From Arctopsyche grandis (lineage: Eukaryota > Arthropoda > Insecta > Trichoptera > Hydropsychidae): 64,000 nucleotides of DNA. The notes under the pieces were generated by a model that saw only the letters and a program-made list of their open reading frames with translations, had not been told where the DNA came from and did no database searches. This document shows positions 1 through 64,000 of the stretch, in pieces; the stretch's first letter is position 1; every line of letters begins with the position of its first letter. The stretch covers positions 31,596,290 to 31,660,289 of the forward strand of contig NC_135356.1 in the NCBI RefSeq assembly GCF_051622035.1, given 5' to 3'. A program made the position numbers and the translations under genes.

Positions 1-1049
<1,049 letters not shown>

Positions 1050-1084
1050 CATACATATTTTCACATACATACATACATATATAT

Positions 1085-3805
1085 ATAAGTCAATTAGACA
1101 GTCAGATTCAAAACTTTTGGATGATAGACCAGGTTCCTATGGTAAAACATCAATCTCTTGAGGAGAAAAGATGTGAGGAACATTTTCAAGCACACACATC
1201 ACGAGATAAAAACGGTAGATTTTGTGTAGCTTTACCATATAAAAATTCCCCGGTAGTATTAGGAAGTTCATTGCACATTGCGGAGAAAAGACGCAAAACT
1301 TTGGAAAGACGTTTTTTAGCCAATAATAATTTAAAAATGGAATACAATAAAGTTTTAGAAGAGTATATAAATTCAGGACATATGTCAGAGTGTGAACCTC
1401 CGGAGGCACATGAGGTTCATTGTTATTCACCTCATCACGTCGTAGTTAAGGAGTCTAGCCTTACCACTAAATATCGTGTAGTTTTTGATGCGTCCGCAAA
1501 GACAACGTCCAATATCTCACTAAATAATATTTTGATGGTGGGACCTAGTGTCCAATCAGATTGGTTAAATTTATTTTTATTAAAACTTATTGAACTCATT
1601 CCTCAGACAATCTTCAAAAAATGGAAGGATTGTCAATTATCCAATACAGTCATGAAACTTTATAAAATTCCTAGATTGATAATACTAAATAATGCCATTA
1701 ATATACAGGCACACGGATTTTGTGACGCATCCGAGAAAGCTTATGGTGCTTGTATTTATGTAAAATGTACTGATCAATTGGGAAATTCCAAATGTCATCT
1801 TGTGTGTTCTCGTTCGAGAGTCGCTCCGCTCAGTTTTGTAACTATTCCGCGTTTAGAGCTGTGCTCCGCTATGTTATTATCAAAGTTAATGAAGTCAACA
1901 ATAGACCAATTAACAATTCATATTAATGAAAAATATTATTGGACGGATTCAACCGTCGCATTGCATTGGATTAGGGGAGAGTCATGTAAATGGACTACCT
2001 TCGTTGCCAATCGAGTGGCCGAAATCCAATCAATATCTCAACCCATTGAGTGGTACCATGTCTCCTCTACAGACAATCCAGCAGATTTAATTTCTCGAGG
2101 GACTCAACCATCAGAATTAAATCATAATTCGTTATGGTGGGACGGCCCTAGTTGGTTGAAATTAGATGAATCACGGTGGCCTCGAAGACCTCCTGAGATC
2201 ACAATAGATCTTCCAGAGAGAAGGGTAGTCACTAACGCTACCCTTGTGAGGGAAAATAATTGGATAGATAAATATTCTCATCTTCCAAGACTCCTTCGAG
2301 TTTTATCATATGTTCGTCGGCCACTAAGGAATAAACAATTAAACGTTAAAGAAAATAACGAACCGTCCGCTTTAGAATTAAAAGATGCTTTAAATAATTT
2401 GATTAGGTTATCGCAAATGGAATCATTTCCATTGGAATATCATTTGCTGAGCAAGGGACATCCAATTCCCAGTAGCAGTAAATTAGCTAAATTGTCCCCT
2501 CTATTCCATGAGAATTTAATTTGTGTTGGAAGTAGACTTCCTCTGGGAACAACTCTATCAACGTCACCCATTATCTTGTCAAATAAGCATAAACTTACAC
2601 ACATGATTGTCCGAGATGCACACTTGAAATATATTCACTTGGGTACTCAAGCCTTACTGTCGTTATTGCGGCAGACCTATTGGCCATTGGCCGGACATAA
2701 TACTGTCAAAGGAGTGGTGCGTTCATGTGTCATTTGTTTTAGAAATAAACCACTGTCACACAATAGATTAATGGGATTACTCCCGCTCGAACGTACCACT
2801 GCGAATTTTCCTTTCAGTCATGTGGGGATAGACTTCGCAGGACCTTTTCCTGTGAAGAGTGGTTGCAATAAGAATTCTAAGATAATTAAGGGTTACGTTT
2901 GTGTCTTTGTGTGTTTTTCCAGTAAGGCAGTTCACTTGGAACTTGTCGGAGACTTAACGAGTTCAAATTTCTTAAATTGTTTAAGAAGATTCGTAGCCAG
3001 ACGTGGCAGGCCCAATACGATATATTCCGACAATGCTACTAATTTTGTCGGTGCAAGTCGTGAACTCGTTAATTTAGTAAAATTAATTTACGAACGTCCT
3101 CATGAGGAGAAGCTACTACGGTATGTAGCCTCCGAAGGGATTCGTTGGAAGTTTAACCCGCCAAGGGCGCCTCACATGGGAGGGCTGTGGGAAGCAGCGG
3201 TTAAATCCATGAAAATTCATTTAAACAAGGTGTTAAAGGCCACCACCTTAAATTTCGAATCATTTTGTACGGTATTGACTCAAATAGAAGCTTGCATGAA
3301 TTCCCGTCCTCTTAGTCCCTTGTCATCGGATCCACTAGACCTTTTACCCCTCACACCTGGACATTTCTTAATTGGCAGATCCTTACTCGCTCTTCCAATG
3401 GAGGTTAAATATAACACTAATGTCCATGCCAATCTGCTTCAGATACAATTGACCACAGCAGCATTTTGGAAACGTTGGTCGGCGGAATATTTACATTCTT
3501 TGCAGTTACGACACAAATGGAAGAAGGACTCGAGCAACAATCTGAGTGTGGGTCAAATGGTCCTGTTAAAGGAGGAACACATGCTGCCAACCCGATGGGT
3601 CTTGGGTCGAGTCACTAAATTGTATCCCGGACCAGATGGCAGAGTTCGAGTCGTCGACGTCTTTACTGCCAGCGGAGAGTTTCGTCGGTCCAGTCATCTA
3701 GTGGCGCCATTGCCGATTCTACCACAAGGACCACTTGACAGGAAGGAAGATCAGCAAGATGGAGGAGAAACAGCAGCTTCAATTCCGTCAACTTCGGTAG
3801 CTTAG
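1085..3805 (+). pseudogene. BEL/Pao retrotransposon pol fragment (RNase H, integrase; RT core deleted)
   Basis: This is a long open frame from a BEL/Pao LTR retrotransposon. Seen in order: an N-terminal reverse-transcriptase portion (YRVVFDASA, then a MVGPSVQ motif); a jump straight to an RNase H-like region ([36 protein letters not shown]); the H2C2 integrase zinc finger (HLG, RSCVICF); and the integrase core with its acidic triad ([27 protein letters not shown]). The C-terminal domain usual in Pao integrases follows ([20 protein letters not shown]). The catalytic RT block that normally follows MVGPSVQ, with its aspartate pair, is missing, so an internal deletion removed polymerase activity. 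Gag, protease and the 5' LTR are also absent: the 5' side is cut at the (TA)n tract. The integrase part looks intact. The open frame continues upstream through the microsatellite, which is not coding. Confidence 0.93.
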
Positions 3806-6927
<3,122 letters not shown>

Positions 6928-6931
<4 letters not shown>

Positions 6932-6943
6932 TGATGATGATGA

Positions 6944-7025
<82 letters not shown>
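6928..7025. repeat. (TGA)n then (TA)n tail
   Basis: The RTE stop codon overlaps about six TGA units, which pass into about 75 bp of (TA)n. The TGA repeat is the expected RTE 3' terminus; the (TA)n is the third such tract bordering a retroelement end in the first 7 kb. Confidence 0.93.
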
Positions 7026-7029
<4 letters not shown>

Positions 7030-7214
7030 AACCTTTTTATTTAAAGATATGATGCTGGTCCGTGAGAATTACTGAAAAATATATGCTGGTCCGCCAACTG
7101 AAATAGTTTGAGTAGCACTGCTCTAGTGACATAGTGGAATTATATGTGTATAAGGGGGAGGGGGGCGCCTTAAAATATTTTGCAGGGGGCGCCTGGAATT
7201 CATGTTACGCCACT
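7026..7214 (-). mobile_element. decayed hAT-type termini
   Basis: The segment contains a TTGAGTAGCACTG end at about 7110-7122 and a GTTACGCCACTG end at about 7203-7214. Both resemble right ends of nonautonomous hAT elements (inverted CAGTG starts). Poly-G and GGCGCC repeats lie between them. No partner termini were found, so these are fragments. Confidence 0.35.
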
Positions 7215-7620
7215 GATCAACACGGATCCTTTGGTTGGTCTGTAAATAGTGTTTAGGTGGCATTAGACATTTTGCAAATTAATTGTGTATAAATACATAC
7301 ATATGTGGTTGTATGACATTTAGGTAACACAATTTAATTACATATTATTGCAATTCCTGGATGACGATTCCGATCAAAATGTCATCGTGAATTGTAACAA
7401 TGTCATATATGTATATATACATATGTATAACGATAATGGTTGAATACAAAAATGGCATACTGAAATTGGAACCTGCTAGAGATTAAAAACCCGTCTCGAG
7501 ATAACACATATTGCTATTCGACATAATAGCGATGGAAAATTCTGAAATTATTATTTTAAAAAGTTCAATGACTCGGCTCGATTGAGAAATGACATTTGAA
7601 ATAATAATCAAATGAGCAAA
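7215..7620 (+). repeat. duplicated block, copy 1 (partner 21660-22160), with an exon-like core
   Basis: The block aligns along its length with 21660-22160 in the same orientation, at clearly lower identity than the nanos inverted repeat. At 7354-7410 it holds an open stretch reading FLDDDSDQNVIVNCNNV followed by GTATAT. The partner reads FLERDADRNVIVNCNNV followed by GTATGT. The ATG of the partner is absent here. The differences keep the reading frame and are mostly conservative, which hints at a coding history. The product is unknown. Confidence 0.5.
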
Positions 7621-8141
7621 ATAAGAAAATCGTTATTTTAGTAAAAGTCCGTTGGAGAGTAACAAATTAAAAGGCCAGCAATTTAATCAATTTTGTTAGT
7701 ATACAAATCAGTTTTCGTCAAGTATTTTATTAACAAAATGTTCCGTATTATAATATTAAATGTCAGTGTTAATAAAAAATGGACAGTATAAAAATCTGAA
7801 GTACATTCGCCGGAACAAATACATAGCAATGTCTGTTGTTATCTTAGCAAAAGTCCAATGGATCATACTTTTCTCTTACCGAAACAAATACACAAATGTA
7901 TGTAAGTAGATATGTCTGTTTAAACTTCCTTATTTATACCCTAGGAGTCACTGCCGGATCCAAGAGGGGGTGCCAGGCGCCCACCTTGGTCGAATTTAAA
8001 TATTATTATTCAATAATTTCATTCATAATTTAAATTTTTCATATTTAAATATTATTATTCACAATATATTTATATTTTTACAAATATATGTTAGTTCCGA
8101 ATTCTCCTTATTGTTTTTGCATATCTGAACAACCCTTTCAG
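7621..8141. other. AT-rich intergenic sequence, no gene seen
   Basis: AT-rich sequence with no convincing open frame. Near 7940-7985 a GTCACTGCCGGATCC followed by GGCGCC motifs resembles a hAT terminus of the type at 7200, without a detectable partner. Confidence 0.5.
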
Positions 8142-9190
8142 TTAGGGTTTTTTTTTTCCTTCTATTTTCCCCATGGTTATCAAACGGAGAAATTCGTATT
8201 TTGGACCCCGTATCATGTGTCCGAGGTACTCCATCTTTCTCCGCTCGACGACAGAAACAGGTTCCCTGCCTCTCCCCATCATGCCGAGGACAGCTTCGAA
8301 TTATATCTTCTTGGTCCACGGAATCTTCAGCATACGCCTATACACCCACATCTCAAAAGCTTCGATGCGGCTGATCATCTTGGTCTTCAGAGCCCACGTC
8401 TCACATCCGTGTAGTAATACTGTCCAGACGTAGCTCTTCGTGAATCTCAACCGCGTATGAAGATTGAGATGCTTGATTGTAATCGCCGCCTTAATTTTTT
8501 ACAAATGCTGTTCTAGCCATCTCGATGCGGATTCTTAAATCTTAATCTGGGTCCATCTCTTCATTCAGCCAGGTACCCAGGTATTTGTATCGTTTTACTC
8601 TTTCTATCACCTCTCCATCCAAGGTTAGATTCCCGGTGTCTGTTTGCATTCTATCTACTATCATAAATGTTGTCTTCTTTAGATTTATGCGCAGACCTCT
8701 TCGATTGCTTTCTTGATGTACACGGTCTAGAGATCTTTGCAGGTCTGCTAAATTTTCAGCGACTAGTGCCGTGTCATCAGCATATCTTAATTGGTGATCG
8801 TCTCGCCGCCCACCTTGATGCCCTCCGCCTCTTGGAGAGCATCGTGGAAGATGGATTCAGTGTAGGTGTTAAAAAGAGTAGGTGATAGGATGCATCCTTG
8901 CCTGACGCCCCGTTCTATAGGAATCTCATCAGTGAATTGATCATCGACACGTACTACTGCAGTCTGATTCCAATAAATATTTCGTAGCAATCTGACATCT
9001 CTGTCATCCAGGCCAATATTTTTTAATGTTTCAATCAGGCGAGCGTGTTGGACACGGTCAAAGGCCTTTTCAAAGTCTATAAAGCAGATGTACACAGGTT
9101 TACGGACTTCTCTCCATCTTTGGAGTAGTGTTTTCATACAGAAAAGGGCCTCTCGGGTACCCAAGCCTTGTCTGAACCCAAACTGCTCTC
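8142..9190 (-). pseudogene. RTE-clade retrotransposon RT remnant (antisense)
   Basis: Read on the minus strand from about 9190, this shows an RT palm region (ICFIDFEKAFDRVQH, GVRQGCILSPTLF) and then, with small frame changes, a YADD-containing stretch. A region equivalent to RYKYLGTWL follows, and then the C-terminal block (VWTVLLHGCETW, EYLGHMIRGPKYEFLRL). The order matches RTE elements related to those at 48150 and 49743, but stops and frameshifts break it repeatedly. The endonuclease is missing. The 3' end lies near the TTTTTTTTTCC tract around 8145. It is not the same family as the RTE at 5237. Confidence 0.88.
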
Positions 9191-9213
9191 AGCTAATCGC
9201 CTCTTCACACCGT

Positions 9214-9290
9214 GAGTAATGAGATACGGTCCAATGAGATACGGACTAGACCGATGTCGACATAATGGACCAATCCTGTGCATCTGCAAC
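9214..9290. repeat. interspersed repeat carrying a hAT pre-insertion-like site
   Basis: This 75-bp segment is nearly identical, in reverse complement, to 52347-52400 joined to 54183-54206. In the right-hand locus a hAT element splits the sequence. It therefore shows approximately what the target looked like before insertion, except for about 5 bp that differ at the junction. Confidence 0.7.
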
Positions 9291-9459
9291 ATTTGACAAA
9301 GTTATGTGGCAAGTGCCCATCGGAAGCGCTGCTCGCACGCACGTGACGCAGTCGGCGAAACAGACATAGAGACAGAGACAGAGTGAGTCCGCCAGCCGCG
9401 TTGCTATGCGATAATCCGAACACCAAATTCGGTTGGAAATCGCACGGCACGGTCAGTAG

Positions 9460-9990
9460 CGGTCCGCATTCTGCGGTGAATATACGACGCTGAGCTGCCC
9501 CACTCGCCCACAGGTACGTTCTTATTGAAGCTAATTAGCCCTTTCAATCAGTTGGTTGCGCCATTCATTGCAGGCCGATTCCGATTCCGCGACGCCATTC
9601 TTCATTTTTCCGGCTTTCCCGCATCGGTAGCCGTTTCGTTCGGCAATATCGACGCGCTTTCGTTCTTTGCGCAAACGATGGCCAAGGCCGTGGACGCGCG
9701 TGCCATTTTCTGTCGCGCGGTCACTTCGTTTTAAGTACTATGGTTTGTACAGCTCAAGAAAAAGATCGAGCCTAATGCTGCGAATCTTGCGAGCTCGGGA
9801 ACACTGTTGCATTCGTCGGCTTGCCTGTATGAACATGTACATATGTATGAACCGACCTTGGAATCGCGTCTCGTCTTTTTCGATTGAGCCGTGCGGTGCG
9901 GCCTTTCCGTGTCATTTGCGTGTTTCGCAGCCTCTTTGGACGAATGTTTACGTTGGGCCGTCTCGCTATCAATATTATCACGCGATCCGT
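9460..9990 (+). repeat. GC-richer interspersed repeat related to 62330-62645
   Basis: The segments CGCTGAGCTGCC...CAGGTACG...CCCTTTC and ACCTTGGAATCGCGTCTCGTC recur in the same order at 62370-62640, diverged. The block has higher GC than its surroundings and a CAGGTACGT that looks like a splice donor. It could be a promoter-proximal exon or a mobile element; no protein family is recognised. Confidence 0.45.
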
Positions 9991-10018
9991 GTATCAGTGA
10001 TAGTGTCAGTATCACGAT

Positions 10019-10125
10019 TAAAGGGCGGCCGGAAGCGTGCTTTTTCCAGGAATCAGGGCATTTTGGGTCTATTTAGAAATTAAGAGTCCAAAAAAATGAA
10101 CGGCACGCTTCCGGTCCTACCTCTA
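10019..10125 (+). mobile_element. 107-bp hAT-type MITE (GGACCGGAAGCGTGC family), left-arm copy
   Basis: Inverted termini read TAAAGGGCGGCCGGAAGCGTG and, on the other strand, TAGAGGTAGGACCGGAAGCG. It is flanked by ATCACGAT and ATCATGAT, an 8-bp target duplication with one mismatch. The same insertion is present in the right arm at 59109, so it predates the duplication. It is noncoding. Confidence 0.85.
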
Positions 10126-10494
10126 ATCATGATGATCAATACTAGAATCACGATCCGAGTTAATATTCGTTCCATCAGCACCAAAATGGCGGCTCGACGT
10201 CCCCTTGCATTTCGTTGCTTTGCGAATCGTCGCGAAACTGTTTGCCGCCCTCTCCATTAGCATATCTACAATGTATGTGTGACAATTTTTTTCATCGTTA
10301 TAATACAAAAAATTTACATATACGGTATACTCTCAATTATCCGGGTGCGGATTATCCGTGCATGAAAAATATTAATTTAAAAATTAAATTATTTTTTTAT
10401 ATGATTATGAGACCCACCGATTGATTGCAACCATAAACACGCGTGTTATTTGAAACAAATGATGTCACACAGATTCGCTTAAAAAGTTTTTTTT

Positions 10495-10745
10495 ATAGGA
10501 CGATTCATCATCAACTAGCGATTTAAATTTACTTCATACTTCCATAATAACATTTGATTATAATTGCACTTTTAAATTTTGATTCGTGCATTTTTGAAAA
10601 TTCTATTTATTTTTTACCCTTGATTTTTAGCGTGATGGAAAGAAGAAAATTTTGTTATATGGGGGGGGAAGACATTTTTTTAGCCCTGGGTGGGAGCCCC
10701 CTCTGACTCCTGGCAAGCACTGGTTTCAGTCCCAGTCCGCCACTG
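10495..10745 (+). mobile_element. 5'-truncated hAT remnant, terminus CCGCCACTG at 10745
   Basis: The final 145 bp match the right end of the complete hAT at 38464-39848. The segment around 10495-10560 (GATTCATCATCAACTAGCG) matches its interior. The left terminus is missing. The same remnant is present in the right arm at 58491. Confidence 0.75.
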
Positions 10746-11084
10746 TTTCCGGGAATAAAAATTCGTTCGGTTCGTTCAAAATTCCCATTTTTGCCCATAT
10801 CTACTAAGGGCTGACGAGAGGGGGGGAGGCGGAATAAAGTTTCAGGGCCCGAGTTCACTCTTTTTCGAGTGCTACTACATACATAGTTAGTATATAGTAC
10901 ATTATAAGTTTCAAAATATCACACTGATTAAATGAAAATATCGTAAATGAAAATTATGTCGAATATATTTTTGTTAGTTATAGTCGAATTGAATTTAAAT
11001 ATGCACAACTTTCCAAACACCATATGGATATACATATTTGATAAATATTTAGACTACATAGATTGGGTGAATTTTTTTGTCCAC

Positions 11085-11240
11085 TGCTACGGCGAGCGGC
11101 CACGCTTACAATGTGTACATGTGTTGGTAAAAGTGTTAGCCGAGCGCGGCCTCGGCTGAAGTCGGGCGCACTCGGCTAACGGCGTTCGGCTCTCGGCCGA
11201 GCTCGGCGAAGAAGGGGGGAGGGGGGGGGGGGGGGACTTA
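11085..11240. repeat. GC-rich CTCGGC palindromic region
   Basis: A dense run of CTCGGC/GCCGAG words includes a TTAGCCGAG ... CTCGGCTAA inverted repeat and then a poly-G run near 11213-11235. It lies about 0.8 kb upstream of nanos exon 1 and is conserved in the right arm (57995-58105). The role is unknown. Confidence 0.6.
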
Positions 11241-12012
11241 TGCAACATCTTGACGCCAACGTTCCGTCCAAGCTCTAAGGTGTCTCACACGCGCGCACAC
11301 CTTAGAGGGAACGCTTTCATGGAGCCATCCACACACACGATATCTACTACCGATGTTTCCATATCCAGTTCCCATATTGCAACCTGTGGTCGCTATTTAG
11401 GAACTGGATATGGAATTCGTATTATCGTATTATTACCAATGTTCTTTATTGCGGGTATAAATTATTTTCACACGATAAAAATTAACAAACACATCAATTT
11501 GATAAATATGTAGGTTTTTTTTTAGAAACCCTTTGAACAGACGAAGAACAGAATATATGTATGTACAAGATTTTCGTACAAAATTTCTTATGGTACATAC
11601 TTATCATTTAATGTAATGCTGAGATTATTATTTTCATATTTATCACAACATGTACATTATTTTTAGATTAACCATGCTTAGTAGTTACCTTAACTTACAT
11701 ATACATATGTATGTAAAAGTCCTGATGAATGTTTAATTCTGCGATAAATGACAATGTAAAGTTTCCCATAGACATCACATAAGATTTACCAAACATTTTA
11801 CGGACGTAATAAATGCTTTAAACATGGCTCATCTAATAGTAAACATGTTATTAAATTTATTTGAACAGTTTTATTTTATTTAAATTTATTTGAATATGCA
11901 TTTGTTATTAATTTATTAAATTGTCACGGATTCTACCACCTATTCTATTCTACATTAAACCATCGATATTGTTATTATTTCAGACGGGAAGTGCATAGAT
12001 CGTGATTTTATC

Positions 12013-13256
12013 ATGACTGACGGATTTCGCAATTTCAACAGAGCTGGTAAGTTAAATGAACGCAAACAGTAAATAAGACATTTGAATATTATATTGTAGT
12101 ATGTATGTATAAGTATCAGCAGTGTAATACCCCTCCTCCCCCCCATTGAATTGATATCGATCTCTTACATGGCGACATATGTATGTATATGTAAGTATGC
12201 ACAGGTGTACTTCTTGGAATTATTAACATTCTACGAATCCTCCATGGACTTAGTAAATCTGTTTAATCCTAAAAATTATACGTTTACGTATAATTTCATC
12301 AATTTAGTATCTACATATATATTAATATGTACTTGTTATTATGTCAATAAAATGTGTATCTATAGAATATGAAAAACTGTTTTCAGAATTCTTACATAGA
12401 TTGTATGTACATATGTTTTTAGTTGGACAACACATTCAACCTACTTGGCCCTGTTCTAACGATGAACCATTCGAGATTTCAGCATGGAGTCGCAACGTCC
12501 CAAACAATTCACTGTAAATATTATATAATATAATATTTATATAAAAAATAAGAAGAGCTCAAAAATTTCAAATAAATAATCATTTTATATTTATAGGTAT
12601 GTTCCGAGGAATGTTCCCCGAAAAATCATTGCAACGCCACCTGCAAGTGTTGCGATGCCTTCTTCACAATCCATGACATATTTAGAAACATCACGACAGG
12701 AAATACAGATGTTTACGGTTTCGGAAACTAAACGTGATAATATCAATTTGAGCGATATTTGGGGCATTTCCAATGTAATTAGATATTTATAAAAATCTAA
12801 TAACCTTAATTTTAATGCTTAAAGGTTTAATATAAACCCATTCATACATATATTTATGTACATTTTAGGTCCCGAAAGGAAGCATTTATAAGAATAACAA
12901 ATTTTGCGGTTTTTGTCGTCAAAATGGAGAACATGCGTCAATTTATTTGAGTCATTCGCTGAGGTCACCGACAGGTGCTTTATTATGTCCAATTCTACGA
13001 AAATTCGAATGTCCCCTATGTGGAGCTACTGGTGATATGGCACATACTATGTAAGATATAAGATATCTTAAAATTTGTTGTACACATATGCAAAATGCAT
13101 ACATAGATACATATATTGTGATTGTAAATTATTAAATTTTTTTTCAGAACGTATTGCCCTATTTCACTCAAACAGAATTCAGGAATAAAACCATTGTCTG
13201 TTGCAAAAATGTTGAATTCTACACGACGTAAAAGCAATGGACAGCTACGGTATTAA
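12013..13256 (+). CDS. nanos: nanos-type RNA-binding zinc-finger protein, five coding exons
   Basis: The coding exons are 12013-12046, 12423-12513, 12597-12774, 12869-13050 and 13148-13256. All introns have GT...AG ends, and the joined frame is 594 nt (197 residues plus TAA). The last two exons encode both nanos fingers with exact spacing: CGFC-x12-H-x10-C, then CPLC-x7-H-x4-C, reading CPLCGATGD...AHTITYCP. Nanos proteins bind mRNA with Pumilio and recruit repressors to silence targets in the germ line; this role is family knowledge. The N-terminal half (residues about 1-100) is unstructured in appearance and carries no finger. A 5' UTR intron ends at 11983 (TTTCAG). The start is the first ATG after that acceptor; a longer N-terminus from an upstream exon is possible in one phase. 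No stops or frameshifts were seen. Exons 1 to 3 are duplicated in inverted orientation at 55 kb. Confidence 0.92.
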
Positions 13257-14537
13257 AATATTAAAACCCATCATCTGTTGTACTTTTTTCTAAACAATTA
13301 TAAAAATTGAAGTGCTTTTGTATATTTTTAAGTTATTTTTCTTATAACTAGCTACATACATACATCTATCTCGGCTATTCTTTATTTAATTTTTTCGTTT
13401 TCAATTTATTGTGCAAATTCCGATTTGATCATTTTTTTAAATATATATTATAAAATCAATTGGGTCGTTAATTCAAAAACATACATATATTGTATTACAA
13501 TGTAAAACCAATTTGTTTTTTTTTGCATTTTGCTTCTCATTTAAAAATATGTATTTTGTTATCGTAAAACATTAATTTTAATAAAATTAGTTTGCACGTA
13601 TTTTTAATTCTTTTTTCAAATTAAGTATTGTATTGCCAATATATTAGAAATATGAGAAATTGCAATAATTGGGCTGGTCTATGGTATATAGTTAAACACT
13701 TATTACTATACCAATTTATAATAATCATGCATACATATACATACATACATATATGTAAATAATTGGCAAACAAAAGCACACAAGATCCTTATTAACTACT
13801 ACATATACATACATATGTACATTATTATGATTTATCTATTAAAATATGCTATGACAATTTTTTTCTTCATTTTAATTTCTTATTTTAATCGAAATTGCAA
13901 GTCTACCAGGCCCAATATACATACTAATTATAGATGATAAGACAGGACCAAATTGATCTCATTGTATGTTAACAGAAACCAATCTGATTACTTTATAAGT
14001 GTTTAGTTGTTACTGTCATCGAAGCGATTTTTAGTTAGTATCTATTTATGTATATATGTAGGTAGCTATTTTTTTATATTCGGATTTATTTCTCTTTATT
14101 TTTAATTTTAAAGAGCAAAATTTGCTTAGTGTATTTTGCTTATTATATTTTAGTATTTTTGTTCTCATCATTAGTTTGTAATTTTTTCGTGTTTATTTTT
14201 GTTTATAAAGTGATAAATAAAATTTTTAGCTAGATATGTATTATTTTTTTAAATCCAACCAAAAATACGTATAAATTATAATATATAAATTTATAGAATA
14301 TAAAAGTGCACCACTGGCGACATTTTTTTAAGAATGCCCATTTTTACATTTTTTTTACAATATTCTTTACTTTACTAATTACCAAGTACCAAGCACATTA
14401 AATCAATGTATATCCCATTTTTTTTTAATTATTTCTCACATGCGAAATTGAGAAGAAAACTTATTATATATATATATATATATATATGTATAATAAGTTT
14501 TCAATCACTACCGGCCACTTGTCAATCAAGTTATGAC
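13257..14537 (+). promoter_or_regulatory. nanos 3' flank: poly(A) signals and PUF-type motifs
   Basis: AT-rich noncoding sequence follows the nanos stop. Candidate AATAAA signals lie at 13580-13585 and 14216-14221. If the longer UTR is used, it contains TGTAAATA at 13754-13761 and TGTATATA at 14049-14056; both fit the Pumilio-family consensus TGTANATA. In AT-rich DNA such 8-mers can occur by chance. Confidence 0.4.
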
Positions 14538-14691
14538 TAGTGACCGGACCCACAGTGCGCCGTTTATTGTTCAATTGTTGTAAATGCATTGTTAAAGTTT
14601 CGTCCAACCTTTATTTTTTTTACTCTAGCTTTGTAAATAGAGCCAAACCGCCCCGATTACTGGAAAAAGCACGGTGTCTATCCGCAGTCTG
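14538..14691 (+). mobile_element. 154-bp hAT-type MITE (GACCGG...GTGC family)
   Basis: The element starts TAGTGACCGGACCCACAGTG. It is bracketed by a perfect 8-bp duplication GTTATGAC at 14530-14537 and 14692-14699. The interior shares CTAGCTTTGTAAATAG and GGAAAAAGCACG with the MITE at 39857. It is noncoding. Confidence 0.85.
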
Positions 14692-15398
14692 GTTATGACT
14701 CATAACAAATAGAGATTATTGATTGGCGGTAGACTCCAGCAAAATGTAATAATACACTTTTGTGGTAGAATCAAAAATTTCTAATATGCGCCCTCTTAAT
14801 AAATGTGGTTAAACGAATGTTTTTTTATATATCTTGTAAACGATCAATTAGTACAAATATCTCGTAAACGATCACCCACCAAACAAAAATCAATATCATA
14901 TTCGAATTCAGTGGGTCAAACTTAGTAAAGATTGGTTAGTCTCCGCTCTGGTAACTCAAAAACGTGATTTTTTGTTGCTCATTGTAATCGGAGAGCCTTC
15001 ATACTACATACAAAACAATTAAAAATTTTATCGTTTCTCCATTGTAAGTTACAGGGAAGGGGATCACTGTGGGCAACAAGTGTCCAAGAATAAACACTAT
15101 TCAAATACCGACAATGATGATCTCGCAGATCAACAGAGCCAAGACGAAGAACTGCAAACTGCAGAAGTTCAGTATGATTTCAAAAGATATTCCAAATTAG
15201 TCAGTGATTAGTGCCATACTTTCAGCAAGATCCCAATGATACGTTTCAATATTCATGCTCACGTTCGAAGAGGTTGTGAAATAAATGATTACGCTCTTAT
15301 TCAATGGATGAAAAATCAAAATCACCCCACTACAGTTGAGACTGGTGAGCATCGTCACCGTCGAAAGCAACATAGTAAGAAAGTCGTTTGACATTTAC
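14692..15398. other. intergenic sequence with diverged repeat pieces
   Basis: No convincing gene. The stretch around 14930-15010 (GTCTCCGCTCTGGTAA...) recurs at about 30615-30690, so it is an interspersed repeat. A 65-codon antisense frame at 15197-15394 has no recognisable domain. Confidence 0.4.
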
Positions 15399-16480
15399 TC
15401 AAATTTCGCTTTTTGTAATGTCCAGCCCACCATCAACTTGGATGATCAGAGCTGATTCTCTATTATCATTGAAGAAGGTTTCCATGTATGATTTCCATTC
15501 TGCAAGCCTTTCTTCAATATTTAGTAGTTTGCCGGTTTGATCTGTAAGTGAACTAATATATTTATTTTTGTATATTCCTGCTGCTTGTTTAACCTTCTTA
15601 TGCATATTAAACGTATCATGTTTTGCTTCGAATTCCTCTATCATTCCGCCACATTCGCTGGCTAGCCATTTCTCCTTAGCTCGCCGAATTAGACGACGGA
15701 TGGATCTTTGGACTTCCACGTATTTCTGCGTATTTATATTTTTATATCTGCGCCGAAGATCCATTAGTTGTGTAGTTGTGTTGATTATATCTTTAACGGC
15801 AATCCACGTAGATTCAATATCCATACTTCTCGATGTAGAAACATTGCTCAATTTATCGTTTAGTTCATACTGTATCAAACTTCTGATTCTTTCGTCATGC
15901 AATTTTTCCGTTTCGATACCAGACGCTTTTTTTTTTCTTGTGTAACTTTTAAGTTTGAATTTGACTTTTGCTACTAAGAGGCTATGGTCTGTGAATACGT
16001 CCACTCCTGGGTATGTCTTAACACTTTTTATTATATTTCTAAAGCGTTTGTTTATGGTGATATCATCAATTTGATTCCTTACATCTCTGTCAGCATTTGA
16101 GATCCATGTATATAATTTCCTTGGATGTAATTTAAAAAAGGTGCTCATGATAATCAGCTCTCCTTCTTGGCAGAATTGGACTAATCTATCACCACGTTCA
16201 TTTGGTGTCCTCAGTCCGAAACTTCCAACCACTTCTTCTCGTGCACCGCAACCAACCTTTGCGTTAAAGTCACCCATGACAATTGTTATATCGCTTCTTC
16301 TACAATAGGTTTTGGCCTTCTCTATATCCGCATAAAAGAGCTCAACCTCATCGTCCGGTGCGTTTGCAGTAGGTGCATATACTTGAATAACATTCAATGA
16401 AAAAGGTCTTTTATTTATTTGTAACAATGCAACGCGGTCAGATAATGGCAGCCAATTTTTACATACCTCTTTTACGTTTC
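15399..16480 (-). pseudogene. RTE-clade endonuclease domain fragment (antisense)
   Basis: The minus-strand frame of about 342 residues encodes an exonuclease-endonuclease-phosphatase domain of an RTE retrotransposon. Landmarks: VIQVYAPTA, MGDFNAKVG (the conserved GDFN), RTPNERG, YTWIS, NQIDDI and TDHSLLVAKVK. A helical linker with RRLIRRAKEKW follows, then WKSYMETFFN just before where an RT should start. The RT is missing because the element stops near 15399. The first catalytic segment also lies outside the long frame; matching sequence continues to about 16480 in a disturbed frame. This piece complements the RT-only fragments elsewhere but belongs to a different copy. Confidence 0.88.
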
Positions 16481-16679
16481 ACTTATGATTACATCAAAAA
16501 AAATTGTTGGTGTTTTTATTCAAAATAATTTATTTATTTATTTTATTCTAAACATACCATTGTGGCATAACAGGAATTCCTAAAGCGCCACAATGGTCAA
16601 AAATATAACACAAAAAAAACAAAATAACAATTAAACATAAATTAATACATAACGAAAATAATATACTCATCAATTATGC

Positions 16680-18051
16680 ATAAAAAAAAAATTCGGGTGT
16701 GACCAACCCATGACTTTATCTATGTATTTGAGGAATATAAGAAGGTTACTAAACAAAATTCGATATTGAACCGTACAGACAAATTATCAAATACTAATAA
16801 CTATGATGGAAATGTATGGAAACTTGCACAAGACAAAAGTTCTACTTCCGGTTGTCAGATTTTGTTCAAATTTTTTTTATTACTTAATATCACTATCAGT
16901 ATTATACTTATTAATAATCAAGAAAATAAAAATAATTTAAAAGGTCAAAATAAAATAATGAAATATTGTTTTAAAAAAAAATACTACTTCCTGTTTACAA
17001 ATTCAGACCAAACCATTATCAAATCTTTAAGTTAGTACATAAATAATATAAATATAATTTTTCAGCTTAATACGTTCAGGGGTGTGGACAGGATCCAGGC
17101 GACAACATTGTTGACCTTTCTAAGAGGAGAAAATCCCACTTCCGGTTCATTAAATTTGGTGATTTTATTTTTTATTTTTACTTAAAATCACTATTTTTAT
17201 TATACTCAATAAATATCAAGAAGATTAAATAATTTAAAAAGTCAAAATAAAATAATGAAAAAACAATGAAATCTTGTTTTAAAAAAAAATACTACTTCCG
17301 GTTTACGAATTCTGACCAAAACGCTACCAAATTTAATTTAGTACAAGAAGAATACAAATATAAATTTTCGGCTTAATACGTCCAGGGGTGTGGACAGGAT
17401 CCAGGCGACAACATTTTTGACCTTTCTAGGAGATAAAAATCCGACTTCCGGTATATTAAATTTTGTGATTTTTTTTTATTTTCATCACATTGATAGAAGA
17501 ATTATACTTGATTTTTTTCGTGAAGATCACACGTGTATAAAGGGTCGAAAAAAATAGTGGAAGAAAAATCGAACAAGAGTAAACTGCCACTTCCGGTTGA
17601 GGGATGCTTACTAAATTTTATACATAGCTTGGTATTACGCTTAAACTTCTAGATATGAAATTTCAGTTCAATAAACCAAAAGGTTTTTTAGAAAAACATA
17701 AAAAAATAAAAAAAAATAAATAAAAATAAAATAAAAATAAAAAAAAAGAGTAAAAGTACTACTTTCGGTTCAGATAAAAATATTTAAAAATAAAAGGTTA
17801 TAGATATTATTATTTTTATTACATATAAAAAAATTTTTATCTGATTCAGTCAGCGGTTTGGGAGATAATTGAATTCAAAAACTTAAAAAAAGAGGACACC
17901 TATAAGGGGAGGTACTATTTCCGGTCAACTTAAAAATTTGAAAAAAATTTTCGTCATGTCTATAAGAATTTTAGTACCCGATACCAAGTTTTGGTTCGAT
18001 AGGACTAACGGTGTTCAAAGAATCCCCAAAACACACAGACACACACACACA

Positions 18052-18100
<49 letters not shown>

Positions 18101-18180
18101 TTTTTCTAGATCATGAAAACGTGATCAGTAATCGATTCTGAGTTCGAATCAGTCAAAATCATAAAATTCGTTACACATGT
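16680..18180 (+). repeat. ACTTCCGG-rich interspersed repeat, copy 1
   Basis: The repeat begins near AAAAATTCGGGTGTGACCAA and contains about five degenerate internal modules. Each is marked by ACTTCCGG and by GTCCAGGGGTGTGGACAG-like words. It ends with a (CA)n tract and then TCTAGATCATGAAAACGTGATC. The same order recurs at 59950-61510 in the same orientation. No protein is encoded: short frames are broken by A/T tracts. The repeat class is not identified. Confidence 0.8.
18017..18100. repeat. (CA)n microsatellite
   Basis: About 80 bp of CA repeat with GACACA interruptions at its start. It forms part of the repeat-family end; the equivalent (CA)n is at 61334-61369. Confidence 0.95.
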
Positions 18181-18181
18181 G

Positions 18182-18375
18182 TTCATGCGTTGTTGTTTAT
18201 GAACAGAGTAGTTTTTTTATATAGAGCGGTGAAATGCGGTTGTTCTTGTGCAATATTCCTGGACAATCGTCTCGTTTTCCGACAAAAGGGTTTCTCAGAC
18301 TGTATTCATTGGGAGGGGGGGGGGGTCTCATATTTAGGACTTAAGGTCAAATTTTTCGACCTTTAAAGCGGGCTT
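18182..18375 (+). repeat. 195-bp block, copy 1 (partner 19010-19215)
   Basis: It matches 19010-19215 in the same orientation through TTCATGCGTTGTTGT, TGCGGTTGTTCTTGTGC, CGTCTCGTT, the poly-G run and GACCTTTAAAGCGG. The partner lies inside the hAT at 18552, while this copy lies just outside it. It is noncoding. Confidence 0.75.
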
Positions 18376-18551
18376 TACATTTTACAAAATATTTGGGTAC
18401 TTCAGTTTTTTAGTCTTATGAAATAAAACAAGAATCAAAGAATCATAGATATTACAAGAATGATAAAAAGAGCGTAAATTTAACAAATAATATTTAAGAT
18501 TCTTCTTTTTATAAACTAGTATTTCCTTTCTTTTTTTCAGTTTATTTAGTG

Positions 18552-18802
18552 CAGTGGCGTAACTATTATAACGCGGGGGTATGCAGTGCATACGAGCCCT
18601 CAGGTTTGAGAGGGCTTTCGGGACAATCTCCAAATTTTAATATATAGTTAAGCTGTGTTCCCCTGGATGCTACTACTCCACTTAATTGCAAAAGCATTTA
18701 ACTGTTGATTTATTATTATTATTTTTTTTATATTATATTCTGTGAATGTGTGTGTGTGTGAGTGTGCGTTTGCTTTTTAGGTGAGTGTATGTGTGTGTGG
18801 TT

Positions 18803-18855
<53 letters not shown>

Positions 18856-19451
18856 GTGTGTGTGTGTGTGTATGTGTGTGTATGTGTGTGTGTGTACTTG
18901 CGTGCTTATGCACGCATAATCATGCGTACATGTATGTTTACTTGAGGTGTGCGTGCATTCGCACGGCACATCTCAGGTTTTGTTTCCTACCGCATGCGCG
19001 CTTTATGTGTTCATGCGTTGTTGTTAATTTTGTACTTGGTTATGTACAGTGTGGTTTTTTATTAGAACAGTGATGTGCGGTTGTTCTTGTGCGATATTCA
19101 TGAACAACCGTCTCGTTCTCCGACGAAAGGGTCTCTTGGACTGTATTCGTCGGGGGGGTGGTGGCCTCATGTTGAGGGCTTAAAGGGTCAAATTCCGTGA
19201 CCTTTAAAGCGGACTTAGTATAGGTAAGTATTAAAAAAAAAAAATTAAGAAAATCAATTCACAATAACTGAAAACTGTCTAATGTATGTATGTATAAAAA
19301 AAATTCAGATTTGGCGAACTTACAATATAAAGATGAAGAAATTCAGAAAATGTCTATAAAATATGTGATTGCAGAATTTTAAAATTTACATATGGGCTAC
19401 ATTTAAAATTTGCTAGTTTATTTATTTATTTTTGTAGTAGTTACGTCACTG
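18552..19451 (+). mobile_element. 900-bp nonautonomous hAT element (CAGTGGCGTAACTA termini)
   Basis: The left end is CAGTGGCGTAACTA and the right end is TAGTTACGTCACTG. They are flanked by ATTTAGTG (18544-18551) and ATTTAGTT (19452-19459), an 8-bp target duplication with one change. The interior contains a long (GT)n tract (about 18748-18895) and the 195-bp block. No transposase is visible. Confidence 0.82.
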
Positions 19452-19521
19452 ATTTAGTTATTATTGCTCGACGTATATATGTTTGATAAAACATTCTCTG
19501 TTTGTTCATATTACTTACAAG

Positions 19522-19610
19522 ATGGGCAAGTGTATCGTTAAAAATTGCACAGTGCATTAAAACACACACACAATAAACGGCATGGAATACATTTTTATAA
19601 GAAAACTATC
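19522..19610 (+). pseudogene. possible THAP-like N-terminal fragment
   Basis: The plus strand reads MGKCIVKNCTVH, a stop, then NTHTINGMEYIFI. The CX4C start resembles the beginning of a THAP zinc finger, but an early stop and lack of the later conserved residues make this weak. Such domains occur in both host proteins and P-type transposases. Confidence 0.2.
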
Positions 19611-19846
19611 ATTTATCGAACATGTTATTCAATTAATATCGTAGTTTGACAATTTAGTAAATTATTTTATTAATATATATTATAGTTACGGAAACGGTAC
19701 GCGGCAAAGTAAGGTGACCACTGATTTTATTAGGACAGTGCTGGTCCGTCCTGGTAAATTGTGCGATAAAACCGATACTTTATGGTAAAGCGAAAAAAAT
19801 AAAAATAAATACGGTATTTACAGTTACAATTATTTTTGATAGTCTT

Positions 19847-19898
19847 TTCCTTCTTCGGCTTGTCGCTTCTCAAAATGTGCGACAAGCCGAAGAAGGAA
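19847..19898. repeat. perfect 20-bp inverted repeat (hairpin)
   Basis: TTCCTTCTTCGGCTTGTCGC at 19847-19866 is followed, after a 12-nt spacer, by its exact reverse complement at 19879-19898. No element termini or target duplication were found around it. It could fold as a stem-loop in RNA. Confidence 0.9.
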
Positions 19899-20039
19899 AT
19901 GCCTTACTTGCATATGCTCACGGGGCGTTCTTCGCAGTATTACACTACTGATCAAAAAGGCATTTAAATGTATATTTCCCATCGAGACGTTTTTTCTATA
20001 AACGTACGCAAATAATGGCCGTTAAATAGGTCGTTAGAC

Positions 20040-20840
20040 GACGAAGCGCCTTCCGGTTCCGGTGGTGTTAGCAGAAGCAGACCACCAGCAACCGCCATGA
20101 CCGACACCGAAAAGCCAAGACCGCGGGCATATCTAAGTTTCCCATCCGAATTTACTCACACACACACTAACAGACATTTGTTTACGTTTTCACATTTGAC
20201 ATTTGACGTGTGTGCATTCATACCTACCGCGACATATATAATCCATTCATGAGTCAGTCAGTCAGCTGATATAGCTGAACGCATATCTAACATCTACTGC
20301 CCCTCCTCTATCATGTCCAACTTTTCTAAAGAATACAAACATAACCCCGTGGGTTCCACATCAGATGACGGCTTAATATATCCATAAAGCTTTTTGCCGG
20401 GATGGATTTCATTGTATGCTGGTCTAACAAATTCAGACCGCGGCCCCCGAGCACGTCATCGGTGCGATATTGTCCGCCACGTCATCCTCACTCCCGGCAC
20501 TTCGCCCCCACGCGCCGGCCGACCACGCAGCCACCACTTATTATCATTCGTGAAATCTCGCCGCCCAGCTCTTTTCCGATCTCATTCCCCGTTCGCAAAT
20601 TCCCCGTTCGTCTCCGGTTCGTGCGGTTTTTTTCCCTAGCTACGCGTTAACCTCGTCGGAGAGCACGCGGCCGCCCACCCCCGCGCTGACCGCCATATTG
20701 CCTCAGCCCTTTGGGTTGATGCCCGCCGCTATTGTACAAATGCGCCATCGCTTATAGGAATACCGCTTGGATTTCCTACGCATTCCCATTGGAAAATCGT
20801 TTGAATATATTCGTGTCGACTTACAATAAACGGTTTGCCA
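20040..20840 (+). other. GC-rich CpG-containing island with a poly(A) signal
   Basis: This is a markedly GC-richer stretch in an AT-rich setting. A short open frame starting MTDTEKPRPRAYL lies at 20097. Overlapping 80-codon open frames at 20394-20650 are arginine- and proline-rich, as expected from composition alone. AATAAA occurs near 20825. The pattern would fit a promoter-proximal exon or an old LTR. Neither is proven. Confidence 0.3.
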
Positions 20841-21125
20841 AACTCTAATTCATACCTCGACGCCCCCTCCCCCCCCACCTCCACATACCAGTTTTGCCCT
20901 CTTGTTTAAATTTTTAATTGTAAAACAAAAGACATTGGTTTTATTTCATTTTTTTCTGATTAAAATCGAGCATTTGTTTCGTCGTTGAGCATTTTCCATA
21001 CAAAGGATGTTTTTAAATTTTTCTATATGCGCTTCGCTTCCCCACCCGTGTCGCTCATTTTGTTGTTACTCGTTAAGCTAAACGTTATTATTATTCTAAT
21101 AAATGTATTCCGAATTTATTTGTAT

Positions 21126-21240
21126 ACTAGCTGTATTACCCGGCTTCGCTCAGTATTTATAATATAAACCGCTTAAAAATGACTAAGCTAATAGTAAACA
21201 TTTAATTAAAAAAAAAAAAAAATTTTAAAAAAATTTTTAA
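21126..21240 (+). repeat. isolated 5' end of the higher-order repeat unit
   Basis: ACTAGCTGTATTACCCGGCT and the following 70 bp, then an A-rich tract, match the start of each unit of the 31.2-37.2 kb array. The GC-rich modules are missing. It shows that this 5' end is an interspersed sequence, as expected of a mobile element. Confidence 0.85.
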
Positions 21241-21474
21241 AATTTAACTAGCGTGAACTTTCTTCACACATTTTTGTCATTTTTAATCACACCGAAAAAT
21301 TCACAACAATATACAACTTCTATTCCAATAATATATGTACAACTCAGTTCACAATTTACTTTGCAACGCACTAAAGTTTTTAGATTGATTCAACCCTTCT
21401 ACCTCTTTTTTCATGTGCAAAACTATCTATAAAAACAAGTACCGCGTAAAATTCTGTGTCTTATTCCTTAGTCG

Positions 21475-21619
21475 AATAGCACCGACGGCAGGAAATGCAA
21501 ACAGAGGGTCGGCCTTTGTCACAAAAGGGTCCAGCAGATTGACAGGCTCAAATCAAGATGAATGTATAGGATCATTGCTCAATTGGAGAAATGACTTGTT
21601 GAATTTAACACCTCTGTAG
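21475..21619 (+). other. orphan exon-like open stretch
   Basis: The sequence follows a TTATTCCTTAG acceptor-like site and is open for 45 codons (IAPTAGNANRGSAF ... NWRNDLLNLTPL) up to a stop next to GTAGAT. Composition looks coding-like, but no family is recognised and no partner exon was found. It lies just upstream of the block with the 21777 exon. Confidence 0.2.
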
Positions 21620-21659
21620 GTAGATATGACCCATTCCAGGGAGTGGCACCGATGATGAA

Positions 21660-22160
21660 CTCACGCGCCCTTTGGCTGTTCTGTAAATAGTGTTTACATG
21701 GCATAACATATTGTGCGTATGAATTGTATATTGTTATGGTTTTGTATAACATTTAGATAACAAAATATAGGGAAAAATGAATTTCCTGGAACGAGATGCC
21801 GATCGAAATGTAATCGTGAATTGTAACAATGTCAATATACAGGTATGTAATACTAATAATAATGGTTGAATACAAAATTGGCATAACTGAAATTGGAACC
21901 TGCTCGAGATAAAAACCCGTGTCTGCAAAAAAAGCTCGATATGAATATCGTGGGAAGAAGTGAGACGCGAAATCCAATCGATTGTGCTGATAAGTAAGCT
22001 CTGACTGGCTGAATTGCCGACTAGTGAAAACTTTTATACTACATATTAAATAACATGTTAACATGCTATTCGATATGCTAGATATGCAAAATTATTTAAA
22101 AAAAAAGTTTAATGACTCGGCACGATCTAAAAATAGCATATGCAATAATAAGTAAATTCA
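21660..22160 (+). repeat. duplicated block, copy 2 (partner 7215-7620)
   Basis: It aligns with 7215-7620 in the same orientation, from TCTGTAAATAGTGTTTA through AATTGTAACAATGTCA and GAAATTGGAACCTGCT to AATGACTCGGC. Copy 1 lies upstream of the intact nanos gene; copy 2 lies upstream of the two nanos-like last exons. The order is consistent with an old tandem duplication of the locus. Confidence 0.65.
21777..21842 (+). CDS. candidate first coding exon, product unknown
   Basis: ATG opens 22 codons reading MNFLERDADRNV then IVNCNNVNIQ, ending in CAG|GTATGT, a strong donor. The related sequence at 7354-7410 keeps the frame with conservative changes. Which gene it belongs to is not shown: the next nanos-like exon on this strand begins at 23114 in a different phase. 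It could also be an old mobile-element exon. Confidence 0.35.
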
Positions 22161-23113
22161 CAAATTTAACAGTAGGTTCCGGTGGCTAAAAACATATGTA
22201 TTTTTGTTGTTCAGTGTAATGTATCACTTTTACCCAAGTTTGTATGGATGCATGTGTGGATTCGACCCAGCGTTACTCGAGACAGCCGTCCCTGTCTGCC
22301 GTGTATACACATATGTATGTAGTTTTAATAATGAATATTTGTCTACAAGACTAATTTCAAGACTCAGAACCTTTCTTGTCATCGCATACATGTTTTGTAT
22401 AGTCGTGGATTTAAAAATTGAATTAGTCATCAAAATACCAAAAATGAGATAAGAAATTTAGAGTAGGTACTCCAATTATTTTTACCTACATATGCACTCG
22501 AGTAGTTGTGATGTCAGATAAAAGCTTGATCACGTGAAGACCGATGATTTCAATGTGTATATTTCAAAAAGCTGGACGGATATTCGAGTCTTACGACCGC
22601 GCACCACTCTCTCGAGTTTGGATGCCCATGCTGTTCTTCAGAGAATTGTCGTTGAATCCCTTCAAATCATTTCAATCGTCATTGAAATCATCCGTTCCAG
22701 TGGCCGGGGCTTGGCAATCGAAGGAAACACACGAACGAGTACGTTGACTGACTTGGAATAGGGCTGGTTTGGAAAGCCAACTTTTTGAGGTTAAAATATC
22801 CAACGGCGAAGAATCGAAGAAGTTGGCAACACTCATTCGTAGTTTGACATTTGACCAGCTTTACTCTCATCTTGTAAAATGAACCAAAGCACGTGAACAA
22901 ATAATAAATGATAAAGTAAATAAAAGAAACATTTAAAAAAATTATTGATATTAATATTTATGAAATTTCTAAGAAGATGCAGGTTGAGCGTTGTTTAAAA
23001 TTAATCTTCAAACTACGAATGAGGATGTGTGCATGAGTAGTGCAGCATCATGCAAATGCAGCACAATGCAAAAACTAAACTTTGTAATTATAAACTATGA
23101 CATTTTGTTTCAG
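22161..23113. other. sequence without a recognised gene
   Basis: Short open frames are present but none shows a domain. GTTTTAATAATGAATATTTG at about 22322 recurs near 30565. A good acceptor (TTGTTGTTCAG) ends near 22214, and an open stretch of about 50 codons follows. No zinc-finger exon was found here on the plus strand. Confidence 0.4.
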
Positions 23114-23144
23114 AAAGTACTGTCCGATGGTCCAAAAGACATGA
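23114..23144 (+). pseudogene. nanos-like terminal exon, copy 1
   Basis: After TTTGTTTCAG the sequence continues with one base that completes a codon, then K-Y-C-P-M-V-Q-K-T and TGA. The KYCP supplies the final cysteine of the second nanos finger, and the phase (one base, then codons) equals that of exon 5 of the intact gene. The tail is only nine residues. A related exon lies 186 bp downstream. Confidence 0.5.
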
Positions 23145-23299
23145 TTCATGTCTTTATAAAATAATACATCTTAGTAATAATACATTTTATTCGAATTTCC
23201 ACGAATTTTTTCTTGTTAATGTAGGTATGATTTAAATTTTTAAGAGCTACTTATTTACTACTTACTTTACTAATTATAAACTATGACATTTTATTTCAG

Positions 23300-23363
23300 A
23301 AAGTACTGCCCCATTGTTCTGGAAATAATGAAATGGATGCAGGAAAAACATAACTTAATATAA
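23300..23363 (+). CDS. nanos-like terminal exon, copy 2
   Basis: A TTTATTTCAG acceptor precedes one codon-completing base, then KYCPIVLEIMKWMQEKHNLI and TAA. This matches the last-exon architecture of nanos (final finger cysteine followed by a short tail). The 45 bp around the acceptor are nearly identical to copy 1, so the exon was tandemly duplicated. No zinc-finger exon precedes it on this strand. The best phase-compatible partner is the minus-strand exon at 29656-29837; together they would give H-x4-C exactly. Confidence 0.6.
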
Positions 23364-23934
23364 AAATACACAAAATATCTATATAGATACATATATTGAA
23401 ATGGTGATCATTGTTTATTTTATTTAGGTATATTTCTTTCTTGAAAGTGTTAATGTATGTAGATATAGAGCATAATAGGATTATAGGATAAAATATGAAA
23501 TCTCCATTTACAATATCTTAAGAGTGTTAATATAATATTTTTTTATTATTGCTTACTTAAAAATTAAAGGATAACAGGCAAAATTACATGTGTACCTATT
23601 TTATTTTCATTAAAGCTTTCATGAAATATTATAATTTTTCTTAAAAAATAAATATAAAATAAAAATAACGGTATTTTGTTTATTTTTTAAAATGTGTCAT
23701 TACCTTAACATACCACTTGGTAGCTTTTCAAAATAACTTCAGAGTTGTTAACAACAGCTCATATAGCAGGTAGTCTGTCAGTGTTAGTTTAATAATGAAT
23801 TTAATAGAAACTCAAATTTAATAAAGTGATGGTTAGACATAAGCATTTTCAAATACCTAGGTGTCTACTCTCTATCTCTATTCTACAAAGTAGTTTTTCA
23901 TCATTTCATCATGGTAAAAGTCGGAATTCTCAAC
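23364..23934. other. AT-rich sequence, no gene seen
   Basis: Low-complexity AT-rich DNA following the nanos-like exons. No open frame or repeat terminus could be supported. Confidence 0.5.
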
Positions 23935-24510
23935 AGGGAGGACCCTCTAGACTCGGTGGACCCGTTCCTTCCTGACATTGGTTGCTCTTTGCGAGTACTC
24001 TAGTATTTTCGTTCCCTAAATTAACTCGACTTTTGCCTGATGAAATACTCTGACATATACTGCCTCGTTCGCAGTATACGTCGGAGACTCTTGGGCAGCG
24101 TACGGAAATATTCCGAATTCTTGTAAAAGTGGTTATAATTTCGTGGATCCACATGATAGTGAAATACATACACAAAATGTAGAAAATATGTGGATGCGTG
24201 TGAAAAGAAAGATGAAGCGTCAATTTGGCACAACGCGTGCCCGTTTTGATTCATATTTAGATGAATTTGTATTGAACCACAAATGAATGCGTGTATGTAC
24301 ATATATTCCATTCGCAATACGTGGAATTTTTCCGTACACTGCCCAACCGTCCGAAATTATATGCGAACCAGGCAGTATACATATGTCGGAGTATTTCATC
24401 AGGTAAAAGTCGAGTTAATTCAGGGCACGGCAATACTATGTAGAGTACTCGCAAAGAGCAGCTAATCAAAGGAAGCGCTGGTCGACAAAGCCTCTAATTT
24501 TACTGGTTAT
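23935..24510. mobile_element. foldback element with long inverted repeats
   Basis: The left half, from about 23970, reads GCTCTTTGCGAGTACTC ... TTAACTCGACTTTT ... GATGAAATACTC ... ACTGCC. The right half contains the reverse complement of this order, ending GAGTACTCGCAAAGAGC near 24461. Arms are roughly 150-200 bp with a central spacer. The outer ends and target duplication are not clear. It is noncoding apart from composition-driven frames. Confidence 0.75.
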
Positions 24511-24596
24511 CTCGTCGTTATTTACTAAGCTACAATATACAACATGTATATTAACACTGTGATATTTCAAATAGCTTTTTCATAAACCTTTAGTGA

Positions 24597-24635
<39 letters not shown>

Positions 24636-24769
24636 TAATATTATAAATTTAATTATTTTGTTTCTTTTTCTGTTATATTTTTGACCATTCTAGCGCATTG
24701 GGAATTCCTGTATTGTCTGTACATTAAATAAATAATAAATAAATAAAAACAAAATGTAGTGATCGCTAG

Positions 24770-25084
24770 ATCAGTAACTAATTTATTAGAATATATCTAT
24801 CTACATACATATGTACCAACCACTTAAGTGGTATTATTTTATAAAGACATACATTATTATGTTAAATTAATGTTTTTAACATCAACAAAAAATATATATA
24901 CCTGAACTTTACAACGATCATTAAACAAAAATATACATATATCCATTATACATTTGTTTTTACTAATAATAATACATGTATTTACTAATCTAACAGCAGT
25001 AAGTGAGATGTATTATTTTAAGAAGACATAAATTTGGTTTATCCTTAATTTTTTTATCATTAACAAAAAATATATAGATATACC
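24770..25084. repeat. tandem ~200-bp minisatellite, segment 1
   Basis: Units contain CTAATCTAACAGCAGTAAGTGAG, GTATTATTTTA...GAAGACATA, CATTAACAAAAAATATATA and ACCTGAACTTTACAA. The same unit continues at 27487-27735 and at 29312-29400, after interruptions by a hAT and a LINE. Confidence 0.75.
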
Positions 25085-25722
25085 CAGTGGCGGCTCGTGG
25101 ATAAGATATCTGGGGGTGCTGCGGTTGATTAAAAATAAAAAAAATGTTTATTTGGATTATATTTTACTATTAACATCAAAATGATCAGAATTAAACATTA
25201 TATGTATTTTATTTCATTTAAAAATTGATTCTTCTGTCTTTTTTCCTTGAAAAAAGGTCTATCACCTTTTCGTTAAATTTTTCACTGTTCATAATCATTT
25301 TTTTTTCAATTGACAGCATAGACAAAGCCGTCAATCTTTCTTGAACTATTGTGTTTCTTATATACATATGTATGTCTTTATTCTATTTATTGATGAAAAA
25401 CACCGTTCTTGGCTCAGATGTAGTTAAAGTTGTAAGCAGAATTTGAATAAGTTTTGTTATTTCCACACGAACTTTGGATAAATTGATTGCAAAAATAAGT
25501 TTTAAAAATATTAATAAATCATTAATACTATGCATTTCTTTCCTTGATTAAAACACTTCTAATTCAGTTTGAAGTTTTTCTTTATCTAGCATTGGATATG
25601 ATTCAACGGTTAGTAGTAGATCTTCCATTGGCATTTTCTTACAGTACTTTTAAAAAATTTCTTTATTTAATAATATCACAGCTTTTCATTCATTAGAAAA
25701 AGCATATCTTGCTTTTATATCC

Positions 25723-25935
25723 TTAATAATAACATCGCACATATTTTTGAATTCTATAATATGTGCGATAATATATGCATATAATATATGCATCACATAT
25801 TTTTGGTCTCAATTCGCTATAAGAATCTCGTATTTGTAGAATGACATTAGTAAAACTTTTTAAGTTTTCTTTAATTGAAAATGCATCGATATTACTAGAT
25901 TGCATCTGGTTATAAATAATTTCTACATGCGGCAT
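25723..25935 (-). pseudogene. hAT transposase fragment (ZMYM1-like type)
   Basis: The minus-strand frame begins MPHVEIIYNQMQSSNIDA and continues through FTNVILQIRDSY. This resembles the region of hAT transposases related to zinc finger MYM-type 1-like proteins, where PHV-YNQLQ motifs precede the dimerisation domain. The frame breaks after about 40 matching residues. It lies inside the hAT at 25085-27486 in the expected orientation. Confidence 0.65.
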
Positions 25936-26032
25936 TAACTTGTGAAAAAGTTCTGAATAAAATAAAAAAATGTATTCAGTAAATTGGAAGAATCTGTTAT
26001 TGTTTCATCAGTATTTTCGGAAGAATATTTAA

Positions 26033-26990
26033 CCCTTTGACTGCTACAACAACGATAAATCGTTGTTTTGAAATCGGCGAAGATTGCTACGACGATCGTT
26101 GTTGTCGTCATTTATTGTCGTATTTCAATACTTTCTTTGAGCCACCAGCGCATCAGTGGCACGAAACATTTTTTTTGTATACGTATTTATATTTATTTTA
26201 CAATCGAGCTTTATAAACATTTATCAATTTTTTAAATAAAAGCTCTTCAATTTCGGGTTCCTCATCAAAGTAAATTTCGGGTTCGTTGTCAATGTCATAT
26301 AAGGAGTTATTACTTGGGAATTGATTATTGTCGATAAATTCATTTTCAGAATCAGTAGAGCTGCTGATTTGTCGAGTTCCTCAGCGAGGAGCTATTATTT
26401 CGCTTTCATCACTTTCACTGTCCGATATCATTTTGCAGAGTTAAAATAAATGGCAAAAAACAATAGAAATCCGCTTTCAATTATATAGGTCACGAGACGT
26501 CACGAATTCATGCAATCAATCGAATGCAACTGAAATGCATACAAAATGTTTATGATACATGTTGAAAAATTATTTGATTATTAGAAACTTCACATCCTTG
26601 TGTGTCTCGCTCACACGTACACAATTAAAACCAAGAAAGAAAGAGAGAAAGACCGCTACCTGTTTCGAATATATCGCATGTTGTTAGGATACATCGATGT
26701 CTAAAAATAGATTATTGAAAAAAATAAAGCGTCGGAAAATAATCGTCAAAACTTATTTAGTGTATATATGTAGGTATCTCTTTCGCACGCACGCATGTAA
26801 AAGCAAGAAAGAAAGAGAGAGCACGAGTCCACAACTGCTTCTAAAAATGTATATAAAGTATTATAAAAATTACGAGCGTTCGGCGAAGTAAGTATGTAAA
26901 AAAAAATATTATATATTTTTTTTTTCAAAATAATTACAAATGTTAACATTTTTCGCTTGGACATTGAAAAACCTCGTAGCAGCCAAAGGG
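26033..26990 (-). mobile_element. 958-bp piggyBac-type element nested in a hAT
   Basis: The ends CCCTTTGACTGCTAC and GTAGCAGCCAAAGGG are inverted repeats, each flanked by TTAA (26029-26032 and 26991-26994), the piggyBac target. The insert interrupts the hAT reading order. On the minus strand, 26198-26431 holds an acidic N-terminal stretch starting MISDSESDESE with a stop after residue 16. The catalytic domain is absent, so this is an internally deleted, nonautonomous copy. Confidence 0.9.
26198..26431 (-). pseudogene. piggyBac transposase N-terminal remnant
   Basis: The frame starts MISDSESDESEIIAPR, has an in-frame stop, and continues with an acid-rich stretch (SSSTDSENEF, DNEPEIYFDEEPEIEE) ending at TAA near 26198. 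An acidic, serine-rich N-terminus before the catalytic core is usual in piggyBac transposases. No DDD core is present. Confidence 0.6.
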
Positions 26991-27486
26991 TTAAGTTCTT
27001 GAAAACATTGGCTCAGCTTCTCTTGATTTTGATACCATCTTAAATACTTAAAGTGACGTGTGGAAGGAAGTGTAGAAACGTAGAAAGTGTAAGAGGTGTA
27101 GAAGGAAAGGCAAAAGGTTCAGAAGAAATGACGAAAAGTGAGGAGCGTGTCGAGCGCGCGGCGCAACAAGAAATGTGTATACTGTTGGGAGTGCAGTACG
27201 GACCAAGCTTCTAGCTGCCCCCGCGCCCCTCCTTCGCCCACTCGGCATATTCTATCGAAAACCGTACTGCACAAAATCATAAACGATGCCTCACTGTCTG
27301 ATATTATTACCACGATGTATGATCATTATTGGGTGTATCGGTGTGCGGGCGAGCTTAATACACGCTTAAATAATATTGATATTTTCATATAATATACATA
27401 CATTTATGTATATAATAATATTAAATTTTTCTCAAATTCTTTGGGGGTGCTGCAGTACCGCAGTGCGTATGGACGAGCCGCCACTG

Positions 27487-27739
27487 GATATACCTGATCT
27501 TTACAATGATCCCTAAATAAGAATATAAATATATCTATTATACATTGTATGGATGTACTAATCTAACAGCAGTAAGTGAGATGTATTATTTTATGGAGAC
27601 ATAAATTTTGTGTATACTTATACATATTTAGTTAATTTTTTTACCATTCACACAAAATATATATACATATACCTAAACTTTACAGTAATATGTTACAATG
27701 ATAAACTTTACTAAATAATATATGCATATATACTATACA
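27487..27739. repeat. tandem ~200-bp minisatellite, segment 2
   Basis: It continues the unit seen at 24770-25084: CTAATCTAACAGCAGTAAGTG, then GTATTATTTTATGGAGACATA. It lies between the right end of the hAT and the 3' tail of the LINE. Confidence 0.7.
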
Positions 27740-29311
27740 TATCTATTTATTTATTTATTTATTTATTTATTTTAATATACAAGTATACCACAGAGTCTTT
27801 ACAGGTCACCCCAATATGACACTGTGGCCAGACAATACATAAAAGATCAAATACATAAGAAAAAATAAAACAACAATAATAGAAAAACAAATAAAATAAA
27901 ACATTTAAAAAATTGTACATAAAAATTAAAAATTGAAAAATTGAGAATTAATAAATTGAAAAATCAAAAATGAAAATAATACACAAAAAAAAAACACATA
28001 TATAAATAGTTTAAATTGAATTAAAAGTAAAAAACAGTAAAAATACGGATAGATTATCCGGTGAAATATTGAAAATATCAATGTGATTGCTGACCAAATT
28101 CAAGCAGCGTAAGACTCGAGCGATTGGTGAAAAAGCAAGAACATTAGTTCTTGCTTTAATAGTTTGGAACAATGGACGCAATCGATAATCAATGAGGCGA
28201 GATGGAACCCAAAATTTCATTTCTTCCAATATAGTTGGGTTGTAAATATCACCTCTTAATAATTTGAAGAAATGACACACAAGATGCATATCCCGCCGAT
28301 GAGATAGGGAAGTATAGCCAACAGAACCTTGCACAAAAGCACTAGGAAACAGTTGAGGGTAGTATCCAAACTCCCTCATATATAGATAGCGGAGGAACTT
28401 CCTTTGAACTCTTTCAATTTTTAGAGAGTGAGTTAATTCACTGGGACTCCATATAATGGCATCAGATTCCAAAATGCTTCGGACCAATGCGTTATAAAGA
28501 AGACGCAAAACTCTTAAATTATTGAAATTGTGAGCATTACGTAAAACGAAACCCAGCATCTTTGAAGCTTTATTGCACATATTGGAAATATGGATACCAA
28601 ACTTCCATCTGCTCTCAAACGTAACGCCAAGGTCTTTTTTGGATAATGTTCTACACAGTGGAGTTCCACCAAGATTATACTGATATAAGGTGGGGTTAGA
28701 AGACCGAGAAAAAGACATAATATTGCATTTACTAACGCTAAGAGGTAAATGATTATTAGTCGCCCAGCACCATAAAGAGTTCAAATTACTCTGAAGGACC
28801 TCACAGTCAGAAACACTATCAATTTTCATGAATAACTTGAGGTCATCAGCATATAGTAAAAAATTTGAATCTGAAAGTACCGAGCCAATATCATTCACAT
28901 ATATTAGAAACAGTAAAGGTCCCAAATTAGAGCCTTGGGGCACGCCAGAAGATGTGAGGTATACATCAGAGAAATGGCCATCAAAACAAACAAACTGACG
29001 ACGATTACTTAAATAAGAAGTAAAAAAATCAGTAAGATTATCCGATAGACCAAAATTGGCCAATTTCTTAATAAGTATTGAATGATCAACCTTATCAAAA
29101 GCTTTAGCAAAATCGGTATAGATCACATCAACTTGATGCCCTGCATCTAGCGATTTAGTAATGAAGTTTGTGAAAGACAAAAGATTAGTAGTCGTAGAGC
29201 GTGCTGAACGAAAACCATGCTGTTGGTCTATGATAAACCGACTGCAATGGTTATAAAGTAATCTCTGCAAAATTATTTCGAATAATTTGGCTGGAGCCGA
29301 AACAATGGCTA
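27740..29311 (-). mobile_element. 5'-truncated LINE of the Jockey/CR1-like group
   Basis: A minus-strand non-LTR element with an (AAAT)n 3' tail, seen on the plus strand as (TTTA)n at 27746-27775. About 230 bp of 3' UTR follows, then the RT frame at 28011-29270. It is inserted into the minisatellite array, whose unit resumes at 29312. Endonuclease and ORF1 are absent. Confidence 0.88.
28011..29270 (-). CDS. reverse transcriptase of a Jockey/CR1-like LINE, partial
   Basis: 419 open residues on the minus strand carry RT motifs in order: QQHGFRSARSTTTNLL; VIYTDFAKAFDKVDH (palm motif A); SGVPQGSNLGPLLFLIYVNDI; and the catalytic YADD in LLYADDLKLF. DLGVTFESRWKFGIHI and a C-terminal region with RVQRKFLRYLYMREFG follow. 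The frame is intact to its stop. The upstream fingers and the endonuclease are missing, which is usual after target-primed reverse transcription. It is related to, but clearly distinct from, the LINE at 55893. Confidence 0.92.
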   Translation of the reverse strand: MQRLLYNHCSRFIIDQQHGFRSARSTTTNLLSFTNFITKSLDAGHQVDVIYTDFAKAFDKVDHSILIKKLANFGLSDNLTDFFTSYLSNRRQFVCFDGHFSDVYLTSSGVPQGSNLGPLLFLIYVNDIGSVLSDSNFLLYADDLKLFMKIDSVSDCEVLQSNLNSLWCWATNNHLPLSVSKCNIMSFSRSSNPTLYQYNLGGTPLCRTLSKKDLGVTFESRWKFGIHISNMCNKASKMLGFVLRNAHNFNNLRVLRLLYNALVRSILESDAIIWSPSELTHSLKIERVQRKFLRYLYMREFGYYPQLFPSAFVQGSVGYTSLSHRRDMHLVCHFFKLLRGDIYNPTILEEMKFWVPSRLIDYRLRPLFQTIKARTNVLAFSPIARVLRCLNLVSNHIDIFNISPDNLSVFLLFFTFNSI

Positions 29312-29400
29312 TTAATCTAACAACAGTAAGAGAGATGTATTATTTTATGAAGACATACATTCTAAAACATAAAACAAGAAAAAAAAAAATAAACAAGATA
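29312..29400. repeat. tandem minisatellite, segment 3
   Basis: The unit ATTAATCTAACAACAGTAAGAGAGATGTATTATTTTATGAAGACATACAT resumes directly after the LINE, in the same orientation as the segments at 24770 and 27487. Confidence 0.7.
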
Positions 29401-29655
29401 ATGTTATACTACATACATATGTAATCAGTAGCCATTAGGCGATGTAGTATATATGATATGAATAGTATGTAGGAATTGAAAAATAAACTCGAACCTACAT
29501 TAAAATTAGAAAGAAAAAGTAGGTATATGCAAAAAATTATCAGTAATTATAAGTAGCTTCTGAAAGAAAAAAATCATTGTTTGTAATTACATATTTAAGT
29601 CCTCGCATTATGTACATACATTTTAACGTATTCTACATATCTATGTATATCTTAC

Positions 29656-29837
29656 TTGCTATGGGCATCATCGCCAGTCGCTCCACAAATGGGACAGACA
29701 TATCTCCTCAGTATTGGACATGTTAACTTGCCCGTAGGTGAACTCAGATCGTGTGTATTATAGATGACATTAGCCTCGCCGTTGCTGTAGCAGTAGCCGC
29801 AGTACATCAGCGCTTTCAAAGGTTTGCTTTGCTGGGC
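29656..29837 (-). CDS. second nanos-type zinc-finger exon (paralogue)
   Basis: On the minus strand an exon opens after ...AAACATCAG and closes at AGCAA|GTAAGA. It is 182 nt, phase 0 to 2, exactly the length and phase of exon 4 of the intact nanos gene at 12869-13050. It encodes finger 1 as CGYC-x12-H-x10-C and most of finger 2 as CPIC-x7-H, including CPILRRYVCPICGATGDDAH. About 30 of 49 finger-region residues match the intact gene, so it is an old paralogue and not part of the recent duplication. No last exon with a matching KYCP was found downstream on this strand; such exons occur on the plus strand at 23114 and 23300. Upstream exons were not identified. Confidence 0.85.
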
Positions 29838-30239
29838 CTGATGTTTATAAAAATCGGATTACAAATGCTCCGATTACAGATTCAACAGTGGATAACTATT
29901 CAGACTAAATGTATTTTATAACATTATTAACTAGGTAAACGGTCAACTTAAAAGTCGCTTTCAAGGAATGCAGTTATTGAAAAACTATTTCAATTTTCTT
30001 GAACCTCGGAATATTATGAATTCATCATAATTAAAATATTTCAGAAAATTGTTTAATATTAAGGAAAAAATATCCAGAAGTTTTCTCAGATCAATTTAAT
30101 GAATAGTTCATTCAAGTAATTTCATTATTGAAAAACGATTTCACTGAAAACTTGACCATAAAACAATTTTCATAATTACTTATTACAAAATACAGTTGTT
30201 TGGAAAGTGAATTTTGGCGAGTATTGAAAGATCTTTCAG

Positions 30240-30543
30240 TAAATTAAAAATGATTAAAAACAACGGACAATCGAGACAAAATAGTCTTGCATTGTTGGCC
30301 ATTGAACATAAATAAGCGGCAAAATTAGAAGTTAAAAATTTAATTAGTGATTATGAAAGCAAGAAAGAAAGATTTAAATTGGTGAGATTATTTCTAAAAT
30401 ATTTTAATATTTTCTCTATTATATGAATATTTATTATGTAAAATATATACATAAACTGATTTTATTTCGAATTAAAAAAAATATATCAAGGGGCCCTTGC
30501 GTAATATTTGCATCAGGGCCCAAAATTTCTACCTACACCACTG
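30240..30543 (+). mobile_element. hAT element 3' remnant
   Basis: The plus strand reads QSRQNSLALLAIEHK, then a stop, then a lysine-rich tail, matching the C-terminal dimerisation end of hAT transposases. A terminus CTACACCACTG follows at 30543. The left terminus is missing and no target duplication was found. Confidence 0.6.
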
Positions 30544-31234
30544 GTCGCCTCTATATGTATGCAGTTTTAATAATGAATATTTGTCTACACGATTAATTTC
30601 GGGACCCCAAAAGTGGGGTCCATTTTAGTTAAAATTGGTAAGTCTCCGCTCTGGTAAGTAAAAATGTGATTCTTGCTCAGGTTACTCTCGAATTGTAAAG
30701 CTTTCGCCCCATTGCACAAGGGTGTGTTGGTGCGTTTGAAGCCACCCTTCGCCATGTTGTTTGAACCATTTTTGTGAGCTCTCTTTATCTCCTTTTTCAT
30801 CCCCGTGATCAATCTAGTATGCGCGTATATTGTACTAAAATACAATGTATTTGTATTATGTATGTAATTAATATAATAATTTATAAGAACATAATAAGGA
30901 TATTTAATGTACTCATTGAGACTTTTGTGGATACGACAAGTGTGGAAATGGAGCTATGTAGAATGTTTGAACACGAAACATGATTAGGCTGTGAAAGGAA
31001 ATGGCCGACATTTAGTTGCACGAGGTTCGGACCAAAAGCGACCGCTGTCAGTCTGCGGCCGGCCGTCGGACGAGATCGACGTGTTCTTCCGTGTTCTTCC
31101 GTGTCTTGCGAACGAGATCCAACCCACGTCTTCTGTGACTGCAAACTTTACGCCTACTTCAGATCATTACTGGTGCGTATTTTAATATTCTCTTGGTATT
31201 TAAAAATCAAAGGACAGTATTTAATTATAATAGT
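30544..31234. other. intergenic sequence with repeat pieces, no gene supported
   Basis: 30565-30600 matches 22322-22355 and 30615-30690 matches 14935-15010, both interspersed repeats. A GC-richer stretch at 31010-31140 repeats GTGTTCTTCC and has no recognised product. Confidence 0.45.
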
Positions 31235-32477
31235 ACTAGCTGTATTACCCGGCTTCGCTCAGTATTTATAATATAAACCGCTTAAACATGACTAAGCTAA
31301 TAGTAAACATTTAATTAAAAAAAAAAAATTTAAAGAAAATTTGAAAAATTTAAAAAATAAATAAAAAAAAAAATCAAAAAAATAAAAAAAATTCAAAAAA
31401 AATCAAATTTTATTTTTTGCCTTTTAGGGCTTCGCCCTCGGCGCCCCCCTGAGCCTTTGTCTTCTAGGACTTCGCCCCTCCACGCCCCCATGAGCAATTG
31501 CCGTTTAGGGCTTCGCCCCCCTTAGCTGATGCCTCCGCGCCCCCATGATTAAATGCCGTGTAGGGCTTCGCCCCCATGATCAGTTGCCTTTTAGGGCTTC
31601 GCCCCTCCGCGCCCCCATGATTAAATGCCCTCTAGGGCTTCGCCCCCCTTAGTTAATGCCTTTTAGGGCTTCGCCCCACCGCGCCCCGATGATTAAATGC
31701 CGTCTAGGGCTTCGCCCCCATGATTAATTGCCATCTAGGGCTACGCCCCCCTTAGTTAATGCCTTTTAGGGCTTCGCCCCTCCGCGCTCCAATGATAAAT
31801 TGTCGTCTAAGGCTTCGCCCCCCTTAGTTAATGTCGTCTAGGGCTTCGCCCCCATGATCAGTTGCCATTTAGGGCTTCGCCCCATAAGGCTGCGCCCCCT
31901 TCGGGGCCCCATGGGGCTGCACCCCATAAGGTTGCCCCCCATAAGGCTGCGCCCGATAAGGCTGCGCCCCATAAAGCTGCGCCCCCCTGCGCCCCCTTCG
32001 GGGCCCCATGCGGCTGAGCTTCATAAGGCGGCGCCCCATGAGGCTGCGCCCCTAAGGCTGCGCCCCATAAGGCTGCGCCCCATAAGGCTGCGCCCCATAA
32101 GGCTGCGCCCCATAAGGCTGCGCCCCAAAAGACTGCGCCCCATAAGGCTGCGCCCCAAAAGACTGCGCCCCATAAGGCTGCGCTCGATAAGGCTGCGCCC
32201 CATAAAGCTGCGCCCCCTTTGGGGCCCCATGGGGGTGCGCCACCTTCGGGGCCCCATAAGGCTGCGGCCCCTTCGGGGCCCCACGGGGCTGCGCTCCATG
32301 ACACTACTCGCCTTGCGCACCCGCGGGAGTGAATCCATTGAATCGAAAAAAACAAATCGGCGCCTATAGATCGAAAAAAAAAAATCGAATCACGTGTTCG
32401 ATGACGTCACCGATCTACGGACGACGAAGGATACTTACATACATATATACAAAGTCTCTTTCCAAATTATATATTAG
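31235..32477 (+). repeat. composite unit 1 (1243 bp)
   Basis: Leader, A-rich tract (31316-31410), array A (about 31420-31880) and array B with many short ATAAGGCTGCGCCCC units (about 31880-32310), then the tail. Array B here is built from 14-16 bp steps, unlike the ~63-bp steps of units 2 to 4, so this unit diverged or amplified independently. Confidence 0.9.
32391..32409. promoter_or_regulatory. CACGTG E-box and TGACGTCA CRE palindromes, unit 1
   Basis: CACGTG at 32391-32396 and TGACGTCA at 32402-32409 are two full palindromic consensus sites 5 bp apart, in AATCACGTGTTCGATGACGTCACC. The arrangement recurs in each unit. Known binders are bHLH factors and CREB/ATF bZIP factors; binding here is untested. 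Confidence 0.5.
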
Positions 32478-33670
32478 ACTAGCTGTATTACCCGGCTTCG
32501 CTCAGTGTTTATAATATAAACCGCTTAAACATGACTAAGCTAATTTAATTAAAAAAAAAAAAAAATTTAAAAATATAAAAAAAAAAATAAAAAAAAAAAT
32601 AAAAAAAAAAAAAATAAAAAAAAAAATAAAAAAAAAATAAAAAAAAATAAAAAAAAAAAAAAAAAATCAAAAAATATTTTTTAAAAAAATAAAAAAAAAT
32701 CAAATTTTTTTTTTTTGCCTTCTAGGGCTTTGGCCTCGGCACCCCCCTGAGCCTTTGCCTTCTAGGGCTTCGCCCCTCCACGCCCCATGAGCAATTGCCG
32801 TTTAGGGCTTCGCCCCCATGATCAGTTGCCTTTTAGGGCTTCGCCCCTCCGCGCCCCCATGATTCAAAGCCGTTTAGGGCTTCGCCCCCCTTAGTTAATG
32901 CCTTTTAGGGCTTCGCCCCTCCGCGCCCCCACGATTAAATGCCGTCTAAGGCTTCGCCCCCATGATCAGTTGCCTTTTAGGGCTTCGCCCCTCCGCGCCC
33001 CCATGATTAATTGCCGTCTAGGGCTTCGCCCCCCTTAGTTAATGCCTATTAGGGCTTGCGCCCCATGAGGCTGGGCCCCCCGGGGCCCCACGGGGCTGCG
33101 CCCCTTGTGGCGCCCCCTTTTGAGCCCCATGAGGCTGGGCCCCCCCGGGGCCCCACGGGGCTGCGTCCCTTGTGGCGCCCCCTTTTGAGCCCCATGGGGC
33201 TGCGCCCCATGAGGCTGGGCCCCACGGGGCTGCGCCCCTTGTGGCGCCCCCTTTTGAGCCCCATGAGGCTGGGCCCCCCCGGGGCCCCACGGGGCTGCGC
33301 CCCTCGTGGCGCCCCCTTTTGAGCCCCATGGGGCTGCGCCCCATGAGGCTGGGCCCCACGGGGCTGCGCCCCTTGTGGCGCCCCCTTTTGAGCCCCATGG
33401 GGCTGCGCCCCATGAGGCTGGGGCCCCACGGGGCTGCGCCCCTTGTGGCGCCCCTGGCGGGGCCCCATGAAGCTACTCGCCTTGCGCCCCCGCGGGGGTG
33501 AATCCATTGAAACGAAAAAAACAAATCTGCGCCCATGGATCGAAAAAAAAAAAAAATCGAATCGCGTGTTCGATGACGTCACCGATCTACGGACGACGAA
33601 GACGACGACGAAGACGACGACGACGACGACCAAGGATACATACAAAGTCTCTTTCCAAATTATAGATTAG
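32478..33670 (+). repeat. composite unit 2 (1193 bp)
   Basis: Leader, long A-rich tract (32549-32705), array A (32715-33055), array B (33056-33470) and tail. Its E-box position reads CGCGTG instead of CACGTG; the TGACGTCA at 33574 is intact. Confidence 0.9.
33563..33581. promoter_or_regulatory. CRE palindrome with degenerate E-box, unit 2
   Basis: TGACGTCA at 33574-33581 is intact, while the neighbouring site reads CGCGTG, one base off the E-box palindrome. Confidence 0.45.
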
Positions 33671-35803
33671 ACTAGCTGTATTACCCGGCTTCGCTCAGTG
33701 TTTATAATATAAACCGCTTAAACATGACTAAGCTAATTTAATTAAAAAAAAAAAAAAAAAAAAAAATTTAAAAAAAAAAAAAAAAAAAATAAAAAAAAAA
33801 ATAAAAAAAAAAATAAAAAAAAAATCAAAAAAAAAATTTAAAAAAATCAAAAAAAAAAAATCAATTTTTTTTTTTGCCTTCTAGGGCTTCGCCCTCGGCA
33901 CCCCCCTGAGCCTTTGCCTTCTAGGGCTTCGCCCCTCCACGCCCCATGAGCAATTGCCGTTTAGGGCTTCGCCCCCATGATCAGTTGCCTTTTAGGGCTT
34001 CGCCCCTCCGCGCCCCCATGATTCAAAGCCGTCTAGGGCTTCGCCCCCCTTAGTTAATGCCTTTTAGGGCTTCGCCCCCCGCGCCCCCAAGATTAATTGC
34101 CGTTTCGGGCTTCGCCCCCCTTAGTTAATGCCTTTTAGGGCTTCGCCCCTCCGCACCCCCATGATTAAATGCCGTCTAGGGCTTCGCCCCCCCTAGTTAA
34201 TGCCTTTTAGGGCTTCGCCCCCCGCGCCCCCAAGATTAATTGCCGTTTAGGGCTTCGCCCCCCTTAGTTAATGCCTTTTAGGGCTTCGCCCCTCCGCGCC
34301 CCCATGATTAAATGCCGTCTAAGGCTTCGCCCCCATGATCAGTTGCCTTTTAGGGCTTCGCCCCTCCTCGCCCCCATGATTAATTGCCGTCTAGGGCTTC
34401 GCCCCCCTTAGTTAATGCCTATTAGGGCTTGCGCCCCATGAGGCTGGGCCCCCCGGGCCCCCTTCGGGGCCCCACGGGGCTGCGCCCCTTGTGGCGCCCC
34501 CTTTTGAGCCCCATGGGGCTGCGCCCCATGAGACTGGGCCCCATGAGACTGGGCCCCCCGGGCCCCCATTCGGGGCCCCACGGGGCTGCGCCCCTTGTGG
34601 CGCCCCCTTTTGAGCCCCATGTGGCGCCCCCTTTTGAGCCCCATGGGGCTGCGCCCCATGAGGCTGGGCCCCCCCGGGGCCCCACGGGGCTGCGCCCCTT
34701 GTGGCGCCCCCTTTTGAGCCCCATGGGGCTGCGCCCCATGAGGCTGGGCCCCCCGGGCCCCCTTCGGGGCCCCACGGGGCCCCACGGGGCTGCGTCCCTT
34801 GTGGCGCCCCCTTTTGAGCCCCATGGGGCTGCGCCCCATGAGGCTGGGCCCCCCGGGCCCCCTTCGGGGCCCCACGGGGCTGCGCCCCTTGTGGCGCCCC
34901 CTTTTGAGCCCCATGGGGCTGCGCCCCATGAGGCTGAGCCCCCCCGGGGCCCCACGGGGCTGCGCCCCTCGTGGCGCCCCCTTTTGAGCCCCATGGGGCT
35001 GCGCCCCATGAGGCTGGGCCCCCCGGGCCCCCTTCGGGGCCCCACGGGGCCCCACGGGGCTGCGCCCCATGAGGCTGGGCCCCCCCGGGGCCCCACGGGG
35101 CTGCGCCCCTTGTGGCGCCCCCTTTTGAGCCCCATGGGGCTGCGCCCCATGAGGCTGGGCCCCCCGGGCCCCCTTCGGGGCCCCACGGGGCCCCACGGGG
35201 CTGCGTCCCTTGTGGCGCCCCCTTTTGAGCCCCATGGGGCTGCGCCCCATGAGGCTGGGCCCCCCGGGCCCCCTTCGGGGCCCCACGGGGCTGCGCCCCT
35301 TGTGGCGCCCCCTTTTGAGCCCCATGGGGCTGCGCCCCATGAGGCTGAGCCCCCCCGGGGCCCCACGGGGCTGCGCCCCTCGTGGCGCCCCCTTTTGAGC
35401 CCCATGGGGCTGCGCCCCATGAGGCTGGGCCCCCCGGGCCCCCTTCGGGGCCCCACGGGGCCCCACGGGGCTGCGCCCCTTGTGGCGCCCCCTTTTGAGC
35501 CCCATGGGGCTGCGCCCCATGAGGCTGGGGCCCCACGGGGCTGCGCCCCTTGTGGCGCCCCTGGCGGGGCCCCATGAAGCTACTCGCCTTGCGCCCCCGC
35601 GGGGGTGAATCCATTGAATCGAAAAAAACAAATCGGCGCCCATGGATCGAAAAAAAAAAAATCGAATCACGTGTTCGATGACGTCACCGATCTACGGACG
35701 ACGACGACGAAGACGACGATGACGAAGACGACGACGACGAAGACGACGACGACGACGACCAAGGATATTTACATACAAAGTCTCTTTCCAAATTATAGAT
35801 TAG
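33671..35803 (+). repeat. composite unit 3 (2133 bp), internally expanded
   Basis: The largest unit. Array A spans about 33868-34420 and array B about 34424-35575. Within array B, a 411-bp segment is repeated: 34799-34987 is matched exactly by 35210-35398 in content. Expansion of array B accounts for most of the extra length over unit 4. Confidence 0.9.
35668..35686. promoter_or_regulatory. E-box and CRE palindromes, unit 3
   Basis: CACGTG at 35668-35673 and TGACGTCA at 35679-35686, with the same 5-bp spacing as unit 1. Confidence 0.5.
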
Positions 35804-37160
35804 ACTAGCTGTATTACCCGGCTTCGCTCAGTGTTTATAATATAAACCGCTTAAACATGACTAAGCTAATTTAATTAAAAAAAAAAAAAAAATTTAAAAA
35901 TTTAAAAAAAAAATCAAAAAAAAAATAAAAAAAAAATCAAAAAAAAATTTAAAAAAATCAAAAAAAAAAATCAAATTTTTTTTTTTGCCTTCTAGGGCTT
36001 CGCCCTCGGCACCCCCCTGAGCCTTTGCCTTCTAGGGCTTCGCCCCTCCACGCCCCATGAGCAATTGCCGTTTAGGGCTTCGCCCCCATGATCAGTTGCC
36101 TTTTAGGGCTTCGCCCCTCCGCGCCCCCATGATTCAAAGCCGTCTAGGGCTTCGCCCCCCTTAGTTAATGCCTTTTAGGGCTTCGCCCCTCCGCACCCCC
36201 ATGATTAAATGCCGTCTAGGGCTTCGCCCCCCCTAGTTAATGCCTTTTAGGGCTTCGCCCCCCGCGCCCCCAAGATTAATTGCCGTTTAGGGCTTCGCCC
36301 CCCTTAGTTAATGCCTTTTAGGGCTTCGCCCCTCCGCGCCCCCACGATTAAATGCCGTCTAAGGCTTCGCCCCCATGATCAGTTGCCTTTTAGGGCTTCG
36401 CCCCTCCGCGCCCCCATGATTAATTGCCGTCTAGGGCTTCGCCCCCCTTAGTTAATGCCTATTAGGGCTTGCGCCCCATGAGGCTGGGCCCCCCGGGCCC
36501 CCTTCGGGGCCCCACGGGGCTGCGCCCCTTGTGGCGCCCCCTTTTGAGCCCCATGGGGCTGCGCCCCATGAGGCTGGGCCCCCCGGGCCCCCATTCGGGG
36601 CCCCACGGGGCTGCGCCCCTTGTGGCGCACCCTTTTGAGCCCCATGGGGCTGCGCCCCATGAGGCTGGGCCCCACGGGGCTGCGCCCCATGTGGCGCCCC
36701 CTTTTGAGCCCCATGGGGCTGCGCCCCATGAGGCTGGGCCCCCCCGGGGCCCCACGGGGCTGCGCCCCTTGTGGCGCCCCCTTTTGAGCCCCATGGGCCC
36801 CCCGGGCCCCCTTCGGGGCCCCACGGGGCCCCACGTGGCTGCGCCCCTTGTGGCGCCCCCTTTTGAGCCCCATGGGGCTGCGCCCCATGAGGCTGGGCCC
36901 CCCGGGCCCCCCGGGCCCCCTTCGGGGCCCCACGGGGCTGCGCCCCTTGTGGCGCCCCTGGCGGGGCCCCATGAAGCTACTCGCCTTGCGCCCCCGCGGG
37001 GGTGAATCCATTGAAACGAATAAAACAAATCGGCACCCATGGATCGAAAAAAAAAAAATCGAATCACGTGTTCGATGACGTCACCGATCTACGGACGACG
37101 ACGACGACGACGACGATGACCAAGGATACATACAAAGTCTCTTTCCAAATTATAGATTAG
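35804..37160 (+). repeat. composite unit 4 (1357 bp)
   Basis: Leader, A-rich tract (35877-35985), array A (35988-36466), array B (36470-36970) and tail. No further leader follows; the sequence continues as ATTTATAATAAGT into the TTCCGATTCC minisatellite. Confidence 0.9.
37065..37083. promoter_or_regulatory. E-box and CRE palindromes, unit 4
   Basis: CACGTG at 37065-37070 and TGACGTCA at 37076-37083, same spacing, followed by (GAC)n. Confidence 0.5.
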
Positions 37161-37625
37161 ATTTATAATAAGTATATTATACAGTAAGTACCCAAGTGGT
37201 CAGTAGGGATTTTTCAAACAAATTTTAGTATGCAAGGCTGATGTAGGTACATATTATTACCATATGTATATCGACTTCGATTTTGATTTCGATTACTTTT
37301 CCAGTTCCACTTCCGGATTCTTTTTTCAGTTCGGGTTCCCGATTTTTACTTCAGTTTCGAATCCCGATTCATTCTTTAGTTCCGGTTCCCGAATCCCGAT
37401 TTCTGTTTTAGTTCCGGATCCACATTCCTTTTTTATTTCCAGTTTCCGACTCCTTTTTCAGTTACAATTCCGATTCCCAATTCCTGTTTCAGTTCCGATT
37501 CCCAATTTCTGTTTCAGTTACGATTCTAATTAATTATTACCACACGTATTGTAACTTTATTTTAAATCGTGTATCAATTTGTTTCTGACACCACCCTTTG
37601 AAATTTCAACGGCCACAACACTAGT
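37161..37625 (+). repeat. TTCCGATTCC minisatellite with Helitron-like 3' end
   Basis: From about 37275 to 37520, degenerate ~25-bp units of CAGTTCCGATTCCCGATTCC type are repeated. They are followed by an imperfect hairpin (CCTTTGAAATTTCAACGG) and then CACAACACTAGT ending at 37625. A short hairpin about 10 bp before CTAG-T is the usual 3' end of Helitrons. A closely similar end is at 63192-63221. The 5' end would be the ACTAGCTG leader or another upstream site; this is not shown. Confidence 0.45.
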
Positions 37626-38455
37626 ATAAAATAATAAGTTTTTTTTGAAGTATGGCTAGTATTATTTTTTAGTTGTGCTGGGCACATAAGGGGTGAAATT
37701 AGAAAGAACCTGTTCAAACGAATTATATTAATATTTTTGTTTCTACATATTACCTTGTATGTATATTCAGTGGTGTCTTAAGGGTTTCCATGGGTTTCCG
37801 GAAACCCATTGTTAAAATTTATAATTATAACTTTATTATATTTTAATTATAATATTATAATTTTTTTCAAAAATTATACATACATATTTTCTATTGTAGA
37901 ATTATACAATTGAAAATTGTTTAGGACGGTTAGATTTTGGGCAAGGTCGCAGTTAAAGCTTCGTGTCTGTAATTAATTTGTCTGTCATTGATCTGTCAAG
38001 TAATTAATATAAGTCATAAATTATATATTATCTATATATGTGAAAATAATTAATTCAATAATTAATTTAAAATATTAAAATTTTCGAGTATCTTATAGAA
38101 GTATGTATATTTGCATTTTTTATGTTTCAAAAGTTTCTTCTATGAATATATGGTACGATTTTGTTTTTGAAACTTATTTTACTTTAGTTTTGAGATTTTA
38201 AAATTAGAAATCCAAATCGAAATCGCATTCGTCGATAAATTCCGTCGGTAGTTGTCCCACGAATTATCAGGCACTACATATGTTCCAGAGAAAACGAATC
38301 AAAATCCTTATTTTTATCTCATTTAGTAATACATCTAAATTTTTAACGATTATTTTGGGAAAAAAAACCACAGTGGAAAATATTAGAAAAATTATATGAT
38401 GTCTCAATGGTTTTCAATTCATCAAAATTGGTATGAAGGTGCAGCAATATACATA
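37626..38455. other. AT-rich intergenic sequence
   Basis: No gene supported. A CAGTGGTGTCTTAAGGG start near 37770 followed by a GTTTCCGGAAAC palindrome resembles a hAT left end without a visible partner. Confidence 0.4.
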
Positions 38456-38463
38456 GACATACC

Positions 38464-39848
38464 CAGTGGCGGACTGGCCATACAAGCGAACATGCCCGAT
38501 GGCATGTGGGCCCAACTATCTGTTAGAAAATATGGGCCCTCAGTAAAATTAAATAACTTTTTATATTTCACGTATGTAAAAATTTATAGGTCTTTGGGAC
38601 CTAAAGTTTGGGTATTTCAACAAAATAAATTTCTTACGATATACACAAACAACTAATACCTGCTTTAACAGCCCAAGGATCGGTTAACTTTTTTTATTAG
38701 GCTCGAAATGTAAGTTGCGTGGGCCCTTTTGTCGGGCCCATTTCCAACCTCAATATTATGTATATTCCAATACCTATGTAACAACTACCTACGGAAATAA
38801 AAATGGGTATAAACTAATTTTCGTGAATAATATAAACTGAATTGCTTAAAACAATTTCGATAGGAAGATTCATCATCAACCAGCGATTTAAATTTACTTC
38901 ATACTTTCAAAATAACATTTGATTATGCTTCGACGATATATAATAGTAAGATAATTAATAATAATACACAATTTTAAACAGTTTCCGAATATAAAATCTA
39001 TTCCTAATCTAGACACATCCATGTATATAGAAATATAGGATAGGGGCCCCCTCCCCAAAATCCCGATTTTCGATTAATATTAATTGAAAATATTATGCAT
39101 TTTTTTCAGGGGCGTAATTTGGGGGGGCAAAGGGGGGCACTCGCCCCCCTAAATTAAGGAATCGTGTGAATTTAGAAAATATTATGAATTAATGATTAAT
39201 GAGATACTATGGATCTATGAATGCTACGTTTATTTCTTATGTATGTTACTTTTGGGTAACTAATAAAATAATCGCTGCTATGTGTTTTGAAAAAAAAAGA
39301 TTTTATTATTTCGAAACAAGTATATTTTGGTTTTTAAGTGGTATGCCTTGGGTAAAATTCTTTGAAATTGTTCATTCCATGGAGCGAATCGTTAGAAAGG
39401 TCCCCTTTACTTTATTTTGTCTCAAAAACAGATGTGTAACGTTTATTTTTCCGAAAGATCGTATATTTTTTGTTTTCAAGAAAGGTTTTAAATTAATATT
39501 TTACTGAATTGGTTCAATCACAAATGATTTTATTTCTCGAAATTTTATTTTATTTGCAGACGTCTATTCTCTCACAAAACAACGAATAAGATGAATTTAA
39601 ACTTTATGAGTAACGAATTCGGTCCAAAAAAAGTTTTAGTTATTTCATAAAATTGCTTTTATTATATTTAATTAAGTATTAATTAGTTATTAATTATATA
39701 AAATTATATTTATTTTTTACCCTTGATTTTTAGCGTGATGGAAAGAAGAAAATTTTGTTATATGGGGGGGGGGGACAAATTTTTTTAACCCTGGTTGGGC
39801 CCCCTTTGACTCCTGGCATGCACTGATTTCAGTCCCAGTCCGCCACTG
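38464..39848 (+). mobile_element. complete 1.4-kb nonautonomous hAT (CAGTGGCGGACTGG termini)
   Basis: Perfect inverted ends CAGTGGCGGACTGG and CCAGTCCGCCACTG are flanked by the 8-bp duplication GACATACC at 38456-38463 and 39849-39856. The interior contains the region shared with 1-285 and 10495-10745, so this is the reference copy for that family. A CAGGGGCGTAATTTGGGG motif near 39113 may be the end of another nested element. No transposase was recognised; an open frame at 39199-39507 has no known domain. Confidence 0.9.
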
Positions 39849-39856
39849 GACATACC

Positions 39857-40009
39857 TAGGGGTCGGACCGGAAGCGTGCCGTTCATTGTTAATTGTTCGC
39901 TGTGCTTTGTTCAATTTTATGAAGATTCAATTTTTTTGCTCTCTAGCTTTGTAAATAGACCCAAAACGTCCTGATTCCTGGAAAAAGCACGCTTCCGGTC
40001 CGTCCTTTA
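39857..40009 (+). mobile_element. 153-bp hAT-type MITE inserted at the neighbour's target site
   Basis: It starts TAGGGGTCGGACCGGAAGCG and ends GCTTCCGGTCCGTCCTTTA, near-perfect inverted termini. It is flanked by GACATACC at 39849-39856 and again at 40010-40017. Together with the preceding hAT there are three copies of the same 8-mer. Noncoding. Confidence 0.92.
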
Positions 40010-40592
40010 GACATACCTTCCACGAATAATGCATTGGAATCGTTTAGCTGAAATGAGGAAACCTTTCGGCAGGGGCTATCGCTCCCGAGTTTTTCAGAAA
40101 TTACTTTACAGTCGACATGAAAATGGTCTCTAAATTGCGTGAGAACATTAAAAATATTTCAGATCTCAAAAACAATTCAACTAAGTGAGTGGACTGAAGG
40201 AGCAAATCAGGAGGACCGTTACAAGCATCGAAGATTGGCGGGAAAGCCATCACGAGGGAAGTTATAGACAACAATCACAATAGGAAACGGATTGCTTTGT
40301 AATAAAATAGATTTTATACTGAGCCAATATTATTTTATACTGTCCATTGTTATTTATACATATATTGCATTTAATAATATAGTACTGACCATTTTGAAAA
40401 CTGATCTGTATACATATATACATACATACATATGTACTTACGCAGATTGATTAAGATACTGGCCATTTAATTTGTTGCCTTACATATGTTTATTGAATTG
40501 CACAAGATTTGTGCGACTTCCGAGTAGTTGAAATCAGCTTTGGCTTTGCGCTCAATTTCTACTTTCATTCCAGGTTTCGTTGTGTGAAGAAG

Positions 40593-41030
40593 ATGAGCCG
40601 CAAATCCAATAAATGGGACTGTCCCATTCTCAACCAGGCTTCCTCAAAGTACCCGACAATCATGGCCTTCTTCAGGGATTTAATCGTTGACCTCCTTCCC
40701 GACCCTTCCGAGCCCAATGCCACCCCGGCTCCCAGACAATCCCCCACCCCCAGCCCCACCCTAATAACGCCAAAACGCAAGAGACCCCGCAAGAGTCTCC
40801 CCACCCCATACCCTACCTCCAACCTCAAGTCAGGAAAAAATCCAAAAAGGAGAATTCCAATTACGGTTGTGAGACTGGAAAAAGTGGAACCAGTGTGCAG
40901 CTCGTCAGTCGGGGCCGTCGAAACCTCGATTCATAATTTAGACATAATAAATAATGGAATGAAGCCAATTGTAGTCCTTCGCAGACTGGATTTATCCAGA
41001 TACCGCACCCCCACCCCAACGTCCATGTGA
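40593..41030 (+). CDS. hypothetical proline- and lysine-rich protein
   Basis: The reading frame encodes 145 residues from ATG at 40593. It lies 19 bp after a good acceptor (TTTCATTCCAG at 40563-40573), so it may be the last or only coding exon of a spliced gene. The N-terminus (MSRKSNKWDCPILNQASSKY) is followed by a hydrophobic-aromatic segment (IMAFFRDLIVDLLPD) and a proline-rich, basic middle with KRKRPRK, a likely nuclear localisation signal. The C-terminus (VVLRRLDLSRY) is compact. Base composition is clearly more GC-rich than both flanks. I do not recognise the family and see no transposon signature. Host gene is my preferred reading. Confidence 0.5.
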   Translation: MSRKSNKWDCPILNQASSKYPTIMAFFRDLIVDLLPDPSEPNATPAPRQSPTPSPTLITPKRKRPRKSLPTPYPTSNLKSGKNPKRRIPITVVRLEKVEPVCSSSVGAVETSIHNLDIINNGMKPIVVLRRLDLSRYRTPTPTSM

Positions 41031-41814
41031 TGATATATGTACGTATGTGATGATTTTAAATCGGCCCAAACCTCTTAGTAATATATTTAATTACATTAGT
41101 TTAAGCCGGGATCATAATTTTGATTGAAACCACAATCATTGAAAACTCTTTGATTGAAATATTAATCATGAAATCCCACATATTTGTACATTTGTTGTTG
41201 AAATATTTTTTAAATTGTCTTTTTATTTTATTTATATTTTAGTACATTATTTTATTACTACAGTTTTATTAAATACATTTATTTTTTACAGCATAATACG
41301 ATGCAGTATTTTCAAACGTGTCTAATGGTGCTTACGGACTAAACCAACGACGATTTTGGGCCAACGTTTTAACCAGCAGGATAAAACCAGTAGCGTACAA
41401 AATATCGAAAAAAAAATAAATTTAAAAATTGAAATAAAATATCAAAATTAATACTATTATTATTATATTAAAATTAAATTCAAATATCAAAATAAAATTA
41501 TAATCAATATATTAAGTTTCGATTGATGTACCGACAACGCAACGGATTGCCGGCCATCGCTGGATCACCCATACTAATACATGATATATTCTCAGTGCAT
41601 TACGTGGAAGTAAAAATAATAATTTTTTGATTTTTTTTCGATCTTAGTGCGTATCTTCGTAAGTCAAAACATCTTCGACAAACAAAAGTCGACGATTACC
41701 TGTATGTGATTGTTGATGATCTAATTTTAGGTCAATCTCGAAAATTTATTTAAATTGGGCATGTTCTGTTTTAACTTTCAATATTTTATTTTAATTTTAA
41801 TATATTTATTATAA
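41031..41814. other. AT-rich flank, no gene seen
   Basis: The sequence downstream of the hypothetical gene is AT-rich with no recognised element ends. Parts near 41310-41400 and 41540-41720 have mixed composition but no frame. Confidence 0.45.
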
Positions 41815-42290
41815 TTTTGTCTACTATTACAAACAAAAGAAGACAGTTGGAACTGTGTATCCAAAAGGCTGCTCAAAAAAGCGTCTTAAAACTAGACTTG
41901 CACTCAAGACTAAATGAGACAAATCTATTCCTCCGAACATTGAGTAAACTATTCAATCCACCTGCGGCAGGTTCAAAATCTAATATTAATATTAAAGAAT
42001 CAGTTTTGTTTTTTAGAAACCTGCCATTGTTTAATGTATTAACAGAGGCTCAATGTTTGGAAGGATATCAGCACTTTTTAGACAATTAACACGCCGAATA
42101 TATCGCTATTATTGATGACAACAAAAATTAAATATGAAGAGTTTGGTTGTGCCGCTCTAAAATCTATTTGGTGTCCCGTTAATAGTGTGGATGCTGAATG
42201 GTATTTTAGTAAATACAATATAATTGTTACCGTTCGTTGCACGAATCTGAAAAAATAATCTGTAGAAATATGCTCCATTTTAAGTTTTAA
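41815..42290 (+). pseudogene. hAT transposase C-terminal remnant
   Basis: The open stretch (about 90 codons from 41817) contains NLPLFNVLTEAQCLEGY. After frame breaks, SIWCPVNSVDAEWYFSKYN follows, resembling the hAT dimerisation motif in which a P-V-x-S-x-x-x-E-R-x-F-S pattern is conserved (here AEWYFS in place of ERSFS). Several stops and the missing upstream part show it is dead. No termini were found. Confidence 0.5.
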
Positions 42291-44115
42291 TCAATTTTAA
42301 TTGGTATTATATTTTTATATTCATATTTTTTCTTTGTATTTTTATATTCATGTTTTTTTTATTGTAATTTTAATTTCAAAATATTTTTGAATTTTTCTAA
42401 TATCTTTTAATGGTTGTGTTGTCTTTAAATTGTATATGTCCATAAATTTTGTTAAAATTCATCGAAATTTTTTATTATTTAAAATTAAACTCTTCATAAA
42501 AATAGATGCTAAATTGAACATTTTTAAGGCCCTAAACGCTAAAATGCAAAATGAAAATGCTAAAATTCACAAAAATAGATGCCCAAAATACCTACCGATA
42601 ACCATCTATACATATTAAAATACTTAAAGAAAATTATTTACGAGTTAATAAGAATTAGTTTAGTTTATTGAACAAAAACGTGTAGTGATAAATTTAAAAT
42701 ATTCTCGATATTTTCAAGATTGTAATTAACGTTTTCTCGAGAAACAAGAATCTCGAATTTTCAAAATAAAATATTCTCGAAAAATGATAATCTCGAAATT
42801 TCACATTCAAATATTCTCGAGAAACGAGAATCAAAATTTCTCGAGATTTCTCGATCACAACCTCTAGGCGTGCTGTCAATTATGTTGAAATAAATGAATC
42901 CTTATTCATAATCATAAATTGAGATTTTGGTAAGGAAGCATAATGAGAAATTTATACTTACTCTACTGTGGATATTCTGCAATTTAATCATTTATTCTTC
43001 TACTTTTGGGTACATATTGTAAGAGATATAATTAAAAGAATCAGGATGAAAACAATACGATAGTGTTCTTTTTTTGTAAATTCAATTATATTTACATTTA
43101 TAAAAGAAAAAATCATTTCTGAACAATTAACGGTGAAAATATAATGAAAAACATCAGACTACAAATAACACGACATTGTACTTTTTTTTTGACAAATTCA
43201 ATTTTATTAACAAATATAAATGTAAAACATCAAGTAAAATTGGACACATAGGTACAAATGCGATCAAACTGACACCACATTTACAAAATATAAATTCAAA
43301 ACCCATTACAAATAAAAGGTAAATTGCAAACGCTATTTTTACTTTAAATTAAATAGGTTACGCTCTTTTGCAAATTTTATTTTTATTTATTTAAATTAAT
43401 CATGCACAATCGTCATCCAGATTGCTGCAAAGCAACTAGTGGACTACACAGATCAAGATATGTACAAAAATTATAAATAAAAACATGGTCATTATACATT
43501 TTTACAATTAACATATATGTAGATTGCCATCAAACCCATACCAAATAAATTTGCTTTATATTTTGAATAAAATCATACATGCTGTTTTTCAAATGGAATG
43601 AACTCTACCTCAAACATATAAATAAGAGATACACATACGTATATATTCATACATAAATACAACAAGAAAAATCATACACACCTATGTACGTGTAAATTTA
43701 ATTAGTGGAAAATGTACATGTCGGTAAAGTTCCAGTTGCACACGAATACAACTTTTTACATACGTAGGTATATTTATTCACATCTATTACCCACAAAATC
43801 TACGTACAAATATAATATATTATATGTATATTATTATATAAAGAATTTGTTTGGTGAGTAGTTGGGAAATAAATATTGTGGTCAAGCGAAGGTTTTGGTA
43901 CAACTGTTGTGTCACTATGACTCAGTATGACAAAAACTACATAAAAATATTACATATGTATATGATAATATAAGAGGCATGGCGACCGCAACTCCATCAC
44001 TGGCTATGTTTAACTGATATTCTTTAATTTATTCAACATTAAATCTATGAATGTAGTGTAATTTAAAATTAAGTGAAAACTGTTTGGCAACAGTTCCATA
44101 ACATTAAATAAATAT
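42291..44115. other. long AT-rich stretch without genes
   Basis: Low-complexity AT-rich DNA with short local repeats, for example ATATTCTCGA-type words at 42690-42850 (TCTCGAGAAAC recurring). No coding region or element termini could be supported. Confidence 0.55.
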
Positions 44116-44795
44116 TGTAACGAACGGATTTATGAGCGCTTGATGCAGAGGGCGTTATACGTCGTTATTCTTCCAAGAGTCGAGTTATGTAGAAACGTGG
44201 ACTAGCCTTGGGATAGTTATATAGATATGTATATAGTCGGGGAGGTTCCTGACTGCAAGTCGTCTGCGTTGATAACAGCTTCCTCGGGCTCGGGAAGCTG
44301 GCTCTGCGGTCGTCTTCTCGTTGAAGCACCGCTGGTCGGGTCACAGCAGCGGGAGGGGGGAGGCAGGAGACAAACTCCGTACTGCCTCGTGTGGACACAA
44401 GATGGCGATCTCTGGGCGTCTCTGAAGACGCTCGGCGGAGATGCTGGAGGTAGGTCTTTCCCGGCTGACGGCTGGATGTAGAGAGAAGAGGCTCTGCGGT
44501 CCTCTGGTCGGTTCTCTCACGGCTGAGGTTTCTCCGGAAACGGCGTAAGGAATGCAGGGGACGTTGTGCTGGAACTCAGGGGAGGGAGTGATGCTACACT
44601 CGACCTCGCATCGGTTCTTCAGCACTGATGGTGATGGATCTCTGGGCCCCGTCTCCCCCTGGAGACGTGCACAGGAGAGATCTTTCTTCGGCGGCGGTTG
44701 GCGGGTAAGAGGACTATAAGGCTTTTCCCTGGGTGGCCACTCGAAATAAAGGGCGAGTGTTGCCCTATGGGACGATGGGAAAACGTCGCGTTACA
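44116..44795. mobile_element. 680-bp solo LTR (probably Gypsy-type)
   Basis: The segment begins TGTAACGAACGG and ends GTCGCGTTACA, giving TG...CA ends with a TGTAACG/CGTTACA inverted repeat. It is flanked by ATAT at 44112-44115 and 44796-44799 (4-bp duplication). The interior is much more GC-rich than the flanks and contains AATAAA near 44746. There is no gag-pol next to it, so it is a solo LTR. Orientation is tentatively plus because of the AATAAA. Confidence 0.8.
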
Positions 44796-44799
44796 ATAT

Positions 44800-46862
44800 G
44801 TTTGGTAACAGCTCCATAACATATAAAAAAAGGTTACGTAAACGGCTACGAGGAGCGAAAACCACCATAAAATACACTCAATGACTGGGTTATTGTAGTT
44901 GAAGCCGGATCATCTTTGCCAGGATGAATGAAAAATATGTTGTGTTTATATGTATACCTATGTATATTTTATTCACCAGAAACGCCATATTATTTATGGG
45001 TGAGAGAAAAGAACGCCCCACAAAATAGACAAACAAAGGAGACATACCTATTGTAAGGTCATTCCAAGAAATAAATTTTACCGACTAATCGCTAATAAAA
45101 TACCTTTGGTATACATTCGCACAAATTACCCAATGGTCAACGGTGAGAATTTGAAATCAAATGAAGGAAAAGAAAGATTTCAGGATGCTCAACACGATGC
45201 GCAATGGAAATGGAAATATACATATGTATGTAATGTTTAATTCACAAATAATGCAAAAATTTGAAAATATCTGCATTTTTTGTAAGACCAGTACAATCGT
45301 AATTATGGAAACTATAATCAATGACAATATCAGTCTTATGTAGTGTACTCTTACATTGTTTCAATGGACATTATTATCGTAATTATGGAAACATGTTTTC
45401 TTTTATTAATTAATATCTTTTTTGATATTTTAATAAATTTAAATCGTAATTATGGAATCAAAAAGCGATATACTAGCCTACAATCTTGACTAACGAGGAA
45501 AACATCACGGCAGTCAAAGAAAACATCATGAACGAGCCCCCAAAATACTGGAGTCATGACCATTTTATCATAATAATATAATTTTAATAATAATAATATC
45601 ATTTAATAAAAATATCATTTTATTAACATTTTTATTAAAATTGATTTTATATATTATAGATGTACAAAATAGATTTTAAAATCATTATACATACATATGT
45701 AGTAGATAAGTGACTTGTATTTAATGATATTAAAAACACTCACATGAAAGAGATATCAGGTTTTATTTGGCAGAAGGGGAACGAAAAGGGGCAAATCTCA
45801 GGACACGTCAACAATGACTTGCCACTCCTTCTTGAGCGGTGGAAGGAGATGGAAGAAGGGATTTAAATGCTACTCTTTACAATCTAGAGGCTAGCAAAAA
45901 TAGCGACGTACTTTTAATACCCATGGGGCAAAACAGTCAGAAAGGAGAGCTTTCCGACAAGAACAAAGGCGAAACTGTGGACTGAAGCAGAACAATATTG
46001 CAAAGCGGAGCGTGACAACCGAACCAACTATAAATTCAACTATTTCATGAATAAAATTATGAATAATAATAATAATAATAACTCCCAAACAAAAAGGAAA
46101 ACACTCCCAAGGAGCTGGGAGAAGAGATGGAAGCTGTGGCAAACAGTCACTCGACATCCAAAAATTCGAATAATGTGACTAGGCTATACGAGTGGTGCTG
46201 ATTATAAGGACCCGATCACAGTTCCATTCGAGTTAGCAGAAATTAATAAAGAAAAATTAGCCACGTGCCGTACACGTTCGTGGATTAGAAACGATAGTAG
46301 CTAATAGTAAAGCAGCAACCGGCGAAGAGGTTCCTCAATGTGTCGTAATAACTATTTGACAACAATACTCATTGCAAATTCAGTACTGTGGCCTTTAAAA
46401 TTTCCTGCTGCCGGTGAAGCAAATATTAAAATTGGTAAACCAACAATTAGGATGTCCAGAAGGACGAATCATATTTACCAATGTAGCAGCGAAAAAATAA
46501 TATGTGCGACGAGGACTATTAGCTGATGTGTGTTTAGACACTCCCCTTTGCAATGGACATACACTCAACTACGTAGTATGGATGTTCTCTGGACTGGTAC
46601 TACTGTCGTGTCAAAGATTCCTTAAAAATGACAATGTTCGATAAGATACTGTCGAGAGGATAGAAAAAGTATTTCGAATGCCACAATTTGCAGATATTTT
46701 TTGTCTTGCAAAATAACATGCAGGTAATTCTACGCTCAACTTAAGGTACCACTTTTCGAAAATCGCTCACGACGGCAGTTTCGAAATGATGCAATATGTG
46801 ACGAGCAATCTAGGTAAAAAAAAGTATCCGGTTACAAGCACAAATCAAAGGTGACAACTATA
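44800..46862. other. mixed intergenic sequence, no gene supported
   Basis: Parts at 45760-46330 and 46330-46800 have near-coding composition but only short broken frames. They may be decayed retrotransposon or processed-gene sequence. No motif allowed a family assignment. Confidence 0.4.
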
Positions 46863-46869
46863 TTAAGAT

Positions 46870-47166
46870 ATGCAGTGCATTAAAAGTACCAAAGCCCCAA
46901 TGACACGTTTCAATATCCATTCCATTTTTAATGAGGTGTACGTAAGCGGTCCCAATGCTCCGTTTTGGGATGAGGAGCAACATCGTTTATACAACCAGAT
47001 AAAAGCCGGAACCGGTATTAACGATACTGGAGATGACGATAGTCCAAGTTGGAAATTGAGCCTACATATATGTACATACATATGTACCTACATACATGTG
47101 TACTTTTCGTATATATTTGTAAATTTTTACACACATAAGTGTAAGTTCGATGAACTCAAAACCTAA
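46870..47166 (+). CDS. unidentified conserved-looking fragment
   Basis: The frame opens MQCIKSTKAPMTRFNIHSIF and continues with VSGPNAPFWDEEQHRLYNQI, GTGINDTGDDDSPSW and then KLS. Beyond that, TA/CA-type repeats make a low-complexity tail that is not credible protein. The first 65 codons look like genuine coding sequence by composition and charge pattern. I do not recognise the family, and no upstream or downstream exon was found; an exon or pseudogene piece is likely. Confidence 0.3.
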   Translation: MQCIKSTKAPMTRFNIHSIFNEVYVSGPNAPFWDEEQHRLYNQIKAGTGINDTGDDDSPSWKLSLHICTYICTYIHVYFSYIFVNFYTHKCKFDELKT

Positions 47167-47361
47167 TGCGCCTACTGTATTCGCTACAAAAGGCAAACCG
47201 TCGGCAAAGTTATCTGTAAAATCCAATGCAAATACCAAACGAGAACTTCATGGGGGAACATTTTGAAAGCACAACCAAATGTACATCAAGTTCGAAAGCG
47301 AATATTCCATTTGCATTCACTTTAAAAAAAAATAAAGTTGTATCTAATTGTAATATTGGTA

Positions 47362-47366
<5 letters not shown>

Positions 47367-47430
<64 letters not shown>
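47367..47430. repeat. (TA)n microsatellite
   Basis: About 64 bp of uninterrupted TA dinucleotide. Confidence 0.95.
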
Positions 47431-47434
<4 letters not shown>

Positions 47435-48149
47435 ATAATTATTCGAATAATAATTAACAAATAGCTATTCTTACTTGTTGAAATTATGATGTATTTTAAA
47501 TTTTATAAAAACTTCCATAATGCACCCTCGTCAACATCTTTGATTTTGCAAAACCCGTGTTTGTGTGTCAACAGCAACATTTGCTTTTAGCAATTCTAAA
47601 ACCATGTACATACACATATAGATATGCATACATACATATGTCAAAATACTATCAAATTTTAACATGTGAATTTAGAGATGACTATTCATTTAAGCTGAGT
47701 TCCCTCATTTTATTTATCCTCAAGTGCGTATGGTCAATAGTTTTAAAGCATGTTTTTTTCGAAGTTTTCGGTGGTTTTAGATAAAAAAAATCCTATAAAG
47801 TTGATTAAACGTCTCATAAGTTTTGAATGTGCTCAGATTACTATTCGATTGTGGTCATAGAGTGTTAGAACGAGAGTGCTCACAATATTTGAAATACAAA
47901 ATGTTGGATGAAATTTTAGTCAAAATATTTTTTAATTGTACTCGAAAAACAATGTTTATATCAATCAAAGTGCCAGGGAGGCGACCTGGCTCAAAAAGAA
48001 GTACGACCTGGCCTGCGGCGACCTGGCCCGACCTGGCTCGACTACACCACTGCATATATCAATACGCTCGATTTGCCATGAAATATAAATTTCAATACCT
48101 ATGTATCTCTCATAGCTAGTATTTTTTTTAACATTCATAAGTCATTTAT

Positions 48150-48491
48150 TTTATTAATATTTTCTTCTTCTTGTTAATGCCTTGTCCGCATCCTGACGTT
48201 GGCGACCACCTCGTCGATTATTTGAATATACATATCCGCATCGGTCTTCAGCGGCTCGGAACAGCGCTTCGGCGCTCATATCGGTCCACATGCGCATGTT
48301 TCGAAGCCAAGATAACTTTTTCCTGCCAATCCATTTTTTTCCTTCTATTTTCCCCATGGTTTTCAAACGGAGAAATTCGTATTTTGGACCCCGTATCATG
48401 TGTCCGAGGTATTCCATATTTCTCCGCTTGATGACAGAAACAAGTTCCCTGCCTCTCCCCATCATGCCGAGGACAGCTTCGTTTGATATTT
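48150..48491 (-). pseudogene. RTE retrotransposon 3' part (left of a nested LINE)
   Basis: On the minus strand this encodes the RTE C-terminus: MMGRGRELVSVIKRRNMEYL, GHMIRGPKYEFLRL, MGKIEGKKWIGRKKLSWL, then a stop near 48154. The 3' end has a TTCTTCTTCTTG run near 48161-48172. The upstream continuation is found at 49743-49940, separated by a LINE. It belongs to the same family as 8142-9190. Confidence 0.85.
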
Positions 48492-48589
48492 ATTTTATTT
48501 ATTTATTTTTTATTTTTTTATTTAATTTACACCAAGAAGGCCTAACAGGTAAACCCAATGCGCCTTCCTGGCCAAAAACAATTATATAA

Positions 48590-48840
48590 ACATATATGTA
48601 CACCATTCATATATACACAAATACTTCCACGTATACACAAATACACATTCATACATACATAAATATAAAAATACACATATATACATATACATACATACAC
48701 ACCTACACATATATATATATATATATATTCACATATACATACATATACATATACATATACACATACACTTACAATACATACATCCATATACATACAAACA
48801 TTATACATGCATATACACATAAACACATAAATCATTACAA
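48590..48840. repeat. ACATAC-rich simple repeat
   Basis: Degenerate (ACATAC)n/(ATACAC)n with a short (TA)n core near 48710. It lies within the nested LINE between the tail and endonuclease remnants. Confidence 0.85.
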
Positions 48841-49052
48841 TTAGTTATTGAGTTCAATTGACTCATATTTAATAGTTCTGACATAAAAATTTATTCATTA
48901 GGAACAAAATTCAAACTCCTAGGATTAAAATCACCCAAGATCATGACTTTCCTGCCAGCCAAAACATTAAAATTATTTTGCAAATTTGAAAAAAATGAAT
49001 TTATAATTCGGAGGAGATTCATTCGGAGGAAAATGCAGTACACATATTAAAA

Positions 49053-49463
49053 TTAAAAATTCTTTAAGCGAAGTTCAACCCAAATATGTTCACCGATGGT
49101 ATTGAGCTGATCAAAAAGGCGAACAGATTGAAAACTAGCAGCTCGTACAGTGAGAAGTACTCCCCCGCCTCTGCTGCAACGATCCCTCCGAAAAACTAAA
49201 TAGCGGTCATCGAAAAGTTCGCCATTTAAGACAGAATCGCAAATCCAAGTTTCAGAAAAAGCAATTAAGTCATGATCTTGAGCAAGAACAGCAGATAAAC
49301 AAATGTCGGTCTTTGAATTAAGTCCCCTTACATTTTGGTAGTAAACATTTAAGGACTCACAAAAGCGCGCCCGTTCCTTTCGGGTCTTATTAAATTGCGG
49401 TCTTTGTCTTCCGAAAAAGCCACCGACGCAACCCGACTCTCCGCGGCCAAAAAGCAGGATCAA
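49053..49463 (-). pseudogene. LINE endonuclease N-terminal fragment
   Basis: The minus-strand frame contains NVYYQNVRGLNSKTDICL, HDLIAFSETWI and RCSRGGGVLLTVRA, the opening motifs of the LINE endonuclease domain (QNVRGL, E in SETW). The frame fails soon after WVELRLKNF, but the GDFN block is still visible around 48950 in another frame. Confidence 0.8.
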
Positions 49464-49742
49464 AAACCACAGAAAAGTCAGCTGTGCAGACTCCTATTTT
49501 GAATGAAGCATAACTGCCCCTAGCTGATAGTGATTGAACTGTGAAGTTCTGATCAATTCGTCCCAACTTCCTACATATATAATCCCTTATTTGAGTTTCT
49601 GTAGACTCACGTTTCAGATAGAATAAATGAATAAATTGTTTATCGGAGACAGCTTTTAGATGCTCATCTTCAATACCCGAGCAACGGATTAAAGACTGCC
49701 TCTGAGACCGTTGAGACTGAATTGGAGACTTAGACTTAGATA

Positions 49743-49940
49743 TCTTTTTGGTCCACGGAATCTTCAGCATACGCCTATAGACCCACATCTCAAAAGCCTC
49801 AATTCGGCTGATCATCTTGGTTTTCAGAGTCCACGTCTCACATCCGTGTAGTAATACTGTCCAGACGTAGCTCTTCGCGAATCTCAACCGCGTATGAAGA
49901 TTGAGATGCTTGTTTGTAAGCGCCGCCTTCATTTTTACAA
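49743..49940 (-). pseudogene. RTE retrotransposon part (right of the nested LINE)
   Basis: Minus-strand coding reads LRFAKSYVWTVLLHGCETWT, LKTKMISRIEAFEMWVYRRM, LKIPWTKKI and then runs into LINE sequence. Matching residues occur in the RTE at 8142-9190 without interruption. At its upstream edge (49940) it is replaced abruptly by mariner sequence. Confidence 0.85.
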
Positions 49941-50131
49941 AGATCTGAAGAATACGGTGGATGCAGAAGCAATTCGAAGCCCAATTCATGCAATTTTGCC
50001 ATCGTTTTCATTGATTTGTGACACGGTGCATTGTCGATGAAACAGCACAGGACTAACTAAAAATCATATGGATTTAATACTAGTAGCGCCATCTATGTGT
50101 CAGCCTACGAACTTTTCAGCCCACCTAATAT
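49941..50131 (-). mobile_element. mariner element, internally deleted and truncated
   Basis: On the minus strand a terminus TTAGGTGGGCTGAAAAGTTC begins near 50129 and is followed by GTAGGCTGACACATAGATGG. After about 20 bp the transposase catalytic region appears: CFIDNAPCHKSMKTM and LLLHPPYSSDL. The D of the DNAPCH motif is present, but sequence ends before the last catalytic D. The N-terminal DNA-binding half and the other terminus are missing. Confidence 0.88.
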
Positions 50132-50151
50132 GTATGTACATAAATGTAGAT

Positions 50152-51489
50152 CAGTGGTTCTCAGGTGAAATTTCACCGTGGCCGCACAGGTGATAATAGT
50201 AGTCCCTGGTGGCCGCACCAAATTTAATCAAATAAATTAAAGTTACAAAAAAAAATCAATTTATTCATAAAATAAAAGAAATTTTAACATTTTGGTATCT
50301 ATTTATTTAATAATAATGCAATGGAAATTGCTCAATACTCCTTTCTTCAATAAGTTTGCGTCTGTCAGCTGATTACTAAATTTGTTTTTAATAAAGTGCA
50401 TTACACTGAATGATCTTTCGCAATATACGGTAGTGGGAAAAATAGACAATATTAATAATAATAACAATTGTTGCCAAATCTTTATATTATTAAGTACTTG
50501 ATCGTGATTAATTTCTAATAATGCATATTTTACGTTAGCCCAGTTAATTAATCTCAATACTGAAAATGATTTTAATCTATTTTGTAGTACTAGGAAATTT
50601 TCATTTTTCATCATAATAAAAGGGGAAGATACAAAAGAAACAGTTTTAAAAAAATTCAATTCTTCGAACCTTTTATCAAGTTCCAGATTCAGAGATTTAA
50701 GACACTCTATTATTTTAAGTTTTAATTTTAATTTTGAAGTTGTTTCTGTCATCCTATCTATGAAATCACTAACAGAAGATAAAATTGAAAAATTGTCATT
50801 TTCAACTTCTGTCACAAGGCTTTTCGCTATAATTTTTATTTAGTTTGTCAATGATGAGCATGGTTTCTATTATTGTTAAGTTACTTTTTTGTAGTTGTTT
50901 ATTAATCAAGCTAATGTGCGGCAAAAAATTCTTTAGGAATAAAATCGACCCTTTTATATAATTACTTTGAAGCTTTTCACTTAAATCTTTATGATTTACG
51001 GCCAAAGCAGATATATGTAACATAATCATTTAATTCACAAAGACGTTGAACACTGTTATCAAAACTTAGCCATCTAATATGATTGCAATTGAGCAATATA
51101 TTGTGTTTTTCACCGTTGATTTCTCATATAGGACTAAACATGTTCGACAATTTACTACTGGTATTAATTGCATTTAATACTTTTCTCACAGTTAACTCCA
51201 CATCTTCCATGCATTTAATAACAGATTTACTAACTAGCACTTCGAAATATTTCGTTTTCACAGTCTTCGTTAAATAAATTTAATACAACCCTATTGTGAC
51301 TCGAATGACCTCACTCCCATGTGTGCAAGTCAATTTCTTATAGTTCTGCATACTATTGAGAACACACTACGGATCATATTCGCGTGGAAGAATTTTGAGG
51401 TGTTTGTTTTTTGTTGAATACAAGTCAGATGTAATTTTTTTTAAATATTAGTAGTAAAATCCTCTAGTGGCAGCACTTGAGAACCACTG
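50152..51489 (-). mobile_element. 1.3-kb hAT element with CAGTGGTTCTCA termini
   Basis: The left end CAGTGGTTCTCAGG and right end TTGAGAACCACTG are the termini typical of SPIN/Charlie-like hATs. A perfect 8-bp duplication ATGTAGAT flanks it (50144-50151 and 51490-51497). It encodes the C-terminal part of a transposase on the minus strand. The N-terminal region is missing, so it is an internal deletion derivative. Confidence 0.95.
50303..51029 (-). pseudogene. hAT transposase C-terminal region, two frames
   Basis: The downstream frame (50303-50815) contains ILSIFPTTVYCERSFSVMHF and IKNKFSNQLTDANL, the hAT dimerisation domain with the conserved CERSFS. The upstream frame (50802-51029) supplies HISLINKQLQKSNLTII, and the two overlap by a frameshift. 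No catalytic N-terminal block is left. Both lie in the hAT at 50152-51489. Confidence 0.85.
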
Positions 51490-51747
51490 ATGTAGATGTA
51501 CGTGGCAGCCAATTTTTCGTGCGTATCCTTTTGCACGCGGCGTGGGTTCGCCATCGCTGAACGATGCAATGCGATTATCGACCGACCGAACTCGTACTCG
51601 CTCGGAATGGTCGCATAGCATTATACGTAATTCGCACGAGACTTGCGTTAAAAAACGTTGCGCTAAAACTCGGCGTTGGCGCTTTTATAAAGTTCTCGAT
51701 ATGCTTAAAAATCACTCTTGTTTCGTTTCTCGCTTCAGTAAGACGTG

Positions 51748-52042
51748 GAAATGGTTTCTGCTAAATTAATAGCAATAGCGATTTGTGTTGCTAGAAGACG
51801 AAAAAGAAAACAAAAGGCATTCTGGGTGCACCCTCTGAATTAACTCAGATACTTAAAAGGGCAGTTTGTGACACTGTACGAAGAATTGAGGCAATACCCC
51901 GATAAATTTTTTATTGTTACTTTCGAATGTCTATTACAACATTTGACGAACTGTTGACGATAGTGGGGCCTCGAATAACACTTCAAGATACCAACATGCG
52001 TTTGGCGATACCACCTGCACAACGACTAGCTGTTACACTGAG
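51748..52042 (+). pseudogene. PIF/Harbinger transposase N-terminal exon
   Basis: A reading containing RRRKRKQKAFWVHPLN, a stop and QFVTLYEELRQYPDKFF is followed, in another frame, by MSITTFDELLTIVGPRIT, then PPAQRLAVTLR and a GTAAAT donor. These are the opening motifs of Harbinger (HARBI1-like) transposases: FWVHP, the LYEELR block and the F-DELL...P-RLA-TLR block. The DDE domain is not found downstream, where a hAT-disrupted repeat begins. Confidence 0.75.
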
Positions 52043-52346
52043 GTAAATAAAACAATAATTACAAAATTACGAAACAATTTATATTTATTAAAAACTTAGG
52101 TATTAAATTTAACAATCATCTCTCAGATAAGTTAATATAACTTATATTGGTCAAGGGGCTCTGAACAGTTATTGAACTTGATTGGGCAGTGTTGGATGGA
52201 GATGGGCAAATATTTGGGTTGAAAGTGGTAAAAAAGCTTTGTGTGGCGTGTGGCCTAGAACTCGGTGCAGTTGAATTAGCGGGGCGATAAAATTAAAAAT
52301 CTCCTCTCGTTTTTAAATAGCGAAATTCGATATTGTCCTGATAGGT

Positions 52347-52400
52347 GCTACATAACTTTGTCAAATGTTGCAGATGCACAGGATTGGTCCATTATGTCGA
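52347..52400. repeat. left part of a repeat split by a hAT
   Basis: Reverse complement of 9238-9290; the remainder of the same repeat is at 54183-54206, on the other side of the hAT at 52401-54182. Confidence 0.7.
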
Positions 52401-54182
52401 CAGGGGTCGGCAACCTTTTGAGTCGGAAGAGCCAAAAATTACAATTTACAAAATTTCAAAGTTTTTGAAGAGCCACAAAATTTTTTCTTGCCAACAATAA
52501 ATAGTACTGCATAAATAAAGTTTTTTAATAAAAAAAACTAATCTATTTATTCATACATATGTAAGTAGTGTTTTCACAACAAATTAGATAATATATATAT
52601 ATACATATATGGCATTATTAAATAATTACTTATTATTTAAGTAAAAAATTGAAACAATTAAACATTTACTTACAACACTAACTTGTACTTCAATAGCACA
52701 CAATTGAGCAAACAAACGTAAGAATTTCGTGGTTTATTTTGCTCTGAAGAATCGTTGTTGCCCCTTTATTTTTTCCTGTCATACTTCTGGCTCCATCAGT
52801 TGCTATTGAAACGATTTTATTTAAATCGATCTTATTGCCTTCAAGGCATTTTTGCACGGCATTCGCTATATCTTCCCCTCTAGTTTGTCCCGAGAGCGGT
52901 AACAATCCTAGAAGTTCTTCTTTTGGACCTTGGGATGACATATACCTGACAAAAAGGGCAACTTGTGCCGTGTCTTTTATGTCGCAAGACACATCTATAG
53001 CAAGTGATAAGACAGAAGAAAGTTGAATATCTTTCACCTGCAAATATGTTACATTTGAAGACATTTTAGCTATTCTATCTTGTACTGTTTTAGCGGATAG
53101 TGGCAAATCTTTGATTTTTTTCAAGATTTCTGATTTCTTCGCCGGCTGGATATTTACTAGCAAACTCAGTATGGTGTTAGTGAAGTGTCTCTCTAAATTT
53201 GATTTCTTATTGTGTGCGAGTTTTTTTTGGCAAATGAGACAAGTCGGAAGGCCATCTGAGTTGCATATGAAAGCGAACGACTCCATCCAATCCCGATTGA
53301 ATTCTCGATGCTCTTCTTCAGTTCTTCTCTATTTTTTTTGAAGATGCCATGCTTGCGGTGAAGCTGTAATAAAGAATTTTTAAAATTATTATTTAGGTAT
53401 CCAAAACAGCATATGACAAGTTTTGCAATTATTTACTTTGCTTGATCAAGTTTTTCTTGCAAGGACTGTTTAATTTCTAGTTCAACTTTCTCTATGTCAT
53501 TGTCTATTATTTCTATATCGGGCTCTGAAGTATTTGGACATACTTACAACCATGTTTATTATTGATGATTTATTCTTCGCTGTATCGAAGAACTGGACAT
53601 ATAAATATTGTAATAAAACGTACTTACATAAAAATAGATAATCTTCGTACAATTAACAGAAACAACAGCGTCTTAGCACAACACACACACCGCGTAACGA
53701 GATCTAAGTACTTGAAAATCCAAAGTACGACTGAGAAAATCATATTCGATTCTAAATAGCACAGGTCTCATAAAAAGAAAAAAATGTCAATATATGCTTC
53801 GAATATCATTGCAGCTGAGGACAAAATCTGCAACACGATTCAGGCCGTGCGTACCATTTCGTGGAAGCGGCGAGCGGATGACGAAACTGCGAGCTGGGGT
53901 GAACGCTTCACTGCAAACAAATAAATTATGACCGTATTGTTCTTTGTGGAATTCGAGAGCTTCCGACGGACTGACGTCAGTGACGACGCGTGTCACGGGG
54001 GAGGGGTGCGGTGAAAAGCGACTACAAGTGACTCGGTGTGATAGAATCGGTGCCTAATCCTCGTTAATCAATTCAGAACGAATTTAAATATATTTTTTTT
54101 TTTGATAAAATAAATAATGTTTGCGTATGGAACTAAAGAGCCGCAGCTTCACATCCAAAGAGCCGCAGGTTGCCGACCCCTG
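52401..54182 (-). mobile_element. 1.8-kb hAT element with CAGGGGTCGGCAACC termini
   Basis: Inverted ends CAGGGGTCGGCAACC and GGTTGCCGACCCCTG are perfect. A minus-strand transposase N-terminal half is at 52690-53286. The flanking octamers (TATGTCGA and GTCTAGTC) do not match, so the target duplication is lost or the flanks have rearranged. The catalytic C-terminal half is missing. Confidence 0.92.
52690..53286 (-). pseudogene. hAT transposase, GTF2IRD2/ZBED5-like N-terminal part
   Basis: 198 minus-strand codons carry a BED-type finger start ([20 protein letters not shown], then H), a conserved linker, [20 protein letters not shown], then [14 protein letters not shown] and [18 protein letters not shown]. 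The D-x-S-x-D-x-x-D order and DGARSMTG are typical of hAT proteins related to GTF2IRD2 and ZBED5. The second half of the BED finger is shortened (LERHFTN), and the later dimerisation domain is absent. Confidence 0.85.
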
Positions 54183-54409
54183 GTCTAGTCCGTATCTCAT
54201 TGGACCGGAAGCGGAGCGGTCAGAAAGACACACGGTATTCGCAAAGTTTTAGTTAAATTATGTCGAAATGCAGTAAATTCGGACGAGGATTAGTGTTATC
54301 GGGGCAAACCAAATAAGTGATTTTAAATGTACATACATATATCTATGCATATTTGGAAAATATACAGGAAACCACAAATTCGGTAATTATTTTCAAAATA
54401 TTTTATTAG

Positions 54410-54475
54410 CCCTTTGAATGCAAACCAACGCAGATCGGCGTTTTGCCAACAAGTCCCTGTCGAAAATTCAAAAAA
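54410..54475 (+). mobile_element. possible decayed piggyBac-like terminus
   Basis: TTAGCCCTTTGAATGCAAAC followed by CGCAGATCGGCGTTTTGCC resembles the left end of a TTAA-specific element of the 26033 type. No right end was found. Confidence 0.25.
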
Positions 54476-54639
54476 AGTTTACTTTTTTCTGATCTAAGAA
54501 ATTTTTGTTGATTTGTTAAATGGTTTATCGTTTCTGACATAAGTTAGAATTCAAATTTGGGCCAAACTAGACGGCAAACTAGAATACAAACTTTAATAAG
54601 CAATTATCATCAATATTAGAATCGATCACATGGTACTCG

Positions 54640-55074
54640 ATAGCTCTCGACGAAAGTGATGATCGAAAAGATACCCCACAGTTATTAATTTTCATACGCG
54701 GATGTAACTCTAAATTTGAAATTATTGAAGAGCTGTTGTCATTGGAATCACTTAAAGATCAAACAACGGGAGCTGATATTTTTTAAAAAGTTGTTAATTG
54801 CTTAAAAAAAATAACAACTGACAGAACACCAAGTTTGACGGGTAAAAATATTGGACCATTAAAGAAAATCCGGGATAAATTTTCCAAAAAGTGTCCCGAT
54901 TACAATTTAATTATAATTCATTGTATTATACATCAACAAGTATTGTGCAAAAATGTGTTAAAAGTTGAACATTTGACATCTTGTATTATTAAACTTGTAA
55001 ATTTAATACGATCGAGTGGCTTGAAATACAGACAATTGATTGCTATCCTTATTTCTTATCCTTTAAGTTTGTAA
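54640..55074 (+). pseudogene. second GTF2IRD2-like hAT transposase fragment
   Basis: The plus strand reads DESDDRKDTPQLLIFIRG, EELLSLESLKDQTTGADIF, a stop, TDRTPSLTGKNIGPLKKI, and then HCIIHQQVLCKNVL. This corresponds to the central catalytic part of GTF2IRD2-like hATs (TDGAPSMTGKN and HCIIHQE-LC in relatives). The stop and missing ends show it is dead. It ends abruptly where the right arm of the nanos inverted duplication starts. Confidence 0.8.
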
Positions 55075-55091
55075 TTTCAATAATTTCAATA

Positions 55092-55817
55092 ATTATCACG
55101 TTTAGTTTCCGAAACCGTAAGCATCTGTATTTCCTGTCGTGATGTTTCTAAATATGTCATGGATTGTGAAGAAGGCATCGCAACACTTGCAGGTGGAGTT
55201 GCAATGATTTTTCGGGGAACATTCCTCGGAACATACCTATAAATATAAAATGATTATTTATTTGAAAATTTTGAGCTCTTCTTATTTATTATATAAATAT
55301 TATATTATATAATATTTACAGTGAATTGTTTGGACCATGCTGAAATCTCGAATGGTTCATCGTTAGAACAGGGCCAAGTAGGTTGAATGTGTTGTCCAAC
55401 TAAAAACATATGTACATACAATCTATGTAAGAATTCTGAAAACAGTTTTTCATATTCTATAAATACACATTTTATTGACATAATAACAAGTACATATTAA
55501 TATATGTATATGTAGATACTAAATTGATGAAATTATACGTAAACGTATAATTTTTAGGATTAAACAGATTTACTAAATCCATGGAGGATTCGTAGAATGT
55601 TAATATGTAATTCCAAGAAGTACACCTGTGCATACTTACATATACATACATATGTCGCCATGTAAGAGATCGATATCAATTCAATGGGGGGGAGGAGGGG
55701 TATTACACTGCTGATACTTATACATACATACTACAATATAATATTCAAATTTCTTATTTACTGATTGCGTTCATTTAACTGACCAGCTCTGTTGAAATTG
55801 TGAAATCCGTCAGTCAT
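55092..55817 (-). pseudogene. truncated nanos copy (exons 1 to partial 3)
   Basis: Minus-strand exons correspond to 55784-55817 (exon 1), 55320-55399 (exon 2) and 55092-55236 (partial exon 3). Exon 2 is 80 nt instead of 91 because an 11-bp deletion removes AGTCGCAACG plus one base, giving a frameshift. Exon 1 has one Arg-to-His change, and its donor is GTCAGT in place of GTAAGT. Exon 3 stops at the duplication breakpoint, and both zinc fingers are absent. It therefore cannot make a nanos protein. Near-identity to the intact gene means its transcripts, or antisense transcripts across it, could pair with nanos RNA. Confidence 0.92.
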
Positions 55818-55892
55818 GATAAAATCACGATCTATGCACTTCCCGTCTGAAATAATAACAATATCGAAGGTTATTTATGTAAGTATGTAAGG

Positions 55893-56805
55893 CTCCCTCT
55901 TGGGACCTCTATTATTCAATATCTTCATCTTCGATATTGAAAAATGTTTTCAGAATTCAAGTGTACTATTATTTGCTGATGATATGAAGATTTTCAAGAG
56001 AATAGACAACCGAAATGATGCTTTGGCCCTACAAGATGATTTGTTCAGGCTAGAGGCTTATTGCAGCATAAATAAGTTGGAAATTAATGTAGCAAAATGC
56101 TCCTGCATAACCTTTACCAGAAAACTATGTCCAGTTGACTTTCCTCATTCAATCAACGGACATAGACTCACAAGGGTATCGGAAATTAGGGATTTGGGAG
56201 TCTTTTTAAACTCTGATCTATCCTTTGGTAAACATATTGACAATGTTGTAGCTCGAGCGTCGAAGGCCCTCGGGTTCGTCATCCGGTCCTCCAAATGCTT
56301 TACTTCTATTAAATCATACAAAATACTATATTGTGCATACGTAAGAAGTATTGTTGAGTTTGCATCCCAAGTTTGGAACCCAGAGTACTCTGGTGCAAGA
56401 GACAGATTGGAGCGCATTCAGAAGAGATTCTTGATGTACATCAGTAGCCGTTTTGGACTATCCTATACTTCCTATGAAGATGCTTGTAGGTGTCAGCATC
56501 TACTTCCACTTGTCAAAAGAAGGGAGATAGCTGACATCTCAACAATTTTGAACATCCTTAACGGCTCAATCGACTGTCCTCAATTATTGAGCAGACTATC
56601 ATTGCGTGTGCCAAATAGAATGACTAGATGTAATGAGCTCCTTTACATACCTAATACTTTTTCTAATTATGGAAGAAGCTCATTCATCTGGCGTGTAAGC
56701 TCCACCGTCAACACACTAACTTCTGCAATTTCTATGTTTGACTTATTTAATATTAATGCTATACAAGATAGAGTGATTATTGCAAACTTGTTTTTCGATG
56801 ATTAA
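55893..56805 (+). CDS. LINE reverse transcriptase C-terminal half
   Basis: About 300 open residues start within the motif SLLGPLLFNIFIFDI, followed by the catalytic FADD in VLLFADDMKIF. Then come LEINVAKCSCITF, IRDLGVFLNSDLSFGKHI and the C-terminal region with RLERIQKRFLMYI. This is a Jockey/CR1-like RT lacking its first half; no stop interrupts the frame, so the copy is young. The first codon is not a true start; the frame simply enters from the truncation point. Confidence 0.92.
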
Positions 56806-57160
56806 TTTTATTGAAAATTTACGATTGTGATTATGAATTTTTATTTTGATGTATTTATTTTGTCTTTTTGTTTTTTGTTATAAATTATATTATTTTTATT
56901 ATTTCATAATTTTTATCATATTATTATTCTTATTATTTTGATATTTTTATTATACTGTTATATATATTTTTTTATTTTTTATTTTTCTCTAACTATCTTA
57001 CTCTATTATCATTTTTGTTTCTTATTTTAAATGTTTAAGCTTTTCTTTTTTTACCTATATGTGAAAATTATTAATGGTTTACTTAACATAATTATGTTTT
57101 TTTACTATCAATCTATGTAACTTAATAAACTGTAAGTTTTCCAAATAAATAAATAAATAA
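55893..57160 (+). mobile_element. 5'-truncated LINE inserted in the right arm only
   Basis: The insertion is flanked by ATGTAAGG at 55885-55892 and 57161-57168 (8-bp duplication) and ends in an (AAAT)n tail. The left arm lacks it, so it arrived after the duplication. It encodes an RT C-terminal half and about 350 bp of 3' UTR. Confidence 0.93.
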
Positions 57161-57688
57161 ATGTAAGGTTTGTAAGGTGGTAGAATCCGTGACATTAAAT
57201 TTGATAAAATAATAACAAATGCATATTCACATAAATTTAAATAAAATAAAACTGTTCAAATAAACTTAATAAAATGTTTACTATTAGATAAGCCATGTTT
57301 AAAGCATTTATTACGTCCGTGAAATGTTTGGTTAATCTTATGTGATGTCTATGGGAAACTTTACATTGTCATTTATCGCAGAATCAAACATTCATCAGGA
57401 CTTTTACATACATATGTATATGTAAGTTAAGGTAACTATTAAGCATGGTTAATCTAAAAATAATGTACATATTGTGATAAATATGAAAATAAGAATCTCA
57501 GCATTACATTAAATGATAAGTATGTACCATAAGAAAGTTTGTACGAAAATCTTGTACATATATTGTGTTCTTCGTCTGTTCAAAGGGTTTCTAAACAAAA
57601 TACCTACAAATTAATCAAATTGATGTGTTTGTTAATTTTTATCGTGTGAAAATAATTTATACCCGCAATAAAGCACATTGGTAATAAT

Positions 57689-57831
57689 TAGTCACCGGAC
57701 CCAGAAGGTGCCGCGTATTGTTCAAAGGTTGTAAATGCATTGTTAAAGGTTTGCCGAACCTTTTTTTACAAAGGATTTACAAAATGGAACAATGGATAGC
57801 ACTGTGACTATCCTACCTCTAGTAATAATAC
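57689..57831 (+). mobile_element. 143-bp hAT-type MITE, right arm only
   Basis: Starts TAGTCACCGGACCCAGAAGG and ends CCTACCTCTA, flanked by a perfect GTAATAAT duplication (57681-57688 and 57832-57839). The left arm has a single, uninterrupted copy of this octamer (reverse complement ATTATTAC near 11433), a true empty site. Confidence 0.95.
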
Positions 57832-58490
57832 GATAATACGAATTCCATATCCAGTTCCTAAATATGTAGCAACTGGATATGGAAACATCGGTAGTAGATA
57901 TCGTGCGTGTGGATGGTTCCATGAAAGCGTTCCCTCTAAGGTGTGCGCGCGTGTGAGACACCTTAGAGCTTGGACGGAACGTTGGCGTCAAGATGTTGCA
58001 TAAGTCCCCCCCCCCTCCCCCCTTCTTCGCCGAGCTCGGCCGAGAGCCGAACGCCGTTAGCCGAGTGCGCCCGACTTCAGCCGAGGCCGCGCTCGGCTAA
58101 CACTTTTACCAACACATGTACACATTGTAAGCGTGGCCGCTCGCCGTAGCAGTGGACAAAAAAATTCACCCAATCTATGTAGTCTAAATATTTATCAAAT
58201 ATGTATATCCATATGGTGTTTGGAAAGTTGTGCATATTTAAATTCAATTCGACTATAACTAACAAAAATATATTCGACATAATTTTCATTTACGATATTT
58301 TCATTTAATCAGTGTGATATTTTGAAACTTATAATGTACTATATACTAACTATGTATGTAGTAGCACTCGAAAAAGAGTGAACTCGGGCCCTGAAACTTT
58401 TTTCCGCCTCCCCCCCTCTCGTCAGCCCTTAGTAGATATGGGCAAAAATGGCAATTTTGAACGAACCGATCGAATTTTTATTCCCGGAAA

Positions 58491-58770
58491 CAGTGGCGGA
58501 CTGGGACTGAAACCAGTGCTTGCCAGGAGTCAGAGGGGGCTCCCACCCAGGGCTAAAAAAAAATGTCTTCCCCCCCATATAACAAAATTTTCTTCTTTCC
58601 ATCACGCTAAAAATCAAGGGTAAAAAATAAATAGAATTTTCAAAAATGCACGAATCAAAATTTAAAAGTGCAATTATAATCAAATGTTATTTTGGAAGTA
58701 TGAAATAAATTTAAATCGCTGGTTGATGATGAATCGTCCTATAAAAAAAACTTTTTAAGTGAATCTGCGT
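58491..58770 (-). mobile_element. hAT remnant, right-arm copy of 10495-10745
   Basis: Begins CAGTGGCGGACTGGGACTGA and is the reverse complement of the left-arm remnant; present in both arms, hence older than the duplication. Confidence 0.75.
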
Positions 58771-59108
58771 GACATCATTTGTTTCAAATAACACGCGTGT
58801 TTATGGTTGCAATCAATCGGTGGGTCTCATAATCATATAAAAAAAATAATTTAATTTTTAAATTAATATTTTTCAAGCACGGATTATCCGCACCCGGATG
58901 ATTGAGAGTATACTGTATATGTAAATTTATTGAATTGTAACGATGAAAAAAATGGTCACACATACATTGTATGCTAATGGAGAGGGCGGCAAACAGTTTC
59001 GCGACGAATCGCAAAGCAACGCAATGCAAGGGGACGTCGAGCCGCCATTTTGGTGCTGATGGAACGACTATTAACTCGGATCGTGATTCTAGTATTGATC
59101 ATCATGAT

Positions 59109-59216
59109 TAGAGGTAGGACCGGAAGCGTGCCGTTCATTTTTTTGGACTCTTAATTTCTAAATAGACCCAAAATGCCCTGATTCCTGGAAAAAGCACGCT
59201 TCCGGTCCGCCCTTTA
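59109..59216 (-). mobile_element. 108-bp hAT-type MITE, right-arm copy of 10019-10125
   Basis: Flanked by ATCATGAT (59101-59108) and ATCGTGAT (59217-59224). It is the reverse complement of the left-arm MITE with only minor changes. Confidence 0.85.
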
Positions 59217-59949
59217 ATCGTGATACTGACACTATCACTGATACACGGATCGCGTGATAATATTGATAGCGAGACGGCCCAACGTGAACATTCGTCCAAA
59301 GAGGCTGCGAAACACGCAAATGACACGGAAAGGCCGCACCGCACGGCTCAATCGAAAAAGACGAGACGCGATTCCAAGGTCGGTTCATACATATGTTCAT
59401 ACATGTTCATACAGGCAAGCCGACGAATGCAACAGTGTTCCCGAGCTCGCAAGATTCGCATTAGGCTCGATATTTTTCTTGTGCTGCACAAACCATAGTA
59501 CATATATGGTCATTACCATTACGTATATGGTCGTACTTAAAACGAAGTGACCGCGCGACAGAAAATGGCACGCGCGTCCACGGCCTTGGCCATCGTTTGC
59601 GCAAAGAACGAAAGCGCGTCGATATTGCCGAACGAAACGGCTACCGATGCGGGAAAGCCGGAAAAATGAAGAATGGCGTCGCGGAATCGGAATCGGCCTG
59701 CAATGAATGGCGCAACCAACTGATTGAAAGGGCTAATTAGCTACAATAAGAACGTACCTGTGGGCGAGTGGGGCAGCTCAGCGTCGTATATTCACCGCTA
59801 CTGACCGTGCCGTGCGATTTCCAACCGAATTTGGTGTTCGGCCACCTCACAGACTACATGTCGTCTCTCTTGCACCTTACATATTACGCGATACAACCAT
59901 ATACATAACGAAAGCATTTAAATTGCAATTACCGCTTGAGTTAGTACGT

Positions 59950-61330
59950 TTAGATAAAAAAAAATTCGGGTGTGACCAACCCATGACTTTATCTATATAT
60001 TTGAGGACATATAAGAAGGTTACAAAACAAAATTCGATATTGAACTGATGACTATGATAGCGATACAAATTGAGCGCAAATGTATGGAAACTTCCACAAA
60101 ACTACTTCCGGTTGTCAGATTTTGTTCAAATTTTTTTTATTACTAAAAATCACTATCAGTATTATACTCATTAAATATCAAGAAAATAAAAATAATTTTA
60201 CAGGTCAAAATAAAATAATGAAATATTGTTTTAAAAGAAAAAAAAATACTGATTCCGGTCTACAAATTCTGACCAAAACCCTACCAGCTCTAAGTTAGTA
60301 CATAAAGGATAGAAATATAAATTTTCAGCTTAATACGTTCAGGGGTGTGGACAGACTAGTGGGCACAACATTTTTCACCTTTCTACGAGGAAAAAAATCC
60401 CACTTCCGGTTTATAAAATTTAATAATTTTTTTTTTATTTTCATCACATTGAATTTTCTTTGTGACGAACACACATGTTTAACACTTTGCACTCTTAATG
60501 GAATTTCTCTTCACCACTAGTCTACTCTGGAATGGAATTTTTTTTTTTTTTTTTTTTTTTAATTTTAGTTGTTCATATTATTAATTTATGTCGAATATCA
60601 AATTGGTGACTTCATTTTATCCAAAAATAGGCAATTTTTTTTTTAGATAAAAACTAAATATTATGCTCAGTTATTTTGGGACTATCTGTTTGTCTCTAAT
60701 TGTAACCATAATAACATGATGTTTATTTGGGATTACATTTTTCGAATATAGTCACTAAATTCAATTATTTCAAACCAACATAATTACCAAATCGAACTAA
60801 ATTATGAGTTTTACATTTCTTGTATTATTTATGACAGTAGTTTTGTATAATAAATGAGTTTTATTACTAGAAACTTTTAAAATATGCCTGTAGAAATATT
60901 TTTATACCTACCCTATAGTTCGTTAGCCAGTTTGGGTCCAAGGATGCAGAGCCATTGTCTGTTTACTCATTGTATTTTAATGCGTACCCACCCTCATAAA
61001 GTGTCTATTGGTTAGTTTTTTAACTGTTAGTTAAAATCACATTTTCTATTCGTTACTTACTTGTAGAAGACATCGAAAAAAAAAGTGGAGTCGAAAAAAA
61101 TAGTGGAAGAAAATTCGAACGAAAAAAAAATCGAAGTCTGATTCGGTTAGTGGTTTGGGAGATAATTGAATTCAAAAACTTAAAAAAAAGAGGACACCTA
61201 TAAGGGGAGGTACCATTCCTGGTCAACATAAAAATTTTATGATAAAATTTTACGTCGTGTCGATAATAATTTCAGTAACCGATACTAAGTTTCAGTTCGA
61301 TAAGACTAACGTTGTTAAAATATCCCCAAA

Positions 61331-61370
<40 letters not shown>

Positions 61371-61510
61371 CTTCTAGATCATGAAAACGTGATCAGTGAT
61401 CGATTCTCAGTTCGAATCAATCAAAATCTCGAATTCAAATTTTCGAGTGATCACAAAACTGCGTCTATTGTTACTACGTACATAAATAAAGTAAAAATAT
61501 ATTGAGATAG
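59950..61510 (+). repeat. ACTTCCGG-rich interspersed repeat, copy 2
   Basis: It matches 16680-18180 in order and orientation (AAAAATTCGGGTGTGACCAA at the start, GTTCAGGGGTGTGGACAG, (CA)n at 61334, GATCATGAAAACGTGATCAG). A stretch of about 600 bp at 60480-61070 is unique to this copy and probably an insertion. It ends with TTTCGAGTGATCACAAAACT...ACTACGTACATAAATAAAGT, related to 300-360. Confidence 0.8.
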
Positions 61511-62329
61511 AAAACCAATCCTTATAAACGTAGTGAAATAAAAAAAAATTGCCAAATAAATGAAAAATAGGACGGAAAAAAAATCCGTAAAAAAATATAT
61601 TTACGACTTTTAAAATTCGCTAGACAATTAATTTGAAGTATTTTAAAGCAATGAAATATAACAATTAATAGGAAAAATATCTGACTATTGATTGAATATT
61701 TGAGTTTTATGACCGCAAAAGCCAAAAAACTGTAAAAATCGCGGATTTTTTTAAACGCTCATATCTCGTAAACGGTGGGTGACCACCAACAAAAATCTCA
61801 ATGGGGTGGGTGTATGTCCCTTTCGCTTCTTCAGTTGTATGATGTGTCTTCGTACGGAGTTTTGCGCTGTACATAATCAGTAAATTCAAATAGACCGTAG
61901 TGCTTATTTTGAATGAAACATAACACCGATTATTTTATTTGATTGCGATGTGTTGATTGTGCACAGCAAATATCTACATACATATATAATATGATACGTA
62001 CAGGACAGGTATTTTTGCGTGTTCGTACACGTAAAAGGCCATTTGAGACATATGTACATGCATATGTACGTAGGTATGTACCAACGGCTAGGCATGTTTC
62101 GTGTACGGGCATGTCGATTAGTGGGGTTGGCGTGTGCGTCGAAATTAGCTGCGTCGTTCGCATATTCGACCAATCGCTATCGCCGAGGGTGAACCCCCAC
62201 TCCCAGCCATTACATCGGAAACGCTGCTCGCAGTCGGCAGAAGTGGTGCGCCCATCGCGGTGAGTGCACGTCGCTGGGCTCTCAGCTCTGAGTTCGTGCC
62301 AATGCGGACCGCAATGTTCGCCGCCATTT
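61511..62329. other. AT-rich then mixed sequence, no gene supported
   Basis: 61511-61900 is AT-rich. 61930-62330 rises in GC with short frames on both strands but no recognised domain. Confidence 0.4.
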
Positions 62330-62645
62330 TCCGGCAGAAGTGCAGCGGCCATCGCGGCGGGTGCGCGTCGCTGAGCTCTGAGCTGCCGCTACCCGCCCCC
62401 CCCCCACCACCACCCCCAACCCCCCGCAGGTACGCTATTATTGTAGCTTTATTGTTGCCCTTTCGATCGTTGGTCGCGTTTGCCGTGGGGTGGGGTTGAT
62501 TGCTTTCGTCGATCGATTGCACAAGTGCTCGTCGATTGATTGCACATTTGCCACCAAACAATCAGAGCCACCGCGACCTTGGAATCGCGTCTCGTCATCC
62601 CCCTCGACTGTGGCGTCGTTTGCGCGCTTCGACGAATGCCTCGAA
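62330..62645 (+). repeat. diverged relative of the 9460-9990 repeat
   Basis: Shares CGCTGAGCTC...GAGCTGCC, GCAGGTACG, TTGCCCTTTCGATC, ACCTTGGAATCGCGTCTCGTC and GACGAATG in the same order as the left arm of the nanos duplication, with poly-C expansion near 62395. It therefore represents a third, older copy of part of that region. Confidence 0.55.
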
Positions 62646-62734
62646 ATATACTATATATAAAAACGGACTGTCGCTAAATATATATATATTTGTATATTGG
62701 ACGATCAACCGTCAACCAGTATGGGGAACAAAAA

Positions 62735-63035
62735 TTTTTTTTTTCATTTTTTTCAGTTTTTTCAGCTTTTTTCATATTTCTCATTTTTTCAGCTTTTTTC
62801 ATATTTTTCAGTTTTTTTCATATTTCTCATTTTTTTCATATTTTTCATTTTTTTCAGTTTTTTCCCGCTTTTTTCATATTTTTCATTTTTTTCAGTTTTT
62901 TTCATATTTATCATATTTTTGTGCTACGGGCGCCAGAGGCGTCCGTAGCACTGGGGGCGAAGGCCCCGGGGGCGCCGGGGGCAAAGGCCCCGGGGTGCCG
63001 AAAGCAACGGGGGCGCTGGGGGCAAAGGCGTCGAG
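62735..63035. repeat. TTTTTCA/TATTTTTCA minisatellite followed by a GC-rich minisatellite
   Basis: 62735-62920 consists of degenerate TTTTTTCAGTTTTTTCATATTTCTCA units. 62935-63035 consists of GGGGGC(A/G)AAGGCCCCGGG-type units. Frames rich in Phe and Ser (plus) or Ala, Pro and Gly are artefacts. The pairing of an AT-rich tract and GC-rich units echoes the 31-37 kb array. Confidence 0.85.
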
Positions 63036-63191
63036 ACGTCGGCGATGCGCAAAACATAATTCGTAATTCGTATTCACTTCGTAATTTGTCAATCGTAACT
63101 TCTAATTCGTGCATCAATTTCTTTCCGAAACCAGTCGATTCAATATCTTTAACTTTATTTTTATTCGAGTTTCAATTCCTTTTTGAAACCA

Positions 63192-63221
63192 CCCGTTGAA
63201 ATCAACGGGCCCAACACTAGT
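63192..63221 (+). mobile_element. Helitron-like 3' terminus
   Basis: CCCGTTGA-AA-TCAACGGG forms a perfect 8-bp stem at 63192-63209, followed by CCCAACA and CTAG at 63217-63220 and then T. This is the layout of Helitron 3' ends, and the same arrangement in weaker form is at 37593-37625. No replication/helicase protein is encoded in the window, so any element would be nonautonomous. Confidence 0.5.
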
Positions 63222-63426
63222 ATAAAAATAATTACTGTATTGAAATTGTCGGTCATATCTACATGATAATTTCATAAATGCGAATAAATTTATTCGAAAT
63301 TTATTCGTCAAAAAATCAATTTTATTTTAAATTTTGCCATAGTTTATAGCATAGGATATATTTTTAGATTTTTTTCTCTTCAAAAAGTTGTATAAAAAAG
63401 CTGGTTACCCTAGTCAAAAATTATAG

Positions 63427-63549
63427 TTTTTTGCTGACACCCAACAGAGTCCCGAAAGAACGCGGTCATTTCCTGAAAATGAAGCTGTACTTCCAGCCGA
63501 TCCAGAACTGCTGATACAAGTTGCTGAGGTTGTGTCCAAATATCATCAG
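63427..63549 (+). CDS. tandem exon cassette, copy A (41 codons)
   Basis: After an AATTATAG acceptor-like site the sequence is open for exactly 123 nt, ending CATCAG|GTATTT. It contains SPERTRSFPENEAVLPADPE and then LLIQVAEVVSKYHQ. Phase 0 at both ends makes the exon symmetric. The family is not recognised. Confidence 0.6.
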
Positions 63550-63634
63550 GTATTTTCGAAAATCCAGAGATTGATAAACTTTCCAATGTGTTTTAGTGTG
63601 GCTTTTTATTTGTACTCATTTAATTGACTTCTAG

Positions 63635-63687
63635 CCGATCCTGAACTGCTGATAAAATTTCCCGAAGTTGTATCCAAATATCACCAG
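63635..63687 (+). pseudogene. tandem exon cassette, copy B (truncated)
   Basis: Only the 3' 53 nt of the cassette remain (DPELLIKFPEVVSKYHQ), after a CTTCTAG site and before a GTATCT donor. It is not phase-symmetric, so its inclusion would shift the frame. It is likely a decayed exon. Confidence 0.5.
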
Positions 63688-63781
63688 GTATCTTCGAAAG
63701 TCCAAATATTGTTAAACTTAATTGTGTGCTTTAGTTTGACTTTGGCTTTGTACTCATTTGAAACGTACGTTTCTATTTCAG

Positions 63782-63904
63782 ATAGTTGCTGATAACAAAC
63801 GGAGTCTCGAAAGAACGCGGTCATTTCCTGAAAATGAAGCTGTACTTCCAGCCGATCCAGAACTGCTGATACAATTTGCTGAAGTTGTGTCCAAATATCA
63901 TCAG
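63782..63904 (+). CDS. tandem exon cassette, copy C (41 codons)
   Basis: TTCTATTTCAG precedes a 123-nt exon with IVADNKRSLERTRSFPENEA, then LPADPELLIQFAEVVSKYHQ and a GTATTT donor. It is almost identical to copy A from ERTRSFP onward, and the following intron is also shared. Another TTCTATTTCAG acceptor occurs at 63986-63996, with exon sequence ATCG at the window edge, so the array continues. Confidence 0.65.
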
Positions 63905-64000
63905 GTATTTTCGAAAATCCAGAGATTGATTAACTTTCCTATGTGTTTTAGTTTGACTTTTTATTTGTACTCATTTGAGTGACGTTTCTATTTCAGATCG

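Follow-up and report, generated by a model that had tools for sequence, protein, structure and literature searches.

Introduction

Nanos is usually a conserved, low-copy regulator of the germline. Multi-copy germline genes are a usual content of Y and W palindromes, and the AT-chX repeats of Drosophila are related to vasa. Among the described systems that come closest to the locus studied here, the ampliconic palindromes of Y and W chromosomes consist of large inverted duplicates that permit gene conversion between their arms (PMC3403216), while the hp-tHMG cluster of Drosophila simulans holds 13 hairpins within ~27 kb and yields Dcr-2-dependent siRNAs (PMC10317233). The Su(Ste)/Stellate and AT-chX loci of Drosophila are repeats that make testis piRNAs (PMC8412364), and the S-Lap1/GAPsec system of the D. 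pseudoobscura group is an amplified family with antisense-transcribed duplicates, proposed decoys and possible drive (PMC6690552).

Here we analyse a 64-kb stretch of DNA (the window), which we read, with a probability of roughly 0.75, as a local view of an ampliconic palindromic array with a family of nanos-like genes that evolve fast, and in which the right arm of the window's inverted pair is a passenger pseudogene.

Results

The inverted arms and their genes

An earlier note on this DNA had described an inverted nanos pair with near-identical arms in opposite orientation, some 42 kb apart. Self-BLAST of the window confirms the pair: the two arms align as four collinear inverted blocks of 94.8–96.3% identity, with the right arm on the minus strand and a gap of 42.35 kb between the arm ends, and the limits assigned to the arms before are right to within 2 bp. 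The blocks and the other features of the window are as follows.

9416–9738 / 59841–59533, inverted block 1, 95.4% identity (self-BLAST)
9735–11436 / 59501–57822, inverted block 2, 96.3% identity (self-BLAST)
11429–11941 / 57688–57175, inverted block 3, 94.8% identity (self-BLAST)
11958–12741 / 55872–55092, inverted block 4, 96.2% identity (self-BLAST)
9416..12741, plus, left arm: 5' region and exons 1–3 (part) of an intact nanos-like gene (self-BLAST)
9509..9513, plus, end of a putative 5' UTR exon, placed by splice-site words only
12013..12046, plus, coding exon 1 with the ATG (gene structure of the intact gene)
12423..12513, plus, coding exon 2, containing the 11 bp missing from truncated copies
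12597..12774, plus, third coding exon, within which the right arm breaks off (at the position matching 12741)
12869..13050, plus, fourth coding exon, encoding finger one and the greater part of finger two of the nanos zinc-finger domain
13148..13256, plus, fifth coding exon, with the final zinc ligand, the C-terminus and the stop codon
29655..29804, minus, degenerate exon of a second nanos-type finger (zf-nanos match and reading of the exon)
40175..62695, no strand, approximate part of the window common to the 31.76–31.79 Mb palindrome, discontinuous, with match gaps
40593..41030, plus, 145-codon ORF of no Pfam family, co-amplified in the same array
55092..59841, minus, right arm, a nanos-like pseudogene in truncated form and one of the 23 copies with the deletion (self-BLAST, pattern search)
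55319..55352, minus, pattern match spanning the 11-bp deletion (pattern search)
55873..57174, plus, LINE-like fragment lying in the first intron of the truncated copy, right arm only (RVT_1 frame 55891–56805)
57689..57821, no strand, ~133 bp in the right arm, missing from the left (self-BLAST)

The left gene is complete, with five coding exons, GT-AG ends at all introns and 197 codons. Upstream of it CACAG precedes GTACGT at 9509..9513, the next acceptor lies just upstream of 11984, and both of these 5' UTR splice-site words are present in the right arm too. Its two CCHC fingers are of the zf-nanos type (83.2 bits against a cut-off of 27), and the finger domain aligns to PDB entries named Nanos (3alr, 5kl1, 5kl8). 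The left arm occurs in 4 copies in the genome at 99–100% identity, matching the 4 intact copies found by pattern search; the three of these that were compared are identical over 784 bp. These copies probably encode RNA-binding proteins, and they may be silent.

That the right copy is a pseudogene with an 11-bp deletion in exon 2, as had been proposed, is borne out by pattern matches in both arms, of 45 bases on the left (12470–12514, plus) and of 34 bases across the deletion on the right (55319–55352, minus); none of 100 shuffles gave a match to these patterns. The right arm stops within exon 3, and both fingers are therefore missing. With its introns kept, its frame broken and its domain lost, the copy has the make-up of a duplicated pseudogene; a processed one was rejected since the introns are retained. 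Five of the 23 truncated copies were compared and are identical over 781 bp. The truncated copies retain the 5' region and most splice-site words, with the exon-1 donor changed from GTAAGT to GTCAGT. Relative to the intact gene, summing the aligned stretches gives 52 mismatches over 2479 bases of the 5' region, spread through most of its length, and the exons are about as divergent as the introns (4/288 vs 8/485; the sites are few). Five changes could be placed by means of a relative on C3, three exon changes falling on the truncated branch and two intron changes on the intact one.

Several features of the window had gone without mention before: the reverse transcriptase fragment of ~1.3 kb in the right arm (RVT_1, 33.6 bits; the label LINE is our own), the ~133-bp insert, the second finger exon, and membership in a many-copy array. 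The exon that follows 29655–29804 runs into a stop without the last Cys, and no first-finger exon was seen at that locus. The 145-codon ORF has no Pfam match at E≤5, and an Rfam search of the window gave 0 matches.

Copy number, palindromes and identity of the family

An exact pattern over the deletion is found 27 times genome-wide, in 4 intact and 23 deleted copies (backwards control, 0), the latter divided between the plus (12) and minus (11) strands. Twenty-six of the 27 lie at 31.04–34.28 Mb of C2, the sequence that carries the window, and one on the unplaced contig C162. With this number of copies the view of the arms as a unique inverted duplication does not hold, and a private pair was rejected, both arms being members of the array. 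There are 81 zf-nanos matches in the genome, of which 61 are located at C2:30.6–34.55 Mb and 4 contain an internal stop. The array copies, with distinct flanks, range from identical to about 8% different; the array sequence read comprised 200 kb of tiles, the window and 13 short loci, out of ~4 Mb. Since 8 of 103 homeobox matches are on C2 (at 10–29 Mb, none in the array), this chromosome does not look like a gene-poor Y or W.

The window recurs in inverted orientation 1.85 Mb away, at C2:33.443–33.507 Mb; over ~63.9 kb of alignment there are 19 mismatches. A palindrome at 31.757–31.796 Mb contains the truncated unit. Its inner arms, with a single mismatch and 11 gap positions over ~13.9 kb, show the >99.9% identity expected of an ampliconic palindrome, and its outer 2.3 kb has 24 mismatches. 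One arm of this palindrome has 34 mismatches to the window copy in ~13.0 kb. From these values we infer recent duplication of the blocks or gene conversion between them; identity this high can arise from assembly duplication too.

The name nanos, previously given to the left gene, is probably not supported: the best zf-nanos score in the genome belongs to a locus on C9 (L001), which is 60% identical to the window finger, and the left gene appears to be a diverged nanos-like paralogue rather than canonical nanos. Pairwise dS and dN were calculated for 15 of the 81 zf-nanos matches, of which F1_L008 and G2_L039 were out of register; the 22 pairs reported out of 105 have dS below 0.9, and none involves these two. 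The window gene and its C3 relative have dS 0.182 and dN 0.180 (a ratio near 1, in this one pair), with changes distributed by codon position as 30/33/26, and with the frame and all 8 zinc ligands kept (neutral test, P = 0.0018 if all 89 changes were neutral, 0.030 if only half were). This comparison leaves out exon 1, for which no counterpart was seen in the 3.1 kb examined of the C3 copy; that copy may therefore itself be broken. One locus, read in detail, appears as a double-domain gene with two nanos domains in tandem; other loci were read by tblastn only.

Discussion

These results can be interpreted as the product of an ampliconic array. In the ~4-Mb region C2:30.6–34.55 Mb, blocks of tens of kilobases would have been copied repeatedly, often in inverted orientation, and kept, or made, nearly identical, carrying with them nanos-like zinc-finger genes of a rapidly evolving family. 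One type of block holds the intact gene for a protein of 197 aa, in 4 copies; another, now present 23 times, holds a truncated derivative, which presumably lost the 11 bp and the finger exons before its amplification. The right arm, as one such intron-containing copy, is an amplified duplicated pseudogene and most likely a passenger, multiplied along with segmental duplications and the formation of palindromes.

That the truncated unit became so numerous (23 copies) may point to some advantage that it carries itself. Plus-strand RNA of the right arm would indeed be antisense to the left gene, a point on which the earlier note was right from the orientation of the arms; of its interpretation, then, the pseudogene and the antisense potential stand, while the uniqueness of the duplication does not, nor, probably, the identity as nanos. 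Transcription of truncated inverted pairs both ways, or through a palindrome, might give dsRNA (siRNA) or piRNA precursors, by which the intact genes would be repressed in trans, much as at hairpin-RNA loci or at Su(Ste)/AT-chX. The near-even division of the truncated copies between the strands, the almost perfectly complementary palindrome arms and a setting rich in retroelements are consistent with this, and D. simulans offers a precedent in a cluster of 13 nearly identical hpRNAs that has both truncated and full-length paralogues (PMC10317233). Nevertheless we consider it unlikely. A read-through hairpin in the window is not supported, as it requires a ~50-kb transcript past the several retroelement frames and 96 plus-strand AATAAA words that lie between the arms; four other convergent pairs, 17.4–19.1 kb apart, are by their spacing better candidates, but loops of 17–42 kb would still be needed. 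In the self-BLAST of the window, no inverted pair that carries nanos sequence and exceeds 150 bp is more closely spaced than the two arms, no inverted repeat ≥60 bp was found in array tile L028 (1 of 20 tiles), the kept 5' sequence would be expected to give sense rather than antisense RNA, and the exons, over few sites, are not visibly better conserved than the introns. An intragenomic arms race, in which intact nanos-like copies amplify and change fast and are restrained by small RNAs of their broken inverted derivative, strikes us as distinctly improbable. If sense RNA is what the kept 5' region produces, it might instead act as a decoy, drawing off repressors or small RNAs that would otherwise act on the intact genes, as suggested by the retained 5' region and splice-site words and by the role proposed for non-functional copies in the Drosophila S-Lap1 system (PMC6690552); with that region also changed through most of its length and the exon-1 donor altered, such a role is very unlikely.

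The near-identical copies could also be an artefact of assembly, with allelic or repeated reads laid down several times and inverted. Ordinary heterozygosity exceeds the 19 mismatches in ~64 kb that separate the window from its inverted copy, and an unplaced contig bears related pieces, both of which point to this. One and the same deletion in 23 copies, the spread of copy divergence and the distinct flanks argue for real duplication, and the order of landmarks over the whole array does not look mirror-symmetric, so that a mirror-image haplotype of the entire array, judged by eye from the landmark table, seems unlikely. An artefact appears quite doubtful, and arms that are allelic haplotypes wrongly joined are likewise unlikely, since the 23 copies with the deletion lie both ways round and individual copies carry differences of their own.

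As an ampliconic array, the region with its 61 of 81 zf-nanos matches in ~4 Mb of palindromic sequence would add a new example of a central germline regulator that behaves like a conflict gene, to which the double-domain locus and the pair with dN close to dS would also belong. No report of a comparable nanos expansion was found among the matches listed in open-licence PMC papers. The 11-bp deletion provides a ready sequence tag for asking whether broken copies silence intact ones, and if the arms race were true it would involve a palindromic array on the megabase scale, against only ~27 kb for the hairpin-RNA cluster (PMC10317233).

The array, known here from sequence alone, is like Y/W ampliconic palindromes in its large inverted duplicates (PMC3403216) and unlike them in that C2 is not visibly gene-poor and the gene is nanos-like. 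It shares with hp-tHMG and Nmy/Tmy near-identical inverted repeats from a gametogenesis gene, next to which full-length and truncated paralogues occur (PMC10317233, PMC10292708), but its arms are 17–42 kb apart. Su(Ste) and AT-chX are repeat loci, as is the array, whose truncated copies, unlike them, keep a sense 5' region. S-Lap1/GAPsec is also an amplified gene family with non-functional copies, but one that involves the X and the Y and is described with expression and small-RNA data (PMC6690552), whereas here a single chromosome is seen through its sequence. Finally, the proteins are like Nanos (PF05741) in having a zf-nanos domain with eight zinc ligands, and differ in their many divergent copies, at least one double-domain locus, and a dN/dS near 1 in one pair.

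Results

The inverted arms proposed in the earlier note are present in the window at 9416-12741 (+) and 55092-59841 (-), where self-comparison of the window recovers four blocks of 94.8-96.3% identity; the 11-bp deletion in exon 2 of the right arm is likewise confirmed by sequence comparison and by a pattern match. The right arm breaks off within exon 3 and includes a fragment with a reverse-transcriptase frame (self-comparison and domain search). The left arm is part of a complete nanos-like gene of five coding exons and 197 codons, with GT-AG at every border:

12013-12046, +, coding exon 1
12423-12513, +, coding exon 2
12597-12774, +, coding exon 3
12869-13050, +, coding exon 4
13148-13256, +, coding exon 5

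This gene scores 83.2 bits against the nanos zinc-finger profile (zf-nanos) and matches three PDB chains named Nanos (3alr, 5kl1, 5kl8). Between the arms, at 31223-37161, lies a block of GC-rich minisatellite DNA containing long open frames of repetitive sequence.

The whole genome of origin (475.7 Mb, 189 contigs) contains 81 zf-nanos matches, which represent exons rather than genes; four have an internal stop.

Distribution of zf-nanos matches
C2:30.6-34.55 Mb (the array): 61
C9:30.15-30.29 Mb (cluster away from the array): 12
C2:14.15-14.31 Mb (cluster away from the array): 5
C162: 2
C3: 1

Among the best 40 of 4838 candidates in a search with the left-arm DNA there are at least 4 full-length copies (99-100% identity) and at least 17 copies of the right-arm type (92-95% over the first 2 kb). 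A search for exact matches to a pattern across the deletion, which misses copies altered within it, finds 27 in the genome: 4 in intact copies (2 in each orientation) and 23 in deleted copies (12 forward, 11 reverse); 26 of these are at C2:31.04-34.28 Mb and one is on C162, while the backwards pattern, used as a control, gave 0 matches. At the locus C2:30606001-30609500 (L035, C2:30.607 Mb) a gene model drawn by eye has two nanos-type domains in tandem, each split over two exons. The 145-codon ORF at window 40593-41030, which matches no Pfam family, has been amplified along with the nanos-like genes: among the best 40 of 116 candidates there are at least 17 substantial copies in the C2 array and C162, the window's included, and a C6 piece 72% similar to it.

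Within the array we read the window, 20 tiles of 10 kb (200 kb) and 13 short loci. In about 63.9 kb aligned, an inverted copy of the window at C2:33442623-33507158 differs from it at 19 mismatched and 83 gapped positions, with zero mismatches across three successive 10-kb tiles and two short unmatched stretches. At 31.757-31.796 Mb the right-arm unit is palindromic (arms of about 16 kb, spacer of about 5.5 kb), with 1 mismatch in the inner 13.9 kb or so and 24 in the next 2.3 kb; one of these arms shows 34 differences from the window copy in about 13.0 kb. Convergent pairs of truncated copies are spaced 17.4, 17.4, 19.0 and 19.1 kb apart at 31.77, 32.31, 32.96 and 34.00 Mb. Five of the 23 truncated copies were compared with one another and show no difference over 781 bp, as do three of the 4 intact ones over 784 bp. 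These comparisons suggest recent segmental duplication in inverted orientation, or gene conversion, or the two together; a fault of assembly could also produce near-identical copies, and we consider it less likely. Beside the palindrome, the window stretch 46955-47333 recurs about every 622 bp at C2:31740168-31753752 (20 among the matches listed).

The best 150 of 159 homeobox candidates give at least 103 matches in the genome, at least 8 of them on C2; those on C2 all lie between 10 and 29 Mb, with none listed within the array or farther along the contig; C2 outside the array therefore looks like a gene-bearing chromosome. The same candidates include matches on the high-numbered contigs C51, C53, C63, C65, C85, C93, C142 and C174, perhaps unplaced pieces or foreign DNA. 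Within the chromosome-sized C1 lies a COX1 frame of full length that reads without a stop in the invertebrate mitochondrial code (L009, C1:36084329-36085669), either a fresh mitochondrial insertion or a misjoin.

The closest relative found for the window gene is the lone C3 match; the highest zf-nanos score genome-wide belongs to a match on C9, with a finger 60% identical to that of the window gene. Over exons 2-5, to which the C3 comparison is restricted since the 3.1 kb examined of the C3 copy yielded no exon 1, dS is 0.182 and dN 0.180, with 89 changes (30, 33 and 26 at codon positions 1, 2 and 3), an intact frame, no stops and 8 of 8 zinc ligands retained. In neutral trials this outcome (no stop, intact ligands) arose in about 0.18% with all 89 changes neutral (fractions of 0.00175 and 0.0018 in two runs) and in 3.0% with half of them neutral. 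Given the latter value and the missing exon 1, these figures suggest, short of proof, a gene that changes fast while preserving its reading frame. Other finger pairs with dS <0.9 have dN/dS of 0.2 to about 0.7.

Discussion

The earlier note saw in the right arm a possible source of antisense or hairpin RNA, and the geometry is as it proposed: plus-strand RNA from this arm would be antisense to the left gene. Copies of the truncated type are also numerous, near-identical and in both orientations, which speaks for a role in silencing the intact genes. Against a dedicated role of this kind, the 5' region and splice words that they retain would be expected to yield sense RNA, the loop in the window is 42 kb long with 96 plus-strand AATAAA words, and self-comparison of the window reveals no nanos-bearing inverted pair >150 bp closer than the arms. 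Moreover, exons of the truncated copies are not visibly better kept than introns (4/288 vs 8/485 mismatches, at few sites), and of the five changes that the C3 copy could place, three fall in exons on the truncated branch, numbers that are small for a strong test. On balance, these sequence comparisons point to the truncated copies being most likely passengers, with silencing as a live minority reading.

Among the matches listed for nanos expansions or pseudogenes in the open-licence PMC literature, by titles and the starts of abstracts, there is no array comparable to this one; they include work on nanos genes of vertebrates, planarians, other animals and some insects. Silencing does have published precedents in Drosophila: a cluster in which 13 hairpin RNAs, nearly identical, are accompanied by full-length and truncated paralogues (PMC10317233), Nmy and Tmy, which silence Dox genes (PMC10292708), models of antisense and decoy action proposed for S-Lap1 (PMC6690552), and AT-chX (PMC8412364).
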